Source of the DNA: Terriglobales bacterium
GTDB lineage: Bacteria > Acidobacteriota > Terriglobia > Terriglobales > Acidobacteriaceae
DNA: 64,000 bases
Direction of reading: 5' to 3'
NCBI GenBank assembly: GCA_025936825.1
Contig: JAICSO010000001.1
Span: forward strand, 1,054,001 to 1,118,000
In this document: positions 1 to 64,000 of the stretch, in pieces
How the letters are laid out: each line of letters begins with the position of its first letter
Numbering within the stretch: position 1 is the first letter of the stretch
Notes under the pieces: generated by a model
Seen by the model: the letters and a program-made list of their open reading frames with translations, nothing else
The model's database searches: none
Told to the model about the DNA's origin: nothing
Program-made: the position numbers and the translations under genes

Positions 1-1
1 T

Positions 2-1375
2 TTTAACGAAGCTACGCGCCAGACTTTTTCCTGGAGTACGGTCGTGATTCAGCTGTTCATGAGCGCTAGCGTGCTCTATGGGTTGAGCCTGTTCGTGTCC
101 TCCGCGTGCGGCTTCCCGGTTCTGTGGACGGTGATCGGCGCGGGCGCCATCATCATGTTCTATTGCGTTGTCGGAGGCCTCTGGGCGGTGGTCGTAACCG
201 ATTTTCTGCAAGCGTCTATTCTCATACCCTTCTGTCTTGTCCTGGTGATCGCCTCGCTGATGCGGGTGGGCGGCATTACTGGCTTGATCCATTCGCTCCC
301 GCCGGAGCTCAAGACGATCCATGTCAACGGCGAGTTCGGTTGGATTTACATCCTTAGTTGGACCATCATGGTGTCCTTCGGGTACAACACCAGCGCCATG
401 GCGCAGCGCTACTTCAGCGTGGACAACGAGCGCTCGGCGCGCAAAGTCGCGCTGCTCTGTTCGGGACTGTTCGTCGTGGGCGCCTTTATATGGTTCATCC
501 CGCCCATGGCAATGCGGGTCGTCTATCCCGACCTGCACTCGGTTTGGCCGCACGTTACCAATGTGAGCGAGGCCTCTTATGCTGTTGCCAGTCTCACGCT
601 GATGCCGCATGGTCTAATCGGGATCATGCTTGCGGCCATGTTCAGTTCCACGATGGCCAACGTCGGCGCGAACTTCAATGTGAAGTCGGCAATTCTCACG
701 AAAGATATTTATCAGGCCTTGATTCGCAAGAACGCGAACGAAAGAGAACTGCTCATTGTCGGCTGGGTTATGACCTTTCTCGTCAGCGGCTTCACCATTG
801 CGATTGCCGCGGCGATGGCGTCAACTGGCCAGAGTGTTTTCGCCGTGATGCTAACCTTCAACACTCTGATCTCCCTCGCGTACGGCCCACCCGCGCTGCT
901 CGGCCTGGTGATTCGCCGCACGCCGTGGTGGTCCGGGATCGCTTCGTTCGCTATCGGTCTGTTCCTCGGCATTCTCGGCGCGTTTGTTTACCACTGGGGA
1001 CTGATCGAGCAAGTCGCCATCATTATCCCGGCTTCGTTCGGCGTCTTCTTTCTGAGCATGTTGCTCGATCGCGGGGACACGCCGGCTCGCGCTCTGCTCT
1101 TCAAAGACCTGAACACGCCGGTCGACGTAGCAACCGAACTAAAAGACTCCCCCGATTTCACCTCGCAAGTCTTCCGCTTTCTGAGCCGGACCATCGCGTG
1201 CATCGCGGTGCTCAGTCTCCTCCTGCTCCTCGCAACTGCGGGCCGTGACCGCCTGACTATTTTGTGCTTTTCGGGAATTACGCTGCTGGCCAGCCTGCTA
1301 CTGAGTTCGATTCACGGCCGAAAGAATGCGCGGGAAACCGCGGGGAACGCTCTCAAAGCAGAAACTACGATTTAG
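2..1375 (+). CDS. Sodium:solute symporter (SSS family), 5' end missing
   Basis: The reading frame is open to the left edge, so the start codon and first membrane segments lie outside the window. At least ten hydrophobic segments are visible over 458 codons, with the SSS-like stretch YNTSAMAQRYFSVDNER in the middle and a soluble tail near the C terminus. Members of this family couple Na+ influx to uptake of sugars, sialic acid or similar solutes across the inner membrane. Position at the edge of a carbohydrate locus suggests a sugar-type substrate, which cannot be read from the sequence. It converges on the secreted-protein gene, with a hairpin between them. Confidence 0.85.
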   Translation, partial: FNEATRQTFSWSTVVIQLFMSASVLYGLSLFVSSACGFPVLWTVIGAGAIIMFYCVVGGLWAVVVTDFLQASILIPFCLVLVIASLMRVGGITGLIHSLPPELKTIHVNGEFGWIYILSWTIMVSFGYNTSAMAQRYFSVDNERSARKVALLCSGLFVVGAFIWFIPPMAMRVVYPDLHSVWPHVTNVSEASYAVASLTLMPHGLIGIMLAAMFSSTMANVGANFNVKSAILTKDIYQALIRKNANERELLIVGWVMTFLVSGFTIAIAAAMASTGQSVFAVMLTFNTLISLAYGPPALLGLVIRRTPWWSGIASFAIGLFLGILGAFVYHWGLIEQVAIIIPASFGVFFLSMLLDRGDTPARALLFKDLNTPVDVATELKDSPDFTSQVFRFLSRTIACIAVLSLLLLLATAGRDRLTILCFSGITLLASLLLSSIHGRKNARETAGNALKAETTI

Positions 1376-1400
1376 GATTTCGCGAGAAGAGAGGTAAGAA

Positions 1401-1427
1401 GGCCCGCTTCTTTGCGGGAAGCAGGCC
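1401..1427. terminator. Hairpin between convergent genes
   Basis: Two 10-base arms (GGCCCGCTTC and GAAGCAGGCC, one C:A mismatch) flank a 7-base loop. It lies 26 bases after the symporter stop and 8 bases before the stop of the opposite gene, so it probably ends transcription from both sides. No long T run follows. Confidence 0.55.
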
Positions 1428-1434
1428 CCACAAT

Positions 1435-2637
1435 CTACTGCACGGTGACAGTCACTGTCGCGGTCGTCCTTCCATACTGGTTCGTTGAATTCAGAGTGTA
1501 TGTTGTCGTCGCGGATGGGTTCACCACCAGGCTTGTCCCACGGACCGGTCCGACGGGAGTGATGATGTTGTAGATGCTGTTCGAAGCACTCCAACTGAGC
1601 GTCACTGGCTGTCCTGCGCTAACCGTCATCGGGTTCGCGGTGAAACTCGATATCGTCGGCGATGGCCCGCTCGGAACATTTGCCGGTGTGTAGATTGTTC
1701 CCTGCTGCACGACTTCAAAGCTCGAAGCCGTGATGGATTTCAGCAGATTCAGGTCGTTATTGTTCCAGCGGGAGTCGGGCGCACCACTGATGAAAATCGC
1801 GCTCCCGTTATCCGCCAGGATCATTCCGTATTTCTTTAGCGCTGTGAGTATCACTTGGTCATCGGCAGGAAATCCCGATATGTCGAAGCTCGCCTTCAGA
1901 CGCAGACGAGTGCCCATTGGAGGCGCGCTGGTGCTTGTGGTGGTCGAAGCCCAGTGGGTTGCCGGCAATACAAACGCGCGTTGGGAGGTCGGAACGGTAA
2001 AACGCAACGCGTGATTGATCGCGCCCGCGGCCACCTCGTCATACCGGGCCAGGCCCACAAAGACGGGAAGGCCAGCCGCATCTGCCGAAGTCCACGTATA
2101 AGGCCGCTGTTCGTTGATGGTCATGTCCCAGAGGCTCGCCTGGTCCGCGCTCCATGCTCCATTCTTCACGCTCGCGTTGTAAAGCTCGTAGAGCCAACAG
2201 CCGTCTTTGTCGAGCACCAGGACATGCCGGTCGCCATTGCCGGGTTTCGGGTAACCTTCGATCAACGCATTCGCAGGAATCGGCTCCGGCCCGGGATCGC
2301 TCTCGTCCGCGAACGCGTTTAGCGTAACGTTGACTTTCGCTTGCGTACCCGCGACCACCTGGTAAGGGATCCCCAGCGTCTGGTTATGGAACGTGCCGGA
2401 TCCAAAATCGGGATGCAGCGTTACGGTTGATCCGATGAAGTTAATGATGTTGGCAGAATTGGGATCCACGGGCAGCGATGAGATGTCCATGTTCCACAGA
2501 TTGTTCGAGGGAAATGGCACGAAGCCGTTAAGGCTGGTTAATTGACCTACTGTCATTCCACTGCACGTTCCCGACTGGCTCATGGCAGCAGACGAAGCAA
2601 ACAACACGACTGCAACAGCAAACATCAGCTTTCGCAT
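1435..2637 (-). CDS. Secreted protein with C-terminal Ig/PKD-like domain
   Basis: I start the gene at the ATG at 2637, because AAAGGAG lies 7 bases upstream and a clean signal peptide follows (MRKLMFAVAVVLFASSAAMS). A longer reading would run into the hairpin at 2715-2736. The 400-residue product has a central domain of unknown function (about residues 25-310) with the stretch PFPSNNLWNMDIS, then a roughly 85-residue Thr/Ser-rich beta domain (ISSFTANPMTVSAGQPVTLS) of the Ig-like or PKD type common at the ends of acidobacterial exported proteins. It is probably periplasmic or extracellular. It lies downstream of TonB receptor 1 on the same strand, separated by a hairpin. I do not recognise a catalytic motif. 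Confidence 0.75.
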   Translation of the reverse strand: MRKLMFAVAVVLFASSAAMSQSGTCSGMTVGQLTSLNGFVPFPSNNLWNMDISSLPVDPNSANIINFIGSTVTLHPDFGSGTFHNQTLGIPYQVVAGTQAKVNVTLNAFADESDPGPEPIPANALIEGYPKPGNGDRHVLVLDKDGCWLYELYNASVKNGAWSADQASLWDMTINEQRPYTWTSADAAGLPVFVGLARYDEVAAGAINHALRFTVPTSQRAFVLPATHWASTTTSTSAPPMGTRLRLKASFDISGFPADDQVILTALKKYGMILADNGSAIFISGAPDSRWNNNDLNLLKSITASSFEVVQQGTIYTPANVPSGPSPTISSFTANPMTVSAGQPVTLSWSASNSIYNIITPVGPVRGTSLVVNPSATTTYTLNSTNQYGRTTATVTVTVQ

Positions 2638-2714
2638 AACGCTCCTTTGGAGCGCAAGCCGCCCCGCCCCTCGCAACCAGGGCAACTTGCCCTCTGCTGG
2701 TGGTTGAAAGTTGA

Positions 2715-2736
2715 AGGACTCCCTTTCGGGAGTCCT
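2715..2736 (-). terminator. Perfect 9-bp hairpin after TonB receptor 1
   Basis: Arms AGGACTCCC and GGGAGTCCT flank a TTTC loop. On the minus strand the hairpin lies 37 bases after the receptor stop and is followed by a T/C-rich stretch (TTCAACTTTCAA). It probably acts as a terminator or attenuator separating the receptor from the secreted-protein gene. Confidence 0.6.
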
Positions 2737-2772
2737 CATGATTCATTGCGTGACGAGTGGCGATGTGTGTGG

Positions 2773-5700
2773 TTAGAAGGTGATCCGCAGCCGCAAGCGT
2801 GTTGTGCGGCGGCTATCGATTCCTTCCTGTGAGAATGTCGAGAAAGGACGGCCGAAGTCAGGGTTAGGGTCCATTTCCGAAGGGTTGAGCTGCGGCGCTC
2901 GAGTAATTGGATCTACCTGAATGTTAAATCCACCCAGATAGGAGAAGCTGCTGTCGGCGAAATCCTGGTTCGGCATACGTATCGGATGATTGAAAATGTT
3001 ATTAAAGTCGGCGCCGAGTTGCGCCGTCACCCGCTCTCCTAGTTTGAAGTCTTTATGCAAGCCAAAATTCGTTCCCCAGGCGCCGGGTCCCCAGAGGAAA
3101 TTCTTTCTGGCGACTCCGGGATTGGTAAAAACGTCGGATCCCATAGGCGGCGGCAAAAATGCAGCCGCGTTGAATATGGCATCTCCGACATGCTGTTTGT
3201 AGTTTCCACTGACGATCGGTCTGTATCCGATGAAATCATTGAAATCGCCCAGCGCACTGACGGAGTCCACCGCGATATTTCCTGGACCGGCCGAGCGTAG
3301 ATTGTTGTTGCTACCGCAATTCTCACATTGCCAATAGGGCGTGAATGGTGTACCACTTTTGGCAAACATCTGGAACGTCGTTTGCCAACCGCCGATGATC
3401 GCATCAGCCCATCCGGACATTCCGCTTCCCAATTTCTTTCCGCGCCCCAGGGGCAGGTCGTAGATACCATACAGCACAAGTCGGTGACGCGAGACCCAGG
3501 CGTCCCGTGTGTAGTCGGCTTCCCGATTGAAGGGATCGTACGGAACTCCACCCAGGCTGGAGTTGCCGCCGTCAAGCCCGGTCGATTTCTGGTCTGCATA
3601 CGTGTACGACGCGTTAAACATGAGACCACTTGTATAACGTCGCGAAAATTGCACTTGATAGTCGTTCGACTGGCTGTGCCCGTAGTTCCCGAAGGCGAGC
3701 GCAAAATCACCCAGGTTGGGATACGGTAAGCGGGCGTAATCCGCCGGTGAGGGAACACAAGTACCTGCGTCGGGATCACAAGCTGCTATCGGGTTGTCTG
3801 CGATGCCATCTCCGTCCGAGTCTAAAGCCGTACCCCATGGAACATCACTCGGCGCAATTTCATTTAGGTCCACGCCACCGATCAATCCGTGCGCCGTGGT
3901 CCCCAGGTATGAGAAACGCACTGAAGTCTTGAGCCCAAGCTCCCGTTCATAGGTGGCGTTGTACTGCTGCACCAGCGGCGCACGAAGGCCGACCGGCACT
4001 GAGTTAGTCGAGAATGCGCCGCTAACCGTCTGAATATCTCCGCCCGTCATTGGGAAGGGCCAGGGCTGCAGCTGCTGGGGATTTATGCCTTCGTCATCCT
4101 TTGTCCTGGTGATATTGAAGGAGTTGGTCGAAAGCGGATCGCGGATGCCCTGGGCGGCGCTGGTTGGGAAATAGACGCCGTATCCTCCGCGCAGCACAGA
4201 GTTCTCGGTCAACCGGAAAGCAGCGCCGACGCGCGGGGCGAAGTTATTTTTGTCGGTTCGCACAAGGCCGCGGCCGATTCCGAGACCTGACTGGGCGGCA
4301 GTCACAACCGGAAGCGTCTGGGCAACGATCGGATCTAGGTATTGGAAGGTTTTGGCCGATGCGACGATAAACCGCCCTGTGTTGTTGTTGAAAGTTGGAT
4401 CGAAGTTCAGCATGATGTCGTGCTTGTCTACGAACGGCGTCACGACTTCATAGCGAAGCCCAAGATTCAAAGTCAGTCTGGAGTTAACCTTCCAATCGTC
4501 CTGGAAGAAATACCCCTGCTCCCAGTTGTGCACGTCCATGATCGGACGCGCCGTGGGAACAAAAACGACTTTGGAAGCTGGCTCTCCTAACAAAAAATTG
4601 GCAAACGGAGTCGTCTTGCTGCCACGATACGCGATCTGGCCGCGTGGGTTGCTGCGCGACGCCGCGAATCCATCTTGGGCCACGTTACGGACAGCGTCGC
4701 CACCCATCTTGAGGTTGTGCTTACCCACCACCCAAGTCAACGTATCGCCGAAGGTCGCAAGATATTCGTTGGCCTGGCGCTCCGTGTTGCGGTCCCCGTT
4801 CCGCCCGAAAGTAGTAAAGTTGCCCGCAATATTAATGTACGGATGACCATGTGTCGAAAGCTGTGACTGGCCAACCACTGCGGCATAGGCGTCGATCTCG
4901 CTCTGATCAAATCCTATGCTGGAAAGAAAGCTTCCAAGCGTAGTGTTGCTGTGGGTAAAGTTGCTTTCGCGATTAAATCCACCGCGCGCTTCGTTAATCA
5001 GCGTACCGCTGAACATGTGTACCCACGAGCCTGAGAGAGTATTGTCGCGAATGTCTCTCTGGGCCAGCCCGAGTCCTGGCATTGGATTGAACACAGGGGT
5101 TGTCCCGCCGACCGAAGCCTGCGCGTTATACACGCCATAAACGTGGTCCTTGTCGGAGAGGTCATGGTCGATCCGAAGCGTCCCCAAATCTCGTGTCGAG
5201 CCTCCGGGGACTAGGGTTTGGAACAAGGGGCCGACCCGACCGTTTGAGGTATTGATCGCAACCTGCGGACTGATTTTGGGAAAGTAGGTGCTGATCAACT
5301 TTTGCACGTTGGGGTTAAGGAAACGCGAAGGGATGATCAGAAACTGGTTGCCAGCTCCCTGATAGGTGTCATTCGCCTTTTCGGTAGGAGTAAGCTGGCT
5401 TTGAATATCCGCTGGGACGGCCGGTAACGCGGCGGGATCCAGTTGTGAAAAATCACCCGTCCACAACGACGGATGCGGAAGCTTGGTGCTCGAGAAGTTT
5501 ACTGGCGCACGGTTGTAGTTCCGCTCGTACGCCATGAAGAACCAGGTCTTCTTTAGCTTGGGAATCGGGCCACCTAACGATGCGCCAAGATCATTCTCGT
5601 TGAAGTAAGGGGTGGGAAACTTGCTCTGGAAGGGCGTGGGAAGGAACTCTTCCTTCGCGATGATGTCCTGCGTTTGCCAGGCCGCCAGGGCGGAATTCTT

Positions 5701-6447
5701 GTTGTTGTAAAAAATGGACCCGTGAAACTGGTTTTCGCCGCGCTTAGTGGTGATACGAATATTTGAGATTCCCGCATACTCTGCGCTGAAATCATTCGAC
5801 ATCACGTTGACTTCGCTGACTGCTTCGAGAGAAGGCTCACTGGTCGTCGGAGAACCAGAAATTGTGTTGCTTGCGCGCTGCCCGTCAATGGTGAAGTTTG
5901 CGCCGTAGCTCTGAAAACCGAGGAACTTGAATTCGCCCGCATCCACTCCCTGCGTAATATTCGGGTTCAGATACAGGAATTGATAAACGTCGCGGCTGTC
6001 GCGGGGCAGATCAATCACCGCAGAACTGCTTATGGTATTGCTGATGGTCTGGTCCGAAGCATCGATGACAGGCGCTTCTGCGGTGACCACTACGTTTTCG
6101 TTAGCACTGGAAACCTTGAGAATCGCGTTCGCCGTCATCACGTCGCTGCCATTCAGGACGATCCCTGTAATGTCCTGTGTAGTCATCCCCGGGGAAGCAA
6201 TCTTTACGTTGTAGTTCCCTGACGGAAGGCCGAACATCTGGTATTCGCCACTCGAGTTCGTTCGGGTCTGCCGAGTGGTTCCCGTTCGCACGTCGAGAAC
6301 GGTCACACTTGCCCCTCCTACCAGGGCTCCGCTCGAATCTGTGACAGTCCCACGAATCGTGCCGAGGTCGGTACCTTGTCCGAACGCAAACGTGAGCAGG
6401 AGGAGAACACAAAGTGGAAGAACAGCAGCAATAAATCGCGGTTTCAT
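2773..6447 (-). CDS. TonB-dependent receptor, Oar-like, receptor 1
   Basis: Outer-membrane receptor of 1224 residues for TonB-driven uptake of a large ligand, probably a glycan or oligosaccharide. The start at 6447 is chosen because CGAGG lies 7 bases upstream and a signal peptide follows (MKPRFIAAVLPLCVLLLLTF). An upstream in-frame ATG would give an aberrant hydrophobic leader. Residues about 25-110 form a carboxypeptidase-regulatory-like beta domain (GTIRGTVTDSSGALVGGASV). Next come a plug domain and a barrel ending in RLRITF, where the terminal Phe is typical of outer-membrane barrels. The length and layout match the Oar-like receptors that are greatly expanded in Acidobacteria. The divergent neighbour is a DeoR-type regulator, so sugar-dependent control is likely. 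Confidence 0.92.
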   Translation of the reverse strand: MKPRFIAAVLPLCVLLLLTFAFGQGTDLGTIRGTVTDSSGALVGGASVTVLDVRTGTTRQTRTNSSGEYQMFGLPSGNYNVKIASPGMTTQDITGIVLNGSDVMTANAILKVSSANENVVVTAEAPVIDASDQTISNTISSSAVIDLPRDSRDVYQFLYLNPNITQGVDAGEFKFLGFQSYGANFTIDGQRASNTISGSPTTSEPSLEAVSEVNVMSNDFSAEYAGISNIRITTKRGENQFHGSIFYNNKNSALAAWQTQDIIAKEEFLPTPFQSKFPTPYFNENDLGASLGGPIPKLKKTWFFMAYERNYNRAPVNFSSTKLPHPSLWTGDFSQLDPAALPAVPADIQSQLTPTEKANDTYQGAGNQFLIIPSRFLNPNVQKLISTYFPKISPQVAINTSNGRVGPLFQTLVPGGSTRDLGTLRIDHDLSDKDHVYGVYNAQASVGGTTPVFNPMPGLGLAQRDIRDNTLSGSWVHMFSGTLINEARGGFNRESNFTHSNTTLGSFLSSIGFDQSEIDAYAAVVGQSQLSTHGHPYINIAGNFTTFGRNGDRNTERQANEYLATFGDTLTWVVGKHNLKMGGDAVRNVAQDGFAASRSNPRGQIAYRGSKTTPFANFLLGEPASKVVFVPTARPIMDVHNWEQGYFFQDDWKVNSRLTLNLGLRYEVVTPFVDKHDIMLNFDPTFNNNTGRFIVASAKTFQYLDPIVAQTLPVVTAAQSGLGIGRGLVRTDKNNFAPRVGAAFRLTENSVLRGGYGVYFPTSAAQGIRDPLSTNSFNITRTKDDEGINPQQLQPWPFPMTGGDIQTVSGAFSTNSVPVGLRAPLVQQYNATYERELGLKTSVRFSYLGTTAHGLIGGVDLNEIAPSDVPWGTALDSDGDGIADNPIAACDPDAGTCVPSPADYARLPYPNLGDFALAFGNYGHSQSNDYQVQFSRRYTSGLMFNASYTYADQKSTGLDGGNSSLGGVPYDPFNREADYTRDAWVSRHRLVLYGIYDLPLGRGKKLGSGMSGWADAIIGGWQTTFQMFAKSGTPFTPYWQCENCGSNNNLRSAGPGNIAVDSVSALGDFNDFIGYRPIVSGNYKQHVGDAIFNAAAFLPPPMGSDVFTNPGVARKNFLWGPGAWGTNFGLHKDFKLGERVTAQLGADFNNIFNHPIRMPNQDFADSSFSYLGGFNIQVDPITRAPQLNPSEMDPNPDFGRPFSTFSQEGIDSRRTTRLRLRITF

Positions 6448-6479
6448 AGAGAACCTCGTTGGTGGGAAGAAGCTAAAAA

Positions 6480-6544
6480 CGAAAGTAAAAGTAAATAAAA
6501 ATAACAATATGCTTGTCAAGGGAAAAATTAAAAGAAGCTATAAT
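6480..6544. promoter_or_regulatory. Divergent promoter region, receptor 1 / deoR-type gene
   Basis: On the minus strand TTGACA (6514-6519) is followed by an AT-rich stretch that could hold the receptor -10 element. On the plus strand TATAAT lies at 6539-6544, 64 bases before the regulator start. The two -35 candidates overlap in the near-palindrome CTTGTCAAG. The A-rich repeat CGAAAGTAAAAGTAAATAA (6480-6498) recurs in other promoters of this locus and may be the operator of the DeoR-type protein. Confidence 0.5.
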
Positions 6545-6607
6545 AAGACATAGCGGCGACGTCGCACGCGTCACCAGTGACCGGAAGCTATTGGGGGGCT
6601 TAGGCTT

Positions 6608-7411
6608 ATGCATATTTCAACGACAACTTCTTCCCAGTCCAAATTGCTCGCCGAGCAACGGCGCAGGAAAGTCACTGACTTGCTTGAACAAAAAGGGCAA
6701 GTCACTGTTCGGGACCTGGTGGAAAGGTTTGGTATCAGCGCGGTTACAGCGCGCGGCGATCTGGATGCATTAGCGGCGGATGGTTCTGTGATCCGTTCTC
6801 ACGGAGGCGCAGTTCGACGCCTCGAAGCCAGCCAAGATTATCCTCTTCGGCTGAAGGAAATATTGCACCGGGGCGAGAAGATGAAGATCGGTCGTGCTGC
6901 AGCTGAGTTGGTGCAGGCGAACGAAGTAGTCATTCTGGACTCAGGAACGACCACCGCAGAAGTCGCCCGCCAGATAAAAGCGCGAAAAATTCAGAACGTC
7001 ACGGTCATCACCAATGCGCTCAACATCGCCTCCGAACTGATGGATGCATCGGGAATTTCCGTAATCCTGATTGGCGGTCTTTTGCGGCCCGTCTCTTGCT
7101 CGTTTGTAGGTCCGCAAGCCGAGAACATGCTCAAGGAATTTCACGCAGATAGATTATTCCTCGGAGTCGATGGTTTCGACTTGGACATCGGGCCATCCAC
7201 ACCTGATGTGTTTGAAGCCCAGCTGAACGGGCTGATGGTGCAAGTCTCGAAGGAAGTCAACGTTGTCGCCGATTCGAGCAAGCTAGGCCGGCGTAGCGTC
7301 TCGCGTATCGGGGCTGTGGAAAAGGTTCACCGACTTGTTACGGACAACCGTGCGCCTGAAGAATTCACGAGCACTCTGCGCAAAAAGGGCATAGAGGTAC
7401 TTATTGGCTAG
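6608..7411 (+). CDS. DeoR-family transcriptional regulator (AgaR-like)
   Basis: The product has 267 residues. Residues about 15-70 form a DeoR-type winged helix (RRRKVTDLLEQKGQVTVRDL and DLDALAADGSVIRSHGGAV). The rest is the sugar-phosphate-binding sensor domain, with the conserved DSGTTTAEVA, TNALNIA, GGLLRP and ADSSKLGRRS blocks. Family members repress sugar or amino-sugar operons and release DNA when a phosphorylated sugar binds. Nearby AgaS- and NagB-like genes make an amino-sugar phosphate a plausible effector (inference). The last 11 bases overlap the 3' end of the convergent DUF5107 gene. Confidence 0.9.
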   Translation: MHISTTTSSQSKLLAEQRRRKVTDLLEQKGQVTVRDLVERFGISAVTARGDLDALAADGSVIRSHGGAVRRLEASQDYPLRLKEILHRGEKMKIGRAAAELVQANEVVILDSGTTTAEVARQIKARKIQNVTVITNALNIASELMDASGISVILIGGLLRPVSCSFVGPQAENMLKEFHADRLFLGVDGFDLDIGPSTPDVFEAQLNGLMVQVSKEVNVVADSSKLGRRSVSRIGAVEKVHRLVTDNRAPEEFTSTLRKKGIEVLIG

Positions 7412-10400
7412 CCAGCGCTTCGCGCGTGAGGTGGTAGGAAAGAAGCCTATCAGGCAGCAGCAGCGCCTTGCGAAACTTTCTCTGGGATTCCTCTGCGTGC
7501 CCAAGGGATTGTTCGATCATGGCTGCGTTATAGACCCACCAGCCAGCGAATGAACTCGACGCAGACATGGAGTTCGCCTGCTGCAAAGCAGACTGTAGTC
7601 GAGGAACCCACGCGCGATCGTCAAAGTCGGGAAGTTCTTTTGCCGCGCTCCACGCCCACACAATTTCGCCCGCTCCAGTCTTCACGGCTGCGGCTTGGAA
7701 GTGCTGTTTCGCTCCATCAGCATTGCCGCATTTCGCGGCGACTTTCCCGAGTCTGTATTCGACCCGCGCAGAATGCGCGAACACATCCAGCCCGTCACTA
7801 GTAAATGTCATCTGCGGCACCGGCGCCGCAAGTCGGTTAGCAACCGAATCGGCCTCCTCGCAGTGACCATCGCCCGCGAGTTTCAATGCGCGTTCCAGCT
7901 GGATTTCCAACCACACCTGCCGCACATTGGTTCCACCCTCCTCGCGCGCGAAGAAGCGGTTGCGAAATAAATTGGTGGCCCGTTCGAAGTCGCCTGTCTC
8001 GGCCAAGTTCAGAGCCAACTCGTAAACAAGTTCCGCCGGCATGTTCTTCTGGTCGGGGTAGGCCTCGAGGTCCTTCACCCGTTCGGCGCTCGGACGGTTC
8101 AGAATACTTAACGCCTGGCCGGCCCCAATGTACACGGCCTCGTTCTGCGGATCGTTGTGGATTCCCTTTTCAAAAGCCGCCAGTGCTGCTTGAAAATCAT
8201 CCGTCTCATGCAACAGCGCAAGGCCCATGCTCGCGTCAAGCACCGGGAGATTCGGTGTCAGCTCCTGAGCAGTCTTCCACTCGCCCAGCGCCTGGTCGGC
8301 CATTCCCTTCGAGAAATACAAAGTACCCAGAAGGTAGTGCGCGTTCGCGTCGTTCGCATTTGCGTGCAGGGCCGCTCTCAGCACAAGTACGTCTTCCGCG
8401 CTGCTCGGAAAAATGTAAGTCGTGGGAAGCTTCGCAGCCGCAGCGTAATCCGTGGTCGCAGTATGTCCCATTTTCTCGCGACAATAGGCTCGGTAGTACG
8501 CGAGCATTGGGTCGCTGTTCACACTCGGAGCTCCAGGTTCGCTTTGCCCCTCCGGAGGTGAGGGATAGTTACGGGAGAGCACATTGAGTGCAGAGTCGTA
8601 CATGCCGAGCCGAATGTACTCGGCTGCAATGCGGATGATTCGACTGTCGTCATTCGCGAGTTGCTGGAGGTCAACGTTGCCCAGTTCATTTTGCAGGAAA
8701 TAGCTGAGCGGAAAGCGCTGGGATTGTTCTTTGGCGAAGGAAGACGCCTCGGCATCTCCGGCAGCGCGCTCGACAGCGGCCAACTCTTCTACTGTTCGTA
8801 GATCTTCCGGGACCTCTCGTAGCGCCTCTTTGAAATATTCCTTCGCAGTGGTGAACTCCTTGCTGCGCGCGGCAATCTCGCCAAGTTTCAGGGCCGCCGC
8901 GGCTCTCCACGAGGGCAGCCGGTATGCAACCTCAAATGCCGCGCGCGCCTTCTTGTTATCGGGGAGCCCCTCATATGCAAGCGCGAGATAATACGCCGCC
9001 TCGGCGTCCGTTGTATTCCGCTCGTGCACACTCTCCAAATATTGGGCTGCCTCATCAAAACGGAGCAACTGGACACAGAGCCTGCCCGCGGCTTTCAATC
9101 CTGAATAGCTGTCTGGAAATTTCTGAAGAAGCTGCTTGTAAGTGTCCAGCGCAACCAGCAATGCTCCATTCAACTCTTGGTCGTTCCCTAGCTGCAGCCA
9201 ATCGCCTTCGCTCCGGCTCTCCGGCGGCGGCGGACGATGCCTCGGCTGCGGCCCGATTTTGATCTCATTCGCCGGCGTCCAGTCGTATTCGCCTTCCGTC
9301 TGTCGAACAAGAACTAATCCACTGCGATCACGGACCTCGACAGTGTATTTCTGCCCCACATCTGGCGGCACAAGTTTTTTTGACCAGGTGCGGTCTGGAG
9401 CGAGATCCATGTTTTCGCGCACCACGGGTTTTGCGTCACCGGTAACGATCACCGCCGCGCCTGGAATAGGATGGCTTGCATTGAATCCAATTGCGAGCGA
9501 ATTTCCCTCGCGACCTAGGTGCAGAACGCCATTCAGATTCGCGCGGGTGATCCCGCCAATGCCGCGGACCGGCATCCAGTACTCAGAAAACTTAATCGCC
9601 TGTCGCGGCTCCAGGAATGCATACGTCTCCTGATTGCGAAACAGTCCGCTTTGTACTTCTACGTATGCGCTGTCGTTATCGGAAAGTGCCTTGCGCCAAT
9701 CAAGACCATCGGGATCGACGCCCCAGGACCAAATCTTTTTCGCCGGCAGTTCGTTGTAGTTGGCGAAATGCACCGTACCTGAATCCGTGTGTGGATTCCA
9801 GACACCCATGAACGGTTCTCTGCTGCCATGCACGAACAGCGACACCGGTCCATCCGCCTGATTACGGATCACACTCAGATCGTGCCCATGTTCATCCACC
9901 GGCCATGGGTCCACTTCGGTGAATCCGTGCGAGGCCGCAAAGCGCATCGGGTATTGCACTCGCGAATCATCCCAGACTTCGACGCCCGCGTTGTTCCACC
10001 AATAAAAACGATGCCGCGTATCGCTGCGGTTGCTGAGCACGACCCGCTGCTCAAGGACAGTGGATTTCGGTCGCAGCACCATCTCCACGCTCCACTGCAT
10101 GCCGTATACGCGATCCACGTTGCCCACCATTACCGAGGCGCTGCCGTCTTCATGTTTGGAAAACGCGAAATCCACCGGGGAAAGCGACATCCAATTGTGG
10201 GAAACCGGAAAGTTGTACTCCACTCCGAATGCAGCCCATGCTCCCCGGTATCCGATGTTCGCCTTCTTAATAGAAGGGTTGGCATAAAACATAGGCCTGC
10301 CGTTGATCTTGTCGACGCATGTATAAAGGTGTCCTCCCAAGTCGGGGAGGATTGTGCATTTCAGGTATTCATTTTCCAGGAACACTGCCCGCCACGTGTG

Positions 10401-10703
10401 CGCGACGCGCCGATCCGTCAGATTAGTTCTCAGAGTGTAGGGATAGTTAAAACGGCTTGTCGCCAGTTGATCGAATGGAGGGTTCGTATCCGGCAGACCT
10501 TCTTCATACGTCGGGAGCGAAAACGTCCCCTGCCACACCCGAACTTGTGCCGAAGTTCGAGGGCACCAGCAAGCCGCCAGAAAGATCATCGACAACTGAA
10601 GAAAAGCCAGCGACCGAAAACATCGTAACCATTGGGAGGGACGCACAGAGCCACGTAAAAGAATCGAGCCGCCCGAGGGATTTTGCACGAGTTGCTTGTT
10701 CAT
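7401..10703 (-). CDS. DUF5107 and TPR-repeat exported protein
   Basis: A large exported protein of 1100 residues. The N terminus has a long basic leader and a hydrophobic core. It contains a possible lipobox (LAAC near residue 45) as well as a signal-peptidase I-like SAQ site, so it is either a lipoprotein or periplasmic. Residues about 55-480 resemble DUF5107, a beta-sandwich domain related to galactose-mutarotase-like folds (GGHLYTCVDKINGRPMFY, YWWNNAGVEVW). Residues about 500-1090 are tetratricopeptide repeats. Such proteins often sit in sugar-utilisation clusters, but their activity is not established. It is the third gene of the agaS-like operon, 14 bases after the amidohydrolase stop. 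Confidence 0.8.
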   Translation of the reverse strand: MNKQLVQNPSGGSILLRGSVRPSQWLRCFRSLAFLQLSMIFLAACWCPRTSAQVRVWQGTFSLPTYEEGLPDTNPPFDQLATSRFNYPYTLRTNLTDRRVAHTWRAVFLENEYLKCTILPDLGGHLYTCVDKINGRPMFYANPSIKKANIGYRGAWAAFGVEYNFPVSHNWMSLSPVDFAFSKHEDGSASVMVGNVDRVYGMQWSVEMVLRPKSTVLEQRVVLSNRSDTRHRFYWWNNAGVEVWDDSRVQYPMRFAASHGFTEVDPWPVDEHGHDLSVIRNQADGPVSLFVHGSREPFMGVWNPHTDSGTVHFANYNELPAKKIWSWGVDPDGLDWRKALSDNDSAYVEVQSGLFRNQETYAFLEPRQAIKFSEYWMPVRGIGGITRANLNGVLHLGREGNSLAIGFNASHPIPGAAVIVTGDAKPVVRENMDLAPDRTWSKKLVPPDVGQKYTVEVRDRSGLVLVRQTEGEYDWTPANEIKIGPQPRHRPPPPESRSEGDWLQLGNDQELNGALLVALDTYKQLLQKFPDSYSGLKAAGRLCVQLLRFDEAAQYLESVHERNTTDAEAAYYLALAYEGLPDNKKARAAFEVAYRLPSWRAAAALKLGEIAARSKEFTTAKEYFKEALREVPEDLRTVEELAAVERAAGDAEASSFAKEQSQRFPLSYFLQNELGNVDLQQLANDDSRIIRIAAEYIRLGMYDSALNVLSRNYPSPPEGQSEPGAPSVNSDPMLAYYRAYCREKMGHTATTDYAAAAKLPTTYIFPSSAEDVLVLRAALHANANDANAHYLLGTLYFSKGMADQALGEWKTAQELTPNLPVLDASMGLALLHETDDFQAALAAFEKGIHNDPQNEAVYIGAGQALSILNRPSAERVKDLEAYPDQKNMPAELVYELALNLAETGDFERATNLFRNRFFAREEGGTNVRQVWLEIQLERALKLAGDGHCEEADSVANRLAAPVPQMTFTSDGLDVFAHSARVEYRLGKVAAKCGNADGAKQHFQAAAVKTGAGEIVWAWSAAKELPDFDDRAWVPRLQSALQQANSMSASSSFAGWWVYNAAMIEQSLGHAEESQRKFRKALLLPDRLLSYHLTREALASQ

Positions 10704-10717
10704 CTGTGGATGAAGTC

Positions 10718-11929
10718 TCAGCTTAAGTGCAACTCCCGCGCCGCGTTCTCGTAATAGACCTTTTTGAGTACCGCGTTCGGCAGGTTAACACCATATATCT
10801 TCCACCTGCCCTGCGGAGGAACCTTCGCCGGCGCGTAATCGAAGTACTCGTCCTCAGTCTCTAAGAACCGATAATAGATCTCGTAGAGTTTGTCGTTGAA
10901 AACCTGTTGCGGAAATTCATCTCCGTGAGGAGTGGCATCGGTGCCGAAGAGAATTCGGTCCTGAAACTTGTCAAAAAACTTGGCTGCGGTCCGCGGCTGT
11001 CGGCCGAGTTCTCCAATCCGAGCCGCAATATCGACTGTCATATTGGGGAAACGATCCAGGTTCTCCGACACATTCGCCAGGTCCTCCGAAAAGTTGCCGA
11101 CGTGCAGCACAATGAATCGCGTTTTCGGATGCCGAGCAAACATCCGATTTCTAGCTTCGAGCAGTTCGGCATTGCTTGGAAAATCGTGATCGTAGAACGA
11201 CCAGTCGGGATGATTGCTCAGTTCTTCATAGCGCTCGTTGAAGCGGTCCGTCGGTGTGAAAAATGCCACGGGATCGGATACATGGATCGCGACAGGAATA
11301 TTCAACTGTCCACACGCATCCCACATGGGGTCGAATCTCCGGTCATCGATTTTTACCAATGTGCCAGAGGTGATGTTTTCTCGCAGGTAGAGGCCCAGCG
11401 TTTTCAGAATCTTCAGGCCCTTAGCGCCATCACGGTGAGCGCGTTGGATCGCGTCCGCCTGAAGTTTGGGGTAGTCCGGTTCTTTAAAGCGCTCATAGCA
11501 GGGCTCGGTAAATGTGTAAAACCTCCCAGGAAAGGCTTTGTCGTATTTCGCTATGGCGTCCTTCAACCCCTGATCGTAACCACCCGTAAGGTTCACCATA
11601 GCTCGAATGTTTTTTCGATCCATAACCCCGAGTAATTCATCCGGAGTTCCGAGATATTGCCGCTCTGCCGAAAGCTCGACGCCCTTTTCCGATTTTTTTG
11701 CAACAGTTATATGCGTGTGAATGTCAATGGTTCCGAATCGCGCACGTGGCACCGAGCTCTCATGCACGTGCAGCATACTTTTTGGTTCATATTCTTCTAG
11801 CGGCAGCTTGCCAGAGCCCTGCGGATCGGGCTTTCCGTCTTGCGTCTCGCTCGGCTTTGGCCGCGCACCCGCGACACTTGCAACGCTAGCGGCTACTCCG
11901 GCACTGTAAAGCCATTGACGGCGATTCAT
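10718..11929 (-). CDS. Tat-exported amidohydrolase (amidohydrolase_2 type)
   Basis: A metal-dependent hydrolase of the TIM-barrel amidohydrolase_2 class with 403 residues. A twin-arginine leader (MNRRQWLYSAGVAASVASVA) suggests export. Metal-ligand motifs are visible: IDIHTH near residue 70, HVGNF in the middle, and LFGTDATPHGDEF near residue 325. Some relatives decarboxylate rather than hydrolyse, so the substrate is open. The ATG overlaps the stop of the AgaS-like gene by four bases, which makes translational coupling likely. An exported hydrolase coupled to a cytoplasmic sugar-phosphate isomerase is somewhat odd. The Tat call rests only on the RR pair and hydrophobic core. Confidence 0.85.
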   Translation of the reverse strand: MNRRQWLYSAGVAASVASVAGARPKPSETQDGKPDPQGSGKLPLEEYEPKSMLHVHESSVPRARFGTIDIHTHITVAKKSEKGVELSAERQYLGTPDELLGVMDRKNIRAMVNLTGGYDQGLKDAIAKYDKAFPGRFYTFTEPCYERFKEPDYPKLQADAIQRAHRDGAKGLKILKTLGLYLRENITSGTLVKIDDRRFDPMWDACGQLNIPVAIHVSDPVAFFTPTDRFNERYEELSNHPDWSFYDHDFPSNAELLEARNRMFARHPKTRFIVLHVGNFSEDLANVSENLDRFPNMTVDIAARIGELGRQPRTAAKFFDKFQDRILFGTDATPHGDEFPQQVFNDKLYEIYYRFLETEDEYFDYAPAKVPPQGRWKIYGVNLPNAVLKKVYYENAARELHLS

Positions 11930-13182
11930 AGGTTGCGTTCTCCATTGGTTTCTCGGGCGACATTGTGCGGCAGGTGGAGCTTAAAACTCTGCACCACGCG
12001 ATTGATAACACCATTTTCGGACGGCGAATCTGGACGGAGCCCTTGCTCGAGGCAGCGAAAGAATGCAAGCATCTGTCCAACAATTACGTGAATTAAGGTG
12101 CTGTCGTCGTCTGCAATCTCGCTCAATCCCGAGCACTCAATGATGACATCATTCTTACGGGCAGCCTCGGTGGGCACGAAACTGCCAACAATTACCTTCA
12201 TCAAACCAAGACCTTTGTCGTCGATTTCACCCAGCAGATCGCATTCATAGGCACGAAGTATCGGATCAGAAGATAAGAAACAGACGATTAAGGTGTCGGA
12301 GTGCGCAAAGCTCATCGGACCATGGCGGAATCCAAGATACGAGTCGCACAAGGTCGCCACTGAGCCCGCGGTCATCTCCAGCATTTTCAAAGCTGATTCA
12401 CGCGCGCATCCTAATCGAGGTCCGCTGCCGAGATAGATTGCGCGGCGAAAGTTGATCGCGGCGATTTTTGCGGCTGTCCCGAGGTGTGACCGCAACAAGT
12501 CACTTGCAGCCTGACTGAGCTTCACTACAATGTGACGATATCGTTCCAGCGAATCAATCATCCCAAGACAGCGAACCGCCAACACCAGGTTGGTGAAGCT
12601 GCTGGTCATAACCAGGCTGCGATCGTTGGTCGCATCATCAAGTGGAATGACGTGGGCGTCAGGATGCTCTCGAAAGGTATCAGCCACGCGACCTTCTCGA
12701 TTGCACGTGAGAACCAGGTGTCGAATTTCGCTTTGATTCTCGAGCAGGCGCGAGATTGCTCCTATGCTCTCCGGACTATCACCAGACCGCGCGAGGGAGA
12801 CGGCTAACAGTGGCCTACCTGGAGGAACCGCGGCTTCACCGTAGGCCAGCAGAGTGCCTCCGCCGATCACCTCCGTAACCACATCCAGTTCACGCCTCAA
12901 TGCCGCCCGAACACAGTGGCCGGCAAATTCGGAGCTTCCAGAACCGGTTAAGACCAAGGCCTGAATTCCGCGAACGCATTCGCGCAGTTCGGGTGCGCTC
13001 GCGATCATCTTTTCGGCGGTGTTCAACCAGGTTATGGGCTGCTGATAAATTTCCCGCAGGGTATGAAAGTATCCGAGACGGATTTGTTCAGTGTCTGAGC
13101 GGGATAGCAGTGCGGCAGCTTTGGGCTGGCTCTGCGCCAAACCCTTAACCCAGCTCTGGTCAGCCAGCAATGCGCTTAACAT
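11926..13182 (-). CDS. agaS: SIS-domain sugar-phosphate isomerase/deaminase, AgaS-like
   Basis: A cytoplasmic protein of 418 residues with two SIS (sugar isomerase) domains, about residues 40-200 and 205-370. The phosphosugar loop is clear (LTGSGSSEFAG), as are LARSGDSPESIGA and YLGSGPRLGCARESALKMLE. AgaS proteins convert galactosamine-6-phosphate to tagatose-6-phosphate with loss of ammonia, and the length and SYLGFRHGPMSF block fit that group. I start at the ATG at 13182, where GGAG lies 7 bases upstream. It is first in an operon with the amidohydrolase and DUF5107 genes. NagB in the same locus gives a second amino-sugar deaminase. The exact substrate is inferred. Confidence 0.82.
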   Translation of the reverse strand: MLSALLADQSWVKGLAQSQPKAAALLSRSDTEQIRLGYFHTLREIYQQPITWLNTAEKMIASAPELRECVRGIQALVLTGSGSSEFAGHCVRAALRRELDVVTEVIGGGTLLAYGEAAVPPGRPLLAVSLARSGDSPESIGAISRLLENQSEIRHLVLTCNREGRVADTFREHPDAHVIPLDDATNDRSLVMTSSFTNLVLAVRCLGMIDSLERYRHIVVKLSQAASDLLRSHLGTAAKIAAINFRRAIYLGSGPRLGCARESALKMLEMTAGSVATLCDSYLGFRHGPMSFAHSDTLIVCFLSSDPILRAYECDLLGEIDDKGLGLMKVIVGSFVPTEAARKNDVIIECSGLSEIADDDSTLIHVIVGQMLAFFRCLEQGLRPDSPSENGVINRVVQSFKLHLPHNVARETNGERNL

Positions 13183-13214
13183 CCGACAACTCCAGGGCCC
13201 CTTCTTGCATGAAA

Positions 13215-13244
13215 CGAAAAGCAACTATAGCAAAGAAAAGAAAA
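13215..13244 (-). promoter_or_regulatory. A-rich repeat upstream of agaS-like operon
   Basis: Plus-strand CGAAAAGCAACTATAGC is followed by AAAGAAAAGAAAA. It is 33-62 bases upstream of the AgaS-like start and resembles, more loosely than the others, the A-rich motif at 6480, 15577 and 19417. It may be part of the DeoR-type operator set. Confidence 0.3.
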
Positions 13245-13257
13245 CACGGAGGAAAAG

Positions 13258-15573
13258 TTATTTCGGAACATCTGACCCAAGTCCATCGTTCTGAGTGCCC
13301 GGCTCGAGTTCCGGAGTCGCAATGTCCACCGGTTGCGCCTTGCCATTCACTTTCCCATGCCATACGCTACCGCCGAACGTGGTCACGTAAATCGCGTTCG
13401 CATCTTGTGGATCAGGTATGACGCGGTGACCCCACTTGAAATTAAATCCTGGTATTCGCTCCCAGCGCTCGCCGCTGTTCGTCGACCTCCAGGTAGACGA
13501 CTCAAATCCCGAGGCGTATAGAACGTTCGAATTCCGCGGATCGATGGTGACATCGTAAATGTGGCGATCGCGATCAAGCACTTGACGCCAGGTTTTGCCG
13601 CCGTCTTCAGACAGGAAAATTCCACCGCCGTCACCGTGCATACCTGCGGCCCTGGCCCAAGCCGCGAGATAGAGCCGTTGCGGATTATCGGGATCGACTG
13701 CCAGCCCATTCGGACCGTTCACGCCACTCGGCAGCGCTATCCGTTCCCAGTGCTCCGCTCCATCACGCGAGCGATAAATTGCCCCGTCGCCATCGTTTCC
13801 AATGTTTCCATCTTCTGAGCGTCGGGCGAGCACAGCGTAGAGCGTTCCTCCGGAATCCATTACCAGCCGCCACGCCTGCGGGACTGATTGCGTGATTCCG
13901 TTGTTCTTCAGCGTCCAACTTTTTCCCCCATCCGTGCTTTTGTAGACTCCTCTTCCGAAAGCCGCCACATAGAGCACGCGTGCCTCGGGCGAACTGTTTG
14001 GGTCAAGGATGATGTGAGTCGCCGCAGTTTCTTCCATTCCGTCGTTCGATTTTGTCCACGTTTTCCCGCCGTCATCGCTCCGGCAGACCCCGCCCTTGTA
14101 TGTAAGCTCGGAAGTGTGCCGCCACATCTTTGGTCGCGGCAGATCGTGGGTGCCGCTGTTTACACTCCACATGCGCCCACGGATCTTCGGATCGAATAGC
14201 ACCCAATATGTCGTGTTTAACCACGCTTCGGGAACGCCGAATGTGGAACTCTGCCACGATTTCCCGCCGTCTTCACTGCGAAAAAGGCCGATATCGGTGT
14301 AAGTAATAAATTGCCGGTTCGAATCGAAAGGATCGAAGTGAACTCCGTAATTTGTAGTCACGTCTAGTCCGGTTGTTGTCCACTCGCCTCCGGGAACTTT
14401 CCGCGAGTACATTGCCGTCCAGTTCGCGCCACCATCGCTCGTCTTCATGGTGCGACCGAAGTCCGTTCCGTATGCCAAGTTCGGGTCTTGCTCGGCGACG
14501 CCGAGTTCCAACGGATTCTCTGCCCATGCAGGCCCGAGCCGTTCTGTGATCCAGGCGTCGTGAACGTTTGGCGCTGCCTTGCTTGATTCCTTCCATACCA
14601 ATTGCCAGCTCTTGCCGCCATCGATGGTCTTCGCCACGCCGAACCAATCGCCGGAGCGCCCGCGAAGTTTGTTCAAGATTTCATTGTCTTCAGTTAGCTG
14701 GTTGTAGGATGCGTAGGCAATTTCCGGATGGCGAAGGCTCGTGGCCACGGTGCGAAACTTCGCACCGCTTCCTGGTAGCCTACTTTCGCTCCAGTTCGCG
14801 CCACCGTCACGTGAAACGAACAAGCCTTTTGGCGACGCGGCGTACATCGTCGGCTTTCCGTCTGCGGCGAATCCGAGTGACACATCGGTAAGTTCGAAGG
14901 GAGCCGGAAGACCTTGGAACCCCGAAGAGGTCCTCACTTCAATTGCGTGCTTTCCTGCGAGGTAAATTGTCGGGGCACCCTTCGTCGATTTCGAGTCAAT
15001 CCAGATTCGCCTCGGCTCTTCGGATAGTCGATTCAATTCCTGCCAGGTACCTCCAAAGTCCCGTGACATGAAGAGCGAGAAGCTCTGACTCTTTCCTGCC
15101 GCCACGTACAGGACCCGATGGTCGTCGGGATCAATTGCGAGGGCCACAATCGTGCCCAGCGGATTGGGTTCGGCGATCAGCGTTTCATCTGCATGGTCGG
15201 AATTCATCTTTACGCCCCTGAGCGCCGAAGGCTGCGGATAAAGCAACTTCCACGTCTCGCCCCCATCGGTACTTCGCCATAGCCCTTGGTTGCCTGCATA
15301 CATCGTCTTTGGGTCGACCGGGTCAAAAGCAAAATATTTCACAACGCCGCGCAAATTGAACATCCGCCAGGTCTGCCCGCCATCGTGAGTGATGTACGAC
15401 CCCGTCATGTCGCACGAGATCAGAACGGTATTGGCATCGTGCGGGCTGATGACGGGATTGAACATCGCTCCGCCACCTCCCGGACCTATTGGCACGAAAT
15501 CTCCGGGCCTGCCTGCAGCAAAACTCAACGGGAGAAGTAAAAAAAAGCAAAATCCAGCTGCGACCCTATGCAT
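13258..15573 (-). CDS. Exported Asp-box (BNR) beta-propeller glycosidase-like protein
   Basis: The product has 771 residues. The start at 15573 gives a proper signal peptide (MHRVAAGFCFFLLLPLSFAA). At least eleven Asp-box turns are visible (for example THDGGQTW, STDGGETW, SRDGGANW, TSDGGANW, SEDGGKSW, SDDGGKTW, STDGGKSW, SEDGGKTW), spaced along the chain as expected for a pair of seven-bladed propellers. This layout is known from GH74 xyloglucanases, sialidases and sortilin-like proteins. I cannot assign catalytic residues, so the substrate is open. The context favours a glycan. It is read in the same direction as the AgaS-like operon, 75 bases upstream of it. Confidence 0.8.
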   Translation of the reverse strand: MHRVAAGFCFFLLLPLSFAAGRPGDFVPIGPGGGGAMFNPVISPHDANTVLISCDMTGSYITHDGGQTWRMFNLRGVVKYFAFDPVDPKTMYAGNQGLWRSTDGGETWKLLYPQPSALRGVKMNSDHADETLIAEPNPLGTIVALAIDPDDHRVLYVAAGKSQSFSLFMSRDFGGTWQELNRLSEEPRRIWIDSKSTKGAPTIYLAGKHAIEVRTSSGFQGLPAPFELTDVSLGFAADGKPTMYAASPKGLFVSRDGGANWSESRLPGSGAKFRTVATSLRHPEIAYASYNQLTEDNEILNKLRGRSGDWFGVAKTIDGGKSWQLVWKESSKAAPNVHDAWITERLGPAWAENPLELGVAEQDPNLAYGTDFGRTMKTSDGGANWTAMYSRKVPGGEWTTTGLDVTTNYGVHFDPFDSNRQFITYTDIGLFRSEDGGKSWQSSTFGVPEAWLNTTYWVLFDPKIRGRMWSVNSGTHDLPRPKMWRHTSELTYKGGVCRSDDGGKTWTKSNDGMEETAATHIILDPNSSPEARVLYVAAFGRGVYKSTDGGKSWTLKNNGITQSVPQAWRLVMDSGGTLYAVLARRSEDGNIGNDGDGAIYRSRDGAEHWERIALPSGVNGPNGLAVDPDNPQRLYLAAWARAAGMHGDGGGIFLSEDGGKTWRQVLDRDRHIYDVTIDPRNSNVLYASGFESSTWRSTNSGERWERIPGFNFKWGHRVIPDPQDANAIYVTTFGGSVWHGKVNGKAQPVDIATPELEPGTQNDGLGSDVPK

Positions 15574-15576
15574 TTG

Positions 15577-15595
15577 ATTCTTTCTTTTGCTTTCG
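15577..15595 (-). promoter_or_regulatory. A-rich motif over the leader of the Asp-box gene
   Basis: The minus-strand sequence is CGAAAGCAAAAGAAAGAAT, directly before the ATG at 15573, so a bound protein could also cover the ribosome-binding region. It aligns with 6480-6498 (plus) and 19417-19435 (plus). Its reverse complement is a run of TTTC-type repeats, as in AgaR/DeoR-type operators. Confidence 0.45.
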
Positions 15596-15670
15596 ATATC
15601 TTTTCTTTCACACTTTGCGGCACGAGTGCAATTGTTGTCAACGACTAAGTGTTCCGCACGGTCGAATGCT

Positions 15671-17209
15671 ATGAATCGCCGATCCATGCTCAAGAGCGCG
15701 GCTCTGATCGCCGCCGCTACGCCCGCAATCGCCACGGCACAGGATTGTTCGGGTGGAAATATTTCACCTGCGTTTCCGGTCCGCAAGCGCCTTGATCAAG
15801 GCCCCTTCGACATCGAGCAGGATGAAGGCTGGCGCACTGCGCTGTTTACGTCACCTTCAGAAAAACCGCTTCGCAATCCCGGACTGGGCCTGGTCGGCTA
15901 CACGTGGGAAGAGAACGGTCCTGGGCTCGCGGTGCGCTCCGGCAAGCGTAAGCTGGAAGATGAGATCGAGCAGCTCGCATCGCTTCCCTTCGTTGACGTA
16001 CTCTACATCCGCTGCGACTGGCGCAATGTGCAGTCGCGCCCTGGGCGCTTGGATCTCGATCCGGTCTGGCCGCTGACGCTCGACGCCGCGAAACGCCACG
16101 GTCTTCGCGTCGCCTTTCGGATCCAGCTCTCCAATCCGGAATTCCAGCCTCAGCAGATTTCGCTCCCCGAGTTTCTGCGGTCGCGCGTTCCCCTGGTCAG
16201 CATCGGCCACCTTGCCAAGCGCGAGAACCGCGAATTCGTTGAGCCGCGCTACGATCACCCTGGATTTCGCAGTGCCTTCACGGAACTCAATCAGCTTCTC
16301 GCTGCAGAATTCGATGGCAATCGTCTGATCGAATGGATGGACATCATGCAGTACGGATTCTGGGGCGAGGGCCACACCAGCAACCTGCCGAGTCCGTTCC
16401 CGGATTACGCCACCGCCGAACGCACTTTTATCGAAATGACCACGGAGCAGATCGACGCCTGGAAGAAAACCCCATTGGCGGTGAATACGCAGCCGGACAT
16501 CAGTCACGTTGGCAATCGTCGCATCATTGACCTCGCCATGCGCGGAGGTGCGTGGCTCCGCTCAGACAGCATCATCATTGAGGAGCCTATTCAGATCGAT
16601 CAGATCGCCAATCGGCCGCCTTGGCTGGCTGCGATTCTCGAAGACGGATACTTCCGCCAATACGACATTGCGAAACTCAAAGTTGATTCGGCTGGCGTAA
16701 ATGAGATGGAGAACTACCTGCTCCACAACCTCGACCTGCGATCCAACTACTGGTCCTTGTGGACCGAATCCGACAATCTCCGCACGTACAACCAAAGATA
16801 TCCGCGCGGGTTTCAAGGTCTTCAGACAAATCTTGGCTATCGCCTACGGCCTGCGTGGGTCTGGCAGCGTAAGCGTTACGGTACTTCCGAGTTGATCGTC
16901 GGCGTTGCCAATCGGGGCGTCGCCGGCGTGCCGGGTATTCTGTGGCTCACGATCGAAAATCAGCAAACCGGATTGAAGATGAATGGCGCGCTAGATCCGG
17001 GCCAACCACACGGGGGCGGCACGCGCGAATGCGCTTTCGTTTTGCCCAAAGGATTCGCCGGTGTACTGCGACTTTCGGCTCAACTCGAACTTCGGCCCGG
17101 AGTGATGAAGCCAATCGCGTGGGCCTGCGAGCAACCACTGAACTCTGACGGCTCAATCAACGTCGAAGTCCGCCACAACGACGACCCCAACTGGCGAAAG
17201 GGAGTTTAA
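15671..17209 (+). CDS. Tat-exported glycoside-hydrolase-like protein (DUF4832-type architecture)
   Basis: The product has 512 residues with a Tat leader (MNRRSMLKSAALIAAATPAI) and is probably periplasmic. The ATG at 15671 is preferred because it begins the leader. Residues about 40-370 look like a TIM barrel of the GH42/GH-A kind (GLVGYTWEENGP, DVLYIRCDWRNVQSRPG, RLIEWMDIMQYGFWGEG), and the C-terminal 130 residues look like a beta-sandwich. E/D residues in the YGFWGEGHTSN stretch could be catalytic, but I cannot fix an acid/base pair. It is divergent from the Asp-box gene and followed 42 bases later by a carrier gene, so an exported glycosidase with its uptake system is plausible. Confidence 0.65.
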   Translation: MNRRSMLKSAALIAAATPAIATAQDCSGGNISPAFPVRKRLDQGPFDIEQDEGWRTALFTSPSEKPLRNPGLGLVGYTWEENGPGLAVRSGKRKLEDEIEQLASLPFVDVLYIRCDWRNVQSRPGRLDLDPVWPLTLDAAKRHGLRVAFRIQLSNPEFQPQQISLPEFLRSRVPLVSIGHLAKRENREFVEPRYDHPGFRSAFTELNQLLAAEFDGNRLIEWMDIMQYGFWGEGHTSNLPSPFPDYATAERTFIEMTTEQIDAWKKTPLAVNTQPDISHVGNRRIIDLAMRGGAWLRSDSIIIEEPIQIDQIANRPPWLAAILEDGYFRQYDIAKLKVDSAGVNEMENYLLHNLDLRSNYWSLWTESDNLRTYNQRYPRGFQGLQTNLGYRLRPAWVWQRKRYGTSELIVGVANRGVAGVPGILWLTIENQQTGLKMNGALDPGQPHGGGTRECAFVLPKGFAGVLRLSAQLELRPGVMKPIAWACEQPLNSDGSINVEVRHNDDPNWRKGV

Positions 17210-17251
17210 ACTGGCGACGTTGCTGCGAACGCAACCGCTGATACTGAAATC

Positions 17252-18568
17252 ATGACCTTCACCGCGCCACCCGCCGTGCGCCGAACCATTTCTCATCTCC
17301 GGTGGTGGATCGCCGCAGTTCTGTTCCTTTCAACGATCATCAACTATCTTGATCGCCAGACGCTCTCGCTACTAGCGCCATATCTTAAGCTTCAGTATCA
17401 CTGGACGAACACGGACTATGCATACATAGTCATCGCGTTTCGTATCGCCTACGCCATAGGACAGACAGTTTTCGGACGCCTTATGGATCGTATTGGCACT
17501 CGCCGCGGGCTTACTCTGACCGTCGCCTGCTATTCACTCGTGTCACTGTTCACGCCACTTGCCAGAGGACTTTACAGCTTCGCCCTTTTTCGATTTCTCC
17601 TCGGCGCCGGCGAATCCGCGAATTGGCCTGCCGCCACTAAGGCTGTCTCTGAGTGGTTCCCCAAGCAGGAGCGCGGTCTCGCCACTGCATTCTTCGACAG
17701 CGGCTCTTCTGTCGGTGGTGCCATCGCGCCATTTATCGTTCTCTCGATTTACTTCCGCTGGGGGTGGCGACCTGCCGTCATTGTCCCAGGTCTTCTCGGT
17801 TTCATTTGGATTATTCTTTGGCGAAAGATTTACCAGTCACCGGGTTCGCATCCGAACATTACCGGCTCAGAGCGCGCACTACTGGCCGAGGACAAACGCG
17901 ATCTGGAAACGTCGATCTCGCCACGCCGGCGCTGGCGCGACCTTCTGAGGCTGCCGCAGACGTGGGGCACAATCGTAGCGCGCACTCTCACTGATCCGGT
18001 CTGGTTCTTCATTACAGACTGGTTTCCGATTTATCTCGTTGCGAAGGGCATTGATTTACGCAACGGCATTCTCGCTATCTGGGTGCCGTTCATCGCCGCC
18101 GACCTTGGCAACTTCTCCGGCGGCATTACCTCAGGATGGCTTATCAAGCGCGGATGGTCGCTCGGTCGAGCGCGAAAGGCTGTCGTCATCTTCGGGGGAA
18201 TAGGCGTCATGTTGCTCATTCCCACAATCTTTACGACAAATCTCTATGTGATCACGTTGCTGTTTGCGCTCGCCACATTTTCATACGCCGCCTTCAGCAC
18301 AATCGCTAACGTCCTTCCCGCAGATCTATTTGAAAGCGGGTCAGTGGCCAGTGTAAGCGGATTCGGCGGCACCGGATCCGGCATCGGAACGATTATCGCC
18401 TTCGAACTGATTGGGCACTACTCAGACCTGCGGCAGGGTATGGCCACACACGTCTTTGACCCAATTGTCATCATCGCTGGCCTGATTCCATTCATTGGAA
18501 TGGTGTTGGTCCTGGTGCTGATAAGAAACACGAAGGCAACCAACGAGGGGTTGGTTCGCGAAATATGA
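17252..18568 (+). CDS. MFS transporter, hexuronate/anion symporter type
   Basis: A 438-residue inner-membrane carrier with about 12 hydrophobic segments. The first segment ends in [16 protein letters not shown], and the loop [13 protein letters not shown] follows, typical of the anion:cation symporter branch (ExuT/GudP-like). [20 protein letters not shown] is the conserved segment-4 motif of that branch. Relatives carry hexuronates, aldarates or similar sugar acids with protons. It lies 42 bases after the exported glycosidase-like gene and is probably cotranscribed. Its substrate may be an acidic sugar released by that enzyme (inference). It converges on nagB with 46 bases between them. Confidence 0.85.
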
Positions 18569-18614
18569 TTGACCCATGGGCATAGCCGCGCGAAAGATAT
18601 AGCGCGAAGCAGGG

Positions 18615-19373
18615 TTAGCCAGCCCTTGCTTCCGTGGCGCCTGGCCCCAGCAATCTCGCAGAATCCTTATCCAGATAAACAACTGCATTTTCATGGGTCC
18701 GCAAGATCGATGCCGGCGCCAACGGACTGACCTCCCCCTGAAAACACTTCGCCACGGCATCGGCCTTGCGCGCATCCGGGACAACGCAAATGATTTGCTT
18801 GGATTTCAAAATTTGCCGCACGGTCATCGAAATCGCACGACGCGGGACTTCGTCCAAATTCGCAAACCATCCTTCCCCTAGTTGCTGTCTGCGGCACGCC
18901 TCATCGAGTTCTACGATGATGTACGCCTCCTCCGTCTCAAAATCTGCGGGAGGATCATTGAATGCGAGATGGCCATTCTCCCCAACGCCGACGAAACATA
19001 CATCAATGGGCGCTTTGCGAATCTCTGCCGCAACTTGCGCTATTGCGCCTTCGGGATCGCGTTCCGCGTCCAGCAGGTGATAGCACTTGATCCCGGTCTT
19101 CTCGATCAGCCGCTCACGCAAATATCGACGAAAACTTGCCGGGTGCTCCGCCGGAATGCCAATGTACTCATCCAGATGAAACATCTCGACTCGCTCCCAC
19201 GCGATATCACGCACCTTCGTGAGTTTGTCCAGAAACTCAAACTGCGAAGCTCCTGTTGCTGCAATGATTCGCGCGCAACCGTGCGCGGCGATTGCCTCTC
19301 GAATGATTCTGACGGCTTGGGTTGCAGCTGCTTCAGCCAAGGATTTCTTGTCAGGGAAGATGGTCAGATGCAC
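18615..19373 (-). CDS. nagB: Glucosamine-6-phosphate deaminase
   Basis: Cytoplasmic enzyme of 252 residues that converts glucosamine-6-phosphate to fructose-6-phosphate plus ammonia. The family motifs are intact: [13 protein letters not shown] (phosphate loop), FHLDEYIGI with the catalytic Asp pair region, [17 protein letters not shown], and the C-terminal [17 protein letters not shown]. The start is GTG with GAGG five bases upstream. It reads divergently from the epimerase gene, and an A-rich motif lies in the shared promoter at 19417-19435. With the AgaS-like gene it gives the locus two amino-sugar entry points into glycolysis. Confidence 0.93.
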
Positions 19374-19416
19374 TGGTTCCTCGCGTTTTCCTTTCCGGAG
19401 TCAAAACGACACAATT

Positions 19417-19435
19417 CGCAACTAAAAGAAAGGAA
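19417..19435. promoter_or_regulatory. A-rich motif between nagB and epimerase gene
   Basis: CGCAACTAAAAGAAAGGAA on the plus strand, 44 bases upstream of the nagB GTG and 52 bases upstream of the epimerase ATG. It matches the motifs at 6480 and 15577 in most positions. It is a candidate operator for the DeoR-type regulator. Confidence 0.4.
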
Positions 19436-19486
19436 TGTGCGATAGACTAACACACGCCGCCGCGAAACCGGAAGCTTGCCGACACT

Positions 19487-20530
19487 ATGTCCAACATGAC
19501 GTCCCTGCCGCTTATCGATACGGTTGACCAACTCGAAGATCATCTTTCTGCTCCGTCCGCCGAGGACGTCGCGGCGGTTTCCTCGCTGGATGGCGACATT
19601 ATTGTTCTTGGAGCCGCGGGTAAGATGGGCCCCAGCTTATGCCGGCTCGCTGCCCGCGCCATCAGTGAAGCCGGGCTGAGGAAGCGCGTGATCGCCGTCG
19701 CACGTTTCTCCGATATGCAGGTCCGTTGCGATCTCGAAAGATCCGGTGTCGAAACCGTCATATGTGATCTGCTCGAACCGTGTGCTCTAGCTCAATTGCC
19801 GAATGTTCCCAATGTCATCTTCATGGCCGCGCGCAAATTCGGCACTAGCGGCTCCGAGCACCTCACTTGGGCTATGAACACTTTTGTGCCTGGCTTGATC
19901 GCTGAGCGCTTTCGCGATTCACGCATCGTCGCGTTTTCCACCGGTAATGTTTACCCGCTCGTTCCCGTGGGCTCCGGAGGCGCAACGGAATCAACTCCTG
20001 TCGCCCCGATTGGTGAATATGCGCAATCCGCAGTGGGCCGCGAGCGAATGTTCGAGTACGGCTCCGCGAAATGGGGTACGCCAGTCACGATCGTACGTCT
20101 GAACTACGCTGTCGAACTCCGATATGGTGTCCTGGTTGATATCGCGCTAAAGGTTCTCAACCGCGAACCGGTTGACGTAAGCATGGGATATGTAAATGTC
20201 ATCTGGCAGCGTGATGCCAACTCCGTCTCCCTGCGCTCGCTCGCGCATTGCCAGTCTCCACCGTTTGTTCTTAATCTCACTGGTCGCGAAACCCTCGCCG
20301 TTCGAGATGTGGCCAATCAATTTGGCAAGCGCTTCGGAGTTGAGCCCGTTTTCAGCGGACAAGAATCAGGAGAAGCCCTGCTGAGCAATGCCGCCAACGC
20401 CGAGACTCTATTCGGCAAAGCCACTGTATCTCCAGATCAACTGATTGACTGGGTCGCTCATTGGATCACGCACAACGGCGCGCTTCTCAATAAGCCCACC
20501 CACTTTGAAGTCCAGGACGGAAAGTTCTGA
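19487..20530 (+). CDS. NAD-dependent epimerase/dehydratase family protein
   Basis: A Rossmann-fold protein of 347 residues of the extended SDR type. The nucleotide loop reads VLGAAGKMGPSL (a GxxGxxG variant), after an unusual 40-residue N-terminal extension. The usual active-site YxxxK is not clear: GEYAQSAVGRE occupies that position, so the chemistry may differ from a classic epimerase. The stop overlaps the start of the aldolase gene (TGATG), implying a coupled pair. Such epimerase plus DapA-type pairs occur in sugar-acid gene clusters, but I do not know a proven reaction for this one. Confidence 0.8.
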   Translation: MSNMTSLPLIDTVDQLEDHLSAPSAEDVAAVSSLDGDIIVLGAAGKMGPSLCRLAARAISEAGLRKRVIAVARFSDMQVRCDLERSGVETVICDLLEPCALAQLPNVPNVIFMAARKFGTSGSEHLTWAMNTFVPGLIAERFRDSRIVAFSTGNVYPLVPVGSGGATESTPVAPIGEYAQSAVGRERMFEYGSAKWGTPVTIVRLNYAVELRYGVLVDIALKVLNREPVDVSMGYVNVIWQRDANSVSLRSLAHCQSPPFVLNLTGRETLAVRDVANQFGKRFGVEPVFSGQESGEALLSNAANAETLFGKATVSPDQLIDWVAHWITHNGALLNKPTHFEVQDGKF

Positions 20531-21567
20531 TGCAGATCGGCGCTGAACTCCGGAGAGGCTTGGTGATTCCCGCGCATCCGCTCGCACTCACCCGTGAACG
20601 TAAGCTCGACGAACGGCGCCAGCGTGCACTCACGCGCTACTATTTGGCCGCTGGTGCAACCGGAATCGCTGTGGGAGTTCACACAACCCAGTTCGCCATC
20701 CGCGATCCCAAATACAACTTGCTGCGTCCAGTGCTGGAACTTGCTGCCGAAGAGGCTCGCAAGCACGACGTTGTGAAAATCGCCGGCGTCTGCGGAAAGC
20801 TGAAGCAGGCCACCGACGAAGCCGAACTCGCCAAATCTCTTGGATACGATGCCGCCCTGCTCAGCCTCGCGGCCCTCCGCGAAGCTTCAGTTCCATCGCT
20901 GCTCGATCACACGCGTGCAATTGCCTCCATCATCCCTATCGTGGGCTTTTATCTGCAGCCGGCTGTCGGAGGGCGCCTTCTTTCTTACGAATTCTGGCGC
21001 GAGTTCGTAGGGAGTCCGAACGTGGTTGCAGTCAAAATCGCGCCTTTCAACCGCTATCAGACGCTCGATGTCGTACGAGCTGTAGTCGAAAGCGGTCGGA
21101 CCGACGAGGTCGCGCTCTACACCGGCAACGACGACAACATCGTTGCCGACCTGCTTACGGAATTTGATTTCCGCGGGAAGCATGCCCGCATTGTGGGAGG
21201 CCTGTTAGGTCACTGGGCCGTGTGGACACGACGCGCAGTCGCACTGGTTAACTGCATCAAGCAAGCTACCTCAGACCCGAGGCAAGACGCGTCCATCATG
21301 AAGACGCTGCTGACCATCGCTGCCCAGGTCACGGACATGAATTCTGCCGTCTTTGACACGCGCAACGATTTCCGCGGGTGCGTCTCCGGCATTCACGAAA
21401 TTCTTCGCCGTCAAGGCTTGCTCGAAGGCCGCTGGTGTCTCGATCCGAATGAAGATTTATCTCCCGGCCAGAGTGAAGAACTCGACAGGATATGCAGCAC
21501 GTATCCCGAGCTTTGCATTCCAGACGGCACCTTCATTCGCGAAAATCTAGACGCTTGGCTTCGGTAG
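20530..21567 (+). CDS. DapA/NanA-type class I aldolase family protein
   Basis: TIM-barrel protein of 345 residues from the dihydrodipicolinate synthase/N-acetylneuraminate lyase family. The Schiff-base lysine is in NVVAVKIAPFNRY, and the partner tyrosine in VGFYLQPA. Length exceeds the usual 290-300 residues, with an extra C-terminal segment. True lysine-biosynthesis DapA is unlikely because of the context and divergence. A 2-keto-3-deoxy sugar acid lyase/dehydratase role is the better guess. It is translationally coupled to the epimerase gene and may be controlled with nagB. Confidence 0.82.
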   Translation: MQIGAELRRGLVIPAHPLALTRERKLDERRQRALTRYYLAAGATGIAVGVHTTQFAIRDPKYNLLRPVLELAAEEARKHDVVKIAGVCGKLKQATDEAELAKSLGYDAALLSLAALREASVPSLLDHTRAIASIIPIVGFYLQPAVGGRLLSYEFWREFVGSPNVVAVKIAPFNRYQTLDVVRAVVESGRTDEVALYTGNDDNIVADLLTEFDFRGKHARIVGGLLGHWAVWTRRAVALVNCIKQATSDPRQDASIMKTLLTIAAQVTDMNSAVFDTRNDFRGCVSGIHEILRRQGLLEGRWCLDPNEDLSPGQSEELDRICSTYPELCIPDGTFIRENLDAWLR

Positions 21568-21604
21568 CAGCCGAAATGCGATAAACGGCCCCCGAACCTG
21601 TTTT

Positions 21605-22444
21605 TCAGCCAATCTCAAAGCCGGCAATCGCATACACGAGCCCATCTTGTCCGCGAAAGCCCTCGCCGCGAACCATCCGCGTCAACTGACGCTTCGGCGT
21701 AAATCCCAGTTCGTTAGCGATTTCTATCGCGGCTTTGTTGTCCGGCAGAAGATCCCAATACCATTGCCTCACTTCGGGTTGCCGGGATTGGATGGCGGCC
21801 TTGACTTCCCGCCGCCGTTGGAACAACTGGGACAACAAATCCCTTGCAGTTTTCACATCACGCGCTACGCAGGGCCCAAGATAGGCGGCCGATCTTCCAG
21901 TCCGCGTCATTAAGAACCCACCTCCACTACAAATGCAGCTTCCTCGCGAAGCCAGCGCCTGCAGCAAAACACTTCTATCGACTCCGAACCCTTTGGTATC
22001 CAATACGCCCACACCTTCAAGGTCGAGGGAACCTGCTGCCCCGACTTCAGCGCATTCGCCGCCCCACCTCTCTACCGCTTGCTCAGTCTTGAACCCGTAC
22101 TTTTCATACAGCGGTTTGCCCTGATCGGTCGCGTCCAGCTTCAACGTACAAATGCCTGCGGCATCCGCGCGCTGGAGCACGTGCTCCAGTAATCTCTTTG
22201 CAAATCCGCGGCCGCGAAACTCAGGATGCGTCAACACCATCCCGATCCATCCCAGTTGCTTCCCGTAGCAGATCAGCGTTGTCGTCGCAACTAGCCGATC
22301 TTCTACCTCCAACCCAAAGCATCCTTCTGGATCGAGCCGCAGCAGCATGCGCCAATCCTCGGCTGTCTGGTTCCACCCCGCGAACACCGACAACTCCAGA
22401 CTCGCCGCAATATCCGTCGAACTCAACTGGCGAAGTTTCTCCAT
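21605..22444 (-). CDS. GNAT acetyltransferase with C-terminal acetyltransf_18-like domain
   Basis: The product has 279 residues from the ATG at 22444; a TTG three codons earlier is the alternative. Residues 1-140 are a GNAT domain with the acetyl-CoA loop HPEFRGRGFAKRLLEH and the later KLDATDQGKPLYEKYGF. The second half (ending RMVRGEGFRGQDGLVYAIAG) matches the tandem layout seen in YitH/HolE-like acetyltransferases. The substrate is unknown. It converges on the aldolase gene with 37 bases between. No link to the sugar genes is evident. Confidence 0.82.
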   Translation of the reverse strand: MEKLRQLSSTDIAASLELSVFAGWNQTAEDWRMLLRLDPEGCFGLEVEDRLVATTTLICYGKQLGWIGMVLTHPEFRGRGFAKRLLEHVLQRADAAGICTLKLDATDQGKPLYEKYGFKTEQAVERWGGECAEVGAAGSLDLEGVGVLDTKGFGVDRSVLLQALASRGSCICSGGGFLMTRTGRSAAYLGPCVARDVKTARDLLSQLFQRRREVKAAIQSRQPEVRQWYWDLLPDNKAAIEIANELGFTPKRQLTRMVRGEGFRGQDGLVYAIAGFEIG

Positions 22445-22677
22445 CGTCAACAACTACCCCGATTACAAACAGCGCAGTCCACGGCTTCTAGTGAGGCTCG
22501 AATCAGTTGCATCGACCTTATCACTTCATGGATCGTCACTGAGTGTAATGATTCCATAAACAATGTCGGATCCCAGGCCCGAGTAGACTTTGGAGGCGCA
22601 AATCAATCCGGCTGAGCAATGAGCATAATCGCCCTCAATATTGATCTGGATCGTTCCTCGACCTCCGCAGTAAAGTT

Positions 22678-22700
22678 ATTGCCATATGGCATATGGCAAT
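22678..22700. promoter_or_regulatory. 11-bp perfect inverted repeat over the start codon
   Basis: Arms ATTGCCATATG and CATATGGCAAT flank a single G. The ATG of the deacetylase gene is the end of the left arm, so the palindrome could be an operator or, as RNA, a hairpin hiding the start. No clear Shine-Dalgarno sequence lies upstream. Confidence 0.5.
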
Positions 22701-23648
22701 CGGCTTGAGAAGCGCGACAAGGTCACATTCCCCTTGTTGATCCTTGGTTCCTTGCTGTCTGTTTCTCCGATGACAATGTCTGCGCAAACTCTGGCGGACC
22801 GCCTGGGATACCCTTCTGGCACGAAGCTAGTCATCATCCATGGCGACGATCTTGGTGAAACTCATGCGGTGAATGCCGCAGCGATCAAAGCCCTGGAGGC
22901 TGGCTCGATCAACTCTGCGAGTCTGATGGTGCCTTGCCCATGGTTCCCCGAGATCGCTGACTACGCCAGGTCGCATCCTGGAGCAGACTTCGGACTGCAT
23001 CTCACGTTAACCAGCGAGCGAGTTTATTACCGTTGGGGTCCGGTAGCTCCCGCTGACAAAGTGCCAAGTCTTTTAGACGAAAACGGATACTTCCATCATG
23101 ACTGGGACAAAAACCAGCACATCAACCCGAAGGAGGTCGAGATCGAATTACGCGCCCAGATTGAACGTGCGCTTGCTATGGGCGTTCGCCCGACCCATCT
23201 CGATTCCCATCAATACCGGCTAATTGTGAATGGCAAGGACCTATTCGACGTTATGGTACGAGTGGCTCATGAGTACAAGTTGCCGGTTTTCGTAACCAGA
23301 GATTGGTTCGCGGATCATCCTTATTTGGAGGCGAGCCTTGGTCCTGATGACATAGTTCTTGACCATACGGTCACGATCGGACCCGAGGTTCTGCCGGAAA
23401 AATGGGCTGAGTTTTACATTTCGGCGCTGAAAAACTTGAAACCTGGCGTGACTGAATTCGTCATCCATCCCGGTTTTGACGATGAGGAACTGCGCGCGGC
23501 CACGAGGGAGCGGTCAACGTGGGGTTCGGGTTGGAGGCAGCGCGATTTCGACTTTTTCAGCAGCAATCAATTTCGCCAGATTCTGGCTCAAGAGAACGTT
23601 AAGCTGATCACCTGGCGGGAACTGGCCAACAAGGTGACGCGTAAGTAG
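22686..23648 (+). CDS. Exported ChbG/HpnK-type (YdjC-like) carbohydrate deacetylase
   Basis: The product has 320 residues. After a basic leader and hydrophobic core comes the YdjC/ChbG domain. It has metal-binding IIHGDDLGETHAVNAA, FGLHLTLTSE and RPTHLDSHQY, and the late EFVIHPGFDD. Characterised relatives remove acetyl groups from N-acetyl-glucosamine units (ChbG) or hopanoid precursors (HpnK). The signal peptide is unusual for ChbG, which is cytoplasmic, and suggests periplasmic action. The start codon sits in a palindrome. The true start is uncertain because no ribosome-binding site is visible. Confidence 0.8.
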   Translation: MAYGNRLEKRDKVTFPLLILGSLLSVSPMTMSAQTLADRLGYPSGTKLVIIHGDDLGETHAVNAAAIKALEAGSINSASLMVPCPWFPEIADYARSHPGADFGLHLTLTSERVYYRWGPVAPADKVPSLLDENGYFHHDWDKNQHINPKEVEIELRAQIERALAMGVRPTHLDSHQYRLIVNGKDLFDVMVRVAHEYKLPVFVTRDWFADHPYLEASLGPDDIVLDHTVTIGPEVLPEKWAEFYISALKNLKPGVTEFVIHPGFDDEELRAATRERSTWGSGWRQRDFDFFSSNQFRQILAQENVKLITWRELANKVTRK

Positions 23649-23835
23649 CCTACGCGATTGATTTCGACAATCAGGCTGATGGCTTTGCCGAGAGGCCACT
23701 GTCTGCGTAGGGAGTTATGTCTTCAGTTTCGAGCTTCTGTTTTGCAAGCTGATTGCGGCTCCCTAGGGGAACTTCGTCACATGTAATTCCCGCCAACTCA
23801 GCGATGCGAACCTCAGGCTATAATCCCCGTCAGGT

Positions 23836-24789
23836 ATGAGCCTGATCAACCGACGTCAATTCATGGCCAATGCGTCGGCACTCGCTGCCGGTATTGTGAT
23901 CGGCGGAATCAGTCGCCCGGCGTTTGCCGACGCGCCACCACACATTGATTTTCCGACTGCGCCGCGCGACCGCATTTCCGTGGCCTCGTACCCGTTTCGC
24001 GCATACATTAACGCCCCTGGAAATCGCGATCGTGATCCAAAGCTTCCCGGTATGGACCTTAAAGACTTCGCCGTCGAGGTCGTCAAAAAGTTTAACGTTC
24101 ACAACATCGAACCGCTGAGCCGGCACTTCAGCTCACTTGAGAACGAATATCTCGTCCAATTTCGTGCAGCATTACGCTTAGCCAATGCCAAAGCTGTGGA
24201 CATTGCTGTCGATGGCGACCACAGTTTCTACGACCGCGATCTCGCCGCCCGAAAACGCGCAATTGCCCATGCAAAAACATTTGTCGACGTCGCTGTGCAG
24301 ATCGGTTGCCCCAGCATTCGCGCACACATCAGACGCGCCAAGGATTCGTCGCCGGATATCCACCTCGCCGCGGAAAGTCTGGTCGACGTGGTCGGCTACG
24401 CGAGCAGCAAGAACGTCGTCGTGAATCTCGAAAACGATGACTTGGTGAGCGAAGACGCATTCTTCGTGGTGAAAGTAATTGAAGCGGTGAACCACCCTTT
24501 TCTACACGCGCTTCCGGACTTCGCAAATTCGATGATGACGGGCAACGCGGACTTCAACTACCGGGCAGTCGAGGCCATGTTCCATCACGCCTACTGCATC
24601 TGCCACGTGAAAGATGGAGAAGTCGACGATAATGGCAAGCGCTTCAGCATTGACATGCGGAAGACCTTCGCGATTCTGAAGGCGACCGGCTACCGTGGGT
24701 ACTGCTCCATGGAGTTCGACGAGCCAGGAGATCCTTATGCGCCCACCGCTGCGCTGGTGGAGCAGACGCTTCGCTATCTCGCGCAATGA
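23836..24789 (+). CDS. Tat-exported sugar phosphate isomerase/epimerase-like protein
   Basis: The product has 317 residues. The twin-arginine leader (MSLINRRQFMANASALAAGI) precedes a xylose-isomerase-like TIM barrel (AP_endonuc_2 superfamily). Metal-ligand-like residues lie in VVNLENDDLVS, LPDFANSM, CHVKDGEVDD and CSMEFDEPGDP. Relatives include inosose dehydratases, hydroxypyruvate isomerases and 3-keto-sugar enzymes. Tat-exported versions are frequent in Acidobacteria and Planctomycetes, alongside exported Gfo/Idh oxidoreductases. That is exactly the gene it converges on (7 bases between stops), so the pair may act on 3-keto sugars in the periplasm (inference). Confidence 0.82.
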   Translation: MSLINRRQFMANASALAAGIVIGGISRPAFADAPPHIDFPTAPRDRISVASYPFRAYINAPGNRDRDPKLPGMDLKDFAVEVVKKFNVHNIEPLSRHFSSLENEYLVQFRAALRLANAKAVDIAVDGDHSFYDRDLAARKRAIAHAKTFVDVAVQIGCPSIRAHIRRAKDSSPDIHLAAESLVDVVGYASSKNVVVNLENDDLVSEDAFFVVKVIEAVNHPFLHALPDFANSMMTGNADFNYRAVEAMFHHAYCICHVKDGEVDDNGKRFSIDMRKTFAILKATGYRGYCSMEFDEPGDPYAPTAALVEQTLRYLAQ

Positions 24790-24796
24790 AGCGGTT

Positions 24797-26128
24797 TTAC
24801 GCTGCTGGTCCCCGATCGGAGAACGTCTCAGTGGACGCGTTCCAATACTGCTTCCTGCCCGACCAGTACGCCTCTGTGACCATCATGCAGGCGACAGAGT
24901 GTGCAAAGCCCTCGCGCACTGTGCAATGCGGTTGCTCGCGCGAACGCATGCATTCGAACCAGTTTGCCATGTGGCCAAGTGTCAGGTCGTCAATGCCCAT
25001 CGGCGGGAGCGTGGTTTCGCCCGGCAGCAACACGTATTTCGAAGTTCTATTCTTGTCGATGTCTGGATTGTCTTCGTGCGTGCCCTTCTCTTCGACCAGC
25101 TGATACCGCGGGCTGCCCTCGCCGCCAAAGTTGAAGAGGGTTGCTTTCTTGCCCATGAAGCGCGTGAACCCTGGAGCATCATTCCCAAAGCTAGTTGAAT
25201 AGCTCACCAGAAATCCCTTGGGATACTCCAACAATGCTTGGAAGGTATCGGCATTCTCTCGCCCGTCGTGCCAGGCAAAGACGCCGCCGTGAGCGACCGC
25301 CGATTTCGGAAAACTGTCATTCATGAACCAGTGAACCAGGTCGATCCCGTGGCTCATCCACTGATCGGGGATGCCGCTCGAAAATTCTTTGTAGAGCCGA
25401 AATTCGCAGTAGACCTGCGGATCGAACGGGCGATACGGTTTGTTGAGCAAGAATTTTCGCCAGTCAGTGTCCTCCTCGCGAATTGATTTCGTCTCTGGGC
25501 GACCGCGCCATCTCGGACCGTGATAGTTCCACACCATTTCGATTTTGGTTACGTCGCCGAGCACTCCGCTCTGCACCAGGTCGTGGGCCGCAATCTGGTA
25601 GGGTTCGCTGCGGTGCTGAGTCCCCACCTGCACGACTAGTTTGTTTTGGAGTACGGCGTCGCGAGCGGCCTTGGCTTCTTCGAGGACATTTCCCATCGGC
25701 TTCTCGACATAGACATCCTTGCCGGCATCGGCCGCCATTTTCAGTAGTGGAGAATGCGAGTGATCGGGCGTCGAGAGAATTACGGCGTCAATCTGCTTTT
25801 CAGCGAGCGCGTCTTCAATGTGCTGAAATGCGCGCGGCGAACGATTGTAGTACCTGGTGTTGGTGACAACAGCTTTTTCGCGGTTGTGACGCCACAAGTC
25901 GCAAACCGAGTTCATTTCCACGTTGTGACTTGATGCGAGCTTGGAAACGATCAGATCCAGGTCGCTTCCCCGGCTACCGTTCCCCACATGGCAGAGCGCT
26001 ATTCGGTCATTCGCCCCCAGAATTCTCCCGTATGAGGACGCCGTGCTGGATAACGCGGCTCCCGCAAGCGTTGCGGCTGACCGTGATAGAAATGTCCGAC
26101 GATCCGTTCTTCGTTCCGGCTCATCCAT
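24797..26128 (-). CDS. Tat-exported Gfo/Idh/MocA family oxidoreductase
   Basis: The product has 443 residues. I start at the ATG at 26128, where GGAG lies 10 bases upstream and the leader contains DRRTFLSRSAATLAGAAL (RRxFL Tat motif). The NAD-binding fold follows (RIALCHVGNGSRGSDL, slightly altered glycine loop). Next is the conserved DVYVEKPMGN with the family lysine, and a C-terminal alpha/beta domain with GIDLVHWF. Exported members are thought to be glucose-fructose-oxidoreductase-like, or sugar dehydrogenases with tightly bound cofactor. An extended upstream reading to 26311 has no leader and is unlikely. Confidence 0.85.
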   Translation of the reverse strand: MDEPERRTDRRTFLSRSAATLAGAALSSTASSYGRILGANDRIALCHVGNGSRGSDLDLIVSKLASSHNVEMNSVCDLWRHNREKAVVTNTRYYNRSPRAFQHIEDALAEKQIDAVILSTPDHSHSPLLKMAADAGKDVYVEKPMGNVLEEAKAARDAVLQNKLVVQVGTQHRSEPYQIAAHDLVQSGVLGDVTKIEMVWNYHGPRWRGRPETKSIREEDTDWRKFLLNKPYRPFDPQVYCEFRLYKEFSSGIPDQWMSHGIDLVHWFMNDSFPKSAVAHGGVFAWHDGRENADTFQALLEYPKGFLVSYSTSFGNDAPGFTRFMGKKATLFNFGGEGSPRYQLVEEKGTHEDNPDIDKNRTSKYVLLPGETTLPPMGIDDLTLGHMANWFECMRSREQPHCTVREGFAHSVACMMVTEAYWSGRKQYWNASTETFSDRGPAA

Positions 26129-26533
26129 GCTTGTCTCCAAATAAATGGGCGTTGGCTGTAATCCGACGCTGCGCTCACTTCGGTGCGTGTAGTTTAATGC
26201 AGAGACGGATTCATTGTAGGCGAACATCTGAACCCCGGTTTGGGGACAAGTCTGTGATCGGTAAGTGTCAATGGACGCTAATGTGCAACTCCGTTGGACA
26301 CAGACAAACAATACCGGCAGATTTGCTTTTTGTTCCTTTAGTCTCCAGTCGGAGACCGCTTGGGAGTAGCGCAGCCTGGAATTGGCGGGCCTGCGTCGTT
26401 AGATCGTTTTCCAGGTGGAGCGAAATGGCCTTCGACTTACCTCTTCCTCTTAACAACGGCGGCGTAAGTCTCATGCCAGGTGGAGTTCGAATAAAACAGG
26501 AGTGCAAATTTGCCGGTATCGATTTCAAAGTAC

Positions 26534-26554
26534 TGGCAGAGAGGGAGGGATTCG
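26534..26554 (+). other. Putative attL: copy of the tRNA-Ser 3' end
   Basis: Twenty of 21 bases match 59904-59924, which holds the encoded CCA end, acceptor 3' strand and part of the T arm of tRNA-Ser(CGA). The single difference is A for G at the fifth base. The match stops at the T loop. Both copies have the same orientation, as expected for attL and attR flanking an element inserted at the tRNA 3' end. Confidence 0.6.
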
Positions 26555-26693
26555 TTTTCGCCCTTTTCAGCCAAGTGCTGGTGATTCCTGCACATAGCCA
26601 TTTTAGTTAGTGTTTATGCGGCTTTCAAGTGCATTCTGAATTCACGCTCCTGTTTCCACAGTTTCCCTAATTCGCCTGATTTTCATGAAAAAC

Positions 26694-26712
26694 GGTATCA
26701 CTGGTATCACCC
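26694..26712 (+). repeat. Tandem GGTATCAC pair near the putative attL
   Basis: GGTATCAC, T, GGTATCACC. A closely similar pair (GTATCAGTG, TA, GGTATCACC) lies at 59854-59876 between the tRNA-Ser and the integrase remnant. Their presence near both proposed ends suggests integrase arm sites or terminal sequences of the same element. Confidence 0.4.
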
Positions 26713-26781
26713 TAAAGCTTCTGCGAGGAGCCCTGCCATGCAGTTTTCGATCATCGCTTCAGCGAAGCAACATCTTCGAAA

Positions 26782-26916
26782 ACTTTGGCCTCCCGCCCCA
26801 ATCCGGCAACGTTCTGGCGAGATTGTGGTATCGCCGTGGCTAGGCGATATGCTTGGACACTTTGGCCTCTCCCCGACCCGGCAAATTCCTGGCGAGATGG
26901 CTGGTATCGCCGTCGC
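26782..26916 (+). repeat. Two imperfect direct repeats, 77-bp period
   Basis: Unit 1 at 26782-26840 and unit 2 at 26859-26916 share ACTTTGGCCTC, CCGGCAA, TGGCGAGAT and GGTATCGCCGT in the same order. The function is unknown. It could be a repetitive extragenic element or the remnant of a repeated coding unit. Confidence 0.6.
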
Positions 26917-26981
26917 AGGGCCAGCATCCTTCCCAAGTTTGCCTCGGGGCTGCGGACGGAAGCACGATTTGCGCTAAATCA

Positions 26982-28241
26982 TCAAGCTCGAAGAAAGACT
27001 GGCAAGCGAAGACGCACGACTCGCCCATTGTCGTGTTCATGGACCGCAATCGAATCGGAATTGGTTGTGACAGAAGCGACACCAGCAAAATCGTGTGACA
27101 CTTCAATCAAGGCGATCACGTATTTCGAGGATCTACTGCTTCGTGCTGGCAGCCACTTGTACGTGGATTCCCCGAACAGCGGACCATTGGCGATCGTTTC
27201 GCGCCGCGGAATAGGAAAAGGAGTGCTGCTGAATTCGAATCCTCGGCAGAATTCGCGTCCTTTCCAAGGTACATGCTTCCGATTGTAGGATTCTTCCCAG
27301 TTCCCCACCCATGGGTACTCACTTCGATTGACCACATATAAGACCAGCAGTCGCATGCGTGGATTGGACACTGCGATGAAAGCAGTTTTCAAAGCTGGGT
27401 CCAATAGATGAGCCGTGTAGTGACCGTACTTCGAATTCTTGCTGACTCGAAGATTCAAAGAGCCATCCGTCTTTGTTGGTGCATTCGGCCACAGAAATTC
27501 GGCGTCAGGATGGAGAGCCATGTTCTTGCTAAAGGTTGAAGGGCACACTTTACTGCGGGTCGCAGGCATGTCAAAAAGAGTCACGTCAGGTTCTAAGAAC
27601 GGCGGACCAAACGTTACGTGATGATTCCATGAAATCGGTCGATCAAACGTCGCGAGGTTGGTCGCGGTTTCTTCGCAGTAAATGATCGGTTGTTCGCAGT
27701 CGAGAGAGAGTGCACGCTCCAAGCGTATCTGCGCTAGAGGTAGATCGGCGCCATAAACGAGTCTGTTTTGTGCTGACTTCTTGGGATGCCTGCGCCGCCA
27801 TTTCACAACTGGAGCCTCTCCGTGTGTGCTGTGGCCGGCAGCGATCTCCTCCCCCGACGGCGGTCCAAAGAAATCGAAGCTAATGCTGTGACCCGCTATG
27901 CCTGCGAGCAGCCTTCCTTCCGGCAGGGGACCGAAAATGCGACCGTGTGTGGAAGTTTTGTATCTTGAAGGGTCTATCGTTTTCCACTTCGGCTTCCAAA
28001 GTGGGTTAATCCCTCCAGCAGCATTCAAAACTAATTCGCAAATGTGTCCGCCACCTTCAAGAACTGCAACGTGCCCCCAGGTGCTGCTGAGCCGAAAGCC
28101 AGGCCGGCCATCCAGAATGTTCGAGTGACGAGTTACAGATGTGAACTTCTTCGTATTGTTACGCAACAGGGAGACCTCGCGAAAATATCCCGAATTCTTT
28201 ATAGCAGGCGACGCTCGCCAAGGAAAACCCTTACTGGACAC
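26982..28241 (-). CDS. Aldose-epimerase/mutarotase-like hypothetical protein
   Basis: The product has at most 419 residues. It shows no signal peptide. Blocks such as GGHICELVL, ISWNHHVTFGPPFLEPDVT and HEHDNGRV suggest a galactose-mutarotase-like beta-sandwich (aldose 1-epimerase or DUF4432-like). By eye it is less GC-rich than its neighbours, and its GTG start at 28241 is uncertain. The conserved part seems to begin around residue 40. It lies between repeat-rich DNA and a dead transporter gene, which suggests transfer or decay around it. The substrate is probably a sugar, but this is a fold-level guess. Confidence 0.6.
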   Translation of the reverse strand: MSSKGFPWRASPAIKNSGYFREVSLLRNNTKKFTSVTRHSNILDGRPGFRLSSTWGHVAVLEGGGHICELVLNAAGGINPLWKPKWKTIDPSRYKTSTHGRIFGPLPEGRLLAGIAGHSISFDFFGPPSGEEIAAGHSTHGEAPVVKWRRRHPKKSAQNRLVYGADLPLAQIRLERALSLDCEQPIIYCEETATNLATFDRPISWNHHVTFGPPFLEPDVTLFDMPATRSKVCPSTFSKNMALHPDAEFLWPNAPTKTDGSLNLRVSKNSKYGHYTAHLLDPALKTAFIAVSNPRMRLLVLYVVNRSEYPWVGNWEESYNRKHVPWKGREFCRGFEFSSTPFPIPRRETIANGPLFGESTYKWLPARSSRSSKYVIALIEVSHDFAGVASVTTNSDSIAVHEHDNGRVVRLRLPVFLRA

Positions 28242-28268
28242 GATACGCGATGAGGATAGATTCTCGTC

Positions 28269-28690
28269 TCATTTCAGAGCGAGCTCCTTTTGTAGTTCTT
28301 CGAGCGGCACGTTCTTGGTTTCGCGAACCATCGTCTTTACCCACAAGAGCTGTAGGCACATCATTCCTGCAAAGAATGAAAACGCGTAGCCCGAAGGCAG
28401 AGACGAGGCCATCTTTGGGAATAACGTCGTGAGAAGCGCGGCAAAGATTCAGTGGGTGAAGTTGCCGAGACTCTGGCCTTCGGGGCGGTGGCGATTAGGA
28501 AAGATTTCGGGAGATGAATACCCAAATCACGGCGCCCTGGCCGACAGCATGTGCCGCAATAAAGGCAACAATGCAGGCGGGAACAATCGAATAGTGCTCA
28601 CTGAAATCCCGAGATCACGACGGTATCGAAGCCAAATAGAAAACCTGCCAGTGCTGCGGTCAGCGACCAGAAGAACATGCGGAGATTCAT
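28269..28690 (-). pseudogene. Remnant of an MFS sugar porter (xylose/galactose:H+ type)
   Basis: The minus-strand translation starts MNLRMFFWSLTAALAG followed by FLFGFDTVVISG, the start of a sugar porter. It then jumps to the last membrane segments (FIAAHAVGQGAVIWVFIS, EIFPNRHRPEGQSLGNFTH) and ends TKNVPLEELQKELALK. Most of the middle is gone. A stop ends the first frame, a frameshift separates ISR from EIF, and TGA replaces the Trp after NFTH. Intact relatives are about 450 residues. It follows the GH32 gene, so a carrier was once the last gene of this sugar operon. Confidence 0.88.
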
Positions 28691-28746
28691 AGGAGGTGAT
28701 GCAACAAATAGAACGTCACACTGAACGATCCCACCAATCGCGAACA

Positions 28747-30366
28747 TCAAACCCGAAACAGCTCAGCCCCGGACGTGAAGCGGTCGGTGGAGATTGGAGC
28801 CAGGTCCCACAGAGTCACGGATCGTAAACGAGCCGTGCCACCTTTGGCAAAGAGTCCGATGCCAAGGCTCTCGGCACTTGAAGGATATACGCGGTCCGTG
28901 AGGGAAGCCCTGCCGTTCGCGAATGTCTCGATAACTGAGGCATCGAGGTAAATGCGTAGCCGCAGAGTTTCGCCGTGCTGCAACTTGATAGAGCCACCCT
29001 CCATGCCGCGACCTCGAAGCGGCGGTGCAACCTTCGTCTCAGGATCGCTGCTGGAAGCGCTTGTGTCGCAAAACAATTTCTTGGTATCGCGGTCGTAACC
29101 GATCAGCGTCTGCTCGCTGCCATCGCGAGTTGAGCGAACGCGCAGGCCGGCCTGATGTGCATCGCCAAGATCAATCTCCGCTTCGATCTCGGCGCAGTCA
29201 CTGTCGAACTCTCTGAGAAGCAAGGGCCCATTTGGCGCGATCTTCTGATCCGCAATCGTTCTCTTTGCGCGGCGCAGCACCTTCAACTCCTCTGCCGGTT
29301 CGACGCCCAGTTTGTCATCCGGACGAAGTTTCAGGAGCTTGGGAAGCGACATCACGCCTGCCCACCCCGCCGCGGCTTGCGCTTCCGTGGTGCGCTTTTC
29401 GCGGATCCAAGCCCACCAGATACGTCTATCCTTTTCGTCCTGCATTGTTTTCTGCGCGTATGCCGCCGAGCCAAAATCAATTTGACCGTCTGAATGCTGA
29501 TCGAACTTATGATTGGCATATGTCCCGGTGAGATAAGTATTGCCGCGCGCTACGAGCAAAATCGGTTTGCCGTTGAGAAGAAAGAAGTCGGGACACTCCC
29601 ACATAGACGCCCATGGGCGCGACGCATCCTGGCTCTCTGGATTAGGTTTGGCAACGGCTAAGGGGTGGAGATAGGTCCAGTTTCTGAGGTCCTTCGACGT
29701 GTAAAGCAATGCCATGCCGCCTCTGCCGACCTCGCCTGCCCCGATCACCATGTACCAGCTGTTGCCTTCTTTCCAAAGGCACGGATCGCGCCAGCCAACC
29801 ACTTTCATCCCTGCTGGAGGCGCGGCAAGGACCGGGTTCAGCGAAATCTTCGTCCACGTGATCAGATTTTCATCCCTGGGATCGGCCGCAACGGCGACCA
29901 TCTGCCGCTCAGGTACCTGTCCTTTTTTTCGCTCGGCAAACTCCGTTTCCGCAGACCACGTTACTCCGGTATAGACGAGCGTAGGTGTGCCGTTATTGAT
30001 CACAGCGGACCCCGACCAGCAACCGTTTTTGTCGGGGCCACCCGGCGTCGGTGAGAGAGCGATGCCCAGGTTCTTCCAGTGAACAAGATCACTTGAGATC
30101 GCGTGTCCCCAATATTTCGGTCCCGCGATCGAGATCACAGGAGAGTACTGGTAGAACATATGGTATTGACCTCTCAAGAAAAGCGGCCCATTGGGATCGT
30201 TCATCCAGGCGGATGGTGGCATGAGGTGAAAGCGTGGGCGATGCCGGTCGTTCGCGAGTCCTGAAGTGGTCTGAGCGTTTAACGCGGTGGATGCCAGGGC
30301 CGCCGACGTCAACGCAATGAACTCGCGTCGCGTGACAGCAAAGCGGATATCGAAGTGATTGGCCAT
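28747..30366 (-). CDS. Tat-exported GH32 beta-fructosidase (sucrose/levan/inulin type)
   Basis: Glycoside hydrolase family 32, 539 residues, splitting fructose from sucrose or fructans. The Tat leader (TRREFIALTSAALASTALNA) points to the periplasm. Catalytic signatures are complete: WMNDPNG with nucleophile Asp57, GWRDPCL with the transition-state Asp, and MWECPDFF with the acid/base Glu. The C-terminal third is the usual beta-sandwich (LRIYLDASVIETFANGRASL). I start at the ATG at 30366; the alternative TTG at 30396 would precede the leader awkwardly. It is the third gene of the sucrose phosphorylase operon, 31 bases after the MFS stop. Confidence 0.93.
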   Translation of the reverse strand: MANHFDIRFAVTRREFIALTSAALASTALNAQTTSGLANDRHRPRFHLMPPSAWMNDPNGPLFLRGQYHMFYQYSPVISIAGPKYWGHAISSDLVHWKNLGIALSPTPGGPDKNGCWSGSAVINNGTPTLVYTGVTWSAETEFAERKKGQVPERQMVAVAADPRDENLITWTKISLNPVLAAPPAGMKVVGWRDPCLWKEGNSWYMVIGAGEVGRGGMALLYTSKDLRNWTYLHPLAVAKPNPESQDASRPWASMWECPDFFLLNGKPILLVARGNTYLTGTYANHKFDQHSDGQIDFGSAAYAQKTMQDEKDRRIWWAWIREKRTTEAQAAAGWAGVMSLPKLLKLRPDDKLGVEPAEELKVLRRAKRTIADQKIAPNGPLLLREFDSDCAEIEAEIDLGDAHQAGLRVRSTRDGSEQTLIGYDRDTKKLFCDTSASSSDPETKVAPPLRGRGMEGGSIKLQHGETLRLRIYLDASVIETFANGRASLTDRVYPSSAESLGIGLFAKGGTARLRSVTLWDLAPISTDRFTSGAELFRV

Positions 30367-30397
30367 GGCGGATCCCTGTGCTGCAAACTTCAGCAAC

Positions 30398-31660
30398 TCA
30401 GTTTGCTGTGTTCACACCAACAGCAGCCTGTGAATCACCGGTGGAGTACTCCGTGACGTCGAGGCGGTGTAGAAGGTCGCGCGTCGGATTAACGATCCAG
30501 TTAAGCAAGAGGGAAATGAACAGCAGCGCCGCGAAGCCGGTGGCCAGCAGAAAGCCGTATTTTGCACCGCCAAAATGGTCGCTGATTGCTGCCATTGCCA
30601 ACGGCGCGACAACAGCCGATATGCAGGTGAAGAACAGAATTACGCCTGCCACCGCGCCGTGTTCAGGTTTCTTAAAACAACTGATCCCTTTCGAATTAAG
30701 AGTCGGATAAAGCACCGACATAAACAGGCCAGACACTGGCAATGCCAATACCGCAACTCCAATTCCGCCGACCATAGAAATTACGAAGCATGCCAGGATC
30801 GCGAAGCTGAACACGGTGACCACCGCCGCCCAGTTTAAGTGGGCCAGCATCCACGAGCCAATAAATCTTCCGGCGGCGCGGAGCACGAAGAAGATGGAGA
30901 TGGCATATGTTGCCACCCACAGCAGCGAGCCGTGATAGCCGCTTAGTAGCGTCGGCATCCATACATAGATGGCAGCCTCAACTGCGACGTAGAGAAATAT
31001 GAGTCCCGAAAAACCAAGCGCATACGGATTCTTCATCATCATCAAGGTGCGCTTGAGATCCACGGATTCCGCGGTTGTGCTCGTTTGCGGATACTGGACC
31101 AGCGTCGCGACCACGATCAGGAGAACGCAGAGGGTTCCCGCGATGACATAGAGCCACTTCCACGACGTGCCCACGGCTAGAAGACGGGCAACAATAGCCG
31201 GACCAATGATTGCGCCGACAGCGAAGAAGCCTTCGACGGTGTTCATCGTTGCCGTGTGTTCAGTCGTGGAGCGGGTGATGTCGCCGATCAGCGCGAGCGC
31301 GCCAGTCTTGAAAATGCCAATCGCAGCACCGGAAATCAGAAGCAGCAGCACGAAAAACGTGAATGCCCTGCCAACTGCGAACAAATAGGAGTTGAGCGCG
31401 AACAGCACAAGGCCGAGGATAATGGTCTTCTTGCGTCCCAATTTGTCAGCAAGATACCCGAGGAAGAAACCCGCGAAGGCAATGCCGGCCATGTCGGCGT
31501 AGTGAAAGGCGCCGGCCACGGTCATGCTGAGGTGAAATTCCTTGATGATCTCGGGAATGATGACGCCGACCGAATCGGTGGTCATCGCGAACATCATGAA
31601 CATCAGGAACGTAAGCCACTTGATCACGGTTAGGCTTCGCGCAGTTGTGGGAGCGCTCAT
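30398..31660 (-). CDS. MFS transporter in the sucrose operon
   Basis: A 420-residue, 12-segment inner-membrane carrier with the loop motif GYLADKLGRKKTIILG between segments 2 and 3. The ATG at 31660 has GGAGG 8 bases upstream and overlaps the stop of the sucrose phosphorylase gene (ATGA), so the two are translationally coupled. This placement makes sucrose, or a fructose/glucose product, the likely substrate. The carrier differs in family from the dead sugar porter at 28269-28690 and may have replaced it. Confidence 0.85.
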   Translation of the reverse strand: MSAPTTARSLTVIKWLTFLMFMMFAMTTDSVGVIIPEIIKEFHLSMTVAGAFHYADMAGIAFAGFFLGYLADKLGRKKTIILGLVLFALNSYLFAVGRAFTFFVLLLLISGAAIGIFKTGALALIGDITRSTTEHTATMNTVEGFFAVGAIIGPAIVARLLAVGTSWKWLYVIAGTLCVLLIVVATLVQYPQTSTTAESVDLKRTLMMMKNPYALGFSGLIFLYVAVEAAIYVWMPTLLSGYHGSLLWVATYAISIFFVLRAAGRFIGSWMLAHLNWAAVVTVFSFAILACFVISMVGGIGVAVLALPVSGLFMSVLYPTLNSKGISCFKKPEHGAVAGVILFFTCISAVVAPLAMAAISDHFGGAKYGFLLATGFAALLFISLLLNWIVNPTRDLLHRLDVTEYSTGDSQAAVGVNTAN

Positions 31661-33156
31661 CGCATTGCCTCCGGAGCAATGGTGTTGATTCGTGAGTCCC
31701 ATCTCACCACGTTCGAACTACCGGCGATCTCGGAATGAGTGACCGTAGCCCGGGGCTCTTTCAAATCCACGTCGAGCTTCGCCCAATGAGAGCCGTTCTT
31801 CCAGGCAATCGAGAGAGAGTCGGCGCGTGGGATTTCCACTTGTGCGTGCCCAGCAAAAGCCGCATGAGTATTCCGCAAGCGTATGAGCTCTAGAAACCTG
31901 CTCACGAGCGCTTTTTTCAGCGCGCCTTCGATTTCGGCCGGATTGTAGTAATGCCGGTTGATGTCGCGCCCCACCCGGGACTGCTTGAGTAATTCCATGT
32001 CGTTGGTGCTACCGAGCAGCCCAACATAGTAAACCTGGGGAATGCCAGGCACGAAGAACTGGATAGCGCGGGCGATGAGGTACTGGTTGTCATCGCGACC
32101 CAAGGCGTCATAGTACGTGCAGTTAACCTGATACAAGTCGAGATTGTTCGCCGCAGTACCGGTTGCCATTCGACTCTGGTCTTGGCTTTGCTCATGAATG
32201 GTCTCGACGAGGCGATCGATATCCGCCGGGGCAAGCAGGCCGGCTTCACCGCGCGGGCCAGCGCCTACGTCAATGACGCCAATACCGTCGTGAGTGTCGA
32301 GCACGGTTACGCAATTCTGCGGTCGGATGGAAAGCCAGCGCGCGAGTGCCTCGGCATTGCGCGCAAAAAGCGAATGCAGGACCAGCGGGGGAAGCGCGAA
32401 GTCATACACCCAATCCACTTGTTGCGCAATTTGAATTTGCTGCTTGTAGTAGCTGTGAATCTCAACCAGAACTTCTATGCCAAGCGCGTGTGCTTGTGCG
32501 GTAAGCTCCGCGATGAACTGGAAGGTCTCCGGAATCATGAAGCAGCTTGTTCCTGGTTTCTTGATCGCGTATCCGACGGCGTCGAGCCGGATCATGCGCA
32601 CGCCTGCGTCCCGAAAACGGCCAAGAATTGATTGCAGATACGCTTGCCCTTCCGGGTGCTGAACGTCGATGTCGATCTGCTGTGGCGTGAATGTCGTCCA
32701 AAAGAGGTGCTTGTCCCCGGAACGAAGGGTGATGTTCGTGAAGGGAAGACCCGGACGTGGACGATAAATGCGCAGGAGATCTTCCTCGCGGGCCCCGGCG
32801 GGAAATACCCGGTCGTAGGTTAGAAACAAACCGGCAAACCGTGAACTCGCCCCTTTGCTGGAATAATCTTTGAATTGGGGAGATTCGCTCGATATGTGAT
32901 TGACAATGAGATCCGCGACAATCTCACAACCTCGGCCCAGGTCGCAGACTGCGTGCCAGTCCCCCAGACGAGCATCCACTTCGGTATGCTCCACAGGGTC
33001 AAAACCCGCGTCTGCTCCGTCGATTGGCGTGAAGAAGGGAAGTAGATGAACGCCGCCGAACAATCCCGCCATCGGACCGCCCAACAGCCTCTGCAATCCT
33101 TTTAGATCACCTGCAAGGCGATCCACATAAGTGATTAGTTGGACTTGATTCTTCAA
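31657..33156 (-). CDS. Sucrose phosphorylase (GH13 subfamily 18)
   Basis: Cytoplasmic enzyme of 499 residues that splits sucrose with phosphate to glucose-1-phosphate and fructose. The catalytic triad aligns without shift to the Bifidobacterium enzyme: nucleophile Asp192 (RLDAVGY), acid/base Glu232 (VEIHSYY) and Asp290 (VLDTHDG). The subfamily loops YRPRPGLPF, FTPQQIDID and NLDLYQVNCTYYDALG, and the late DINRHYY, are also present. A sucrose-6-phosphate phosphorylase is possible but less likely given the close match. It is first in an operon with an MFS carrier and a GH32 enzyme. Its promoter at 33234-33262 carries operator half-sites also found before TonB receptor 2. Confidence 0.93.
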   Translation of the reverse strand: MKNQVQLITYVDRLAGDLKGLQRLLGGPMAGLFGGVHLLPFFTPIDGADAGFDPVEHTEVDARLGDWHAVCDLGRGCEIVADLIVNHISSESPQFKDYSSKGASSRFAGLFLTYDRVFPAGAREEDLLRIYRPRPGLPFTNITLRSGDKHLFWTTFTPQQIDIDVQHPEGQAYLQSILGRFRDAGVRMIRLDAVGYAIKKPGTSCFMIPETFQFIAELTAQAHALGIEVLVEIHSYYKQQIQIAQQVDWVYDFALPPLVLHSLFARNAEALARWLSIRPQNCVTVLDTHDGIGVIDVGAGPRGEAGLLAPADIDRLVETIHEQSQDQSRMATGTAANNLDLYQVNCTYYDALGRDDNQYLIARAIQFFVPGIPQVYYVGLLGSTNDMELLKQSRVGRDINRHYYNPAEIEGALKKALVSRFLELIRLRNTHAAFAGHAQVEIPRADSLSIAWKNGSHWAKLDVDLKEPRATVTHSEIAGSSNVVRWDSRINTIAPEAMR

Positions 33157-33233
33157 CCTTCATCCTTGGCGAGCGGAACTTGTGACGGGACAGTTTTACC
33201 GCAGCGGCTGACTCTATTAGGAATCCACAACAC

Positions 33234-33262
33234 TTGTAGAACTGCGGCTCTGAACGTGTCAA
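33234..33262 (-). promoter_or_regulatory. Promoter of the sucrose phosphorylase operon
   Basis: On the minus strand, -35 TTGACA (33257-33262), a 17-base spacer, then CTACAA (33234-33239), about 78 bases before the start codon. The same hexamers and spacing occur before TonB receptor 2 (34653-34681). Confidence 0.6.
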
Positions 33263-33295
33263 GACAATTGCCCTGAATATGCCTTGAAGTTGTCT
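33262..33295. promoter_or_regulatory. Operator half-sites in the divergent sucrose/regulator promoter
   Basis: AGACAATT (33262-33269) and the inverted partner AGTTGTCT (33288-33295) face each other. On the minus strand the outer half-site reads TAGACAACTT, identical to half of the palindrome at 34620-34642. It is the likely site of the GntR-LacI regulator encoded next to it. Confidence 0.5.
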
Positions 33296-33377
33296 ATGGC
33301 AATCATAGCCAGACCGGAGTATGCTGTCCTGCTGCGATTAGCGACAGCGTGGCCCAGCAGAGGAATCAGGAGACCGA

Positions 33378-34490
33378 GTGGCTAGCCATAAGTACCGTCA
33401 AATCCTAGAAAAGCTTCAGGACGACATCGCCTCTGGCCGATACAAGCCCGGCAAGCGCCTGCCCAGTGAAGCCGAATTGGTGCGCCGCTTCGGTGCGTCG
33501 CGCATGACCGTGTTTCGTGCCATGCACGAACTGCAGTCAATGGGACTTGTCGTGCGTCGAGTCGGCTCCGGGACGTTTGTTTCGTCGAACACCAACAGCG
33601 GCAGTCATGTCTTTGGCCTGTTAATTCCCGAGCTCGGCCAGACCGAGATTTTCGAGGCTATCTGCAAAGGCATGATGGAAGCCCAGGAAGCCATGCACCA
33701 CTCTCTGCTGTGGGGCAATGCCGTCTCTCACGAGGAGGAGAAAGAGCGCGCCGCCGAGCAGCTTTGTGAGCACTACATCGCTCAAAGGGTTTCGGGAGTC
33801 TTTTTTGCGCCCGTGGAGTTCAGCGCAAACCGTTACCAGGCAAATCACAGAATCGTCGCAGCCTTCGATCGCGCTCGCATTCCTGTGGTACTTCTCGACC
33901 GTGACCTCGAGCCCTACCCCCAACGAAGTAAATATGACCTAGTCGGAATCGACAACCGTCGCACGGGATATCTCGCCACTGAACACCTGATAAAGACGGG
34001 GGCAAAACGCATTGCGTTTTTTGCACGGCCCAACTCTGCGCCTACTGTGGACGCGCGCATTGCCGGATATCGCGAAGCCCTTCTGTCCCAAGACAGTGGC
34101 GGCGCCAAGCGGGACCTCGTGACCATTGGCGATGCCAGCGATCTCAAGTTCATCAGGTCTGTATTGAAAAAACACAATCCCGATGCGTTCGTGTGTGCGA
34201 ATGACCACACCGCCGGCAATCTCATGCACACACTGATCTCGCTCGGCCAACGCATCCCCGAAGATATTCGGATCATGGGCATTGACGATGTGAAGTATGC
34301 TCGCCTTTTGCCTGTCCCGCTGACAACTCTTCACCAGCCATGCCGCGATATCGGAAGAATGGCAATGGCCGTCATGCTAGACAGAATCGCAAATCCAGAT
34401 TTGCCGCCCCGCGACGTTCTGTTGCGATGCGAAGTCGTGATGCGCAAATCGTGCGGAACGCCCGCCAGTAAGAATGGCCACAACGCCTAA
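33378..34490 (+). CDS. GntR-LacI hybrid regulator (AraR-like)
   Basis: The product has 370 residues. Residues 5-72 are a GntR winged helix (SGRYKPGKRLPSEAELVRRF and MTVFRAMHELQSMGLVVRRV), and residues 80-355 a LacI-type periplasmic-binding-protein-like sensor (VFGLLIPELG, DAFVCANDHTAGNLMHTLIS). The architecture matches AraR-type repressors of sugar operons. The start is GTG with AGGAG six bases upstream. It stands between the sucrose phosphorylase operon and TonB receptor 2. Both have AGACAACT-type inverted sites in their promoters, so it probably represses both, with sucrose or a derivative as inducer (inference). Confidence 0.9.
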   Translation: MASHKYRQILEKLQDDIASGRYKPGKRLPSEAELVRRFGASRMTVFRAMHELQSMGLVVRRVGSGTFVSSNTNSGSHVFGLLIPELGQTEIFEAICKGMMEAQEAMHHSLLWGNAVSHEEEKERAAEQLCEHYIAQRVSGVFFAPVEFSANRYQANHRIVAAFDRARIPVVLLDRDLEPYPQRSKYDLVGIDNRRTGYLATEHLIKTGAKRIAFFARPNSAPTVDARIAGYREALLSQDSGGAKRDLVTIGDASDLKFIRSVLKKHNPDAFVCANDHTAGNLMHTLISLGQRIPEDIRIMGIDDVKYARLLPVPLTTLHQPCRDIGRMAMAVMLDRIANPDLPPRDVLLRCEVVMRKSCGTPASKNGHNA

Positions 34491-34619
34491 AACTCTCGCC
34501 TAGGCGAACCGCCAGCCTCTGCCAATTCCCGCTCCGATCGCCGCGGCAACCCTCGTGCTGCTTCGAATCAGCGAATGTTTAGAGCGCCGCTGAAAGCGAT
34601 GTTTTTTTCTCACCGGTAT

Positions 34620-34642
34620 AGACAACTTTTTAATAGTTGTCT
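34620..34642. promoter_or_regulatory. Operator palindrome upstream of TonB receptor 2
   Basis: Perfect 8-bp arms, AGACAACT and AGTTGTCT, with a 7-base TTTTAAT spacer. The half-site is shared with the sucrose phosphorylase promoter region. It lies 10 bases upstream of the -35 element. Confidence 0.65.
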
Positions 34643-34652
34643 GCAAATTGCC

Positions 34653-34681
34653 TTGACAGCTTACGAACGGGGGAGCTACAA
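34653..34681 (+). promoter_or_regulatory. Promoter of TonB receptor 2
   Basis: TTGACA (34653-34658), 17 bases, CTACAA (34676-34681). This is the same core as the sucrose phosphorylase promoter on the opposite strand at 33234-33262. Confidence 0.6.
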
Positions 34682-34828
34682 GTTCACTCCAGCGCAGTTT
34701 GTTGATGTGTCGGCCGTGTTTTTGCCCGGTTCGACGCACTTCGAGTTTTGAGCGCGGAAGCGCTCGTGGGTTTACAGATCGCTCAAGTCAAGATTCTCCG
34801 TCGTTGTATGTTGAAAGAGGTGACAACA

Positions 34829-37800
34829 ATGCTTACCGTCTCAGCCCGCCCTCGTCGTGTATTGCACTGTCAAGCCGGCCGCGTGCTCGGCCAAACCAAG
34901 AGCTTCTTCCCGCACGTCAGCGTTGGCCCGACCATGCAGCATTTGCTTGCATCAGCGCTGTCGCTCGTCCTGGTTCTCTCCGCCGCAGCCGTTCTGTGTT
35001 TGCAGGCCGGAGCCCAGGTCAGGTTCGGCAGCATCGTCGGCACGATTACCGATAACAGCGGCGCGACTGTGAGCGGCGCGACTGTCAAGCTGACTAATCT
35101 GGGAACGAATGAAACCAGAACTGCACAGACCAGTTCCGCGGGAACCTACGCATTTCCAAACCTCAACGCCGGCCTTTATAAGGTCGAGGTGCAAATGGCC
35201 GGGTTCAAGCAGTTCATCCGCGACAGAGTCGAGGTCCAGGTCGATCTGGCATCGCGTGTTGACGCCTCCATGCAGGTGGGCAACGTGAGCGAGACGGTTG
35301 AGGTCGTCAATGAAGCACCGCCCTTGCAGACCGACAGTGCTTCGTTGGGAACAACCATCTCCCAGCAGGAGGTTGAGAGTATCCCCCTCAGCGGACGCAA
35401 CGTAAACAATATGCTCACGCTGGTGCCAGGGGTCGTTGCTCAAGGCGGCACCTACGGCAATGCTGCATCGAACCAGGCAAACGGTGCCAGGACGAACGCG
35501 ATTGGGTTTGGCAACTATTCCATCGGTGGCGGTTTTGGCAACCAGAGCTCGTTCTTTGTTGACGGAGTGTCGTCGAATGCGGTTGCCGGCAACCTCAACG
35601 CGCTGATTCCGTCGCAGGACATCGTGCAGGAATTTCGCGTTGCCACCAACAACGTCAGCGCCGAGTACGGCAGCTATGCTGGCGGCATCATCAACTTGAC
35701 CACCAAATCCGGGACCAATACCTTTCATGGAACCGCTTACGATTATTTTCGTAACAAGGTTCTGAACGCTAATGATTACTTCACTAATCGGCAAGGATTG
35801 CCGCGACCACCGCTGGTCCAGAACCAGTATGGCGCGAATGTCGGCGGTCCGATCATTAAGAATCGAACTTTCTTCTTCGGTGCCTTCGAGCGTGAGCCGA
35901 TCCGAAGCGCAACCCAAGTTCAGTTTTTTAACGTACCCACGAATGCCGAATTGACAGGCGACTTTAGCGCGCCTGGTTTGCCAACAATCTATGACCCAAC
36001 AACTGGGCTTCCCTTTCCGGGCAACGTGATTCCGTCGAACCGCCTCGATCCGGCCGCAGTCAACATAATGACTCTGAACTATCCAAGGGCAAACGTTCCG
36101 GGGGCGTTGACGCGGAATTTTGTTACGCAAACCAAGATCGGCGGAGAAAACGACCAGTACAATGTTCGCGTCGACCACCGTCTAACCGATGCGAACAATC
36201 TGTTCGCTCGCTACACCTATTGGAAAGCGGACAGCAATCCTTATGATTCCTGGAATACCCACACACAGGGTCAAGGTCACACCGGCCTCTACACGCATGA
36301 GGCGGTCATCGGTGATACCCATTCCCTTAACTCTTCTACCATCCTCGATGTCAGGCTCGCTTATCTGCGAGTTTTTCAGCATGAATTTCCTGACAGCAGT
36401 GGTGTCGATCTATCCCAGCTTGGACCCGGATGGGCAGCCCTCAAAAGTCAGCTCTTGGCACCGGCGAATTGGCCGTCAATGAATTTCGCCAGCGATGCGC
36501 AAAGCATAACGGCAGATAACGGCATCGGCTCGCAACTGTTCTGGACGCAGAACGTCTACATGCTCTCGGGAACCCTGACCAAGGTTATGGGCCGCCACCA
36601 GATTAAATTCGGCGGCTCGGGCCGTCACGCGCAGATGCTGCAAGCTCCAGGCAATGGCGTGCTCCGGCTCGACTTCAACACCGCGGCTACTTCGAATGCG
36701 GGAGTTGGCGGAAGTTCGCTGGCATCGGCGTTGCTGGGAATTCCAATCCAGTCGCAACTGGCACCTGGGCTTCTCGGGGGATCGCGAGTTTATTACAACT
36801 CTTATGGTTTCTTTGTGGATGACACGTTCCAGGCCACGAGGAAGCTGACAATCAGCGCCGGACTCCGCTGGGATCAGCCCGGCGCATTAGCTGAAGCGAA
36901 CGGGAACGACACCGTGTTCTTGCCCAACAAACCCAGCCCGCTGGGATCAATCGTCAACCCGGCAACTGGCCAAACCCAGCAACTGATGGGCACGGTTGCG
37001 ATGGTAAACTCACCGGATTACCCGTCCAAACGAGAGGACAATTTGCATTGGAAATTGTTCTCGCCCCGTATCGGCCTTGCCTATCGAGTAACTGATAAGA
37101 CAGTGTTGCGAGCCGGCTACGGCATTTCATATCCGCCCACCACGCTCAGTCAGGATGGGCCGAACCTATCGCCCGTCAACAATGCCCCTACGTTTTACAC
37201 TTCTGCGAACGCACCGGGGCTCTCAGTCTCCAACCCATATCCTTCGGGCGCAGGCGGGATTAACCAGCCATTGCGGCGCAATGCAACTCCGGCCGATTTC
37301 TACGGCCAGGGTGTGTTCGTGATGCGAGTGCCAGGTCAGCCAATGTCGTATGTTCAGCAATGGAACGCCGCAGTGGAACGGCAGATCGGAAAGGACGCTT
37401 CTCTGACCGTCGCCTACGCAGGCTCCAAGGGAACGCACCTGCTGATGCAAGGTTGGGCCACGGTTTCAAACATTGGCCTCAATCAATTGCCAGATCAGTA
37501 TTTCTCGCTCGGCACCGGCACAGGTCCGGGGCAGTTAAACGAGGCGCTCCCGAACCCCTTTGCCGCTCTTCTGCCGACCTCGCCAACTTACCTGTCAGCA
37601 CCCACCATTACTCGTGGGCAACTGCTAAGGCCGTTTCCGCAATACAATCGCGTGCTGGAACTCGATCCTCACCTTGGCACCTCGAATTACAAGTCGCTGC
37701 AGACCTCCTTCATAAAGCGATTTGGCTCCAAGGGCATCCTGAGTATTGCCTACACCTGGTCGCGGTTGATGTCCAACACGGACAGTTCTAGCGCCTTCCT

Positions 37801-38491
37801 GGATGAGGGCTTCATCTTCGGTGGCTCTGCTCAGGACAACAACCATCCGGAACGGGAATACTCGGTCAGTTCTTACGATGTCCCGCATAACCTCTCCATT
37901 GGGTATGGCGTCGACCTGCCCTTCGGACATGGCAAGCACTTCATGGGTGATGCTCACGGAGCGCTCAATGCAATCGTTGGTGGCTGGCGCGTTAACGGCA
38001 TCACAACCTTGCGCAGCGGCGTGCCCATCAGCGTGTACCAAATCTTCATAGGTTCAACGCTCAGCAACCTTGGCGGCGGCCAGGGCTACTTTGGAGCACA
38101 GGGTCTCTGGATGCGCCCAGACTACACCCCTGGATGTGACCTGAAGACCTCGGGCTCGCGTGAACAGAGGGCGACGACGGGCTGGTTTAACAAGTCCTGC
38201 TTCACTCCTGTCAACACGGCCAACGTTGTGAGATTTGGCAACGAACCTCGAAACCTTGACGGTGTTCGTATGGATCACATGAACAATTGGGATCTCTCAA
38301 TCGCGAAGCGCACCGACATTACGGAACGTGCATACCTGCAGTTCACGGCGGAGTTCTTCAATGCGTTCAATCATGTTCGATTTGGCGCCCCCGATAACAA
38401 CATATCGGATCCCCCGAGCCTTTTCGGCACCATCACCTCCCAAGCGAATCCTCCTCGCGCAATTCAGTTGGGATTGCGAGTGGGATTCTAA
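34829..38491 (+). CDS. TonB-dependent receptor, Oar-like, receptor 2
   Basis: Outer-membrane receptor of 1220 residues. I choose the ATG at 34829 because AGAGGTG lies 6-7 bases upstream. This leaves an unusually long n-region before the hydrophobic core (LLASALSLVLVLSAAAVLCL), so a start at the later Met of MQHLLAS is an alternative. A carboxypeptidase-regulatory-like domain follows (GSIVGTITDNSGATVSGATV), then plug (PLQTDSASLGTTISQQEVES) and barrel, ending LGLRVGF. It is preceded by the shared sucrose-type operator and followed by a strong hairpin, then by the esterase/fructokinase operon. The likely ligand is a sucrose-containing or acylated oligosaccharide (inference). Confidence 0.92.
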   Translation: MLTVSARPRRVLHCQAGRVLGQTKSFFPHVSVGPTMQHLLASALSLVLVLSAAAVLCLQAGAQVRFGSIVGTITDNSGATVSGATVKLTNLGTNETRTAQTSSAGTYAFPNLNAGLYKVEVQMAGFKQFIRDRVEVQVDLASRVDASMQVGNVSETVEVVNEAPPLQTDSASLGTTISQQEVESIPLSGRNVNNMLTLVPGVVAQGGTYGNAASNQANGARTNAIGFGNYSIGGGFGNQSSFFVDGVSSNAVAGNLNALIPSQDIVQEFRVATNNVSAEYGSYAGGIINLTTKSGTNTFHGTAYDYFRNKVLNANDYFTNRQGLPRPPLVQNQYGANVGGPIIKNRTFFFGAFEREPIRSATQVQFFNVPTNAELTGDFSAPGLPTIYDPTTGLPFPGNVIPSNRLDPAAVNIMTLNYPRANVPGALTRNFVTQTKIGGENDQYNVRVDHRLTDANNLFARYTYWKADSNPYDSWNTHTQGQGHTGLYTHEAVIGDTHSLNSSTILDVRLAYLRVFQHEFPDSSGVDLSQLGPGWAALKSQLLAPANWPSMNFASDAQSITADNGIGSQLFWTQNVYMLSGTLTKVMGRHQIKFGGSGRHAQMLQAPGNGVLRLDFNTAATSNAGVGGSSLASALLGIPIQSQLAPGLLGGSRVYYNSYGFFVDDTFQATRKLTISAGLRWDQPGALAEANGNDTVFLPNKPSPLGSIVNPATGQTQQLMGTVAMVNSPDYPSKREDNLHWKLFSPRIGLAYRVTDKTVLRAGYGISYPPTTLSQDGPNLSPVNNAPTFYTSANAPGLSVSNPYPSGAGGINQPLRRNATPADFYGQGVFVMRVPGQPMSYVQQWNAAVERQIGKDASLTVAYAGSKGTHLLMQGWATVSNIGLNQLPDQYFSLGTGTGPGQLNEALPNPFAALLPTSPTYLSAPTITRGQLLRPFPQYNRVLELDPHLGTSNYKSLQTSFIKRFGSKGILSIAYTWSRLMSNTDSSSAFLDEGFIFGGSAQDNNHPEREYSVSSYDVPHNLSIGYGVDLPFGHGKHFMGDAHGALNAIVGGWRVNGITTLRSGVPISVYQIFIGSTLSNLGGGQGYFGAQGLWMRPDYTPGCDLKTSGSREQRATTGWFNKSCFTPVNTANVVRFGNEPRNLDGVRMDHMNNWDLSIAKRTDITERAYLQFTAEFFNAFNHVRFGAPDNNISDPPSLFGTITSQANPPRAIQLGLRVGF

Positions 38492-38497
38492 GTTAAC

Positions 38498-38523
38498 GGC
38501 ACCGCACGGAAACGTGCGGTGCC
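38498..38523 (+). terminator. Strong hairpin after TonB receptor 2
   Basis: A perfect 11-bp stem (GGCACCGCACG / CGTGCGGTGCC) with a GAAA tetraloop, starting 7 bases after the stop. No T run follows, so it may attenuate or protect the receptor message rather than fully terminate. The hydrolase gene starts 45 bases downstream. Confidence 0.65.
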
Positions 38524-38567
38524 CTCAGCCTCCGCCCGGCCAACCTAACTAGAAACGGGGACCGTCT

Positions 38568-39698
38568 ATGCCCAAACAGCGCCTACTCTCGTCTCTCGTC
38601 TTTCTAACGTGCTTGCCTCTACCTCTTGCGTTGTCAGTAGCCGCGCAAGATCGTCCCGCAAACGAAACGCCGAAGGTGGTCGTGCAGCCGGACGGGACAG
38701 TCGATATCCCGGCGCAATCCGCCCCGGTTTCAACTTTCCTGAGCCCGGAGGCGAAAGCGTATCTCACCCAGCACCTGAAAGACATGCAGGACCCAGAAAT
38801 CCTGAAGCAGGATGCCGGAGTGCCCCGCTTCATGAAGCCGTACATCGCGCGCGACTACGAGATGTTCGCCTTCGATAAAAAAGACCAGAAGCTCGGCGGA
38901 GTTCACGTTTACGTCTACACGCCGAAAGCCGGCATCTCCCCCAAAAACAAAGATCGGGTTCTGATCAACCTGCACGGCGGCGGATTCTCCGGCTGCTGGC
39001 CCGGATGCGCTGAACTCGAATCCATTCCAGTCGCCACGCTGGGCAAGATCGAAGTGGTCAGCGTCGATTACCGAGAGGGGCCTGACAACAAGTTTCCTGC
39101 TGCCAGCGAGGATGTCGCCAGCGTCTATCAGGAACTCTTGAAATCGCACAAGCCACAAAATATTGGGATCTACGGGTGCTCAGCAGGCGGAATGCAGACG
39201 GCGATGTCGATCGCCTGGTTTGAAAAGCACTCGATACCTTTGCCTGGCGCGATCGGGATTTTCTGTGCGTCGGCGGGAAGCATATTCGGCGGGGACGCGC
39301 TGTATACTGCGATGCCACTCGGCGAGGCTCGTTTAGCGCCTCCAACGAAGCCTGGAATGCGGCCGCCGCTCAGCTACTTTGCCGACACTGATCCGAAAGA
39401 TCCGCTAATTTCTCCGGTCAGCTCCCCAGAGGTCCTGGCGAAGTTCCCACCAACGCTCATTATTACCGGGACTCGAGGTTTTGAGCTGAGCTCAGCACTC
39501 TACACTCACGAGCAGATGGTGAAGCTCGGTGTGCCGGCTGAACTCCACGTTTGGGAAGGGCTCTTTCACGGATTTTTCTACAACGCATACGTACCGGAAT
39601 CGAAGGATGCATTCAACGTAATGATCAAGTTCTTTGATCGCCATTTGGGTGGCGCGGGCTCGCGTGCATCGGCTGCGCCCGAAAACGGGATTCGGTGA
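38568..39698 (+). CDS. Exported alpha/beta hydrolase, HSL-like esterase
   Basis: The product has 376 residues with a signal peptide (MPKQRLLSSLVFLTCLPLPL). The HSL oxyanion motif LHGGGFSG is present, and the nucleophile elbow reads GCSAGG, with Cys where GDSAG is usual. The His is probably in EGLFHGFF. The catalytic acid is less clear, because the position normally TRD reads TRGFEL. Members hydrolyse short acyl esters. It heads a seven-gene operon with very short spacing, which also contains three more esterase-type proteins and a fructokinase, pointing to removal of acyl groups from a sugar. Confidence 0.8.
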   Translation: MPKQRLLSSLVFLTCLPLPLALSVAAQDRPANETPKVVVQPDGTVDIPAQSAPVSTFLSPEAKAYLTQHLKDMQDPEILKQDAGVPRFMKPYIARDYEMFAFDKKDQKLGGVHVYVYTPKAGISPKNKDRVLINLHGGGFSGCWPGCAELESIPVATLGKIEVVSVDYREGPDNKFPAASEDVASVYQELLKSHKPQNIGIYGCSAGGMQTAMSIAWFEKHSIPLPGAIGIFCASAGSIFGGDALYTAMPLGEARLAPPTKPGMRPPLSYFADTDPKDPLISPVSSPEVLAKFPPTLIITGTRGFELSSALYTHEQMVKLGVPAELHVWEGLFHGFFYNAYVPESKDAFNVMIKFFDRHLGGAGSRASAAPENGIR

Positions 39699-39704
39699 GG
39701 AAGC

Positions 39705-40568
39705 ATGATCACCAGTCAGCAGTTGATTGACCGGATACAAAAAAATGTCGGAGTTCCGTGGCAGAGCCAACAATCCGACGGCTTTTCCGACGGCATTCTT
39801 TTCGGAAGCCCTGAGGCGACCGTCACAGGAATCGTGACTACCTGGACGCCCACGCTCGACGTCCTTCGCAAAGCTGTTAGCTCCGCGAAGAACGTCGTCA
39901 TCTGCCGGCAAGCTCCTTCATATAGTCGGGGCGAACGTGCACCGGTGGCCTGGAGGAACGCTCCTGCGCCATCGAAGGAAATGCTCGACAAGGATCCTGT
40001 TTGGCAGGCGAAGCAGGATTTCATCTCCAAGAACAATCTGCTCATCATTCGTTTCTGTGACAACTGGGATGCGCGAAGGACCGATGGACAATTACGAGGT
40101 CTTGCGAAGGCGCTGGGCTGGGAAAAGTTTTACCTCGCGCAATCGGCCAAAGACGATTATGAGCCTCGGAATGTTTACTTCCGCCTGCCGGCAACTTCGT
40201 TGAACAACTTGGCTGAGGGCATCAAGAAGAAGCTGGATATTCAGGGGCTTCGAGTGATTGGCAAGCCCGATTCATCCGTCACCAAAGTCGCTCTGACGCA
40301 CGGGCTTTTGCTGGTTGCGGATGCCGAGCAAATCCTTCGCGAGCCGGGCGTGGATGCGATCGTCACGGGAGATGCTGTGGAGTGGGAAGCGGCTCCGTAT
40401 TTCCAGGACCTTGTCGCCGCGGGCAAAGCCAAAGGCTTGATCCTGCTTGGCGACGAAGCTTCCGAAGAGCCCGGTAGCGGAGAGGTCGCGGATTGGCTGA
40501 AAGGCTTTGTGACAGAAGTCCCGATTGAGTGGATTCCAGCTGGCGATCCGTTTTGGGTGCTGAGTTAG
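39705..40568 (+). CDS. NIF3-like protein, copy A, metal site degenerate
   Basis: The product has 287 residues, cytoplasmic, with GAGGAAGC before the ATG. It is related over its whole length to the next gene and to the NIF3/YbgI (dinuclear metal) family: RIQKNVGVPW, then VTGIVTTWTPTLDVLRKA. Where copy B has ITHEPTFW, this copy has ICRQAPSY. Where copy B keeps LPHEGGEEAGM, this copy reads LGDEASEEPGS. Probable metal-binding histidines are therefore lost. It may be a non-metal paralogue or act with copy B. NIF3 proteins have no settled function. It is second in the hydrolase operon. Confidence 0.72.
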   Translation: MITSQQLIDRIQKNVGVPWQSQQSDGFSDGILFGSPEATVTGIVTTWTPTLDVLRKAVSSAKNVVICRQAPSYSRGERAPVAWRNAPAPSKEMLDKDPVWQAKQDFISKNNLLIIRFCDNWDARRTDGQLRGLAKALGWEKFYLAQSAKDDYEPRNVYFRLPATSLNNLAEGIKKKLDIQGLRVIGKPDSSVTKVALTHGLLLVADAEQILREPGVDAIVTGDAVEWEAAPYFQDLVAAGKAKGLILLGDEASEEPGSGEVADWLKGFVTEVPIEWIPAGDPFWVLS

Positions 40569-40576
40569 AAAACGAG

Positions 40577-41470
40577 ATGAACGAAATGAAGCTTTCGCGC
40601 AGGAAGTTTTGCCAAGTCGCGGGAAGGGGCCTTCTCGTGGCGTCGCCGCTGGTGCGCGCGCTGGGCCAGTCGCCATCCACTTTGACGGCCCGCGAAGTTG
40701 TCGCCCGGATCAAGAAGAATGTCGGTGTCCCCTGGTTCACGCCAACAGCTGATGACTTCAAGATCGGCGAGCCGGATGCGCCCATCACTGGTATCACTGC
40801 AACGTTCATGTCCACGCTGGATGTTCTCCAGCGCTCTGCCGCGGCAGGCAACAACTTCGTCATCACCCATGAGCCGACGTTCTGGAGCGCAGCGGATGTC
40901 GTCTCCGATTTGCGCGAAGATCCTCTCTACAACTACAAGCTGAACTTCCTCGAGAAAAACAAGATGGTGGTTTGGAGGTTTCACGATCACTGGCACGCGC
41001 ATCGTCCCGCGGACGGAATCTTCACCGGCTGGAACAAAGCTATGGGATGGGAAAGCTACGCGTCCCCAGGCGCGGATCCGTTTTCGCACGAGTACGTGAT
41101 CCCCGAAACGAGCTTTGAAGACTTAGCAAGGGATATGCAGAAGAAGTTGAACACGCACAGTATGCGCCTGGTCGGCAATCCCAAGCTCAGGGTCACGAAG
41201 GTGGCACACGCGGGACATTACATCCAGCAGTGCATGCAGGTGTTGCCCCACGTCGATGTTGTGCTGGTATTCGAGTGCCGTGAGTGGGAAGCGGCGGAGT
41301 ATCTGCGAGATGCAGTTGCATCGGGCCAGAAGAAGGCCCTAATCCAGCTCCCGCACGAGGGCGGGGAAGAAGCGGGCATGGACGAGTGCGCCCGTTGGAT
41401 GAAGACGTTTGTGACCGAGGTGCCGATCAAGTTCATTCCGTCAGGTGATCCGTTTTGGATGCCGACCTAA
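40577..41470 (+). CDS. NIF3-like protein, copy B, Tat-exported
   Basis: The product has 298 residues. The ATG at 40577 is chosen just after the stop of copy A; a second ATG lies three codons later. Unlike copy A it has a Tat leader (MKLSRRKFCQVAGRGLLVAS). Candidate metal ligands are kept (ITHEPTFW, RFHDHWHAHRP, FECREWEAAEY, LPHEGGEEAG). The ends of the two copies are nearly the same (TEVPIKFIPSGDPFW versus TEVPIEWIPAGDPFW), so they arose by tandem duplication and then went to different compartments. The role in sugar-ester use is unknown; a metal-dependent hydrolase is plausible. Confidence 0.78.
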   Translation: MNEMKLSRRKFCQVAGRGLLVASPLVRALGQSPSTLTAREVVARIKKNVGVPWFTPTADDFKIGEPDAPITGITATFMSTLDVLQRSAAAGNNFVITHEPTFWSAADVVSDLREDPLYNYKLNFLEKNKMVVWRFHDHWHAHRPADGIFTGWNKAMGWESYASPGADPFSHEYVIPETSFEDLARDMQKKLNTHSMRLVGNPKLRVTKVAHAGHYIQQCMQVLPHVDVVLVFECREWEAAEYLRDAVASGQKKALIQLPHEGGEEAGMDECARWMKTFVTEVPIKFIPSGDPFWMPT

Positions 41471-41502
41471 ACGTGATGAAGATTTCTAGAAGAGGAGCAA
41501 CA

Positions 41503-42819
41503 GTGCGGCGAAGAGTGCTTACGCAGATTGTCGTCTCCGGTATTGTAGCGGCAGTTCTGGCTCTACCCGTATGCGCAGAGCAACCCGGCAATGGTCATTG
41601 GGTCAGCGCGTGGAGCACCGCTGTCCACACCCCGTTGCCATTCCCTGGACTCCCGCCATCGCCAGTGTTTGAAAACCAAACTGTGCGAATGGTGGTGAGG
41701 CCCACCATCGGAGGTCAACGCCTGCGGATACGGTTTTCCAACGAGTTTGGAACCACCGCGCTGAAAATTGGCGCGGCGCACATTGCGCTTATGGCGAAGG
41801 GCGCGGCAATCGTCCCTGACTCTGACCACGCGCTGACATTTGGCGGCAGATCCGGCGTCACGATCCCTCCCGGCGCGCCGATACTCAGCGATCCGGTTGA
41901 TCTGAAGGTAGCTCCTTTTAGCGAAGTCGCCGTAAGCGTTTACCTGCCGGAAAAGACAACGTCCTCCACTGTGCATTTCTGGGCGCAGCACGATACCTAC
42001 ATTTCCGAGCCGGGTGACTTTACGGCCAAAGCAGACATACCGAATCCCACCACCAAAACCTCGTGGTACTTCCTTGCCGATTTGGAAGTGTGGGCGTTCG
42101 ATCATACGGCCGCGACCGTGGCCTTTGGTGATTCCATCACCGACGGCGTCGGCGCAAAGCAGGGCGAGTATTCCGATTGGCCTGATCTTCTTGCCGATCG
42201 TTTGGCAAGAGCCGCAGGTGGTCCGAATCTCTCTATCGTGAATGAAGGAATCGGCGGCAACCGCATCTTGCACGACGGCGCCGGCGTGAGCGCACTGGCG
42301 CGCCTGGATCGCGACGTGCTCGCGCAACCCGGTGTCATGAACTTGATTGTCCTGGAGAGCATCAACGACATTGGCTGGCCGCACATGAAGCCGCGCTTGC
42401 CGAATGGCACGGTGCTGAAAGACCTGCCCTTTACTCACGAGGTAGTTAGCGCGGAAGACCTCATCATGGGCCTGAAACAAATCATTGATCGTGCCCATCA
42501 ACACGGAATCAGAGTATTTGGCGCCACACTCACCCCCTATCAAGGTGCAGATTATTACAGCGATGACGGTGAGGTCGAGCGCCAGGCGGTGAATCAATGG
42601 ATTCGTACCAGCGGCGCTTTTGACGGCGTGATCGACTTCGACGCCGCGGTACGTGATCCAAACCATCCGGCTCAATTCTGCGAAGGCTACCACTCGGGTG
42701 ACCACCTTCACCCTAGCGCAATCGGTTACAAAGCCATGGCGGATGCGGTCGACCTCACACTTCTCAGGAATGGTGTTGAGAAAAGAAGGACGGCAGCAAC
42801 AAGCTCCGGAGGTCACTAA
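41503..42819 (+). CDS. Exported SGNH/GDSL hydrolase
   Basis: The product has 438 residues. The GTG at 41503 is preferred because AGAGGAG lies just upstream and a classic signal peptide follows (RRRVLTQIVVSGIVAAVLAL). The ATG at 41476 is the alternative. An N-terminal beta domain (about residues 30-190) precedes the SGNH domain. SGNH blocks are visible: FGDSITDGVG (Ser), GIGGNRIL (Gly), ESINDIG (Asn) and GDHLHPSAIGY (Asp/His). Relatives deacylate polysaccharides or lipids. It is fourth in the operon and is likely one of the enzymes stripping acyl groups from an imported sugar ester. Confidence 0.88.
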   Translation: MRRRVLTQIVVSGIVAAVLALPVCAEQPGNGHWVSAWSTAVHTPLPFPGLPPSPVFENQTVRMVVRPTIGGQRLRIRFSNEFGTTALKIGAAHIALMAKGAAIVPDSDHALTFGGRSGVTIPPGAPILSDPVDLKVAPFSEVAVSVYLPEKTTSSTVHFWAQHDTYISEPGDFTAKADIPNPTTKTSWYFLADLEVWAFDHTAATVAFGDSITDGVGAKQGEYSDWPDLLADRLARAAGGPNLSIVNEGIGGNRILHDGAGVSALARLDRDVLAQPGVMNLIVLESINDIGWPHMKPRLPNGTVLKDLPFTHEVVSAEDLIMGLKQIIDRAHQHGIRVFGATLTPYQGADYYSDDGEVERQAVNQWIRTSGAFDGVIDFDAAVRDPNHPAQFCEGYHSGDHLHPSAIGYKAMADAVDLTLLRNGVEKRRTAATSSGGH

Positions 42820-43998
42820 GTGCGAGCGAAAGCGATTGCGCTGATTATTGTCCTGCTTTGTGCGGCCGCCTCGGCACAGGACAAGCCACGCCGCTTCTCG
42901 ACCACCATTCCAGAATCTGAGTTCCCTCGACTGAACGCCGACGGAAGCGCCACCTTTCGCGTGCAGGCAGAGCAAGCGCAAAGAGTCCAAGTTCTGCTGG
43001 AACTCGGCCAATCAACGTACGACATGACCAAAGGCCAGGACGGCTCCTGGGAAGTAACCACCAAACCGCTTCTCCCAGGTTTCCATTACTACGCGATCTC
43101 CGTCGATGGCTTCACTTCCAACGATCCTGGCAGTCGAGTATTTTTCGCGGCGCGCAAGGAAGTCAGTGGACTGGAGGTGCCCGGACCAGAGTCAGATTTC
43201 TTTGCAGTCAAGGACGTGCCGCACGGCACCGTGCGCACCCAGTGGTATTTCTCGAAGACCACCGGCGAAACAAGACGAATATTCGTGTACACGCCGCCCG
43301 GATACGACCAGAATTCGCGGCGTTATCCAGTCCTTTACCTGCAGCACGGCTATGGGGAAGACGAGGCTGGTTGGAGCGATCAGGGGCACGAAAACTTCAT
43401 CCTGGATAACCTGATCGCCGCCCACAAAGCTGTGCCAATGATTATCGTGAACGAGAACGGCATGACCGGCGTGCATTTTGTGCCTCCTCCGCCGCCGCGC
43501 GCGGGTGCCTCGTCAAACGGGCCGCCCCCGGTTCGTGCGGTAGCGCAGTTTTTTATGAATGAGCGCTACGTGGCCGTGGACTGCGTTTTCTCCCGTGATC
43601 TGATTCCGTATATCGACACACATTTCCGCACCATTCCGGACCGTGATCACAGGGCGTTGGCAGGTCTGTCTATGGGTGGTGCGCAGGCATTGCGAATCGG
43701 CTTCCATCATTTAGATCAGTTCAGCTATCTCGGCGCGTTCAGCCCTGCTGTTGACATCACTGACACAACCAAGGATTACGAGGGGGCGTTATCTGATCCG
43801 GCAAAAGTAAACCGAGAATTGCACCTGCTGTGGTTAGGAATCGGTACTGACGATTTCTTGCACGCGCCCGTCCTGCAATCTCACGAAGTTCTGGAGAAAG
43901 CGGGAATCAAGCACGTCTGGGTGGAGAGCTCCGGCTCCCATGTGTGGACAGTGTGGCGCAAGTACCTGGCAGACTTTGCGCCCAAGGTTTTTCATTAG
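42820..43998 (+). CDS. Exported CE1-like esterase (esterase D family)
   Basis: The product has 392 residues. The GTG start follows the preceding stop directly, with GGAGG 7 bases upstream, then a signal peptide. Residues about 25-110 form an E-set/CBM48-like beta domain. The rest is an esterase D/CE1 alpha/beta hydrolase: YLQHGYGEDEAGWSDQG, nucleophile Ser in AGLSMGGAQA and His in SSGSHVWTVW. Characterised relatives are feruloyl and acetyl-xylan esterases. Together with the SGNH and HSL-like enzymes, this suggests a substrate carrying aromatic or acetyl esters. Confidence 0.87.
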   Translation: MRAKAIALIIVLLCAAASAQDKPRRFSTTIPESEFPRLNADGSATFRVQAEQAQRVQVLLELGQSTYDMTKGQDGSWEVTTKPLLPGFHYYAISVDGFTSNDPGSRVFFAARKEVSGLEVPGPESDFFAVKDVPHGTVRTQWYFSKTTGETRRIFVYTPPGYDQNSRRYPVLYLQHGYGEDEAGWSDQGHENFILDNLIAAHKAVPMIIVNENGMTGVHFVPPPPPRAGASSNGPPPVRAVAQFFMNERYVAVDCVFSRDLIPYIDTHFRTIPDRDHRALAGLSMGGAQALRIGFHHLDQFSYLGAFSPAVDITDTTKDYEGALSDPAKVNRELHLLWLGIGTDDFLHAPVLQSHEVLEKAGIKHVWVESSGSHVWTVWRKYLADFAPKVFH

Positions 43999-44025
43999 CG
44001 TGGTGACGGACGGAATATTGATCTT

Positions 44026-45006
44026 ATGACAGGACCCGCAGTCATGATCGGATTAGGTGAGGTTCTGTGGGACCTGTTGCCGTCCGGCAGAGTGTTGGGC
44101 GGTGCGCCTGCAAACTTTGCGTATATGGCGAGCGTCCTCGGAGATCAGGGGATTGTCGCCAGTAGAGTCGGTGATGACGACCTCGGACGCGAAGCCTGCC
44201 GCGTCATGCAGGAACTCGGCCTGAGCACCGCATATCTTCAGCACGATGAACGTCACCCGACAGGTACCGCCGCCGTGTCCATCGACGCAGCCGGCCAGCC
44301 GAGCTTCACCATCAAGAACTCTGTCGCGTGGGATTTCCTGGAATGGTTACCGCAGTGGGAGCAACTCGCGGCAACAGCTGACGTCGTCTGTTTTGGATCG
44401 CTGGCGCAGCGTTCCGAAATGTCCGCGGCGACCATCGAGCAGTTTCTGAAAAAGACACCCAAGAACGCGCTGCGAATATGCGACGTCAACCTGCGCGAAT
44501 CCTTTTACAGCCAAGGTTTGCTGCGCAGGTCGTTTCAGCATGCCGACATCGTCAAGCTCAATGACCAGGAGTTGCTGCAGGTGTCGTACCTGTTCAAGCT
44601 CGGCGTCGGAACGCACGAAACCCTGGCCCAGCGTTTGTTGAGGCTATGCGATCTGCGTTTGGTGTCGATCACGCGCGGCTCCCGCGGCAGCCTTCTGGTA
44701 ACCGAAGGAGAAGCTGTCGAGCACAAGGGATTTCGAGTGACGGTGACGGATGCAGTTGGAGCGGGCGACGCCTTCACGGCTTGCCTCGCTCATCACTACC
44801 TGCGCGGACATTCACTTCAGGAAATCAGCGAATCCGCGAACCGTTTTGCCTCATGGGTTGCCACTCAGAGAGGTGCCACTCCGCCTATCAGTACGGAAAA
44901 ACTGCAGAGCATTTTCAGCGAAGTTACCCTCAACTCGGAGCGTTACGAATCCTCAAGCATCTCTAGGTCCGCTGCGACGCCCGTAAAGGAGAAGTTGGGC
45001 TCGTGA
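44026..45006 (+). CDS. PfkB-family carbohydrate kinase, probable fructokinase
   Basis: Cytoplasmic kinase of 326 residues. PfkB signatures are complete: GEVLWDLLP near the N terminus, GGAPANFAYMASVLG, and VTDAVGAGDAFTACLAHHYL with the catalytic Asp and anion hole. The match to fructokinases (GExLxDxxP start) is better than to ribokinase. In this locus it would phosphorylate the fructose released by sucrose phosphorylase and the GH32 enzyme. It is the only clearly cytoplasmic sugar enzyme in the hydrolase operon, and it ties that operon to sucrose metabolism. Its stop overlaps the next start (GTGA). Confidence 0.88.
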   Translation: MTGPAVMIGLGEVLWDLLPSGRVLGGAPANFAYMASVLGDQGIVASRVGDDDLGREACRVMQELGLSTAYLQHDERHPTGTAAVSIDAAGQPSFTIKNSVAWDFLEWLPQWEQLAATADVVCFGSLAQRSEMSAATIEQFLKKTPKNALRICDVNLRESFYSQGLLRRSFQHADIVKLNDQELLQVSYLFKLGVGTHETLAQRLLRLCDLRLVSITRGSRGSLLVTEGEAVEHKGFRVTVTDAVGAGDAFTACLAHHYLRGHSLQEISESANRFASWVATQRGATPPISTEKLQSIFSEVTLNSERYESSSISRSAATPVKEKLGS

Positions 45007-46598
45007 AGATCTGCGCCGCCTTCATGCTCTTGCTGCTGATGCCGTGCTTTTCGCGATCAAACTCGAATGTGGGTTCGGCGTCCGTCGAAACCGTTAGAGT
45101 TGAAGGCGGCCTGCTGCGGGGAACTACTGAAGATGGGCTCCGCGTCTATCGTGGCATTCCATATGCTGCTCCTCCTGTCGGCGATCTCCGCTGGCGGCCT
45201 CCGCAGCCTGCGCCGAAGTGGGAAGGAGTGCGCGCGTCCGATCAGTTCGGTCGTGCCTGCATACAGACCAATCAAGCAATCGCGAATCTTCCGTCCCCGA
45301 GCGAGGATTGCCTGTACCTCAACGTCTGGACTCCCGCCAAGAACGCTGGAGAAAAGTTGCCGGTGCTGTTTTGGATTCACGGTGGCGGGTTCGTTGCCGG
45401 CGCGCCGGCCGAGCAGTTATATCACGGTGAATGGTTGACGAAGAAAGGCGTAGTTTTTGTCTCGGTGGGCTACCGTCTCGGCGTATTCGGCTTTCTGGCT
45501 CATCCCGAACTGAGCGCTGAGAGTCCTCATCACGTATCCGGCAATTACGGAATTCTCGACATGATTGCCGGCCTTCGGTGGGTCCAGAAGAACATTGCTG
45601 CATTTGGCGGTGATCCGACGAAGGTGACAATCCAAGGCGAATCGGCGGGCGCAGCTGCGGTCAGTATTCTGTGTGCGTCGCCGCTCGCCAAAGGACTATT
45701 TCGTGGCGCTATCGCCGAGAGTGGCGGCACATTCGGCCCGGTGCGGGCCGACGCATCATTCGGCGAGTCAGAGCCCCTTGCGAGTGCTGAAAAGAGAACC
45801 GTAGAGTGGCTTTCGTCTGTTGGCATCTCGAACATCACGGAATTGCGCAAGATTCGAGCCGAGAAGCTGCAGACGATGATCCCGCGTCAACTCGCATGGG
45901 CTCGGCCCAATACCGACGGCTGGGTCATTCGGGGAGACCAGTACAAAGAGTACGAATCACATCAATACAACGACGTACCCGTTCTCACCGGCTACAACTC
46001 GGATGAAGGCTTGTTGTTCGGAAGCCCAAAGTCGAAGGAAGCCTACATTCAGAGTGTGCGCGACCGGTACCACGAGTTTGCGGACAAGATTCTGGCTGCC
46101 TATCCGGGCGGCGACACACCAATGGAGAAGTGGACAGAGCGTAATCTGACGCGCGACTCGGCGTTTGGCTGGAATGCCTGGACGTGGGCCCGTCTGCAGG
46201 TAAAAACGGGAAAATCAAAAGTGTTCTTGTATTTTTTTGAAGAACCGGCCGAGCTCCCTGCAGGTGCTGACCCTCGGGCTAACGGAGCGCGCCATGCCTC
46301 GGAACTTCCTTACGTGTTCCGGCAACTAAGAGAACACGACCGCGCTGCGCCCACGCCAAAAGACGAAGCGCTGTCCGATATGATGCGAACTTATTGGACC
46401 AACTTTGCCAAGACCGGCGACCCTAATGGGAAGGGACTGCCCGAGTGGCCAGCTTACAATGGTCCCAAGCCGCAAGTCTTGCATATCGATGCAGGGAAAA
46501 CAGAAGCAGGCCCCCTGGTTAACGAGAATGGGTTGGAAGTGCTGGACCAGTACTTTGCGTCGCGTCGTAAAGATGAAGTAAAAACAGCGACGCGTTAG
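45003..46598 (+). CDS. Exported type-B carboxylesterase
   Basis: The product has 531 residues with a signal peptide (MKICAAFMLLLLMPCFS) and a GTG start overlapping the fructokinase stop. Type-B signatures are all present: EDCLYLNVWTP, FWIHGGGFVAGAP, nucleophile Ser in QGESAGAAAVSIL, Glu in YNSDEGLLFGS and His in NGARHASELPYVF. Length is typical. It is the last gene of the operon and the fourth esterase fold in it. Acidobacterial genomes have many such genes, so the substrate is not fixed by family. Confidence 0.9.
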   Translation: MKICAAFMLLLLMPCFSRSNSNVGSASVETVRVEGGLLRGTTEDGLRVYRGIPYAAPPVGDLRWRPPQPAPKWEGVRASDQFGRACIQTNQAIANLPSPSEDCLYLNVWTPAKNAGEKLPVLFWIHGGGFVAGAPAEQLYHGEWLTKKGVVFVSVGYRLGVFGFLAHPELSAESPHHVSGNYGILDMIAGLRWVQKNIAAFGGDPTKVTIQGESAGAAAVSILCASPLAKGLFRGAIAESGGTFGPVRADASFGESEPLASAEKRTVEWLSSVGISNITELRKIRAEKLQTMIPRQLAWARPNTDGWVIRGDQYKEYESHQYNDVPVLTGYNSDEGLLFGSPKSKEAYIQSVRDRYHEFADKILAAYPGGDTPMEKWTERNLTRDSAFGWNAWTWARLQVKTGKSKVFLYFFEEPAELPAGADPRANGARHASELPYVFRQLREHDRAAPTPKDEALSDMMRTYWTNFAKTGDPNGKGLPEWPAYNGPKPQVLHIDAGKTEAGPLVNENGLEVLDQYFASRRKDEVKTATR

Positions 46599-47078
46599 GT
46601 CAAAGCATCGCGGTCAAGCGCTGGGCCGGAAGTTCTCAGCGAAGTGCAGAATCGTGAGTCTGTACATTGGGGTGAGATTGCAGTGACCTGCACATGGGAC
46701 AAATCCGGGTGCAATTAGGGTGCAATAAGAATTCCTAAAGCTTACTTTAGGCGCTAAATGGGGCCTCCGCGCCGTTGTTTTTCAATGGATACTTCTGAAC
46801 CATCCGCTGACCCGGCAGAGTCCGAAAGAGCAATTCGACGTTACCTGTAATGCCGAAGATTGCACCGTAAAAACACAGCGGCGTGAGTGACACGGTCTCA
46901 TAACAAACCAGCAACAACGCTTGCGACCAATCCCAAAATCCGACGGCTGCGCTGTACCGACGGTACTGGCGCGCAGGAGTTCTGGCACGAAGTCCGAAGC
47001 AAATGCCTTGCTGACGTCGTTGCGAGTAGTTGGTTCTTGCCTGTGCGAAATCTCTTCCATTCACAATTCCTCCATCGC
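46599..47078. other. Gene-free stretch between convergent units
   Basis: I find no supported gene. A tandem GGGTGCAAT repeat lies near 46708-46725, followed by a small hairpin (46734-46751). Open frames on the minus strand here lack family motifs and good starts. Confidence 0.5.
46734..46751. terminator. Small hairpin downstream of the esterase operon
   Basis: CCTAAAG, CTTA loop, CTTTAGG. It is 136 bases after the carboxylesterase stop. The stem is short, so this is a weak terminator candidate. Confidence 0.3.
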
Positions 47079-48056
47079 TTATCGAGGCATGTTGTGCCCG
47101 TGAGAAAAAGCCGAATTCAGCGGGACGGACCGTGGATCCTCCGCCGCAAGCCCAGCGAGTACCTGGGCCTGTTCCCAGACCTGTCTAGCCTTTGCTGGAT
47201 CCCGCGATTCCACTGAGGACGGAATCTGATTGAATCCATCGAAATACTTGCCACTCACTTCGGAGTACCTTAGGCTGATCAGAAGATTACCTAACGCCAG
47301 CGCGGCCTCCTCTTCCGTGGAGAGATGTGAGCCCATGAAGCTCACAAACCAGCTGCTCGTGATGATCCGCTTCATAACGGGGCTCATGTCTCTGCCCGCC
47401 TGCGTCGTGGGGACGACACCCGGAGACCAGGAATTAACCGTGATCGCCTTGTGTGCCGCTCTCAGCTGTCGATCCAACTCATAGGCCGCCATTATCGCGT
47501 ACAACTTTGCTGTCGCGTAACGCGCCATGGGCCTCAATTTAGCGGCTGTCCCGATCGCCCGCGCCAAGTCCTCCATCGACCCGAACCTGGGGGTCATGAT
47601 CTTGCCCATCTTGGTTGCAGCTGGGTCGTGAAGATCGCTCGACACGAAAATGATCCGCGTGCCCGCGATCATGTGACCCACGAGAAGGTTGGCAAGCAGA
47701 AAATGGCCGAGAAAGTTCAACTGGAAGGTCTGCTCGAAGCCGTCTTCGGTAAACACCAGGGATTTCGCGGTCATATTGATGCCCCCTGCGTTCAGAATCA
47801 GGCCACCAAGTGGTGGGATCGCCATCTCCGAAACAACGGCGGCGAAGCGGCGAACGGAAGCCAGAGAAAAAAGGTCGAGAGGTACGAAGCTCAGCTGCGA
47901 ATGCCGACGCGTCTGTCGGATCGCATCGATTGCCGCCTCAGCTTTCGATTCATTTCGACATGCCAGCAGCACATGCCAGCCGGACTGCGCGGCAAGAAAT
48001 CTGGCGGTGGCATAGCCGATTCCGGCGTTGGCACCGGTAATAATGACCGTCCTCAT
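47079..48056 (-). CDS. Short-chain dehydrogenase/reductase (retinol-dehydrogenase-like)
   Basis: The product has 325 residues from the ATG at 48056, with GGAGG 10 bases upstream. Classic SDR motifs: cofactor loop ITGANAGIGYATARFLA, LILNAGG, FVSSDLHD and active-site RYATAKLYAIM (YxxxK). The C-terminal part is longer than in short SDRs, as in WW-domain oxidoreductase or retinol-dehydrogenase-like members. Its minus-strand promoter carries TGTCACA-N16-GGTC (48137-48163), like that of the sigma gene nearby. Genes for oxidoreductases next to ECF41 sigma factors are the known targets of that group, so this is probably one. Confidence 0.87.
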   Translation of the reverse strand: MRTVIITGANAGIGYATARFLAAQSGWHVLLACRNESKAEAAIDAIRQTRRHSQLSFVPLDLFSLASVRRFAAVVSEMAIPPLGGLILNAGGINMTAKSLVFTEDGFEQTFQLNFLGHFLLANLLVGHMIAGTRIIFVSSDLHDPAATKMGKIMTPRFGSMEDLARAIGTAAKLRPMARYATAKLYAIMAAYELDRQLRAAHKAITVNSWSPGVVPTTQAGRDMSPVMKRIITSSWFVSFMGSHLSTEEEAALALGNLLISLRYSEVSGKYFDGFNQIPSSVESRDPAKARQVWEQAQVLAGLAAEDPRSVPLNSAFSHGHNMPR

Positions 48057-48136
48057 TAGCTTCGTTCCTCCGGTTGCACAAACTTGCAACGGTTTCTGGG
48101 CCTTACCGATGTGTGTACCCGTCGTTCGCTGTTCTA

Positions 48137-48163
48137 GACCGACAAGTCTGTGTATTTGTGACA
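48137..48163 (-). promoter_or_regulatory. ECF41-type promoter of the SDR gene
   Basis: Minus-strand TGTCACA (48157-48163), 16-base spacer, GGTC (48137-48140), 81 bases before the start codon. It matches the ECF41 consensus as I recall it (TGTCACA, then CGTC) with one change in the -10 part. Confidence 0.55.
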
Positions 48164-48271
48164 GATCCTAGGCAGCCAATGCATCAGCCCAATCGATGTA
48201 CAGGCGCTGTGCACCGCGGCGCTCTGATCCGTTCGGCTGTTGGGGGCGGTAACCCGGAAGTTACTCCGCTG

Positions 48272-48298
48272 TGTCACAGAGCCGGGGGCGTCGCTGTC
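48272..48298 (+). promoter_or_regulatory. ECF41-type promoter of the DUF4345-DoxX gene
   Basis: TGTCACA (48272-48278), 16 bases, TGTC (48295-48298), about 40 bases before the ATG at 48339. It supports that start over earlier in-frame ATGs, which would lie upstream of the promoter. Confidence 0.55.
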
Positions 48299-48338
48299 TT
48301 ACGGAGCGAATGTCAATTTCAGATCGAGGGAATTCACT

Positions 48339-49226
48339 ATGTCGTTGCCTGCCACGAACTTCCAGGACTCTTTCCCGACGCATTCAGCGATGCGAGGCGT
48401 ACTGATTCGTTTCCCGATTATCGCGCTGACGGCAGTCCTTATTATGATTGCAATCCGATACTTGGCCGATCCAGTCGGCGCGGCCGCACAAGTGGGCATC
48501 GCAATCACATCACCGGGCGGCATGATCGTTGTGCGCGTTGGATTGGGGGCGCTTCCTCTTGGATTCGCCGCGTTCTTCGCAGTGTGTTTGTTTTCCGAAG
48601 AGCGGCTGCTCTCCGCTTTGCATACCGAATTAATGCTCCTCGGTATTGTGATGGCAGTCAGAATGACCAGCATGGCTGCGGCCCATTCGAGTGAGACAGC
48701 CAAGTTGCTGGTCCCTGAAGCCATCATGGCCCTGCTTTGCATTGCCGCCATGCAACTCAAACGCAGCGGACGAAAAGTGTCGTATAGATCGGGCGGGGAC
48801 ACTGCTGCGCTCGCGATGCTGCGAAGTGAATCACGCGCTCCCCTGCTGGCTGCGCGAGTCCTGATGGGTGTGGTGGCGTTTGCGTTTATTGGAAGTGCTA
48901 TGACGAAATTGGCTCACGTTCCTAAGGTGGTAGGAGGCCTGGTTCACGATGGCATCCCCGAGGCGGCACTTGTTCCGATTGCAATTCTGGAACTATCTCT
49001 TGCCGTTCTGTATTTGCTTCCGAGAACGTCTCTTCTTGGAACAGTTCTGCTTACTGGATACCTCGGGGGTGCGACCGTGACGCACATCATAGGAAGAGAA
49101 CCCTTTGCTCCACCTGTCGTTATCGGAGCATTACTGTTCACTTCAGCTTATCTCCGATATCCAGAGCTTCGCAGTAGGCTGTTCCCGTTCCTCAGTCCGC
49201 AGTCGGCGGAGAGCGCAGCCGACTAG
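48339..49226 (+). CDS. DUF4345 and DoxX-like two-module membrane protein
   Basis: The product has 295 residues. The ATG at 48339 has GAGGG 8 bases upstream. Two four-helix membrane modules follow. The first (about residues 15-145) resembles DUF4345, with the stretch GMIVVRVGLGALPLGFAAFF. The second (about 170-285) resembles DoxX_2 (LMGVVAFAFIGSAMTKLAHV, then PEAALVPIAILELSLAVLYL). These two families normally occur as separate proteins of 120-140 residues, so this looks like a fusion. It is divergent from the SDR gene and shares an ECF41-type promoter, suggesting a redox or envelope stress role. Confidence 0.8.
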   Translation: MSLPATNFQDSFPTHSAMRGVLIRFPIIALTAVLIMIAIRYLADPVGAAAQVGIAITSPGGMIVVRVGLGALPLGFAAFFAVCLFSEERLLSALHTELMLLGIVMAVRMTSMAAAHSSETAKLLVPEAIMALLCIAAMQLKRSGRKVSYRSGGDTAALAMLRSESRAPLLAARVLMGVVAFAFIGSAMTKLAHVPKVVGGLVHDGIPEAALVPIAILELSLAVLYLLPRTSLLGTVLLTGYLGGATVTHIIGREPFAPPVVIGALLFTSAYLRYPELRSRLFPFLSPQSAESAAD

Positions 49227-49345
49227 ATAGGGAATAGCGATCCAGGAACAGAGATGATCCTACAGCTGGGAAGCTCAGAAGGTCGGGACGGGTGAAAAGC
49301 GCTTTGCGTTGGTGACAAGCTCCGGCGGACAATCGCAATCGAAGG

Positions 49346-50320
49346 TCAAGGACTTACGACATGCAGTGGTGGGAGATTCTTAAGCTTGTCAGGGTTGGTC
49401 ACGACGTAGATCCGACGGATGCTCCCCTGCGAAACCTCAATCGTAAAAGTACTAAATGGACGGCTATCCAGAAACGAGACAATGCCGGGCTGACCATTGA
49501 TCTCGACCGTTCGCCGAACCAGCGTCTTCGGAACCCCAAACCTCTTCATTCCTTCCAGTACACCGCGAGCGATGTTGGCTGGTCCATGGATCGGCTTCGG
49601 CAACGCAGGTGCTTTGCCGCCACCGTCTGAATAGAAAATTGCGTCTTCAGAGAGAAGCGCAATGAGTCCTTCCAGATTGCCCTGAAAAGATGCTTCGCTC
49701 CAACGGCGCAAGAGTTCCTCTTGCTGCTCGCGCGATGCCTCGAACCGCCTCCGGTCTTCTTTGATATGTTGTCGCGCCCGTCGTAGCACCTGGCGGCAGT
49801 TGGATTCAGTCCGATTGAGAATCGAAGCAATCTCGAAGTATTCGTAGTCGAAAAACTCACGGAGAACAAGGACGGCACGTTCCACCGGAGTCAATCGCTG
49901 CAAGAGTAATAAAACGCCAAAAGAGAGGGATTCGTTGACTCCAAGCGACATCAATGGATTGACGACTGGAGAGGTGGCAATCGGTTCCGGCAGCCACTGA
50001 CCAACGTACGCTTCGTGTTTTAGTCGCGCCGCTTGCAGATAATTAATGCAGAGGCGGGTCAAGATCGTCACCAAGAACGCACGCGGCGACTTGACTTCGG
50101 CAGCCGGAACCTGCTGCCAGCGAATAAACGTGTCCTGTAACAGATCCTCCGTATCCGCCACGCTTCCAAGCATGCGATAGGCGATTGCAAAGAGCAGAGC
50201 TCGGTGTTGCTCGAAGGCGCCATTCTGCACGGGTTCGGACACATTCCGAATTGGGACGACAGCCTCGGCGTTAGACACGAACTCATCGGTGAGAGGATCA
50301 ACATTGGACCGGTGTGGCAC
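49346..50320 (-). CDS. ECF41-group RNA polymerase sigma factor (SigJ-like)
   Basis: The product has 324 residues. Region sigma-2 is about residues 36-105 (FEQHRALLFAIAYRMLGSVA, TEDLLQDTFIRWQ) and sigma-4 about 140-195 (LTPVERAVLVLREFFDYEY). The SnoaL-like C-terminal extension carries the three ECF41 signatures: WLPEP in the linker, DGGGK, and NPDKL near the end. In this group the extension controls activity instead of a separate anti-sigma factor. The only in-frame start downstream of the preceding stop is GTG at 50320. A TGTCACA promoter upstream suggests autoregulation. Likely targets are the adjacent SDR and DUF4345-DoxX genes. Confidence 0.9.
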   Translation of the reverse strand: MPHRSNVDPLTDEFVSNAEAVVPIRNVSEPVQNGAFEQHRALLFAIAYRMLGSVADTEDLLQDTFIRWQQVPAAEVKSPRAFLVTILTRLCINYLQAARLKHEAYVGQWLPEPIATSPVVNPLMSLGVNESLSFGVLLLLQRLTPVERAVLVLREFFDYEYFEIASILNRTESNCRQVLRRARQHIKEDRRRFEASREQQEELLRRWSEASFQGNLEGLIALLSEDAIFYSDGGGKAPALPKPIHGPANIARGVLEGMKRFGVPKTLVRRTVEINGQPGIVSFLDSRPFSTFTIEVSQGSIRRIYVVTNPDKLKNLPPLHVVSP

Positions 50321-50422
50321 ATCGGTTTGGATTCCCGCTCCAAAAGAGTCGCTTCAATAATTCTCCCAAAGTGCTCGATGACCACAGAGTCAAACTTTGT
50401 GCCTACAATTATCCTTAGACAA

Positions 50423-50448
50423 GACCCAACAGACCGTTTTCTGTGACA
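50423..50448 (-). promoter_or_regulatory. ECF41-type promoter of the sigma gene itself
   Basis: Minus-strand TGTCACA (50442-50448), 15-base spacer, GGTC (50423-50426), about 100 bases before the GTG start. The spacer is one base shorter than in the two target promoters. Confidence 0.45.
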
Positions 50449-50709
50449 GAAGCCACGAACAGCGCATTACGGCGACTAAGAACGAGATAACGCGGACTAT
50501 CTGATATTCCACTGGCAGAAGTGAACACTTACGATTGGAGAGACTCTTCCAGGGAATTATGATGCACCTCCGCCTCCGCCGTGGCAGCAGCCAATGGGAT
50601 GGGGCAATTGACCTAAGCCTTTCTTGATGATCCGGCCGGGTGGTCTCCGGACCGCCATACACTTCGAGTTGACATCTGGCCCAATGATTCGCGCGACTAG
50701 CAGTCGTAT

Positions 50710-51150
50710 CTATCCACCCATAACTTTGCCGAATAGGTACAGCGTGACTCCAGCTAACATGCCTCCAAAGAAAACCATCGGGGCAGCAAATAGGGCTCCC
50801 AGTGTCCAGGTAAGCAATAGCAGGCCCCCGGATTGTCGCAATGACCAGCCGCGCTCTGTGAACGGTAACGCAAATGTGAACAGGAGAGAGAAGATGGCGA
50901 ATGCAACCACGGCTACTGCTATTCCCCTCAGCAGCGACCGCCCCACCGTGCTCGTCTTTGCGCGATTCAGCAGCGACCCGCCCACCAAACCGCCCGCAAT
51001 TCCGCCCGCCACGGTCGGCAACAAACCGTAAAGGAAGGCTGCACGAGGTGCCATCGTCACCGTATAAAACATTACGCCGACGCACAGAAGCGCAGATGCC
51101 GCGAACCACACAGCTGCTAGAAGTCTCTGACGAAAACTAGCCGAATTCAT
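50710..51150 (-). CDS. Small membrane protein of unknown function
   Basis: The product has 146 residues from the ATG at 51150; a GTG at 51201 would add 17 residues. Four hydrophobic segments are separated by short basic loops (LLAAVWFAASALLCVGVMF, FLYGLLPTVAGGIAGGLVGG, a third around residue 90, and MVFFGGMLAGVTLYLFGKVM at the end). I recognise no family. No clear ribosome-binding site is seen. It is read in the same direction as the permease gene upstream (132 bases away). Confidence 0.6.
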   Translation of the reverse strand: MNSASFRQRLLAAVWFAASALLCVGVMFYTVTMAPRAAFLYGLLPTVAGGIAGGLVGGSLLNRAKTSTVGRSLLRGIAVAVVAFAIFSLLFTFALPFTERGWSLRQSGGLLLLTWTLGALFAAPMVFFGGMLAGVTLYLFGKVMGG

Positions 51151-51282
51151 GAAATGGAGAATTTCAAATTGGATTTCAATCTTCGTACACGAACTTGTCA
51201 CCCACCTGCAGCGAATTCATAGGACCAGAAGTAGCTTTTACCATCACAGACCTATTTGTCTGCAAGTCCTAATCTCGCTGTT

Positions 51283-53766
51283 TCAAGTCTCGCGCAAGGC
51301 GGTGATGGGGTTCACTTTCGTCGCGCGGCGTGCTGGGAGATAGCTAGCCAGCGCGGCCACTGCAAATAAAAGCAGAGGTACGATCAGAAACACAGCCGGA
51401 TCATGGGGGCGCACCCCATAAAGCAAACTCGCCATCAGGGACGCAGTGGCTGCAGAAAAGACCAATCCGGCAACGATTCCCACACCAGCAAGCGCGACCC
51501 CCTCGCGTAAGAACATTCTCAGAATGTCCTCCCGCCGCGCCCCCAGGGCCATGCGGATACCGATCTCGCGCGATCTTTGGCCGACCATATAAGCCAACAA
51601 GCCGTAAATTCCGATGGAGGCCAGAAGCACCGCCAGTCCAGCAAATCCGCCCACCAGATCGGCAGAAAAACGGCGTGAGGCCAGTGATCGATCAAGGACG
51701 TCGTTCAAAGAAAAAACACTAAATACCGGCAAGTTGGGATCAATGCTCTGGATTTGATGCCGAATCTGTGGTTCGAGCTGGGTCGCGGGCAGAGACGTTC
51801 GCAGCACCACGCTTAGACGCTTGCTGTTGTCTTGATAAGTCGAAACATAGATGTGGGGAACGCCAGCGATGTCGAGACCGTCGCTCTTGATGTCTTGAAC
51901 AACACCCACGATGATCGACCATGGCTTGGTAGGGTCTCGTGCGAACCGCACTCGGCGGCCCAGCGGATCTTGGGTTGGCCAATACTTACGAGCAGTGCTC
52001 TCATCAATGATGGCAACCAGCGGTTTGCCGTCTTGATCGCCCTCCGTGAATGAGCGGCCGCGCAGGAGCGTCGTCTGTAACACCTTAAAATAATCGGAGC
52101 TTATCCGAATTCTCTCGGCGCTCAGATGCTGCGAGGACTCGACCGGTCTATCTTCAATTGCGAAGCCTTCAATGTCTACGCCACCGACCGCGCTGGGGTT
52201 GGTGTTGGTGGTCGGTAGAGCTGACGTAATTGCGGCGAGCTCCACTCCCGGAACCGCCTTCATGCGCCGCAGCAACTCACGATCAAAGGTGGCTCTGCGA
52301 GGAATATCGAGATAGGGATCCGCCTCTGATTCGTTGGGATTTGGAAGCTGTATGTTTGCCGTGACAACTTGAGTCGGAGTGAAGCCCGGGTTTTCCTGCA
52401 AGAGTTCCCGCAGCGTACGCAGCAGTAAGCCGGCTCCGACCATCAGTATGACCGCAAACGCTAGTTCAGACACAATTAAAACATCCCGCAATCGGCCGGT
52501 CTTCGTGCTGTAGCCCGACCCTCGACCGCCTTCACGAATGGCCGCGAAGAAAGCGCTTTTTGCCGAATGAAACGCTGGAGCAAGTCCAAACGCTAAACCG
52601 GTGAGAATGGAAATTAGCAGAGCGAACGCTAGCACGGCCCAGTCGATTCGCACTTCGTTGAGCCGCGGCACATTCGACGGCACAAAGCGCAGGATGAAAC
52701 CCAACGTACCCGCTGCGGTTGCGATTCCCGCGACACCGCCCATGAGCGACAGCAGCATGGACTCGGTCAGCATCTGGCGCACCATGCGGCCACGGCTCGC
52801 CCCCAGCGCTAACCGCACCGCCATCTCTTGTTGCCGTCCCGAAGCGCGCGCCAAAAGGAGATTGGCAATGTTCAACGAAACGATGAAAACGATCAGAATT
52901 ACCGCACACAGTAGCACCAGCAACATGGGCCGAACTTTGCCCACCAAAGTTTCTTGCAATGGTTGGATCTCAATTGTCCATTGCGCCTGCGATGGGTAAT
53001 CGGTGGGAAATTCTTGGCGCAATTCGGCAGCCATGGCAGTCAGCCGCGCCTGAGCTTGCGCCAGTGTCAGGTCTGGCTTAAGTCGTCCGATTCCAGATAC
53101 TAAAATCCGGCGACTACGCATCGGCGGGGGAAAGGGATCTCCGCTGAATCCCCCGGCGCAAAAGACTTCCGCGTCGCCGGAAGTCGTCGGTCCTGGATGG
53201 CGAAATCCACGTGGCAGAACCCCAATAATTGTAAGAGGATCATTGTCGAGCCGGATAGTATGGCCGACAACATGCGGATCGGCGCCATAGGCGCGGCGCC
53301 ACAAGCCATCGCTGATCACGGCCTCTGCGGAGAAACCAGGCACGAAGTCCTGCGGACCAAACAGTCGTCCAATTTGCGGAGTCACGCCCAGCATGGAGAA
53401 GTAGCTGAAACTGCCATTGACCCCCTCGACACGCTCGGGCTGGCCGGCCCCGGTCACATCCTCGCTACCCTCAAAAATCGGGGTTACGTCTTTAAATACA
53501 CCCGATCGCGTCTGCAGGTCATCGAGTTCGGGCTGGGAAAACCTAACGTCCCGCAATCCTACGCCGGGCTCGTTAAAGAAGATTCGTACCAAACGATCGG
53601 GATCGGGGTAGGGCAGAGGACGCAGCAACACGGCATCCACGATGCTGAAAATGGCCGTGTTGGCGCCCACTCCCAGAGCCAGCATCAGAACAGCCACAGT
53701 GGTGAAGGCGGGCTTTTTGACCAGCATCCGCAAACCATAGCGAACATCCTGAAGTAAACTTCCCAT
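51283..53766 (-). CDS. ADOP-type permease (MacB/FtsX-like, no ATPase partner)
   Basis: The product has 827 residues. The ATG at 53766 (GGAG 8 bases upstream) begins MGSLLQDVRYGLRMLVKKPA, the signature start of the acidobacterial duplicated orphan permease family. It contains two MacB-type periplasmic core domains and two FtsX-like three-helix blocks (about residues 270-430 and 700-820), ending RRATKVNPITALRE. No ABC ATPase gene is adjacent, as is usual for this family. The role is unsettled; export of peptides or lipids by analogy with MacB. It is last in an operon of small exported proteins under a LytTR-type site. Confidence 0.92.
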   Translation of the reverse strand: MGSLLQDVRYGLRMLVKKPAFTTVAVLMLALGVGANTAIFSIVDAVLLRPLPYPDPDRLVRIFFNEPGVGLRDVRFSQPELDDLQTRSGVFKDVTPIFEGSEDVTGAGQPERVEGVNGSFSYFSMLGVTPQIGRLFGPQDFVPGFSAEAVISDGLWRRAYGADPHVVGHTIRLDNDPLTIIGVLPRGFRHPGPTTSGDAEVFCAGGFSGDPFPPPMRSRRILVSGIGRLKPDLTLAQAQARLTAMAAELRQEFPTDYPSQAQWTIEIQPLQETLVGKVRPMLLVLLCAVILIVFIVSLNIANLLLARASGRQQEMAVRLALGASRGRMVRQMLTESMLLSLMGGVAGIATAAGTLGFILRFVPSNVPRLNEVRIDWAVLAFALLISILTGLAFGLAPAFHSAKSAFFAAIREGGRGSGYSTKTGRLRDVLIVSELAFAVILMVGAGLLLRTLRELLQENPGFTPTQVVTANIQLPNPNESEADPYLDIPRRATFDRELLRRMKAVPGVELAAITSALPTTNTNPSAVGGVDIEGFAIEDRPVESSQHLSAERIRISSDYFKVLQTTLLRGRSFTEGDQDGKPLVAIIDESTARKYWPTQDPLGRRVRFARDPTKPWSIIVGVVQDIKSDGLDIAGVPHIYVSTYQDNSKRLSVVLRTSLPATQLEPQIRHQIQSIDPNLPVFSVFSLNDVLDRSLASRRFSADLVGGFAGLAVLLASIGIYGLLAYMVGQRSREIGIRMALGARREDILRMFLREGVALAGVGIVAGLVFSAATASLMASLLYGVRPHDPAVFLIVPLLLFAVAALASYLPARRATKVNPITALRET

Positions 53767-53820
53767 GAAGACGCTCCTCTCGGGCAATAACACGGAATCA
53801 CAGAAAGGCGAATTTGGTTG

Positions 53821-54342
53821 TCAGATGTGACTATCAAAGATCGTCCAGGCGACGGACAAGATCTTCCACTGCCCATCAATTTTGCACACCTGCCAGACCT
53901 CGAGGCCTGAATGGTGAACCTTGTCGTTGATGACGAAATCGTAATTAAATGTGACCAGCCCTAGAGGACCGTCCTGGCGAATCTCGATATTGCGAAATCT
54001 CTCTTCGAGTTTGTCCTTCGACGTAGCGAGAAGTGTCGCAAATCCGTCGAGCTGGCTGGGGCCAATCCCATCGAACTGAGCGTCATATTTGCGGGCGCTA
54101 TCAATCTCTTCCTGGGTGTTGGCGTGATGAAAGAGCACATCAGGGTTCAGCACGAGTTTCGTCAGGGCGTACCCGTCTTTACGAATGATGTCTAGGCGGA
54201 ACTCCTCCAATAGGCCGCGGATCTTCGTGAGGTCATCGGCATTGGAGTTGAATTTGGGTTCCGAATCCTGCGCCGACACTTGAAAGGCCAAGCCACACAT
54301 AAGGAGTCCTACGAATACTGCGCCCGCTCTTCTTTTGTTCAT
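53821..54342 (-). CDS. Exported SnoaL/DUF4440-like protein
   Basis: The product has 173 residues from the ATG at 54342 (AAGGAG 8 bases upstream) with a signal peptide (MNKRRAGAVFVGLLMCGLAF). The remainder looks like a small cone-shaped NTF2-like fold: EFRLDIIRKDGYAL, PDVLFHHANTQEEIDS and WQVCKIDGQWKILSVAW. DUF4440 proteins are often of unknown function; ligand binding or isomerase activity is possible. It lies between the A/B-barrel-like gene and the ADOP permease with gaps of 54-64 bases, so it is probably cotranscribed. Confidence 0.8.
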   Translation of the reverse strand: MNKRRAGAVFVGLLMCGLAFQVSAQDSEPKFNSNADDLTKIRGLLEEFRLDIIRKDGYALTKLVLNPDVLFHHANTQEEIDSARKYDAQFDGIGPSQLDGFATLLATSKDKLEERFRNIEIRQDGPLGLVTFNYDFVINDKVHHSGLEVWQVCKIDGQWKILSVAWTIFDSHI

Positions 54343-54406
54343 ATGGCGTTCTCCTTTCAGAATTTGACTTGGCGAATGTGGATCGCTCCAGCTGCGCATA
54401 ACAACG

Positions 54407-54865
54407 TCACTTAAAAACAATTTCACGAATCACTTCATTGCCCAGGAATGTTCTGATCTCATTCCGGTGTACTCTGGCCTGGTTCTGACACGCGCTGCTA
54501 CAGATAACTTTTTCGGTCACAGCTTCGAACTCGTCCTGAGCAGCTTGATCGCCGATGTCTCCGGCAAAAGCCGCCATGTCTTTAAAAGTGACCCAGAGAT
54601 ACATATTGGGCTCATTCGGGTTTGCGGATTCCCTAACGACAACCTTGTAGCCGACGATCAACCCGGCTTTCTTCGCGGCTTCCATGGTGGGCAACCATGT
54701 CGAAGTGATCCATGCCATGTAATCGTCAAAGTGCCCGTAGTTAACGTGTATAAGGCCCAGCTGGGTGACCGGACCGTACCTAAACCCGCGCTTGTCCTCC
54801 GCACTTGCATTAAGCGAAAGGGAGGAAACTGCGAGACACATGGACAAGATGACAGTCTTAGTCAT
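54407..54865 (-). CDS. Small exported protein, possible dimeric alpha/beta-barrel fold
   Basis: The product has 152 residues with a signal peptide (MTKTVILSMCLAVSSLSL). The core (LGLIHVNYGHFDDYMAWITS, then YKVVVRESANPNEPNMYLW) resembles NIPSNAP or stress-responsive A/B-barrel proteins. Two Cys near the C terminus (CSSACQNQ) could form a disulfide in the periplasm. The function is unknown. It is 30 bases after the DinB-like gene and evidently belongs to the same operon. Confidence 0.7.
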   Translation of the reverse strand: MTKTVILSMCLAVSSLSLNASAEDKRGFRYGPVTQLGLIHVNYGHFDDYMAWITSTWLPTMEAAKKAGLIVGYKVVVRESANPNEPNMYLWVTFKDMAAFAGDIGDQAAQDEFEAVTEKVICSSACQNQARVHRNEIRTFLGNEVIREIVFK

Positions 54866-54895
54866 TTCTCTTTACCTCGGTTTTTCATTGTTGTC

Positions 54896-55414
54896 CTACT
54901 TAGACCAGGGCGGAACCACGCCGTTGCTGCGCGCGTACGCGATCGACTGCCCCAGATGCTCGTGTTGATCTTCGAGAACGTGTATCACCGCGTCCTGCCT
55001 CGTCCAGTCTCTTCCGAACAATTTCACCGTAGTCTGCAGGTCGTTGTCGGAAAGTCCTGTAATTGCTTTTTGCAGATTGACGTAAGAAGTCTTTAGAGCT
55101 TCCTGCAATTTCTCCGGATCGGTAATGGGCGCGGGCTTGGCCCCCGCATTCGGCGTACCCGAAAGTACGCCGGCGAGCAGGCCGTTCTCCATAACGATCA
55201 GGTTGAAGACGTCGGCGACGGAGCGAACGCCTTGCCCGGGCTTCCAGTCGTACTTGCCCGACATCACGCGCGCGAGTCCGGTGAATTTGTCGGAAAGTGT
55301 TCCGGCGTCTTTTCCAAAGGCGGCCTGTATTCCTGCCGGCTGCGCCTGCGCCAACGGCACCATTAGAGCGAACGCAAGCGCGCATACTACATACTCAGTC
55401 AGAATCTTCTCCAT
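54896..55414 (-). CDS. Exported DinB-like protein
   Basis: The product has 172 residues. The ATG at 55414 has AGGAG 6 bases upstream and starts a signal peptide (MEKILTEYVVCALAFALMVP). The mature part is a DinB/YfiT-type four-helix bundle: GLARVMSGKYDWKPGQGVRS, FNLIVMENGLLAGVL, then the C-terminal HVLEDQHEHLGQSIAYAR, whose histidines are typical metal ligands. Most DinB proteins are cytoplasmic thiol-dependent metalloenzymes, so an exported one is uncommon outside Acidobacteria. It heads the operon running to the ADOP permease. The repeat at 55453-55520 lies 39 bases upstream of its start. Confidence 0.82.
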   Translation of the reverse strand: MEKILTEYVVCALAFALMVPLAQAQPAGIQAAFGKDAGTLSDKFTGLARVMSGKYDWKPGQGVRSVADVFNLIVMENGLLAGVLSGTPNAGAKPAPITDPEKLQEALKTSYVNLQKAITGLSDNDLQTTVKLFGRDWTRQDAVIHVLEDQHEHLGQSIAYARSNGVVPPWSK

Positions 55415-55452
55415 TTGGAACTCCTGTAGGCGATGTTCCTGCTCACGGGACA

Positions 55453-55520
55453 ATATGCTGAGAAGAACCAGTCTTGGCAGGAAAAGTGACATGCGGCGTT
55501 CCGAAGCGAGACAAGCGGTC
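55453..55520 (-). promoter_or_regulatory. LytTR-type control region, copy 1 (DinB operon)
   Basis: This 68-base block is about 85% identical to 57037-57103. On the minus strand it has two direct repeats, GACCGCTTGTC (55510-55520) and GCCGCATGTC (55488-55497), 22 bases apart, i.e. two helical turns. The spacing fits LytTR-type binding, and ACCGCTTGTC is close to the AlgR site ACCGTTCGTC. It ends 39 bases from the start codon. Confidence 0.6.
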
Positions 55521-55531
55521 AGAGTTGGCGG

Positions 55532-56572
55532 TCAAATACTGGTGCCACGGGTCCGTTCACAGGCTTGATCAGCTAGTTCGTTCATCCGGTCTCGTGCCGG
55601 CTGGAGAACTCCACGTTCGATCTGGTGTACAAGGCCTGTGATTGTGGCGTTCATATGTACCGGCACTCCGGACGCGTGGCCTAACGCGACCACATACCCG
55701 TTGATGAAGTCGACCTCAGTCTTCCGGCCCCGCTCGAAGTCCTGGAGCATCGAAGGTTTGACATCCCCATAGAAGGCAATGATTGCCTCGACCCAGGACT
55801 GATAGTGTTCCTCTGCGGCAAAACTGCTCGGCCATCCGGGCGGAATCGGGTCCACGGACAACCGTTCCAGCCGAGTGCCAATCGCAAGTGCCACGGACAA
55901 CGCTTCCTGGTACGTCTGTCGGAAAACCTTCTTGCCTGCCTCCGTTTCCATGTACTGACGCATGGTTTGCGAACAGAGCGCGCCGAGAGTTGTAACGGAG
56001 CAGTTGATCAGCAGCTTCGACCAAATGGCACCGGTGATGTTCGAAGATGTTTTGACCTCAATCGCTCGACCCAACATGCGCGCAATCCGATCGGTGCGCT
56101 CACTGACGCCACCGGCAAGTTCGCCGATTACTAGATGCCCGGCATTCTTCTGCTCGTAGACGCCGGGTTCTACCATCGTGGCGCCAAAATTTGAGGACCC
56201 TCCAAGGATTCTGTCTTCGCCTAGACGATCCGCAAGCGCCCGTGCAACGCCGCCGTTCTGTATAGGCAACATAATCCCGCCGGGCGCGAGCAGGTCCACC
56301 ACGTGGGGCGCGATTTCCAGTGCCTCCTGCGCTTTGGTGGCAAGCAGGATCAGGTTAAACTGGTCTCCCTTTCCGTAGTCCTCAACTGCGGCAACATCGA
56401 TAACGTCTGCCGTTACCTCTCCTCCGAGCCCGGACACTCGCAGACCCGATCTGCGCAATGCCTCTGCAGAATCGGTATTGCGAACCGCAAGCCGGACGGG
56501 CAATCCAGCGCGGATGGCCCGCGCGGCGATTGTTCCACCCAACGCGCCAATGCCCACTATCAGTATTTGCAT
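55532..56572 (-). CDS. Ketopantoate reductase family protein (ApbA/PanE)
   Basis: The product has 346 residues from the ATG at 56572. The N-terminal Rossmann loop reads ILIVGIGALGGTIAARAIRA, with LLATKAQEALEIAP and LPIQNGGV in the middle. The catalytic Lys is in the IWSKLLINCSVTTLGALC segment, and the C-terminal part has ERGRKTEVDFINGYVV. Real PanE makes pantoate with NADPH, but many family members reduce other 2-keto acids. It lies 44 bases after the RidA-like gene, so a role in imine/keto acid handling together with RidA is possible (inference). Confidence 0.87.
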   Translation of the reverse strand: MQILIVGIGALGGTIAARAIRAGLPVRLAVRNTDSAEALRRSGLRVSGLGGEVTADVIDVAAVEDYGKGDQFNLILLATKAQEALEIAPHVVDLLAPGGIMLPIQNGGVARALADRLGEDRILGGSSNFGATMVEPGVYEQKNAGHLVIGELAGGVSERTDRIARMLGRAIEVKTSSNITGAIWSKLLINCSVTTLGALCSQTMRQYMETEAGKKVFRQTYQEALSVALAIGTRLERLSVDPIPPGWPSSFAAEEHYQSWVEAIIAFYGDVKPSMLQDFERGRKTEVDFINGYVVALGHASGVPVHMNATITGLVHQIERGVLQPARDRMNELADQACERTRGTSI

Positions 56573-56616
56573 TTTGGCATCTCTGAGATCCCAGAATGAG
56601 GCCTCCTTGCGTCGCC

Positions 56617-56997
56617 TCAAGCCTTGACGACGAGGTCGATCTCAACGCAGGCCCCAAGCGGCAGCGCGGCCACCCCGATCGCCGTGCGGGCCGGAAAGGG
56701 CGGACCAAAATACTTTGCGTAGACGCCATTCATCGCGGCGTAGTCACTCATGTTCGTGAGAAACACGCGGGTGCACGCAACGTGATCGAAGCTCTTCCCG
56801 GCCGCCTTGAGAACCGCAGAGAGATTCTGGAAGACGCGCTCCGTCTCGGCCACAATGCCCCCCTCGACCACCTTGCCAGTCGCCGGGTCTTGGCCGACAT
56901 GACCGCTGACGTAGAGGAGACCATCGACTTCGATCGCCTGGGAAAACGGGCCGACCGGCGGCGTAAGTTCCGGAGAGGTAATCGCGATCTTGCTCAT
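56617..56997 (-). CDS. RidA family (YjgF/YER057c/UK114) protein
   Basis: The product has 126 residues, near the family norm. It has the N-terminal PPVGPFSQAI and LLYVSGHVGQDPATG blocks, then CTRVFLTNMSDYAAMN. The C-terminal ARTAIGVAALPLGACVEIDL contains the Arg that binds the carboxylate of the enamine/imine substrate in true RidA. RidA hydrolyses reactive 2-aminoacrylate-type intermediates to keto acids and ammonia. It is first in an operon with the PanE-like gene. The control region at 57037-57103 is 40 bases upstream of its start. Confidence 0.9.
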   Translation of the reverse strand: MSKIAITSPELTPPVGPFSQAIEVDGLLYVSGHVGQDPATGKVVEGGIVAETERVFQNLSAVLKAAGKSFDHVACTRVFLTNMSDYAAMNGVYAKYFGPPFPARTAIGVAALPLGACVEIDLVVKA

Positions 56998-57036
56998 AGC
57001 AAACTCCTGTGGATACTGGGTTAGTGGGTATGGAAC

Positions 57037-57103
57037 ATACGCTGCGAAGAACCAGCGTCTGCAGGAAAAGTGACATGCGGCGGCCGAAGTGAGACAAGCG
57101 GTC
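57037..57103 (-). promoter_or_regulatory. LytTR-type control region, copy 2 (RidA operon / LytS promoter)
   Basis: The direct repeats are GACCGCTTGTC (57093-57103) and GCCGCATGTC (57072-57081) on the minus strand, 21 bases apart. The block ends 40 bases from the ridA-like start, against 39 in copy 1. It also lies 66 bases upstream of the divergent LytS-like gene, so it may serve autoregulation. Confidence 0.6.
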
Positions 57104-57136
57104 TGTCCTGAGTGATTTCTTCTTCGAAGTCTCCGC

Positions 57137-57142
57137 TATAAT
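57137..57142 (+). promoter_or_regulatory. -10 element of the LytS-like gene
   Basis: A perfect TATAAT, followed by GGAGAGG at 57150-57156 and the TTG start at 57169. No good -35 element is seen at the right distance, which suggests an activator-dependent promoter. Confidence 0.5.
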
Positions 57143-57168
57143 CCGTCCCGGAGAGGTCGACACACCCA

Positions 57169-58296
57169 TTGCTCAAGGCCACACCAGGCAGGGGACGGAC
57201 GAGATGGATTTTGATCCCGTGTGCGTGGACGATTGTAGGACTGTTGTTCACGGTGCAGGAGATCGCCGTGGCGAAGGTACACGGCGGGCACGTCAGTTGG
57301 GTGTTCGTGGGTGTGATCGAACTCGTCTACTGGAATGTATGGGCGGCATTCACACCGCTTGTGATTGCTCTGGCAAAACGGTTCCCGTTGACGGGGCCGA
57401 GGTTTGCATCTCATATAGCGATCCACACAATTGCGTCGTTCCTGATGGCTCCCCTGGCATCAGTCACCGAATACTTTCTGAGCCGTGGAATTCTGGGACT
57501 TCTTTATCGCATATCCGATCCTGGTGCACCACGCCCTGTTCCGACGTTTACGGGCAGTGTTGTATCCATGAGCCTCACCGGCGTGCTTACGTACTGGTTA
57601 GTTGTGGGACTGTATCAGTCTATCCACTTTTACCAGGCCGCAATGGAGCGCCAGACTAAAGCGGCACAACTGCAGATGCAGCTCTCCCATGCCGAGCTGG
57701 AGAACCTCAAGAGCCAGTTACATCCGCACTTTTTGTTCAACAGTCTTCACACCATTGGGGTCCTGATGCAGGAAGACGTCGATGCTGCAAGCCATCTACT
57801 GGTCAGCCTCGGCGACTTGCTGCGGATAGCCCTCGAACGACGGGACAACGAGATCACCCTCGAGAGCGAACTCGAGTTCGTCGGCAAGTATCTCGAAATC
57901 GAACAGACACGCTTTCACGATCGGTTGAAAGTTCACATGGAAGTGCCACCTGACCTTCTCGGAGTCTATGTACCGAGCCTGGCCCTTCAGCCACTGGTCG
58001 AGAATGCCATCAAGCACGGCATCAGCGTCGATTCCGCCGCAGGCCGGCTGGAGATCGCTGCGCACCGTAACAATGGCAGAGTTTCGCTCCGCGTCCGCGA
58101 CGATGGCCCGGGTCCGGCACCGGGATCGCGCCTGCGATTCGGCGTCGGACTCACCAATATCCAGTTGCGCTTGAAGCAGCTGTACGGGGACAAGTCGTCG
58201 CTGGAACTCACCGGCGGCAACGGTCGAGGCTGTGAGGCCATCATCACCATTCCACTGCGGAGTTCGCATGAAGACGCGAGTCCTCATCGTCGATGA
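57169..58296 (+). CDS. LytS/YehU-type sensor histidine kinase
   Basis: The product has 375 residues with four membrane segments (about residues 14-30, 45-69, 82-100 and 128-150). The short cytoplasmic module of the His_kinase/LytS class follows. The phosphoacceptor region is QLHPHFLFNSLHTIG around His185/187, then the N box LVENAIKHG and G box DDGPGPAPGSRL. TTG is the only possible start, since a stop codon precedes it. It overlaps the response regulator gene by 29 bases, so the pair is translationally linked. The signal is unknown; the small membrane domain suggests an envelope or small-ligand cue. Confidence 0.9.
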   Translation: MLKATPGRGRTRWILIPCAWTIVGLLFTVQEIAVAKVHGGHVSWVFVGVIELVYWNVWAAFTPLVIALAKRFPLTGPRFASHIAIHTIASFLMAPLASVTEYFLSRGILGLLYRISDPGAPRPVPTFTGSVVSMSLTGVLTYWLVVGLYQSIHFYQAAMERQTKAAQLQMQLSHAELENLKSQLHPHFLFNSLHTIGVLMQEDVDAASHLLVSLGDLLRIALERRDNEITLESELEFVGKYLEIEQTRFHDRLKVHMEVPPDLLGVYVPSLALQPLVENAIKHGISVDSAAGRLEIAAHRNNGRVSLRVRDDGPGPAPGSRLRFGVGLTNIQLRLKQLYGDKSSLELTGGNGRGCEAIITIPLRSSHEDASPHRR

Positions 58297-59026
58297 CGAA
58301 CCGATCGCCCGCCGCGGTATTCGTCGCTATCTGGCCGAACACGACGGCATTGAAGTTGTAGGCGAGGCGGCGAACGGAATGAGTGCGGTGGAGCAGATCA
58401 ATGAACTTCATCCCGACATCGTTTTTCTCGATGTGCAGATGCCTGATCTGGATGGCTTTGGAGTCATCGAAAATGTCGAGCCATCGACCCACCCCGCTCC
58501 CGTTTATGTCTTCGTTACGGCTCACGATGCGCACGCCATTCGCGCATTCGAAGTGCACGCTGTTGACTATCTGTTGAAGCCGTATGATAAGGAGCGATTT
58601 GGCAAGGCCCTGGCTCACGCACTACAGGTCGTCGAACACCGTGGGACAGCAAATCGAGGTCTCGAACCACTGCTCCAAGCCCTCCGTAGTCTCCGCCCGT
58701 TCGAACGCTTTGTGGTGAAGGACAAGAAGCGGATTTTCTTTGTTCCCGTTCCCCATGTCTTGTGGATCGAAGCCACGGGAAACTATGCCTGCATACACAC
58801 CGCCAGCGACAGTCACCTGTTGCGGGACACCCTGGCACACCTGGAAGCAAAGCTGGCGCCACACCACTTCATCCGCGTGCGGAAATCGGCCATCGTGAAC
58901 GGCGCCTGCATTAGAGAGATTCGTCCGATGTTCGATGGGGTTTACGACATCGTCCTGGCAGAAGGAACGGTGGTCACGTCGAGCCGCAGATACGCTCACA
59001 AGTTGCGGGCTCTGCTGGAATCGTAG
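58268..59026 (+). CDS. LytTR-family response regulator
   Basis: The product has 252 residues from the ATG at 58268 (GCGGAG five bases upstream). Residues 1-120 are a receiver domain with phospho-acceptor Asp55 (IVFLDVQMPDLDG), acidic pocket VDDEP and the KPYDKERFG lysine. Residues about 150-250 are the LytTR DNA-binding domain (LWIEATGNYACIHT, HHFIRVRKSAIVNGACI). LytTR proteins such as AlgR and AgrA bind paired direct repeats about 21-22 bp apart. Such pairs stand upstream of two neighbouring operons (55453-55520, 57037-57103), which are the likely targets. Confidence 0.92.
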   Translation: MKTRVLIVDDEPIARRGIRRYLAEHDGIEVVGEAANGMSAVEQINELHPDIVFLDVQMPDLDGFGVIENVEPSTHPAPVYVFVTAHDAHAIRAFEVHAVDYLLKPYDKERFGKALAHALQVVEHRGTANRGLEPLLQALRSLRPFERFVVKDKKRIFFVPVPHVLWIEATGNYACIHTASDSHLLRDTLAHLEAKLAPHHFIRVRKSAIVNGACIREIRPMFDGVYDIVLAEGTVVTSSRRYAHKLRALLES

Positions 59027-59069
59027 TCTTGCCAATAGCCCGGAGGACGGGATTCGTGTGCACTTGCAG

Positions 59070-59174
59070 TCCAGCGAGATCGTTACATTTTTTCTTGGCG
59101 CAAATGCCTCATTGGCCCTGCTCGTGGGCGGCACCGGCATTATGAATATCATGCCGATCTCGGCTACCCCTTGA
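59070..59174 (+). pseudogene. Fragment of a MacB/FtsX-type permease
   Basis: The frame reads SSEIVTFFLGANASLALLVG, then GTGIMNIMPISAT, closely matching the first membrane helix of the MacB FtsX domain (LVGGIGIMNIM). It stops directly afterwards. Nothing of the rest of a permease is present. Its 3' end overlaps the integrase remnant on the other strand, marking a rearrangement junction. Confidence 0.7.
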
Positions 59175-59832
59175 ATGCCGCTTCGCAGGCTGTGAACAGG
59201 GCATCCAAATCTTCTTTTTCGTTATATCTCGGGTTCTTCCTCGACGAATCGCGGCCAGTCGTTCTTGCCCGCAAGTCCGCGAATCCTTTGTGCTTTCAAA
59301 AAGGTCATCAGGTTCTCGAATTTGTTGTAAACGGAACGTGGCGCCTGATCCTTCTCGTCGCGCAGGAACGCCGCGAACTTGAGCAAGTCTTTTCTCTCTA
59401 TCCTCATCCACGTAGATTTTCGAGCAGCATTGAGCGAAGTATCGCAGCGTGAGGTCGTATGCCGCATAAGTCTTTCTTTTGCGGCTGAGTTTTGTGTCTT
59501 CCAAGTAGTCCGAAATGGCAGCGCTCAGGAGTCGGCGTCCGTTCTTGGACTCGGTCGCGATCGCGACCCCATTGTTCCTCGCATTCAGTTCAGCTTCCTT
59601 ACGCAGACGGCGTGCAGTGGCATCAGTCTGCGTTCTTGCCGACAGACACACGCCTACGCTTTGTGCCTTCGTACCACTCCAAATAGTAGGAACCTTCCCG
59701 GTGGCGCTCAGGGATGCCGTTAACGAGAACTGTGTCAGGTGTGATTCGACCGTTTGCTGAGAGAACTACAGGGCAGTACCGAATGCCGGCATCAGTACGG
59801 ACTCGCTTAGTAACGTTGCACTGCCGATTCAT
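59164..59832 (-). pseudogene. Decayed tyrosine integrase next to tRNA-Ser
   Basis: The minus-strand pieces in three frames join into the N-terminal half of a phage-type integrase. They run from MNRQCNVTKRVRTDAGIRYC and EGSYYLEWYEGTKRRRVSVG, via DATARRLRKEAELNARNNG and YLEDTKLSRKRKTYAAYDLT, then RKDLLKFAAFLRDEKDQAPR, to NEKEDLDALFTACEAAFKG and a stop. Frameshifts lie near 59627, 59400 and 59225. The catalytic domain with the Arg/His/Tyr residues is absent. It begins 71 bases from the tRNA-Ser 3' end, the usual place for an integrase of a tRNA-targeting element. Confidence 0.88.
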
Positions 59833-59853
59833 TGGTGATCCTTCCTGATTTCT

Positions 59854-59876
59854 AGTATCAGTGTAGGTATCACCGG
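59854..59876 (+). repeat. GTATCA repeat pair between integrase remnant and tRNA-Ser
   Basis: GTATCAGTG, TA, GGTATCACC. It resembles 26694-26712 near the other proposed end of the island. Confidence 0.4.
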
Positions 59877-59903
59877 CACGTAAGTGCTAGATAACAAACG
59901 TAA

Positions 59904-59993
59904 TGGCGGAGAGGGAGGGATTCGAACCCCCGATACCCGTTAAGGTATGTCCGCTTTCGAGGCGGATCGTTTCAACCACTCACGCACCTCTCC
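59904..59993 (-). tRNA. tRNA-Ser (anticodon CGA)
   Basis: A 90-base class II tRNA with a long variable arm. The 5' strand GGAGAGG pairs with CCTCTCC, the anticodon stem-loop reads CCGCCTCGAAAGCGG with CGA in the loop, and the T arm contains GGTTCGAATCC. Discriminator G and CCA are encoded. Its 3' 21 bases recur at 26534-26554. Confidence 0.95.
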
Positions 59994-60055
59994 GGAAGCG
60001 GCAATCAGCACTCAGTCTTCATCCATGCAGCCGAAGTGAGTGATCCTGTGACGTT

Positions 60056-60550
60056 TCAAACCGTGCCCTGGCGCCTGCTCCTAAAAAACCCCTGCAACAT
60101 CTCTGAGCACCTACCGGCAAGAACGCCCCCACAAATCTCAATCTTGTGGTTCAGTCCTGGGTGGTTCAGCACCTGCATGACCGAGTGAACCGCCCCGGCT
60201 TTGGGATCTTCAGCGCCATATACTAAACGACGAACACGCGCGTGAATTAACGCTCCCGCGCACATCGCACACGGTTCAATTGTAGCAAACAGATCACAAT
60301 CGCCCAGACGGTAGTTACCGAGGTTTGCGCCGGCTTCGCGCAGTGCAATTATCTCGGCGTGAGCGGTTGGATCGGCATCCGATATATTCTGGTTCCAGCC
60401 TCGTCCTACGATCTTACCGTTGCACACCACCACGGCTCCCACCGGGACCTCTCCGGCCTCGAGCGCTCGCTGGGCGCATCGCAGTGCCTCTTCCATCCAG
60501 AGTTCGTCAGTGGCAGGGTGGATGACTTGTTCGCGCGCGGCATCCTCCAT
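60056..60550 (-). CDS. tadA: tRNA-specific adenosine deaminase
   Basis: The product has 164 residues from the ATG at 60550. The zinc deaminase motifs are intact: TAHAEIIALREA (His and catalytic Glu) and EPCAMCAGALIHAR (two Cys). The segment VYGAEDPKAGAVHSVMQVLN is typical of TadA, which converts A34 to inosine in tRNA-Arg(ACG). A longer in-frame reading exists but has no domain content and runs into the neighbour gene. The start lies 22 bases after the DUF1275 stop on the same strand. Confidence 0.93.
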   Translation of the reverse strand: MEDAAREQVIHPATDELWMEEALRCAQRALEAGEVPVGAVVVCNGKIVGRGWNQNISDADPTAHAEIIALREAGANLGNYRLGDCDLFATIEPCAMCAGALIHARVRRLVYGAEDPKAGAVHSVMQVLNHPGLNHKIEICGGVLAGRCSEMLQGFFRSRRQGTV

Positions 60551-60572
60551 GGGTCCATTGTAGCTGTGGCAG

Positions 60573-61370
60573 TTACCGTTCCGACTGCTCGCGTTCCTCT
60601 TCGATTGAGAGCGGCTGCATAAGGTCTGTGCTGATTGCAACCAGTAGCATGCACGACGGGACCAGGAACGAGCGCCGGTGCCAGTGGAGTGCGCCATACG
60701 TGCCGCAAATCGCTCCAATTACGTACAGCAGCCAAATCGAAAAAATGAATCGAGCCTCGCGTGCGGTCTGCCTCCTGGCCTCGCGCAATTCGTCTAGACG
60801 TTGAGTATCCGCGTGGAAGAGGTCATACGTGCGAAATATCCAGTGCGATAGGAGTTGGGAAAGCTTGTTGATCATTCCCGTAACGAATGTCGTGTGCACG
60901 GTGAGAGCGCCAATTCGCGTCAACGTCGCCGTCTGAAATCCCATCGCCGCAGCAAGCATTGAAAGCGGGAGTGCGACTTCGGCAAAGGGGATCTCCGGTC
61001 GCGGAGGTACCAACATCATTCCGCCTAGCAACAGCACCGTTTCGCATCCCAACGTAATCGCTGCGATACTGCGGAAACGCACGCGGGCAGCCGCTTCGAT
61101 CAGGACTCTCCCCACCAGCGATCCCACGACAAACGCCGCCAACACCAAGCCCGTAATTCCAAGCGCGTTCCAGTCTCGCTGTACAAGATGTTTTCCCAGT
61201 CGCACCGTTGTCCCAGTCATGTGCGCGGAGAAAATGTCGTAGATCGTGATGGCGCCGGCGATGTCGACGAACCCAGCTATGAAGGTGAGCCACAACGCGA
61301 CCGCAGACTTAATGGGGCGCTTGTCGATTTTCGCCGTGTCTTTACCACCCAAATACAGGGCCGCCTTCAA
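60573..61370 (-). CDS. DUF1275 (YoaK-like) membrane protein
   Basis: The product has 265 residues. The start at 61370 would be TTG with AAGAG upstream; a second TTG six codons later is also possible. Five to six hydrophobic segments include FIAGFVDIAGAITIYDIFSA, HMTGTTVRLG and the conserved LTVHTTFVTGMINKLSQLL, which identify DUF1275. The biochemical role of this family is unknown. It lies directly upstream of tadA and may be cotranscribed. Confidence 0.85.
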   Translation of the reverse strand: MKAALYLGGKDTAKIDKRPIKSAVALWLTFIAGFVDIAGAITIYDIFSAHMTGTTVRLGKHLVQRDWNALGITGLVLAAFVVGSLVGRVLIEAAARVRFRSIAAITLGCETVLLLGGMMLVPPRPEIPFAEVALPLSMLAAAMGFQTATLTRIGALTVHTTFVTGMINKLSQLLSHWIFRTYDLFHADTQRLDELREARRQTAREARFIFSIWLLYVIGAICGTYGALHWHRRSFLVPSCMLLVAISTDLMQPLSIEEEREQSER

Positions 61371-61428
61371 AGCCCGACTCTTGGATGAGGTTTGCGGCGT
61401 GGTTGTTTGTTATTCCGGGGTGCCAGCC

Positions 61429-62106
61429 TCAGCGATCCTTTGTCGTAAGCAGTGTCTCCAGATCCTCGAGAGACTCTACTCGGGGCAAGCCCTTCTGTGC
61501 GTAAGCTTCCGCGACGTCAAACAGGACACATTGCATGCCGACCGATGTCGATCCGAGATAGTCGACGCAGTACACGTCGCCCGTATAAAGGCTTTGCTCT
61601 GCTTTAACGCCCATGCTTTGCAGGGCCGCTTCGAAGATTGCGGGATGGGGCTTTTCCTTCCCGACAATGCCGGAATCGGTAATAGCCTCAAAGCAGTCCG
61701 CGATTCCGCAGTGCGCGAGGATGTCGGCGATCTTGCCGTCTGCATTCGAGATCACACCCAAACGATACTGCTTACCGAGCCGCCGCAGCGCCTCGCGCGT
61801 GCCTGGACGAATGTCGCACCAATTGGAAGATGTCTGAGTTCGCGCCACCAGCTCGGCGCACGTGTTCTCATCCGGTATTCCCAATTCGTTTAGAAGACGC
61901 GAGTAGAACATCCACCAAAACCCATGGTCTACGGCGGAATGGCTTTCGACGAGAGCGTCGAATTGTTGCTTCGTCTCGCGTTCGATCTGTCGCAGCAATT
62001 CTTCGGAAGGGAACACCTGTTGCTCGTGCAGGGAGTGCAACATCTTCTTGCGATTTGGAAACAGCAGTGTGTTTCCTACATCGAAAAACAGTGCATCAAT
62101 GGCCAT
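61429..62106 (-). CDS. HAD-superfamily hydrolase, phosphatase type
   Basis: The product has 225 residues from the ATG at 62106. HAD motif I is FFDVGNTLLFP, where Asn replaces the second Asp in DxD, which is unusual for a phosphatase nucleophile/acid pair. Motif II is VISNAD, motif III the Lys in GKEKPHPAIFEAAL, and motif IV YTGDVYCVDYLG. The cap is alpha-helical (subfamily I). The second-Asp change suggests altered or lost phosphatase chemistry, as in some dehalogenase-like members. An in-frame upstream extension translates a DNA repeat and is not part of the protein. Confidence 0.88.
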   Translation of the reverse strand: MAIDALFFDVGNTLLFPNRKKMLHSLHEQQVFPSEELLRQIERETKQQFDALVESHSAVDHGFWWMFYSRLLNELGIPDENTCAELVARTQTSSNWCDIRPGTREALRRLGKQYRLGVISNADGKIADILAHCGIADCFEAITDSGIVGKEKPHPAIFEAALQSMGVKAEQSLYTGDVYCVDYLGSTSVGMQCVLFDVAEAYAQKGLPRVESLEDLETLLTTKDR

Positions 62107-62125
62107 GAAAGCAGTGTACTGTTTT

Positions 62126-62245
62126 CTGAAACCTGAAACCTGAAACCTGAAACCTGAAACCTGAAACCTGAAACCTGAAACCGAAACCTGAAACCTGGAA
62201 CCTGAAACCTGAAACCTGAAACCTGAAACCTGAAACCGAAACCTG
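62126..62245. repeat. Heptanucleotide tandem repeat (CCTGAAA)n
   Basis: About 17 units over 120 bases, with interruptions (three shortened units and one GGAACC variant). It starts 20 bases upstream of the HAD ATG, so it occupies that gene's promoter. Unit-number variation could change expression. Confidence 0.9.
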
Positions 62246-62285
62246 CTCCTCCTCCTCATCCAGCAATTTGGTTTATCATCTCCCC

Positions 62286-62594
62286 GTGGCCAAGAAGCGC
62301 GACAGTTTTGATCTGACCTGCCCTTGTTGCGGCGCAGTGTTGAAAGTCGACCCCGAAACCGAGGCAGTGATTTCCCATGTCGCCCCCGTGAAGCCGAAGA
62401 CGTTCAATGATCTGGACGATGCCGCGCGCGCGATGAAAGAACAGGACAGCCGTCGCGATTCCATATTCCGTCAGTCAGTGGAGGCGCAGAAGCACGCCTC
62501 GGACCTGCTGGAAAAGAAGTTTCAAGAGGCATTGCGTAAGGCGAAGGAATCTCCCGATACCGGGAAGCCGATTAGAGACTTCGATTTGGACTAA
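62286..62594 (+). CDS. Small zinc-ribbon-like conserved protein
   Basis: The product has 102 residues. I prefer GTG at 62286 (VAKKRDSFDLTCPCCGAVLK); a TTG at 62268 would add six residues. One CPCC pair near the N terminus may be half of a zinc ribbon. The C-terminal half is charged and helical (EAQKHASDLLEKKFQEALRK), possibly a coiled coil. I recognise it only as a widely conserved acidobacterial small protein type. The function is unknown. Confidence 0.7.
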   Translation: MAKKRDSFDLTCPCCGAVLKVDPETEAVISHVAPVKPKTFNDLDDAARAMKEQDSRRDSIFRQSVEAQKHASDLLEKKFQEALRKAKESPDTGKPIRDFDLD

Positions 62595-62700
62595 GGTTCG
62601 CCTTTTCCTTCGTGCAACTTCGCGCCCTTCGTGGTCATGATTACAACCGGGAGCGAGGATGAAAATTAAGGTATGACATCCGCGGACAATGGAGGCTGAC

Positions 62701-62940
62701 ATGGCCGAGCCGACTTATGAAGAACTGAAAGCGCGTCTGGCTGAACTCGAAAAGCAAGGAACTCGGCGCACAGGAAGCCTGGAATTCCGTGTCGGCGAAA
62801 AAGGCGGTGTGAGTGTATATGGTCTGGGCCGCTTCCCAGTAACTCTTTATTACGAGCAGTGGATCCGTCTGCTCGATTCTGGCGAGAAACTGCGCGAATT
62901 TTTGGAAGAAAACAAGTCCAAACTGAAGCTCAAGGGTTAG
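62701..62940 (+). CDS. Small conserved protein of unknown function
   Basis: The product has 79 residues from the ATG at 62701, with GGAGG 5 bases upstream, so translation is well supported. The N-terminal helix is heptad-like (TYEELKARLAELEKQ). The core is LEFRVGEKGGVSVYGLGRFP and VTLYYEQWIRLL. The ending is basic. I do not know a function. Codon use matches neighbours. Confidence 0.8.
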   Translation: MAEPTYEELKARLAELEKQGTRRTGSLEFRVGEKGGVSVYGLGRFPVTLYYEQWIRLLDSGEKLREFLEENKSKLKLKG

Positions 62941-63077
62941 TCATTTATCTCGCGAAAGCCTGCGACGCGATTGGGCAGACCTCCACCCCGCTGACTCTAG
63001 CTAGCGTTCGTTATGACGCATTCTGGCGCTTGCCGAATTACCGGGTATAAAGCAGAGTAGATGATCCGCGTTTCGAA

Positions 63078-63308
63078 ATGGCAAGGTCGCTACAGTTCTT
63101 GCGTTGTCCTTATTGTGTGGCAGGCGACGCTTTTCGCTTGCTGGCGGAAACTCCAGAGGGTGTATTTGCCTGCGAGAACTGCGGGCATGTCGTTCTTCCA
63201 TCCGACCCAAGCTTTGAATGCGCCTGCGCAAAATGTCTGAACCTGCGGCGCGCATCGATTGCGGTTCACCACACTGTAAACCGTCCGAAGTTCGGCACAC
63301 AGCGTTAA
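63078..63308 (+). CDS. Small Cys-rich zinc-binding protein
   Basis: The product has 76 residues. CPYC near residue 10 and CENCG near residue 33 form a probable zinc ribbon, and a third Cys group (CACAKC) lies near residue 50. No strong ribosome-binding site is visible. Part of its 3' end is repeated in decayed form at 63490-63545. Confidence 0.6.
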   Translation: MARSLQFLRCPYCVAGDAFRLLAETPEGVFACENCGHVVLPSDPSFECACAKCLNLRRASIAVHHTVNRPKFGTQR

Positions 63309-63489
63309 CTTCGATCAGAAAGATCAGCTCCGCAGAACGATAGTGATTGCTGAGTCGCAGAAGATGTCGGTTCTTGCTTTTGCGCGAGCCTCAGTCTCTG
63401 CGTTGTTTGTGGGCATCGGGAAAAACGGCTAGATCTGCAGAGGCTGCTGCCAAAAGCCTCGAGTCGTTTCGGTTGCGGTTCACTCCTGC

Positions 63490-63545
63490 GCAGCGTAAAC
63501 TTTGAATACGCGTTCACCCAATGTCCCAACCTCGGGTCGTTGCGC
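63490..63545 (+). pseudogene. Decayed copy of the 3' part of the Cys-rich gene
   Basis: The stretch reads NFEYAFTQCPNLGSLR in one frame, parallel to SFECACAKCLNLRRAS in the gene at 63078-63308. Several identical codons are kept while the zinc cysteines are mostly lost. The rest of 63309-63551 holds nothing I can identify. Confidence 0.5.
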
Positions 63546-63551
63546 GTATGT

Positions 63552-64000
<449 letters not shown>

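Follow-up and report, generated by a model that had tools for sequence, protein, structure and literature searches.

In a 64,000-nucleotide stretch of a Terriglobales genome (the window), the 3′ end of a tRNA-Ser(CGA) gene recurs at a distance from the gene itself. This raised the question of whether the DNA between the two copies is an integrative island and whether its genes form a single transferred package. We conclude that 26534-59903 is very probably a decayed member of an integrative island family of Terriglobia (Acidobacteriota), inserted at the 3′ end of tRNA-Ser. Members of this family have the same ends and the same integrase and carry differing cargo genes. The features of the window element are collected in Table 1.

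Table 1. Features of the tRNA-Ser element and its target site in the window
Feature	Position	Strand	Basis or remark
Whole element, 33,370 bp	26534..59903		Measured from tail to tail
attL core, displaced copy of the tRNA-Ser 3′ end	26534..26554	plus	One mismatch
Conserved distal end module, 176 bp	26534..26709	plus	Tail copy followed by 133 bp and AAAAACGGTATCACTGGTATCA
GH32 fructosidase, MFS transporter, sucrose phosphorylase (all minus) and GntR/LacI-type regulator	28747..34490		Pfam
GntR/LacI-type regulator	33378..34490	plus	Pfam
TonB-type outer-membrane receptor, alpha/beta hydrolase, two DUF34/NIF3, GDSL lipase, esterase, PfkB kinase, carboxylesterase	34748..46598	plus	Pfam
Short-chain dehydrogenase, DoxX-like gene, sigma factor of SigJ/SigX4 models	47079..50320
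MacB/FtsX permease	51283..53793	minus	85-90% DNA identity to G001:C508
Ketopantoate-reductase-like gene, histidine kinase, LytTR response regulator	55532..59026
Tyrosine integrase pseudogene	59179..59832	minus	tblastn with intact G004 integrase
Paired GTATCA direct repeats, tRNA side; proposed integrase arm sites	59855..59872	plus	Sequence
attR core, tRNA 3′ end from T-loop to CCA	59904..59924	plus	1 of 2 genome copies
tRNA-Ser(CGA), integration target	59904..59993	minus	ARAGORN; last 20-21 bases are the attR core

The tRNA-Ser 3′ end is repeated at the far end of the region

The initial annotation had claimed that the last 21 bases of tRNA-Ser recur once, with one mismatch and in the same orientation. 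Base comparison bore this out: the left copy (TGGCAGAGAGGGAGGGATTCG) and the tRNA copy (TGGCGGAGAGGGAGGGATTCG) differ at a single base. No third copy was present within 5 mismatches elsewhere in the window on either strand, and with A or G allowed at the variable base and the rest exact, the pattern occurred only at these two places in the whole genome (6.5 Mb; 0 matches for the reversed control). The uniform-chance expectation of such a repeat in the window is ∼2e-6, and 2 of 3000 random window 21-mers had a second match at one mismatch or fewer, both accounted for by a dispersed repeat at ∼62.2 kb. The automatic repeat length of 4 bases obtained for the window element is due to the mismatch position only. 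A deaminase gene, presumably tadA, is a close neighbour of tRNA-Ser(CGA) in 20 of 30 loci, counting the window's own.

An integrase remnant of a tRNA-Ser-associated clade adjoins the tRNA gene

Between the tRNA gene and its displaced fragment, a tyrosine integrase is present as a pseudogene only. By tblastn, it corresponds to residues 9-226 of the 390 in an intact relative and runs through frames -2, -3, -1 and -2 (three frame changes), with its best two pieces sharing 78% and 65% identity with the intact G004 integrase. As the longest integrase frame was recognised by neither Pfam nor PHROGs, the assignment as a tyrosine integrase rests on tblastn with intact relatives. The broken gene had been placed 71 bases from the tRNA in the initial annotation, and its start indeed aligns there with that of the intact relative. 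The remnant stops abruptly, the sequence beyond is unrelated, and no presumed catalytic residue is retained, the gene being cut off upstream of all of them. Because the integrase is both frameshifted and truncated before these residues, the island is presumably immobile.

A MacB-like fragment at ∼59027-59175, read by eye from its motif, was rejected because it showed no significant match to the MacB encoded in the window.

Relatives of this integrase are associated with tRNA-Ser. A tRNA-Ser tail lies immediately upstream of the clade integrase in 48 of the 51 named loci with sufficient upstream DNA, leaving 3 without one, and upstream of 2 of 19 more distant integrases. Of 53 clade loci, 33 have a tRNA-Ser nearby according to ARAGORN, which found no tRNA of another kind close to the 53. 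In a second, overlapping locus set, tRNA-Ser was found in 21 of 30 loci and the tail in 7 of the remaining 9. Plasmid and phage collections yielded distant integrases only (26-36% among the matches listed), none of which covered 80% of the query.

A conserved module defines the distal end

The left att copy forms the start of a conserved distal end module, which closes with GTATCACTGGTATCA. The window module shares 78% DNA identity with G004:C10 (26534-26713) and 77% with G000:C44 (26544-26709). It was found at 43 places in 35 of 398 genomes of the bacterial family (one match for the reversed control), and in an alignment judged by eye its homology runs inward from the tail and is absent outside it. 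In 24 of 30 related module loci a tRNA-Ser tail begins 145-156 bp before the terminal repeat, and the remaining 6 lack a tail at the expected distance. In agreement with the family arrangement, the window tail starts ∼154 bp before its terminal repeat.

Paired GTATCA-type repeats had also been noted near both ends, and we located them at 26695/26704 on the left and 59855/59867 on the right. Between tail and integrase, 42 of the 48 tail-bearing related loci have at least one GTATCA and 28 have two. The window has an integrase remnant of the clade beside the tRNA-Ser end, with GTATCA repeats, as in the tRNA-Ser island family of Terriglobia.

These results bear on the simplest alternative, a chance repeat or unrelated tRNA fragment around ordinary chromosomal DNA. 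The uniform composition of the region and the failure to see an empty site among those examined (both below) would fit this reading, but it is contradicted by the end-module result: the left member of a pair that is unique in the genome starts a conserved end module, and an integrase remnant of the right clade is in position. We therefore consider a chance repeat extremely improbable.

Complete sister elements share ends and integrase

Complete sister elements of 7.1-32.5 kb were observed in five genomes (G050, G046, G091, G254 and G243). Each has the integrase, the end module and perfect 20-28-bp repeats, and the att core consensus, with two variable bases, recurs in both repeats of all five. 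Apart from the integrase, no gene is shared by all five. The order of attL, cargo, integrase and attR/tRNA that the initial annotation had read in the window is that of intact relatives at tRNA-Ser, with the left copy lying within the conserved end module. The whole 33 kb was not seen in any other genome searched. PADLOC analysis of eight proteins (six from G046/G254 and two from the window) gave a methyltransferase, Vsr and weak GajA matches. On IMG/VR contig L265, the module, core and integrase are adjacent, as they would be at the junction of an excised circle, although a tandem could also give this arrangement.

Two further IMG/VR fragments carry distant integrase relatives (51-56%) next to a major head protein and a head maturation protease. 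One of them, L266, also has a small terminase subunit and a tRNA-Ser-like tail upstream of the integrase, with one mismatch, and the other, L267, has a neck-type protein. Such neighbours would suit the remains of a prophage or phage satellite whose virion genes are gone. However, head, terminase and other packaging genes, and likewise relaxase and conjugation genes, were absent from the 26 island proteins examined by Pfam, a set that includes some of the small ORFs. In addition, the sisters share the integrase only, and none of the 29 cargo proteins scanned from their 96 ORFs is structural. A phage origin of this kind thus appears quite unlikely.

Another possibility is a collapsed tandem array, in which the left end and the integrase remnant come from two islands at one tRNA-Ser whose inner ends were deleted. 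Stacked elements seem to exist, as the integrases of L204 and L225 are each preceded by two tails, and several integrases lie directly against a tail where no tRNA gene was found. The abrupt break of the window remnant against unrelated sequence would also fit. However, the window has two tails and one module only, and therefore no internal end is left to reveal a collapsed array. We regard this history as unlikely and retain a single decayed island as the preferred reading.

Flanking DNA, but not an empty site, is found in relatives

Flanking DNA of the element matched 7/7 genus relatives on the left (at least 1.2 kb each) and 7/7 on the right, and 28.7-46.7 kb was nearly absent from these genomes (matches of at most 353 bp). 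This absence is soft evidence, because completeness of the seven genomes is 65-97%, most of them are fragmented (20-960 contigs), and at most 37 candidates were scored per genome in these comparisons.

An empty site, with the Gfo/Idh gene directly next to tRNA-Ser, had been suggested as a check of the island. No such case was found in G001, G002, G003 or G006, where synteny is very divergent: 4.5-14.4 kb of DNA beside Gfo/Idh in each contained no tRNA, and the DNA to its right gave no protein match between any of these genomes. At the tRNA-Ser(CGA) sites of eleven relatives, other genes follow. Among the best three matches of each listed ORF starting within 9 kb beyond the tRNA, no left-flank window gene occurred, and one ORF in G011 weakly matched the island MacB. 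G008, G016 and G022 have in common a ∼1190-aa gene beyond tRNA-Ser(CGA), which we take to be metH. When window ORFs were searched more widely by tblastn, G022 and G018 showed weak matches to the left flank (25-31%). The second suggested check, composition inside versus outside, revealed no difference: in GC and 4-mer distances, 26.5-59.9 kb was not separable from the flanks.

The cargo is probably composite

The cargo consists mainly of a sugar/ester-use cluster and regulators, and was probably assembled in more than one acquisition. The sucrose phosphorylase was identified by NCBIfam TIGR03852 (445 bits; cut-off 334), and GH32 at E≤1e-120 is present in 3 of 398 genomes of the bacterial family, the window's own included. 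The sigma factor of the SigJ/SigX4 models is presumably an ECF41 member.

The initial annotation had treated the sucrose/ester locus, the ECF41 genes and the LytTR regulon as one package, which our comparisons did not establish. The TonB/esterase cluster occurs elsewhere, with identical gene order and 65-78% protein identity in G078, a member of another genus. In two parts of 51.3-59.0 kb, at 51.3-54.0 and 56.0-59.0 kb, DNA identity to G001 contigs without tRNA-Ser is 85-94%; for the left flank, identity to G001 is 66-78%. Within this segment, 56043-59035 shares 87-92% DNA identity with G001:C510, the match terminating at 59035, 9 bases past the LytTR stop codon, and the MacB/FtsX permease has an 87% paralogue at G000:C132. 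Most of 28.7-46.7 kb, nearly missing in G001, is colinear in G078. These patterns point to one island by its ends whose contents were built by later insertions or homologous exchange, although the two G001 contigs, of 4.1 and 12.7 kb, are too short to show the wider context. On balance, we lean towards this history of the cargo.

Proposed mechanism and relation to known islands

From the arrangement of the ends we infer the following course. An excised circle would bear an att core resembling the last ∼20 bases common to tRNA-Ser genes, and the element's tyrosine integrase, whose gene lies just within the end next to the tRNA, would recombine this core with the chromosomal tRNA-Ser 3′ end. Integration would restore the tRNA at one end of the element and put the displaced 3′ fragment at the opposite one, with the paired GTATCA repeats at both ends as putative arm-binding sites. 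The frameshifts in the integrase and its truncation ahead of the catalytic domain presumably followed insertion. With a broken integrase and a mismatch in the att core, the island is presumably fixed.

The window element resembles the tRNA-gene islands catalogued by Islander, as far as the available text of that report describes them (PMC4383910), in its intact tRNA gene, same-orientation 3′ fragment downstream and integrase inside. It also fits the 2-200 kb filter and shares the T-side att site. In contrast to the islands described in that text, its integrase is a pseudogene, its clade takes four serine isoacceptors via one common 20-base end, and it has a conserved distal module and paired GTATCA repeats. 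Tycheposons, by their description in the accessible parts of two reports (PMC10872708, PMC11389934), share tRNA anchoring, a tyrosine recombinase and metabolic cargo, whereas the window family lies in a different phylum and uses one target tRNA family. The link to phage satellites and temperate phages, as outlined in part of the second report (PMC11389934), is that distant integrase relatives adjoin head genes, one with a tRNA-Ser-like tail; the difference is that packaging genes were absent among the scanned proteins of the window and the five sisters. Acidobacterial mobile DNA has been described in general terms, in the portions available of PMC5900883 and PMC3174227, as prophages, integrases and candidate islands with tRNA genes; those portions mention neither a tRNA-Ser family nor an att site or end module. 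In our literature search, with preprints outside its scope, no title or abstract opening among the listed records describes a tRNA-Ser island family. The family is thus new within the literature searched, which is not proof of its being unpublished, and belongs to a known kind, the tRNA-gene islands.

We tentatively speculate, while thinking it rather doubtful, that a single integrase lineage reading the common tRNA-Ser 3′ end spreads minimal islands (integrase, two GTATCA-type arm pairs and the ∼176-bp module) through Terriglobia. Their exchangeable cargo would cover sugar/ester use, cytochrome oxidase, DNA methylation/repair and kinase/sigma regulators, and they might be packaged by helper phages, their ancestors.

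Acidobacteria are abundant in soils, and their genomes are often fragmented. The tRNA-Ser tail, the integrase clade and the end repeat ∼154 bp from the tail provide a searchable signature for delimiting islands in such genomes, including dead islands without an intact integrase or compositional bias. The clade is also a test case of an integrase that treats serine isoacceptors as one target. Anticodons do not clearly cluster on the integrase tree, which required 13 anticodon changes compared with a shuffled mean of 15.4, a number as low being reached in 17 of 200 shuffles.

Ends of the element

The displaced copy of the tRNA-Ser(CGA) 3′ end, which the initial annotation proposed as the distal boundary of a possible island, is real and beyond chance. 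It reproduces the 3′-terminal 21 bases of the tRNA with one mismatch and in the same orientation (Table), and no further copy within 5 mismatches was found elsewhere in the window. A genome search with the 21-base pattern, allowing A/G at the variable base, returned two sites only in 6.54 Mb: this copy and the tRNA end itself. Among 3000 random window 21-mers, 2 had such a partner, both in one dispersed repeat. A DNA search found many copies in this genome of a dispersed short repeat at 62106-62252, and a ~70-bp repeat at 22535-22605 recurs on four other contigs at 93-96% identity and in the genus relative G002 at 92%.

Table. Features of the island and complete sister elements
Feature	Position	Strand	Length	Remark
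Displaced tRNA-Ser tail	26534-26554			copy of tRNA 3′ end
tRNA-Ser(CGA)	59904-59993	minus
Integrase remnant	59832 to 59179	minus		tblastn with intact G004 integrase
Window element	26534-59903		33,370 bp	measured as for sisters
Sister G050			26.6 kb
Sister G046			19.8 kb
Sister G091			7.1 kb
Sister G254			32.5 kb
Sister G243			9.8 kb	integrase-side tail without detected tRNA gene

The broken tyrosine integrase proposed beside the tRNA was likewise recovered, as a frame-shifting remnant (frames -2, -3, -1, -2) that spans residues 9-226 of the 390 in its intact relative from G004, another genus member; the latter has a Pfam Phage_integrase match. Residues R241, H337, R340, H363 and Y372 (G004 numbering) are invariant in an alignment of five intact relatives, and we take them to be catalytic. 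All five lie beyond residue 226, where the remnant stops, and the remnant is presumably inactive. Integrase matches at E<=1e-80 occur in 77 of 398 family genomes, with none among the 4 of 27 candidates scored in the window's own genome. With an 84-residue N-terminal query, all 10 candidates from this genome were scored and the remnant was the sole match; no intact copy was seen in these searches.

The distal end is conserved. A DNA search of 26131-29000 against the genus matched 26534-26713 to G004 (contig C10) at 78%, and 26544-26709 to a second place in the window's own genome (contig C44) at 77%. In an alignment inspected by eye, homology starts at the tRNA tail and stops at GGTATCACTGGTATCA, and the sequence outside is unrelated. 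A search for AAAAACGGTATCACTGGTATCA that tolerated at most 2 mismatches gave 43 places, spread over 35/398 family genomes; one match was seen with the reversed-pattern control. Thirty of these modules were examined as loci, two of them pattern-defining: 24 have a tRNA-Ser tail (at most 5 mismatches, 19 of them with at most 2) starting 145-156 bp upstream, and 6 have no tail. The module on C44 (27991-28156; L089/L114) has a degraded tRNA-Ser tail, lies 0.7 kb from the contig end and is probably part of another island of the same family.

A family of tRNA-Ser islands

In five other genomes, an integrase and a module were noticed on one contig (Table), and all five elements are bounded by perfect direct repeats of 20-28 bp. 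By blastp, which also took in the tRNA-side flank of G003 (limited by contig ends), the integrase is common to 5/5 and a resolvase is found in G046, G091 and G243; other matches between sisters are few, weak or pairwise. The cargo varies from sister to sister, with UbiA and cytochrome oxidase subunits in G050, a DnaG-type zinc finger, RHS, Vsr and a methylase in G046, and ECF sigma, kinase, AAA and OLD-like proteins in G254. Islands at tRNA genes with a displaced tRNA fragment are an established kind (PMC4383910). Prophages, integrases and candidate islands have been reported in Acidobacteria (PMC5900883, PMC3174227), but the consulted portions of these papers contain no description of the present family, and none appeared among the literature search results listed.

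Target preference was assessed at 74 named loci, split by identity into a clade (at least 52%; 53 loci) and others (21). A locus counted as having a tRNA-Ser 3′ tail if a match to TGGCGGAGAGNGNGGGATTC with up to 2 mismatches lay in the 600 bp preceding the integrase; at least 150 bp of upstream DNA was required, which excluded 2 loci per group. Tails precede 48/51 clade integrases compared with 2/19 others; one of the three tail-less clade loci has N's upstream. ARAGORN reported a tRNA within 1.5 kb at 33 of the 53 clade loci, all Ser (GCT 8, CGA 8, TGA 9, GGA 8). In a second, overlapping set, 21/30 loci have tRNA-Ser (5 GCT, 6 GGA, 5 CGA, 5 TGA), none has another tRNA, and the tail is present at 7 of the 9 without a tRNA-Ser call. 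For an integrase tree, 27 of the 33 labelled loci were entered (shorter or partial ones omitted) and 2 were dropped for stops, leaving 25 plus one outgroup. Anticodons changed 13 times on it compared with a shuffled mean of 15.4 (equally low in 17/200 shuffles), i.e. without clear clustering. Together, the tails, the four anticodons and their lack of clear clustering argue that the clade integrase appears to target the end common to serine tRNAs rather than a single isoacceptor. At two loci (L204, L225), one integrase has two upstream tRNA-Ser tails, 2.1 and 2.3 kb apart; these are probably stacked islands.

Interior of the element

The ends of the element are strongly supported; the history of its interior is not. 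The 33 kb had been proposed as an island transferred as one package. Several points count against the island reading: no empty tRNA-Ser site was found among the relatives' sites examined, no compositional signal separates inside from outside, the relatives are mostly fragmented, and the same 33 kb was not seen in a second genome. The left flank (6.5-26.1 kb) is matched over at least 1.2 kb in each of the 7 other genus members, and the right flank (60-64 kb) matches in 7/7. Between them, 28.7-46.7 kb has short genus matches only: the longest spans 353 bp at 75% identity, and G002 has none. Some of the genus searches were limited to the first 37 candidates of a genome. Relatives of the GH32 gene at E<=1e-120 occur in 3/398 family genomes; one of these is the window's own genome, and the other genus members have none.

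Towards the tRNA, 51.3-54.0 kb and 56.0-59.0 kb match two contigs of the genus relative G001 (C508 and C510) at 85-94% and 87-92% DNA identity. Left-flank matches to the same genome reach 66-78%, and this discordance in sequence identity points to horizontal transfer. No tRNA was found on the matching G001 stretches (4.1 and 12.7 kb). A few hundred bases past the match end at 8533 on C510 (L090), a tRNA-3′-end-like stretch, GGTTCGAGTCCC...GCCA, was noticed by eye; ARAGORN reported no tRNA there. A further island could have left this stretch behind as a displaced tRNA fragment. The island also holds a MacB/FtsX permease gene (51314-53719) with a paralogue at 87% DNA identity on contig C132 of its own genome (10811-13215).

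The sugar/ester cluster looks like a coherent unit. A genome of another genus, G078, encodes on one strand a TonB receptor, a hydrolase, two NIF3-like genes, a GDSL lipase, an esterase, a PfkB kinase, a carboxylesterase and GH32, at 65-78% protein identity and in the window's order save for GH32; another copy of the carboxylesterase shows 42% identity. No tRNA was found in the 44 kb read there, and the window's transporter, sucrose phosphorylase and regulator were without a match there. The sucrose phosphorylase has an NCBIfam match above cut-off, and the best match of the PfkB kinase is fructokinase, below cut-off. Because these two genes accompany esterases and GH32, we infer a predicted role in handling esterified sucrose-type sugars.

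Possible means of movement

No transfer genes were seen in the element, and no relaxase or virion proteins among 29 sister cargo proteins scanned, of 96 listed non-integrase ORFs. Two short IMG/VR fragments (L266, L267) carry integrases at 51-56% identity adjoining genes for a major head protein and a head protease, and the L266 integrase also has a tRNA-Ser-like tail; these are possible phage relatives of the islands. Phage-helped movement is possible. Elements that depend on helpers for movement have been discussed under the name of hitchers, and tycheposons are one of the satellite families that have been proposed (PMC11389934). In a further locus, L265 (72%; reverse complement, ~4615), the module, a 20-base core and the integrase are adjacent, the arrangement that would be expected of an excised circle or tandem. 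Here the repeats flanking the core on both sides read GTAGCA, not the GTATCA of the island's paired repeats, a single case which suggests that the two arms may change together.
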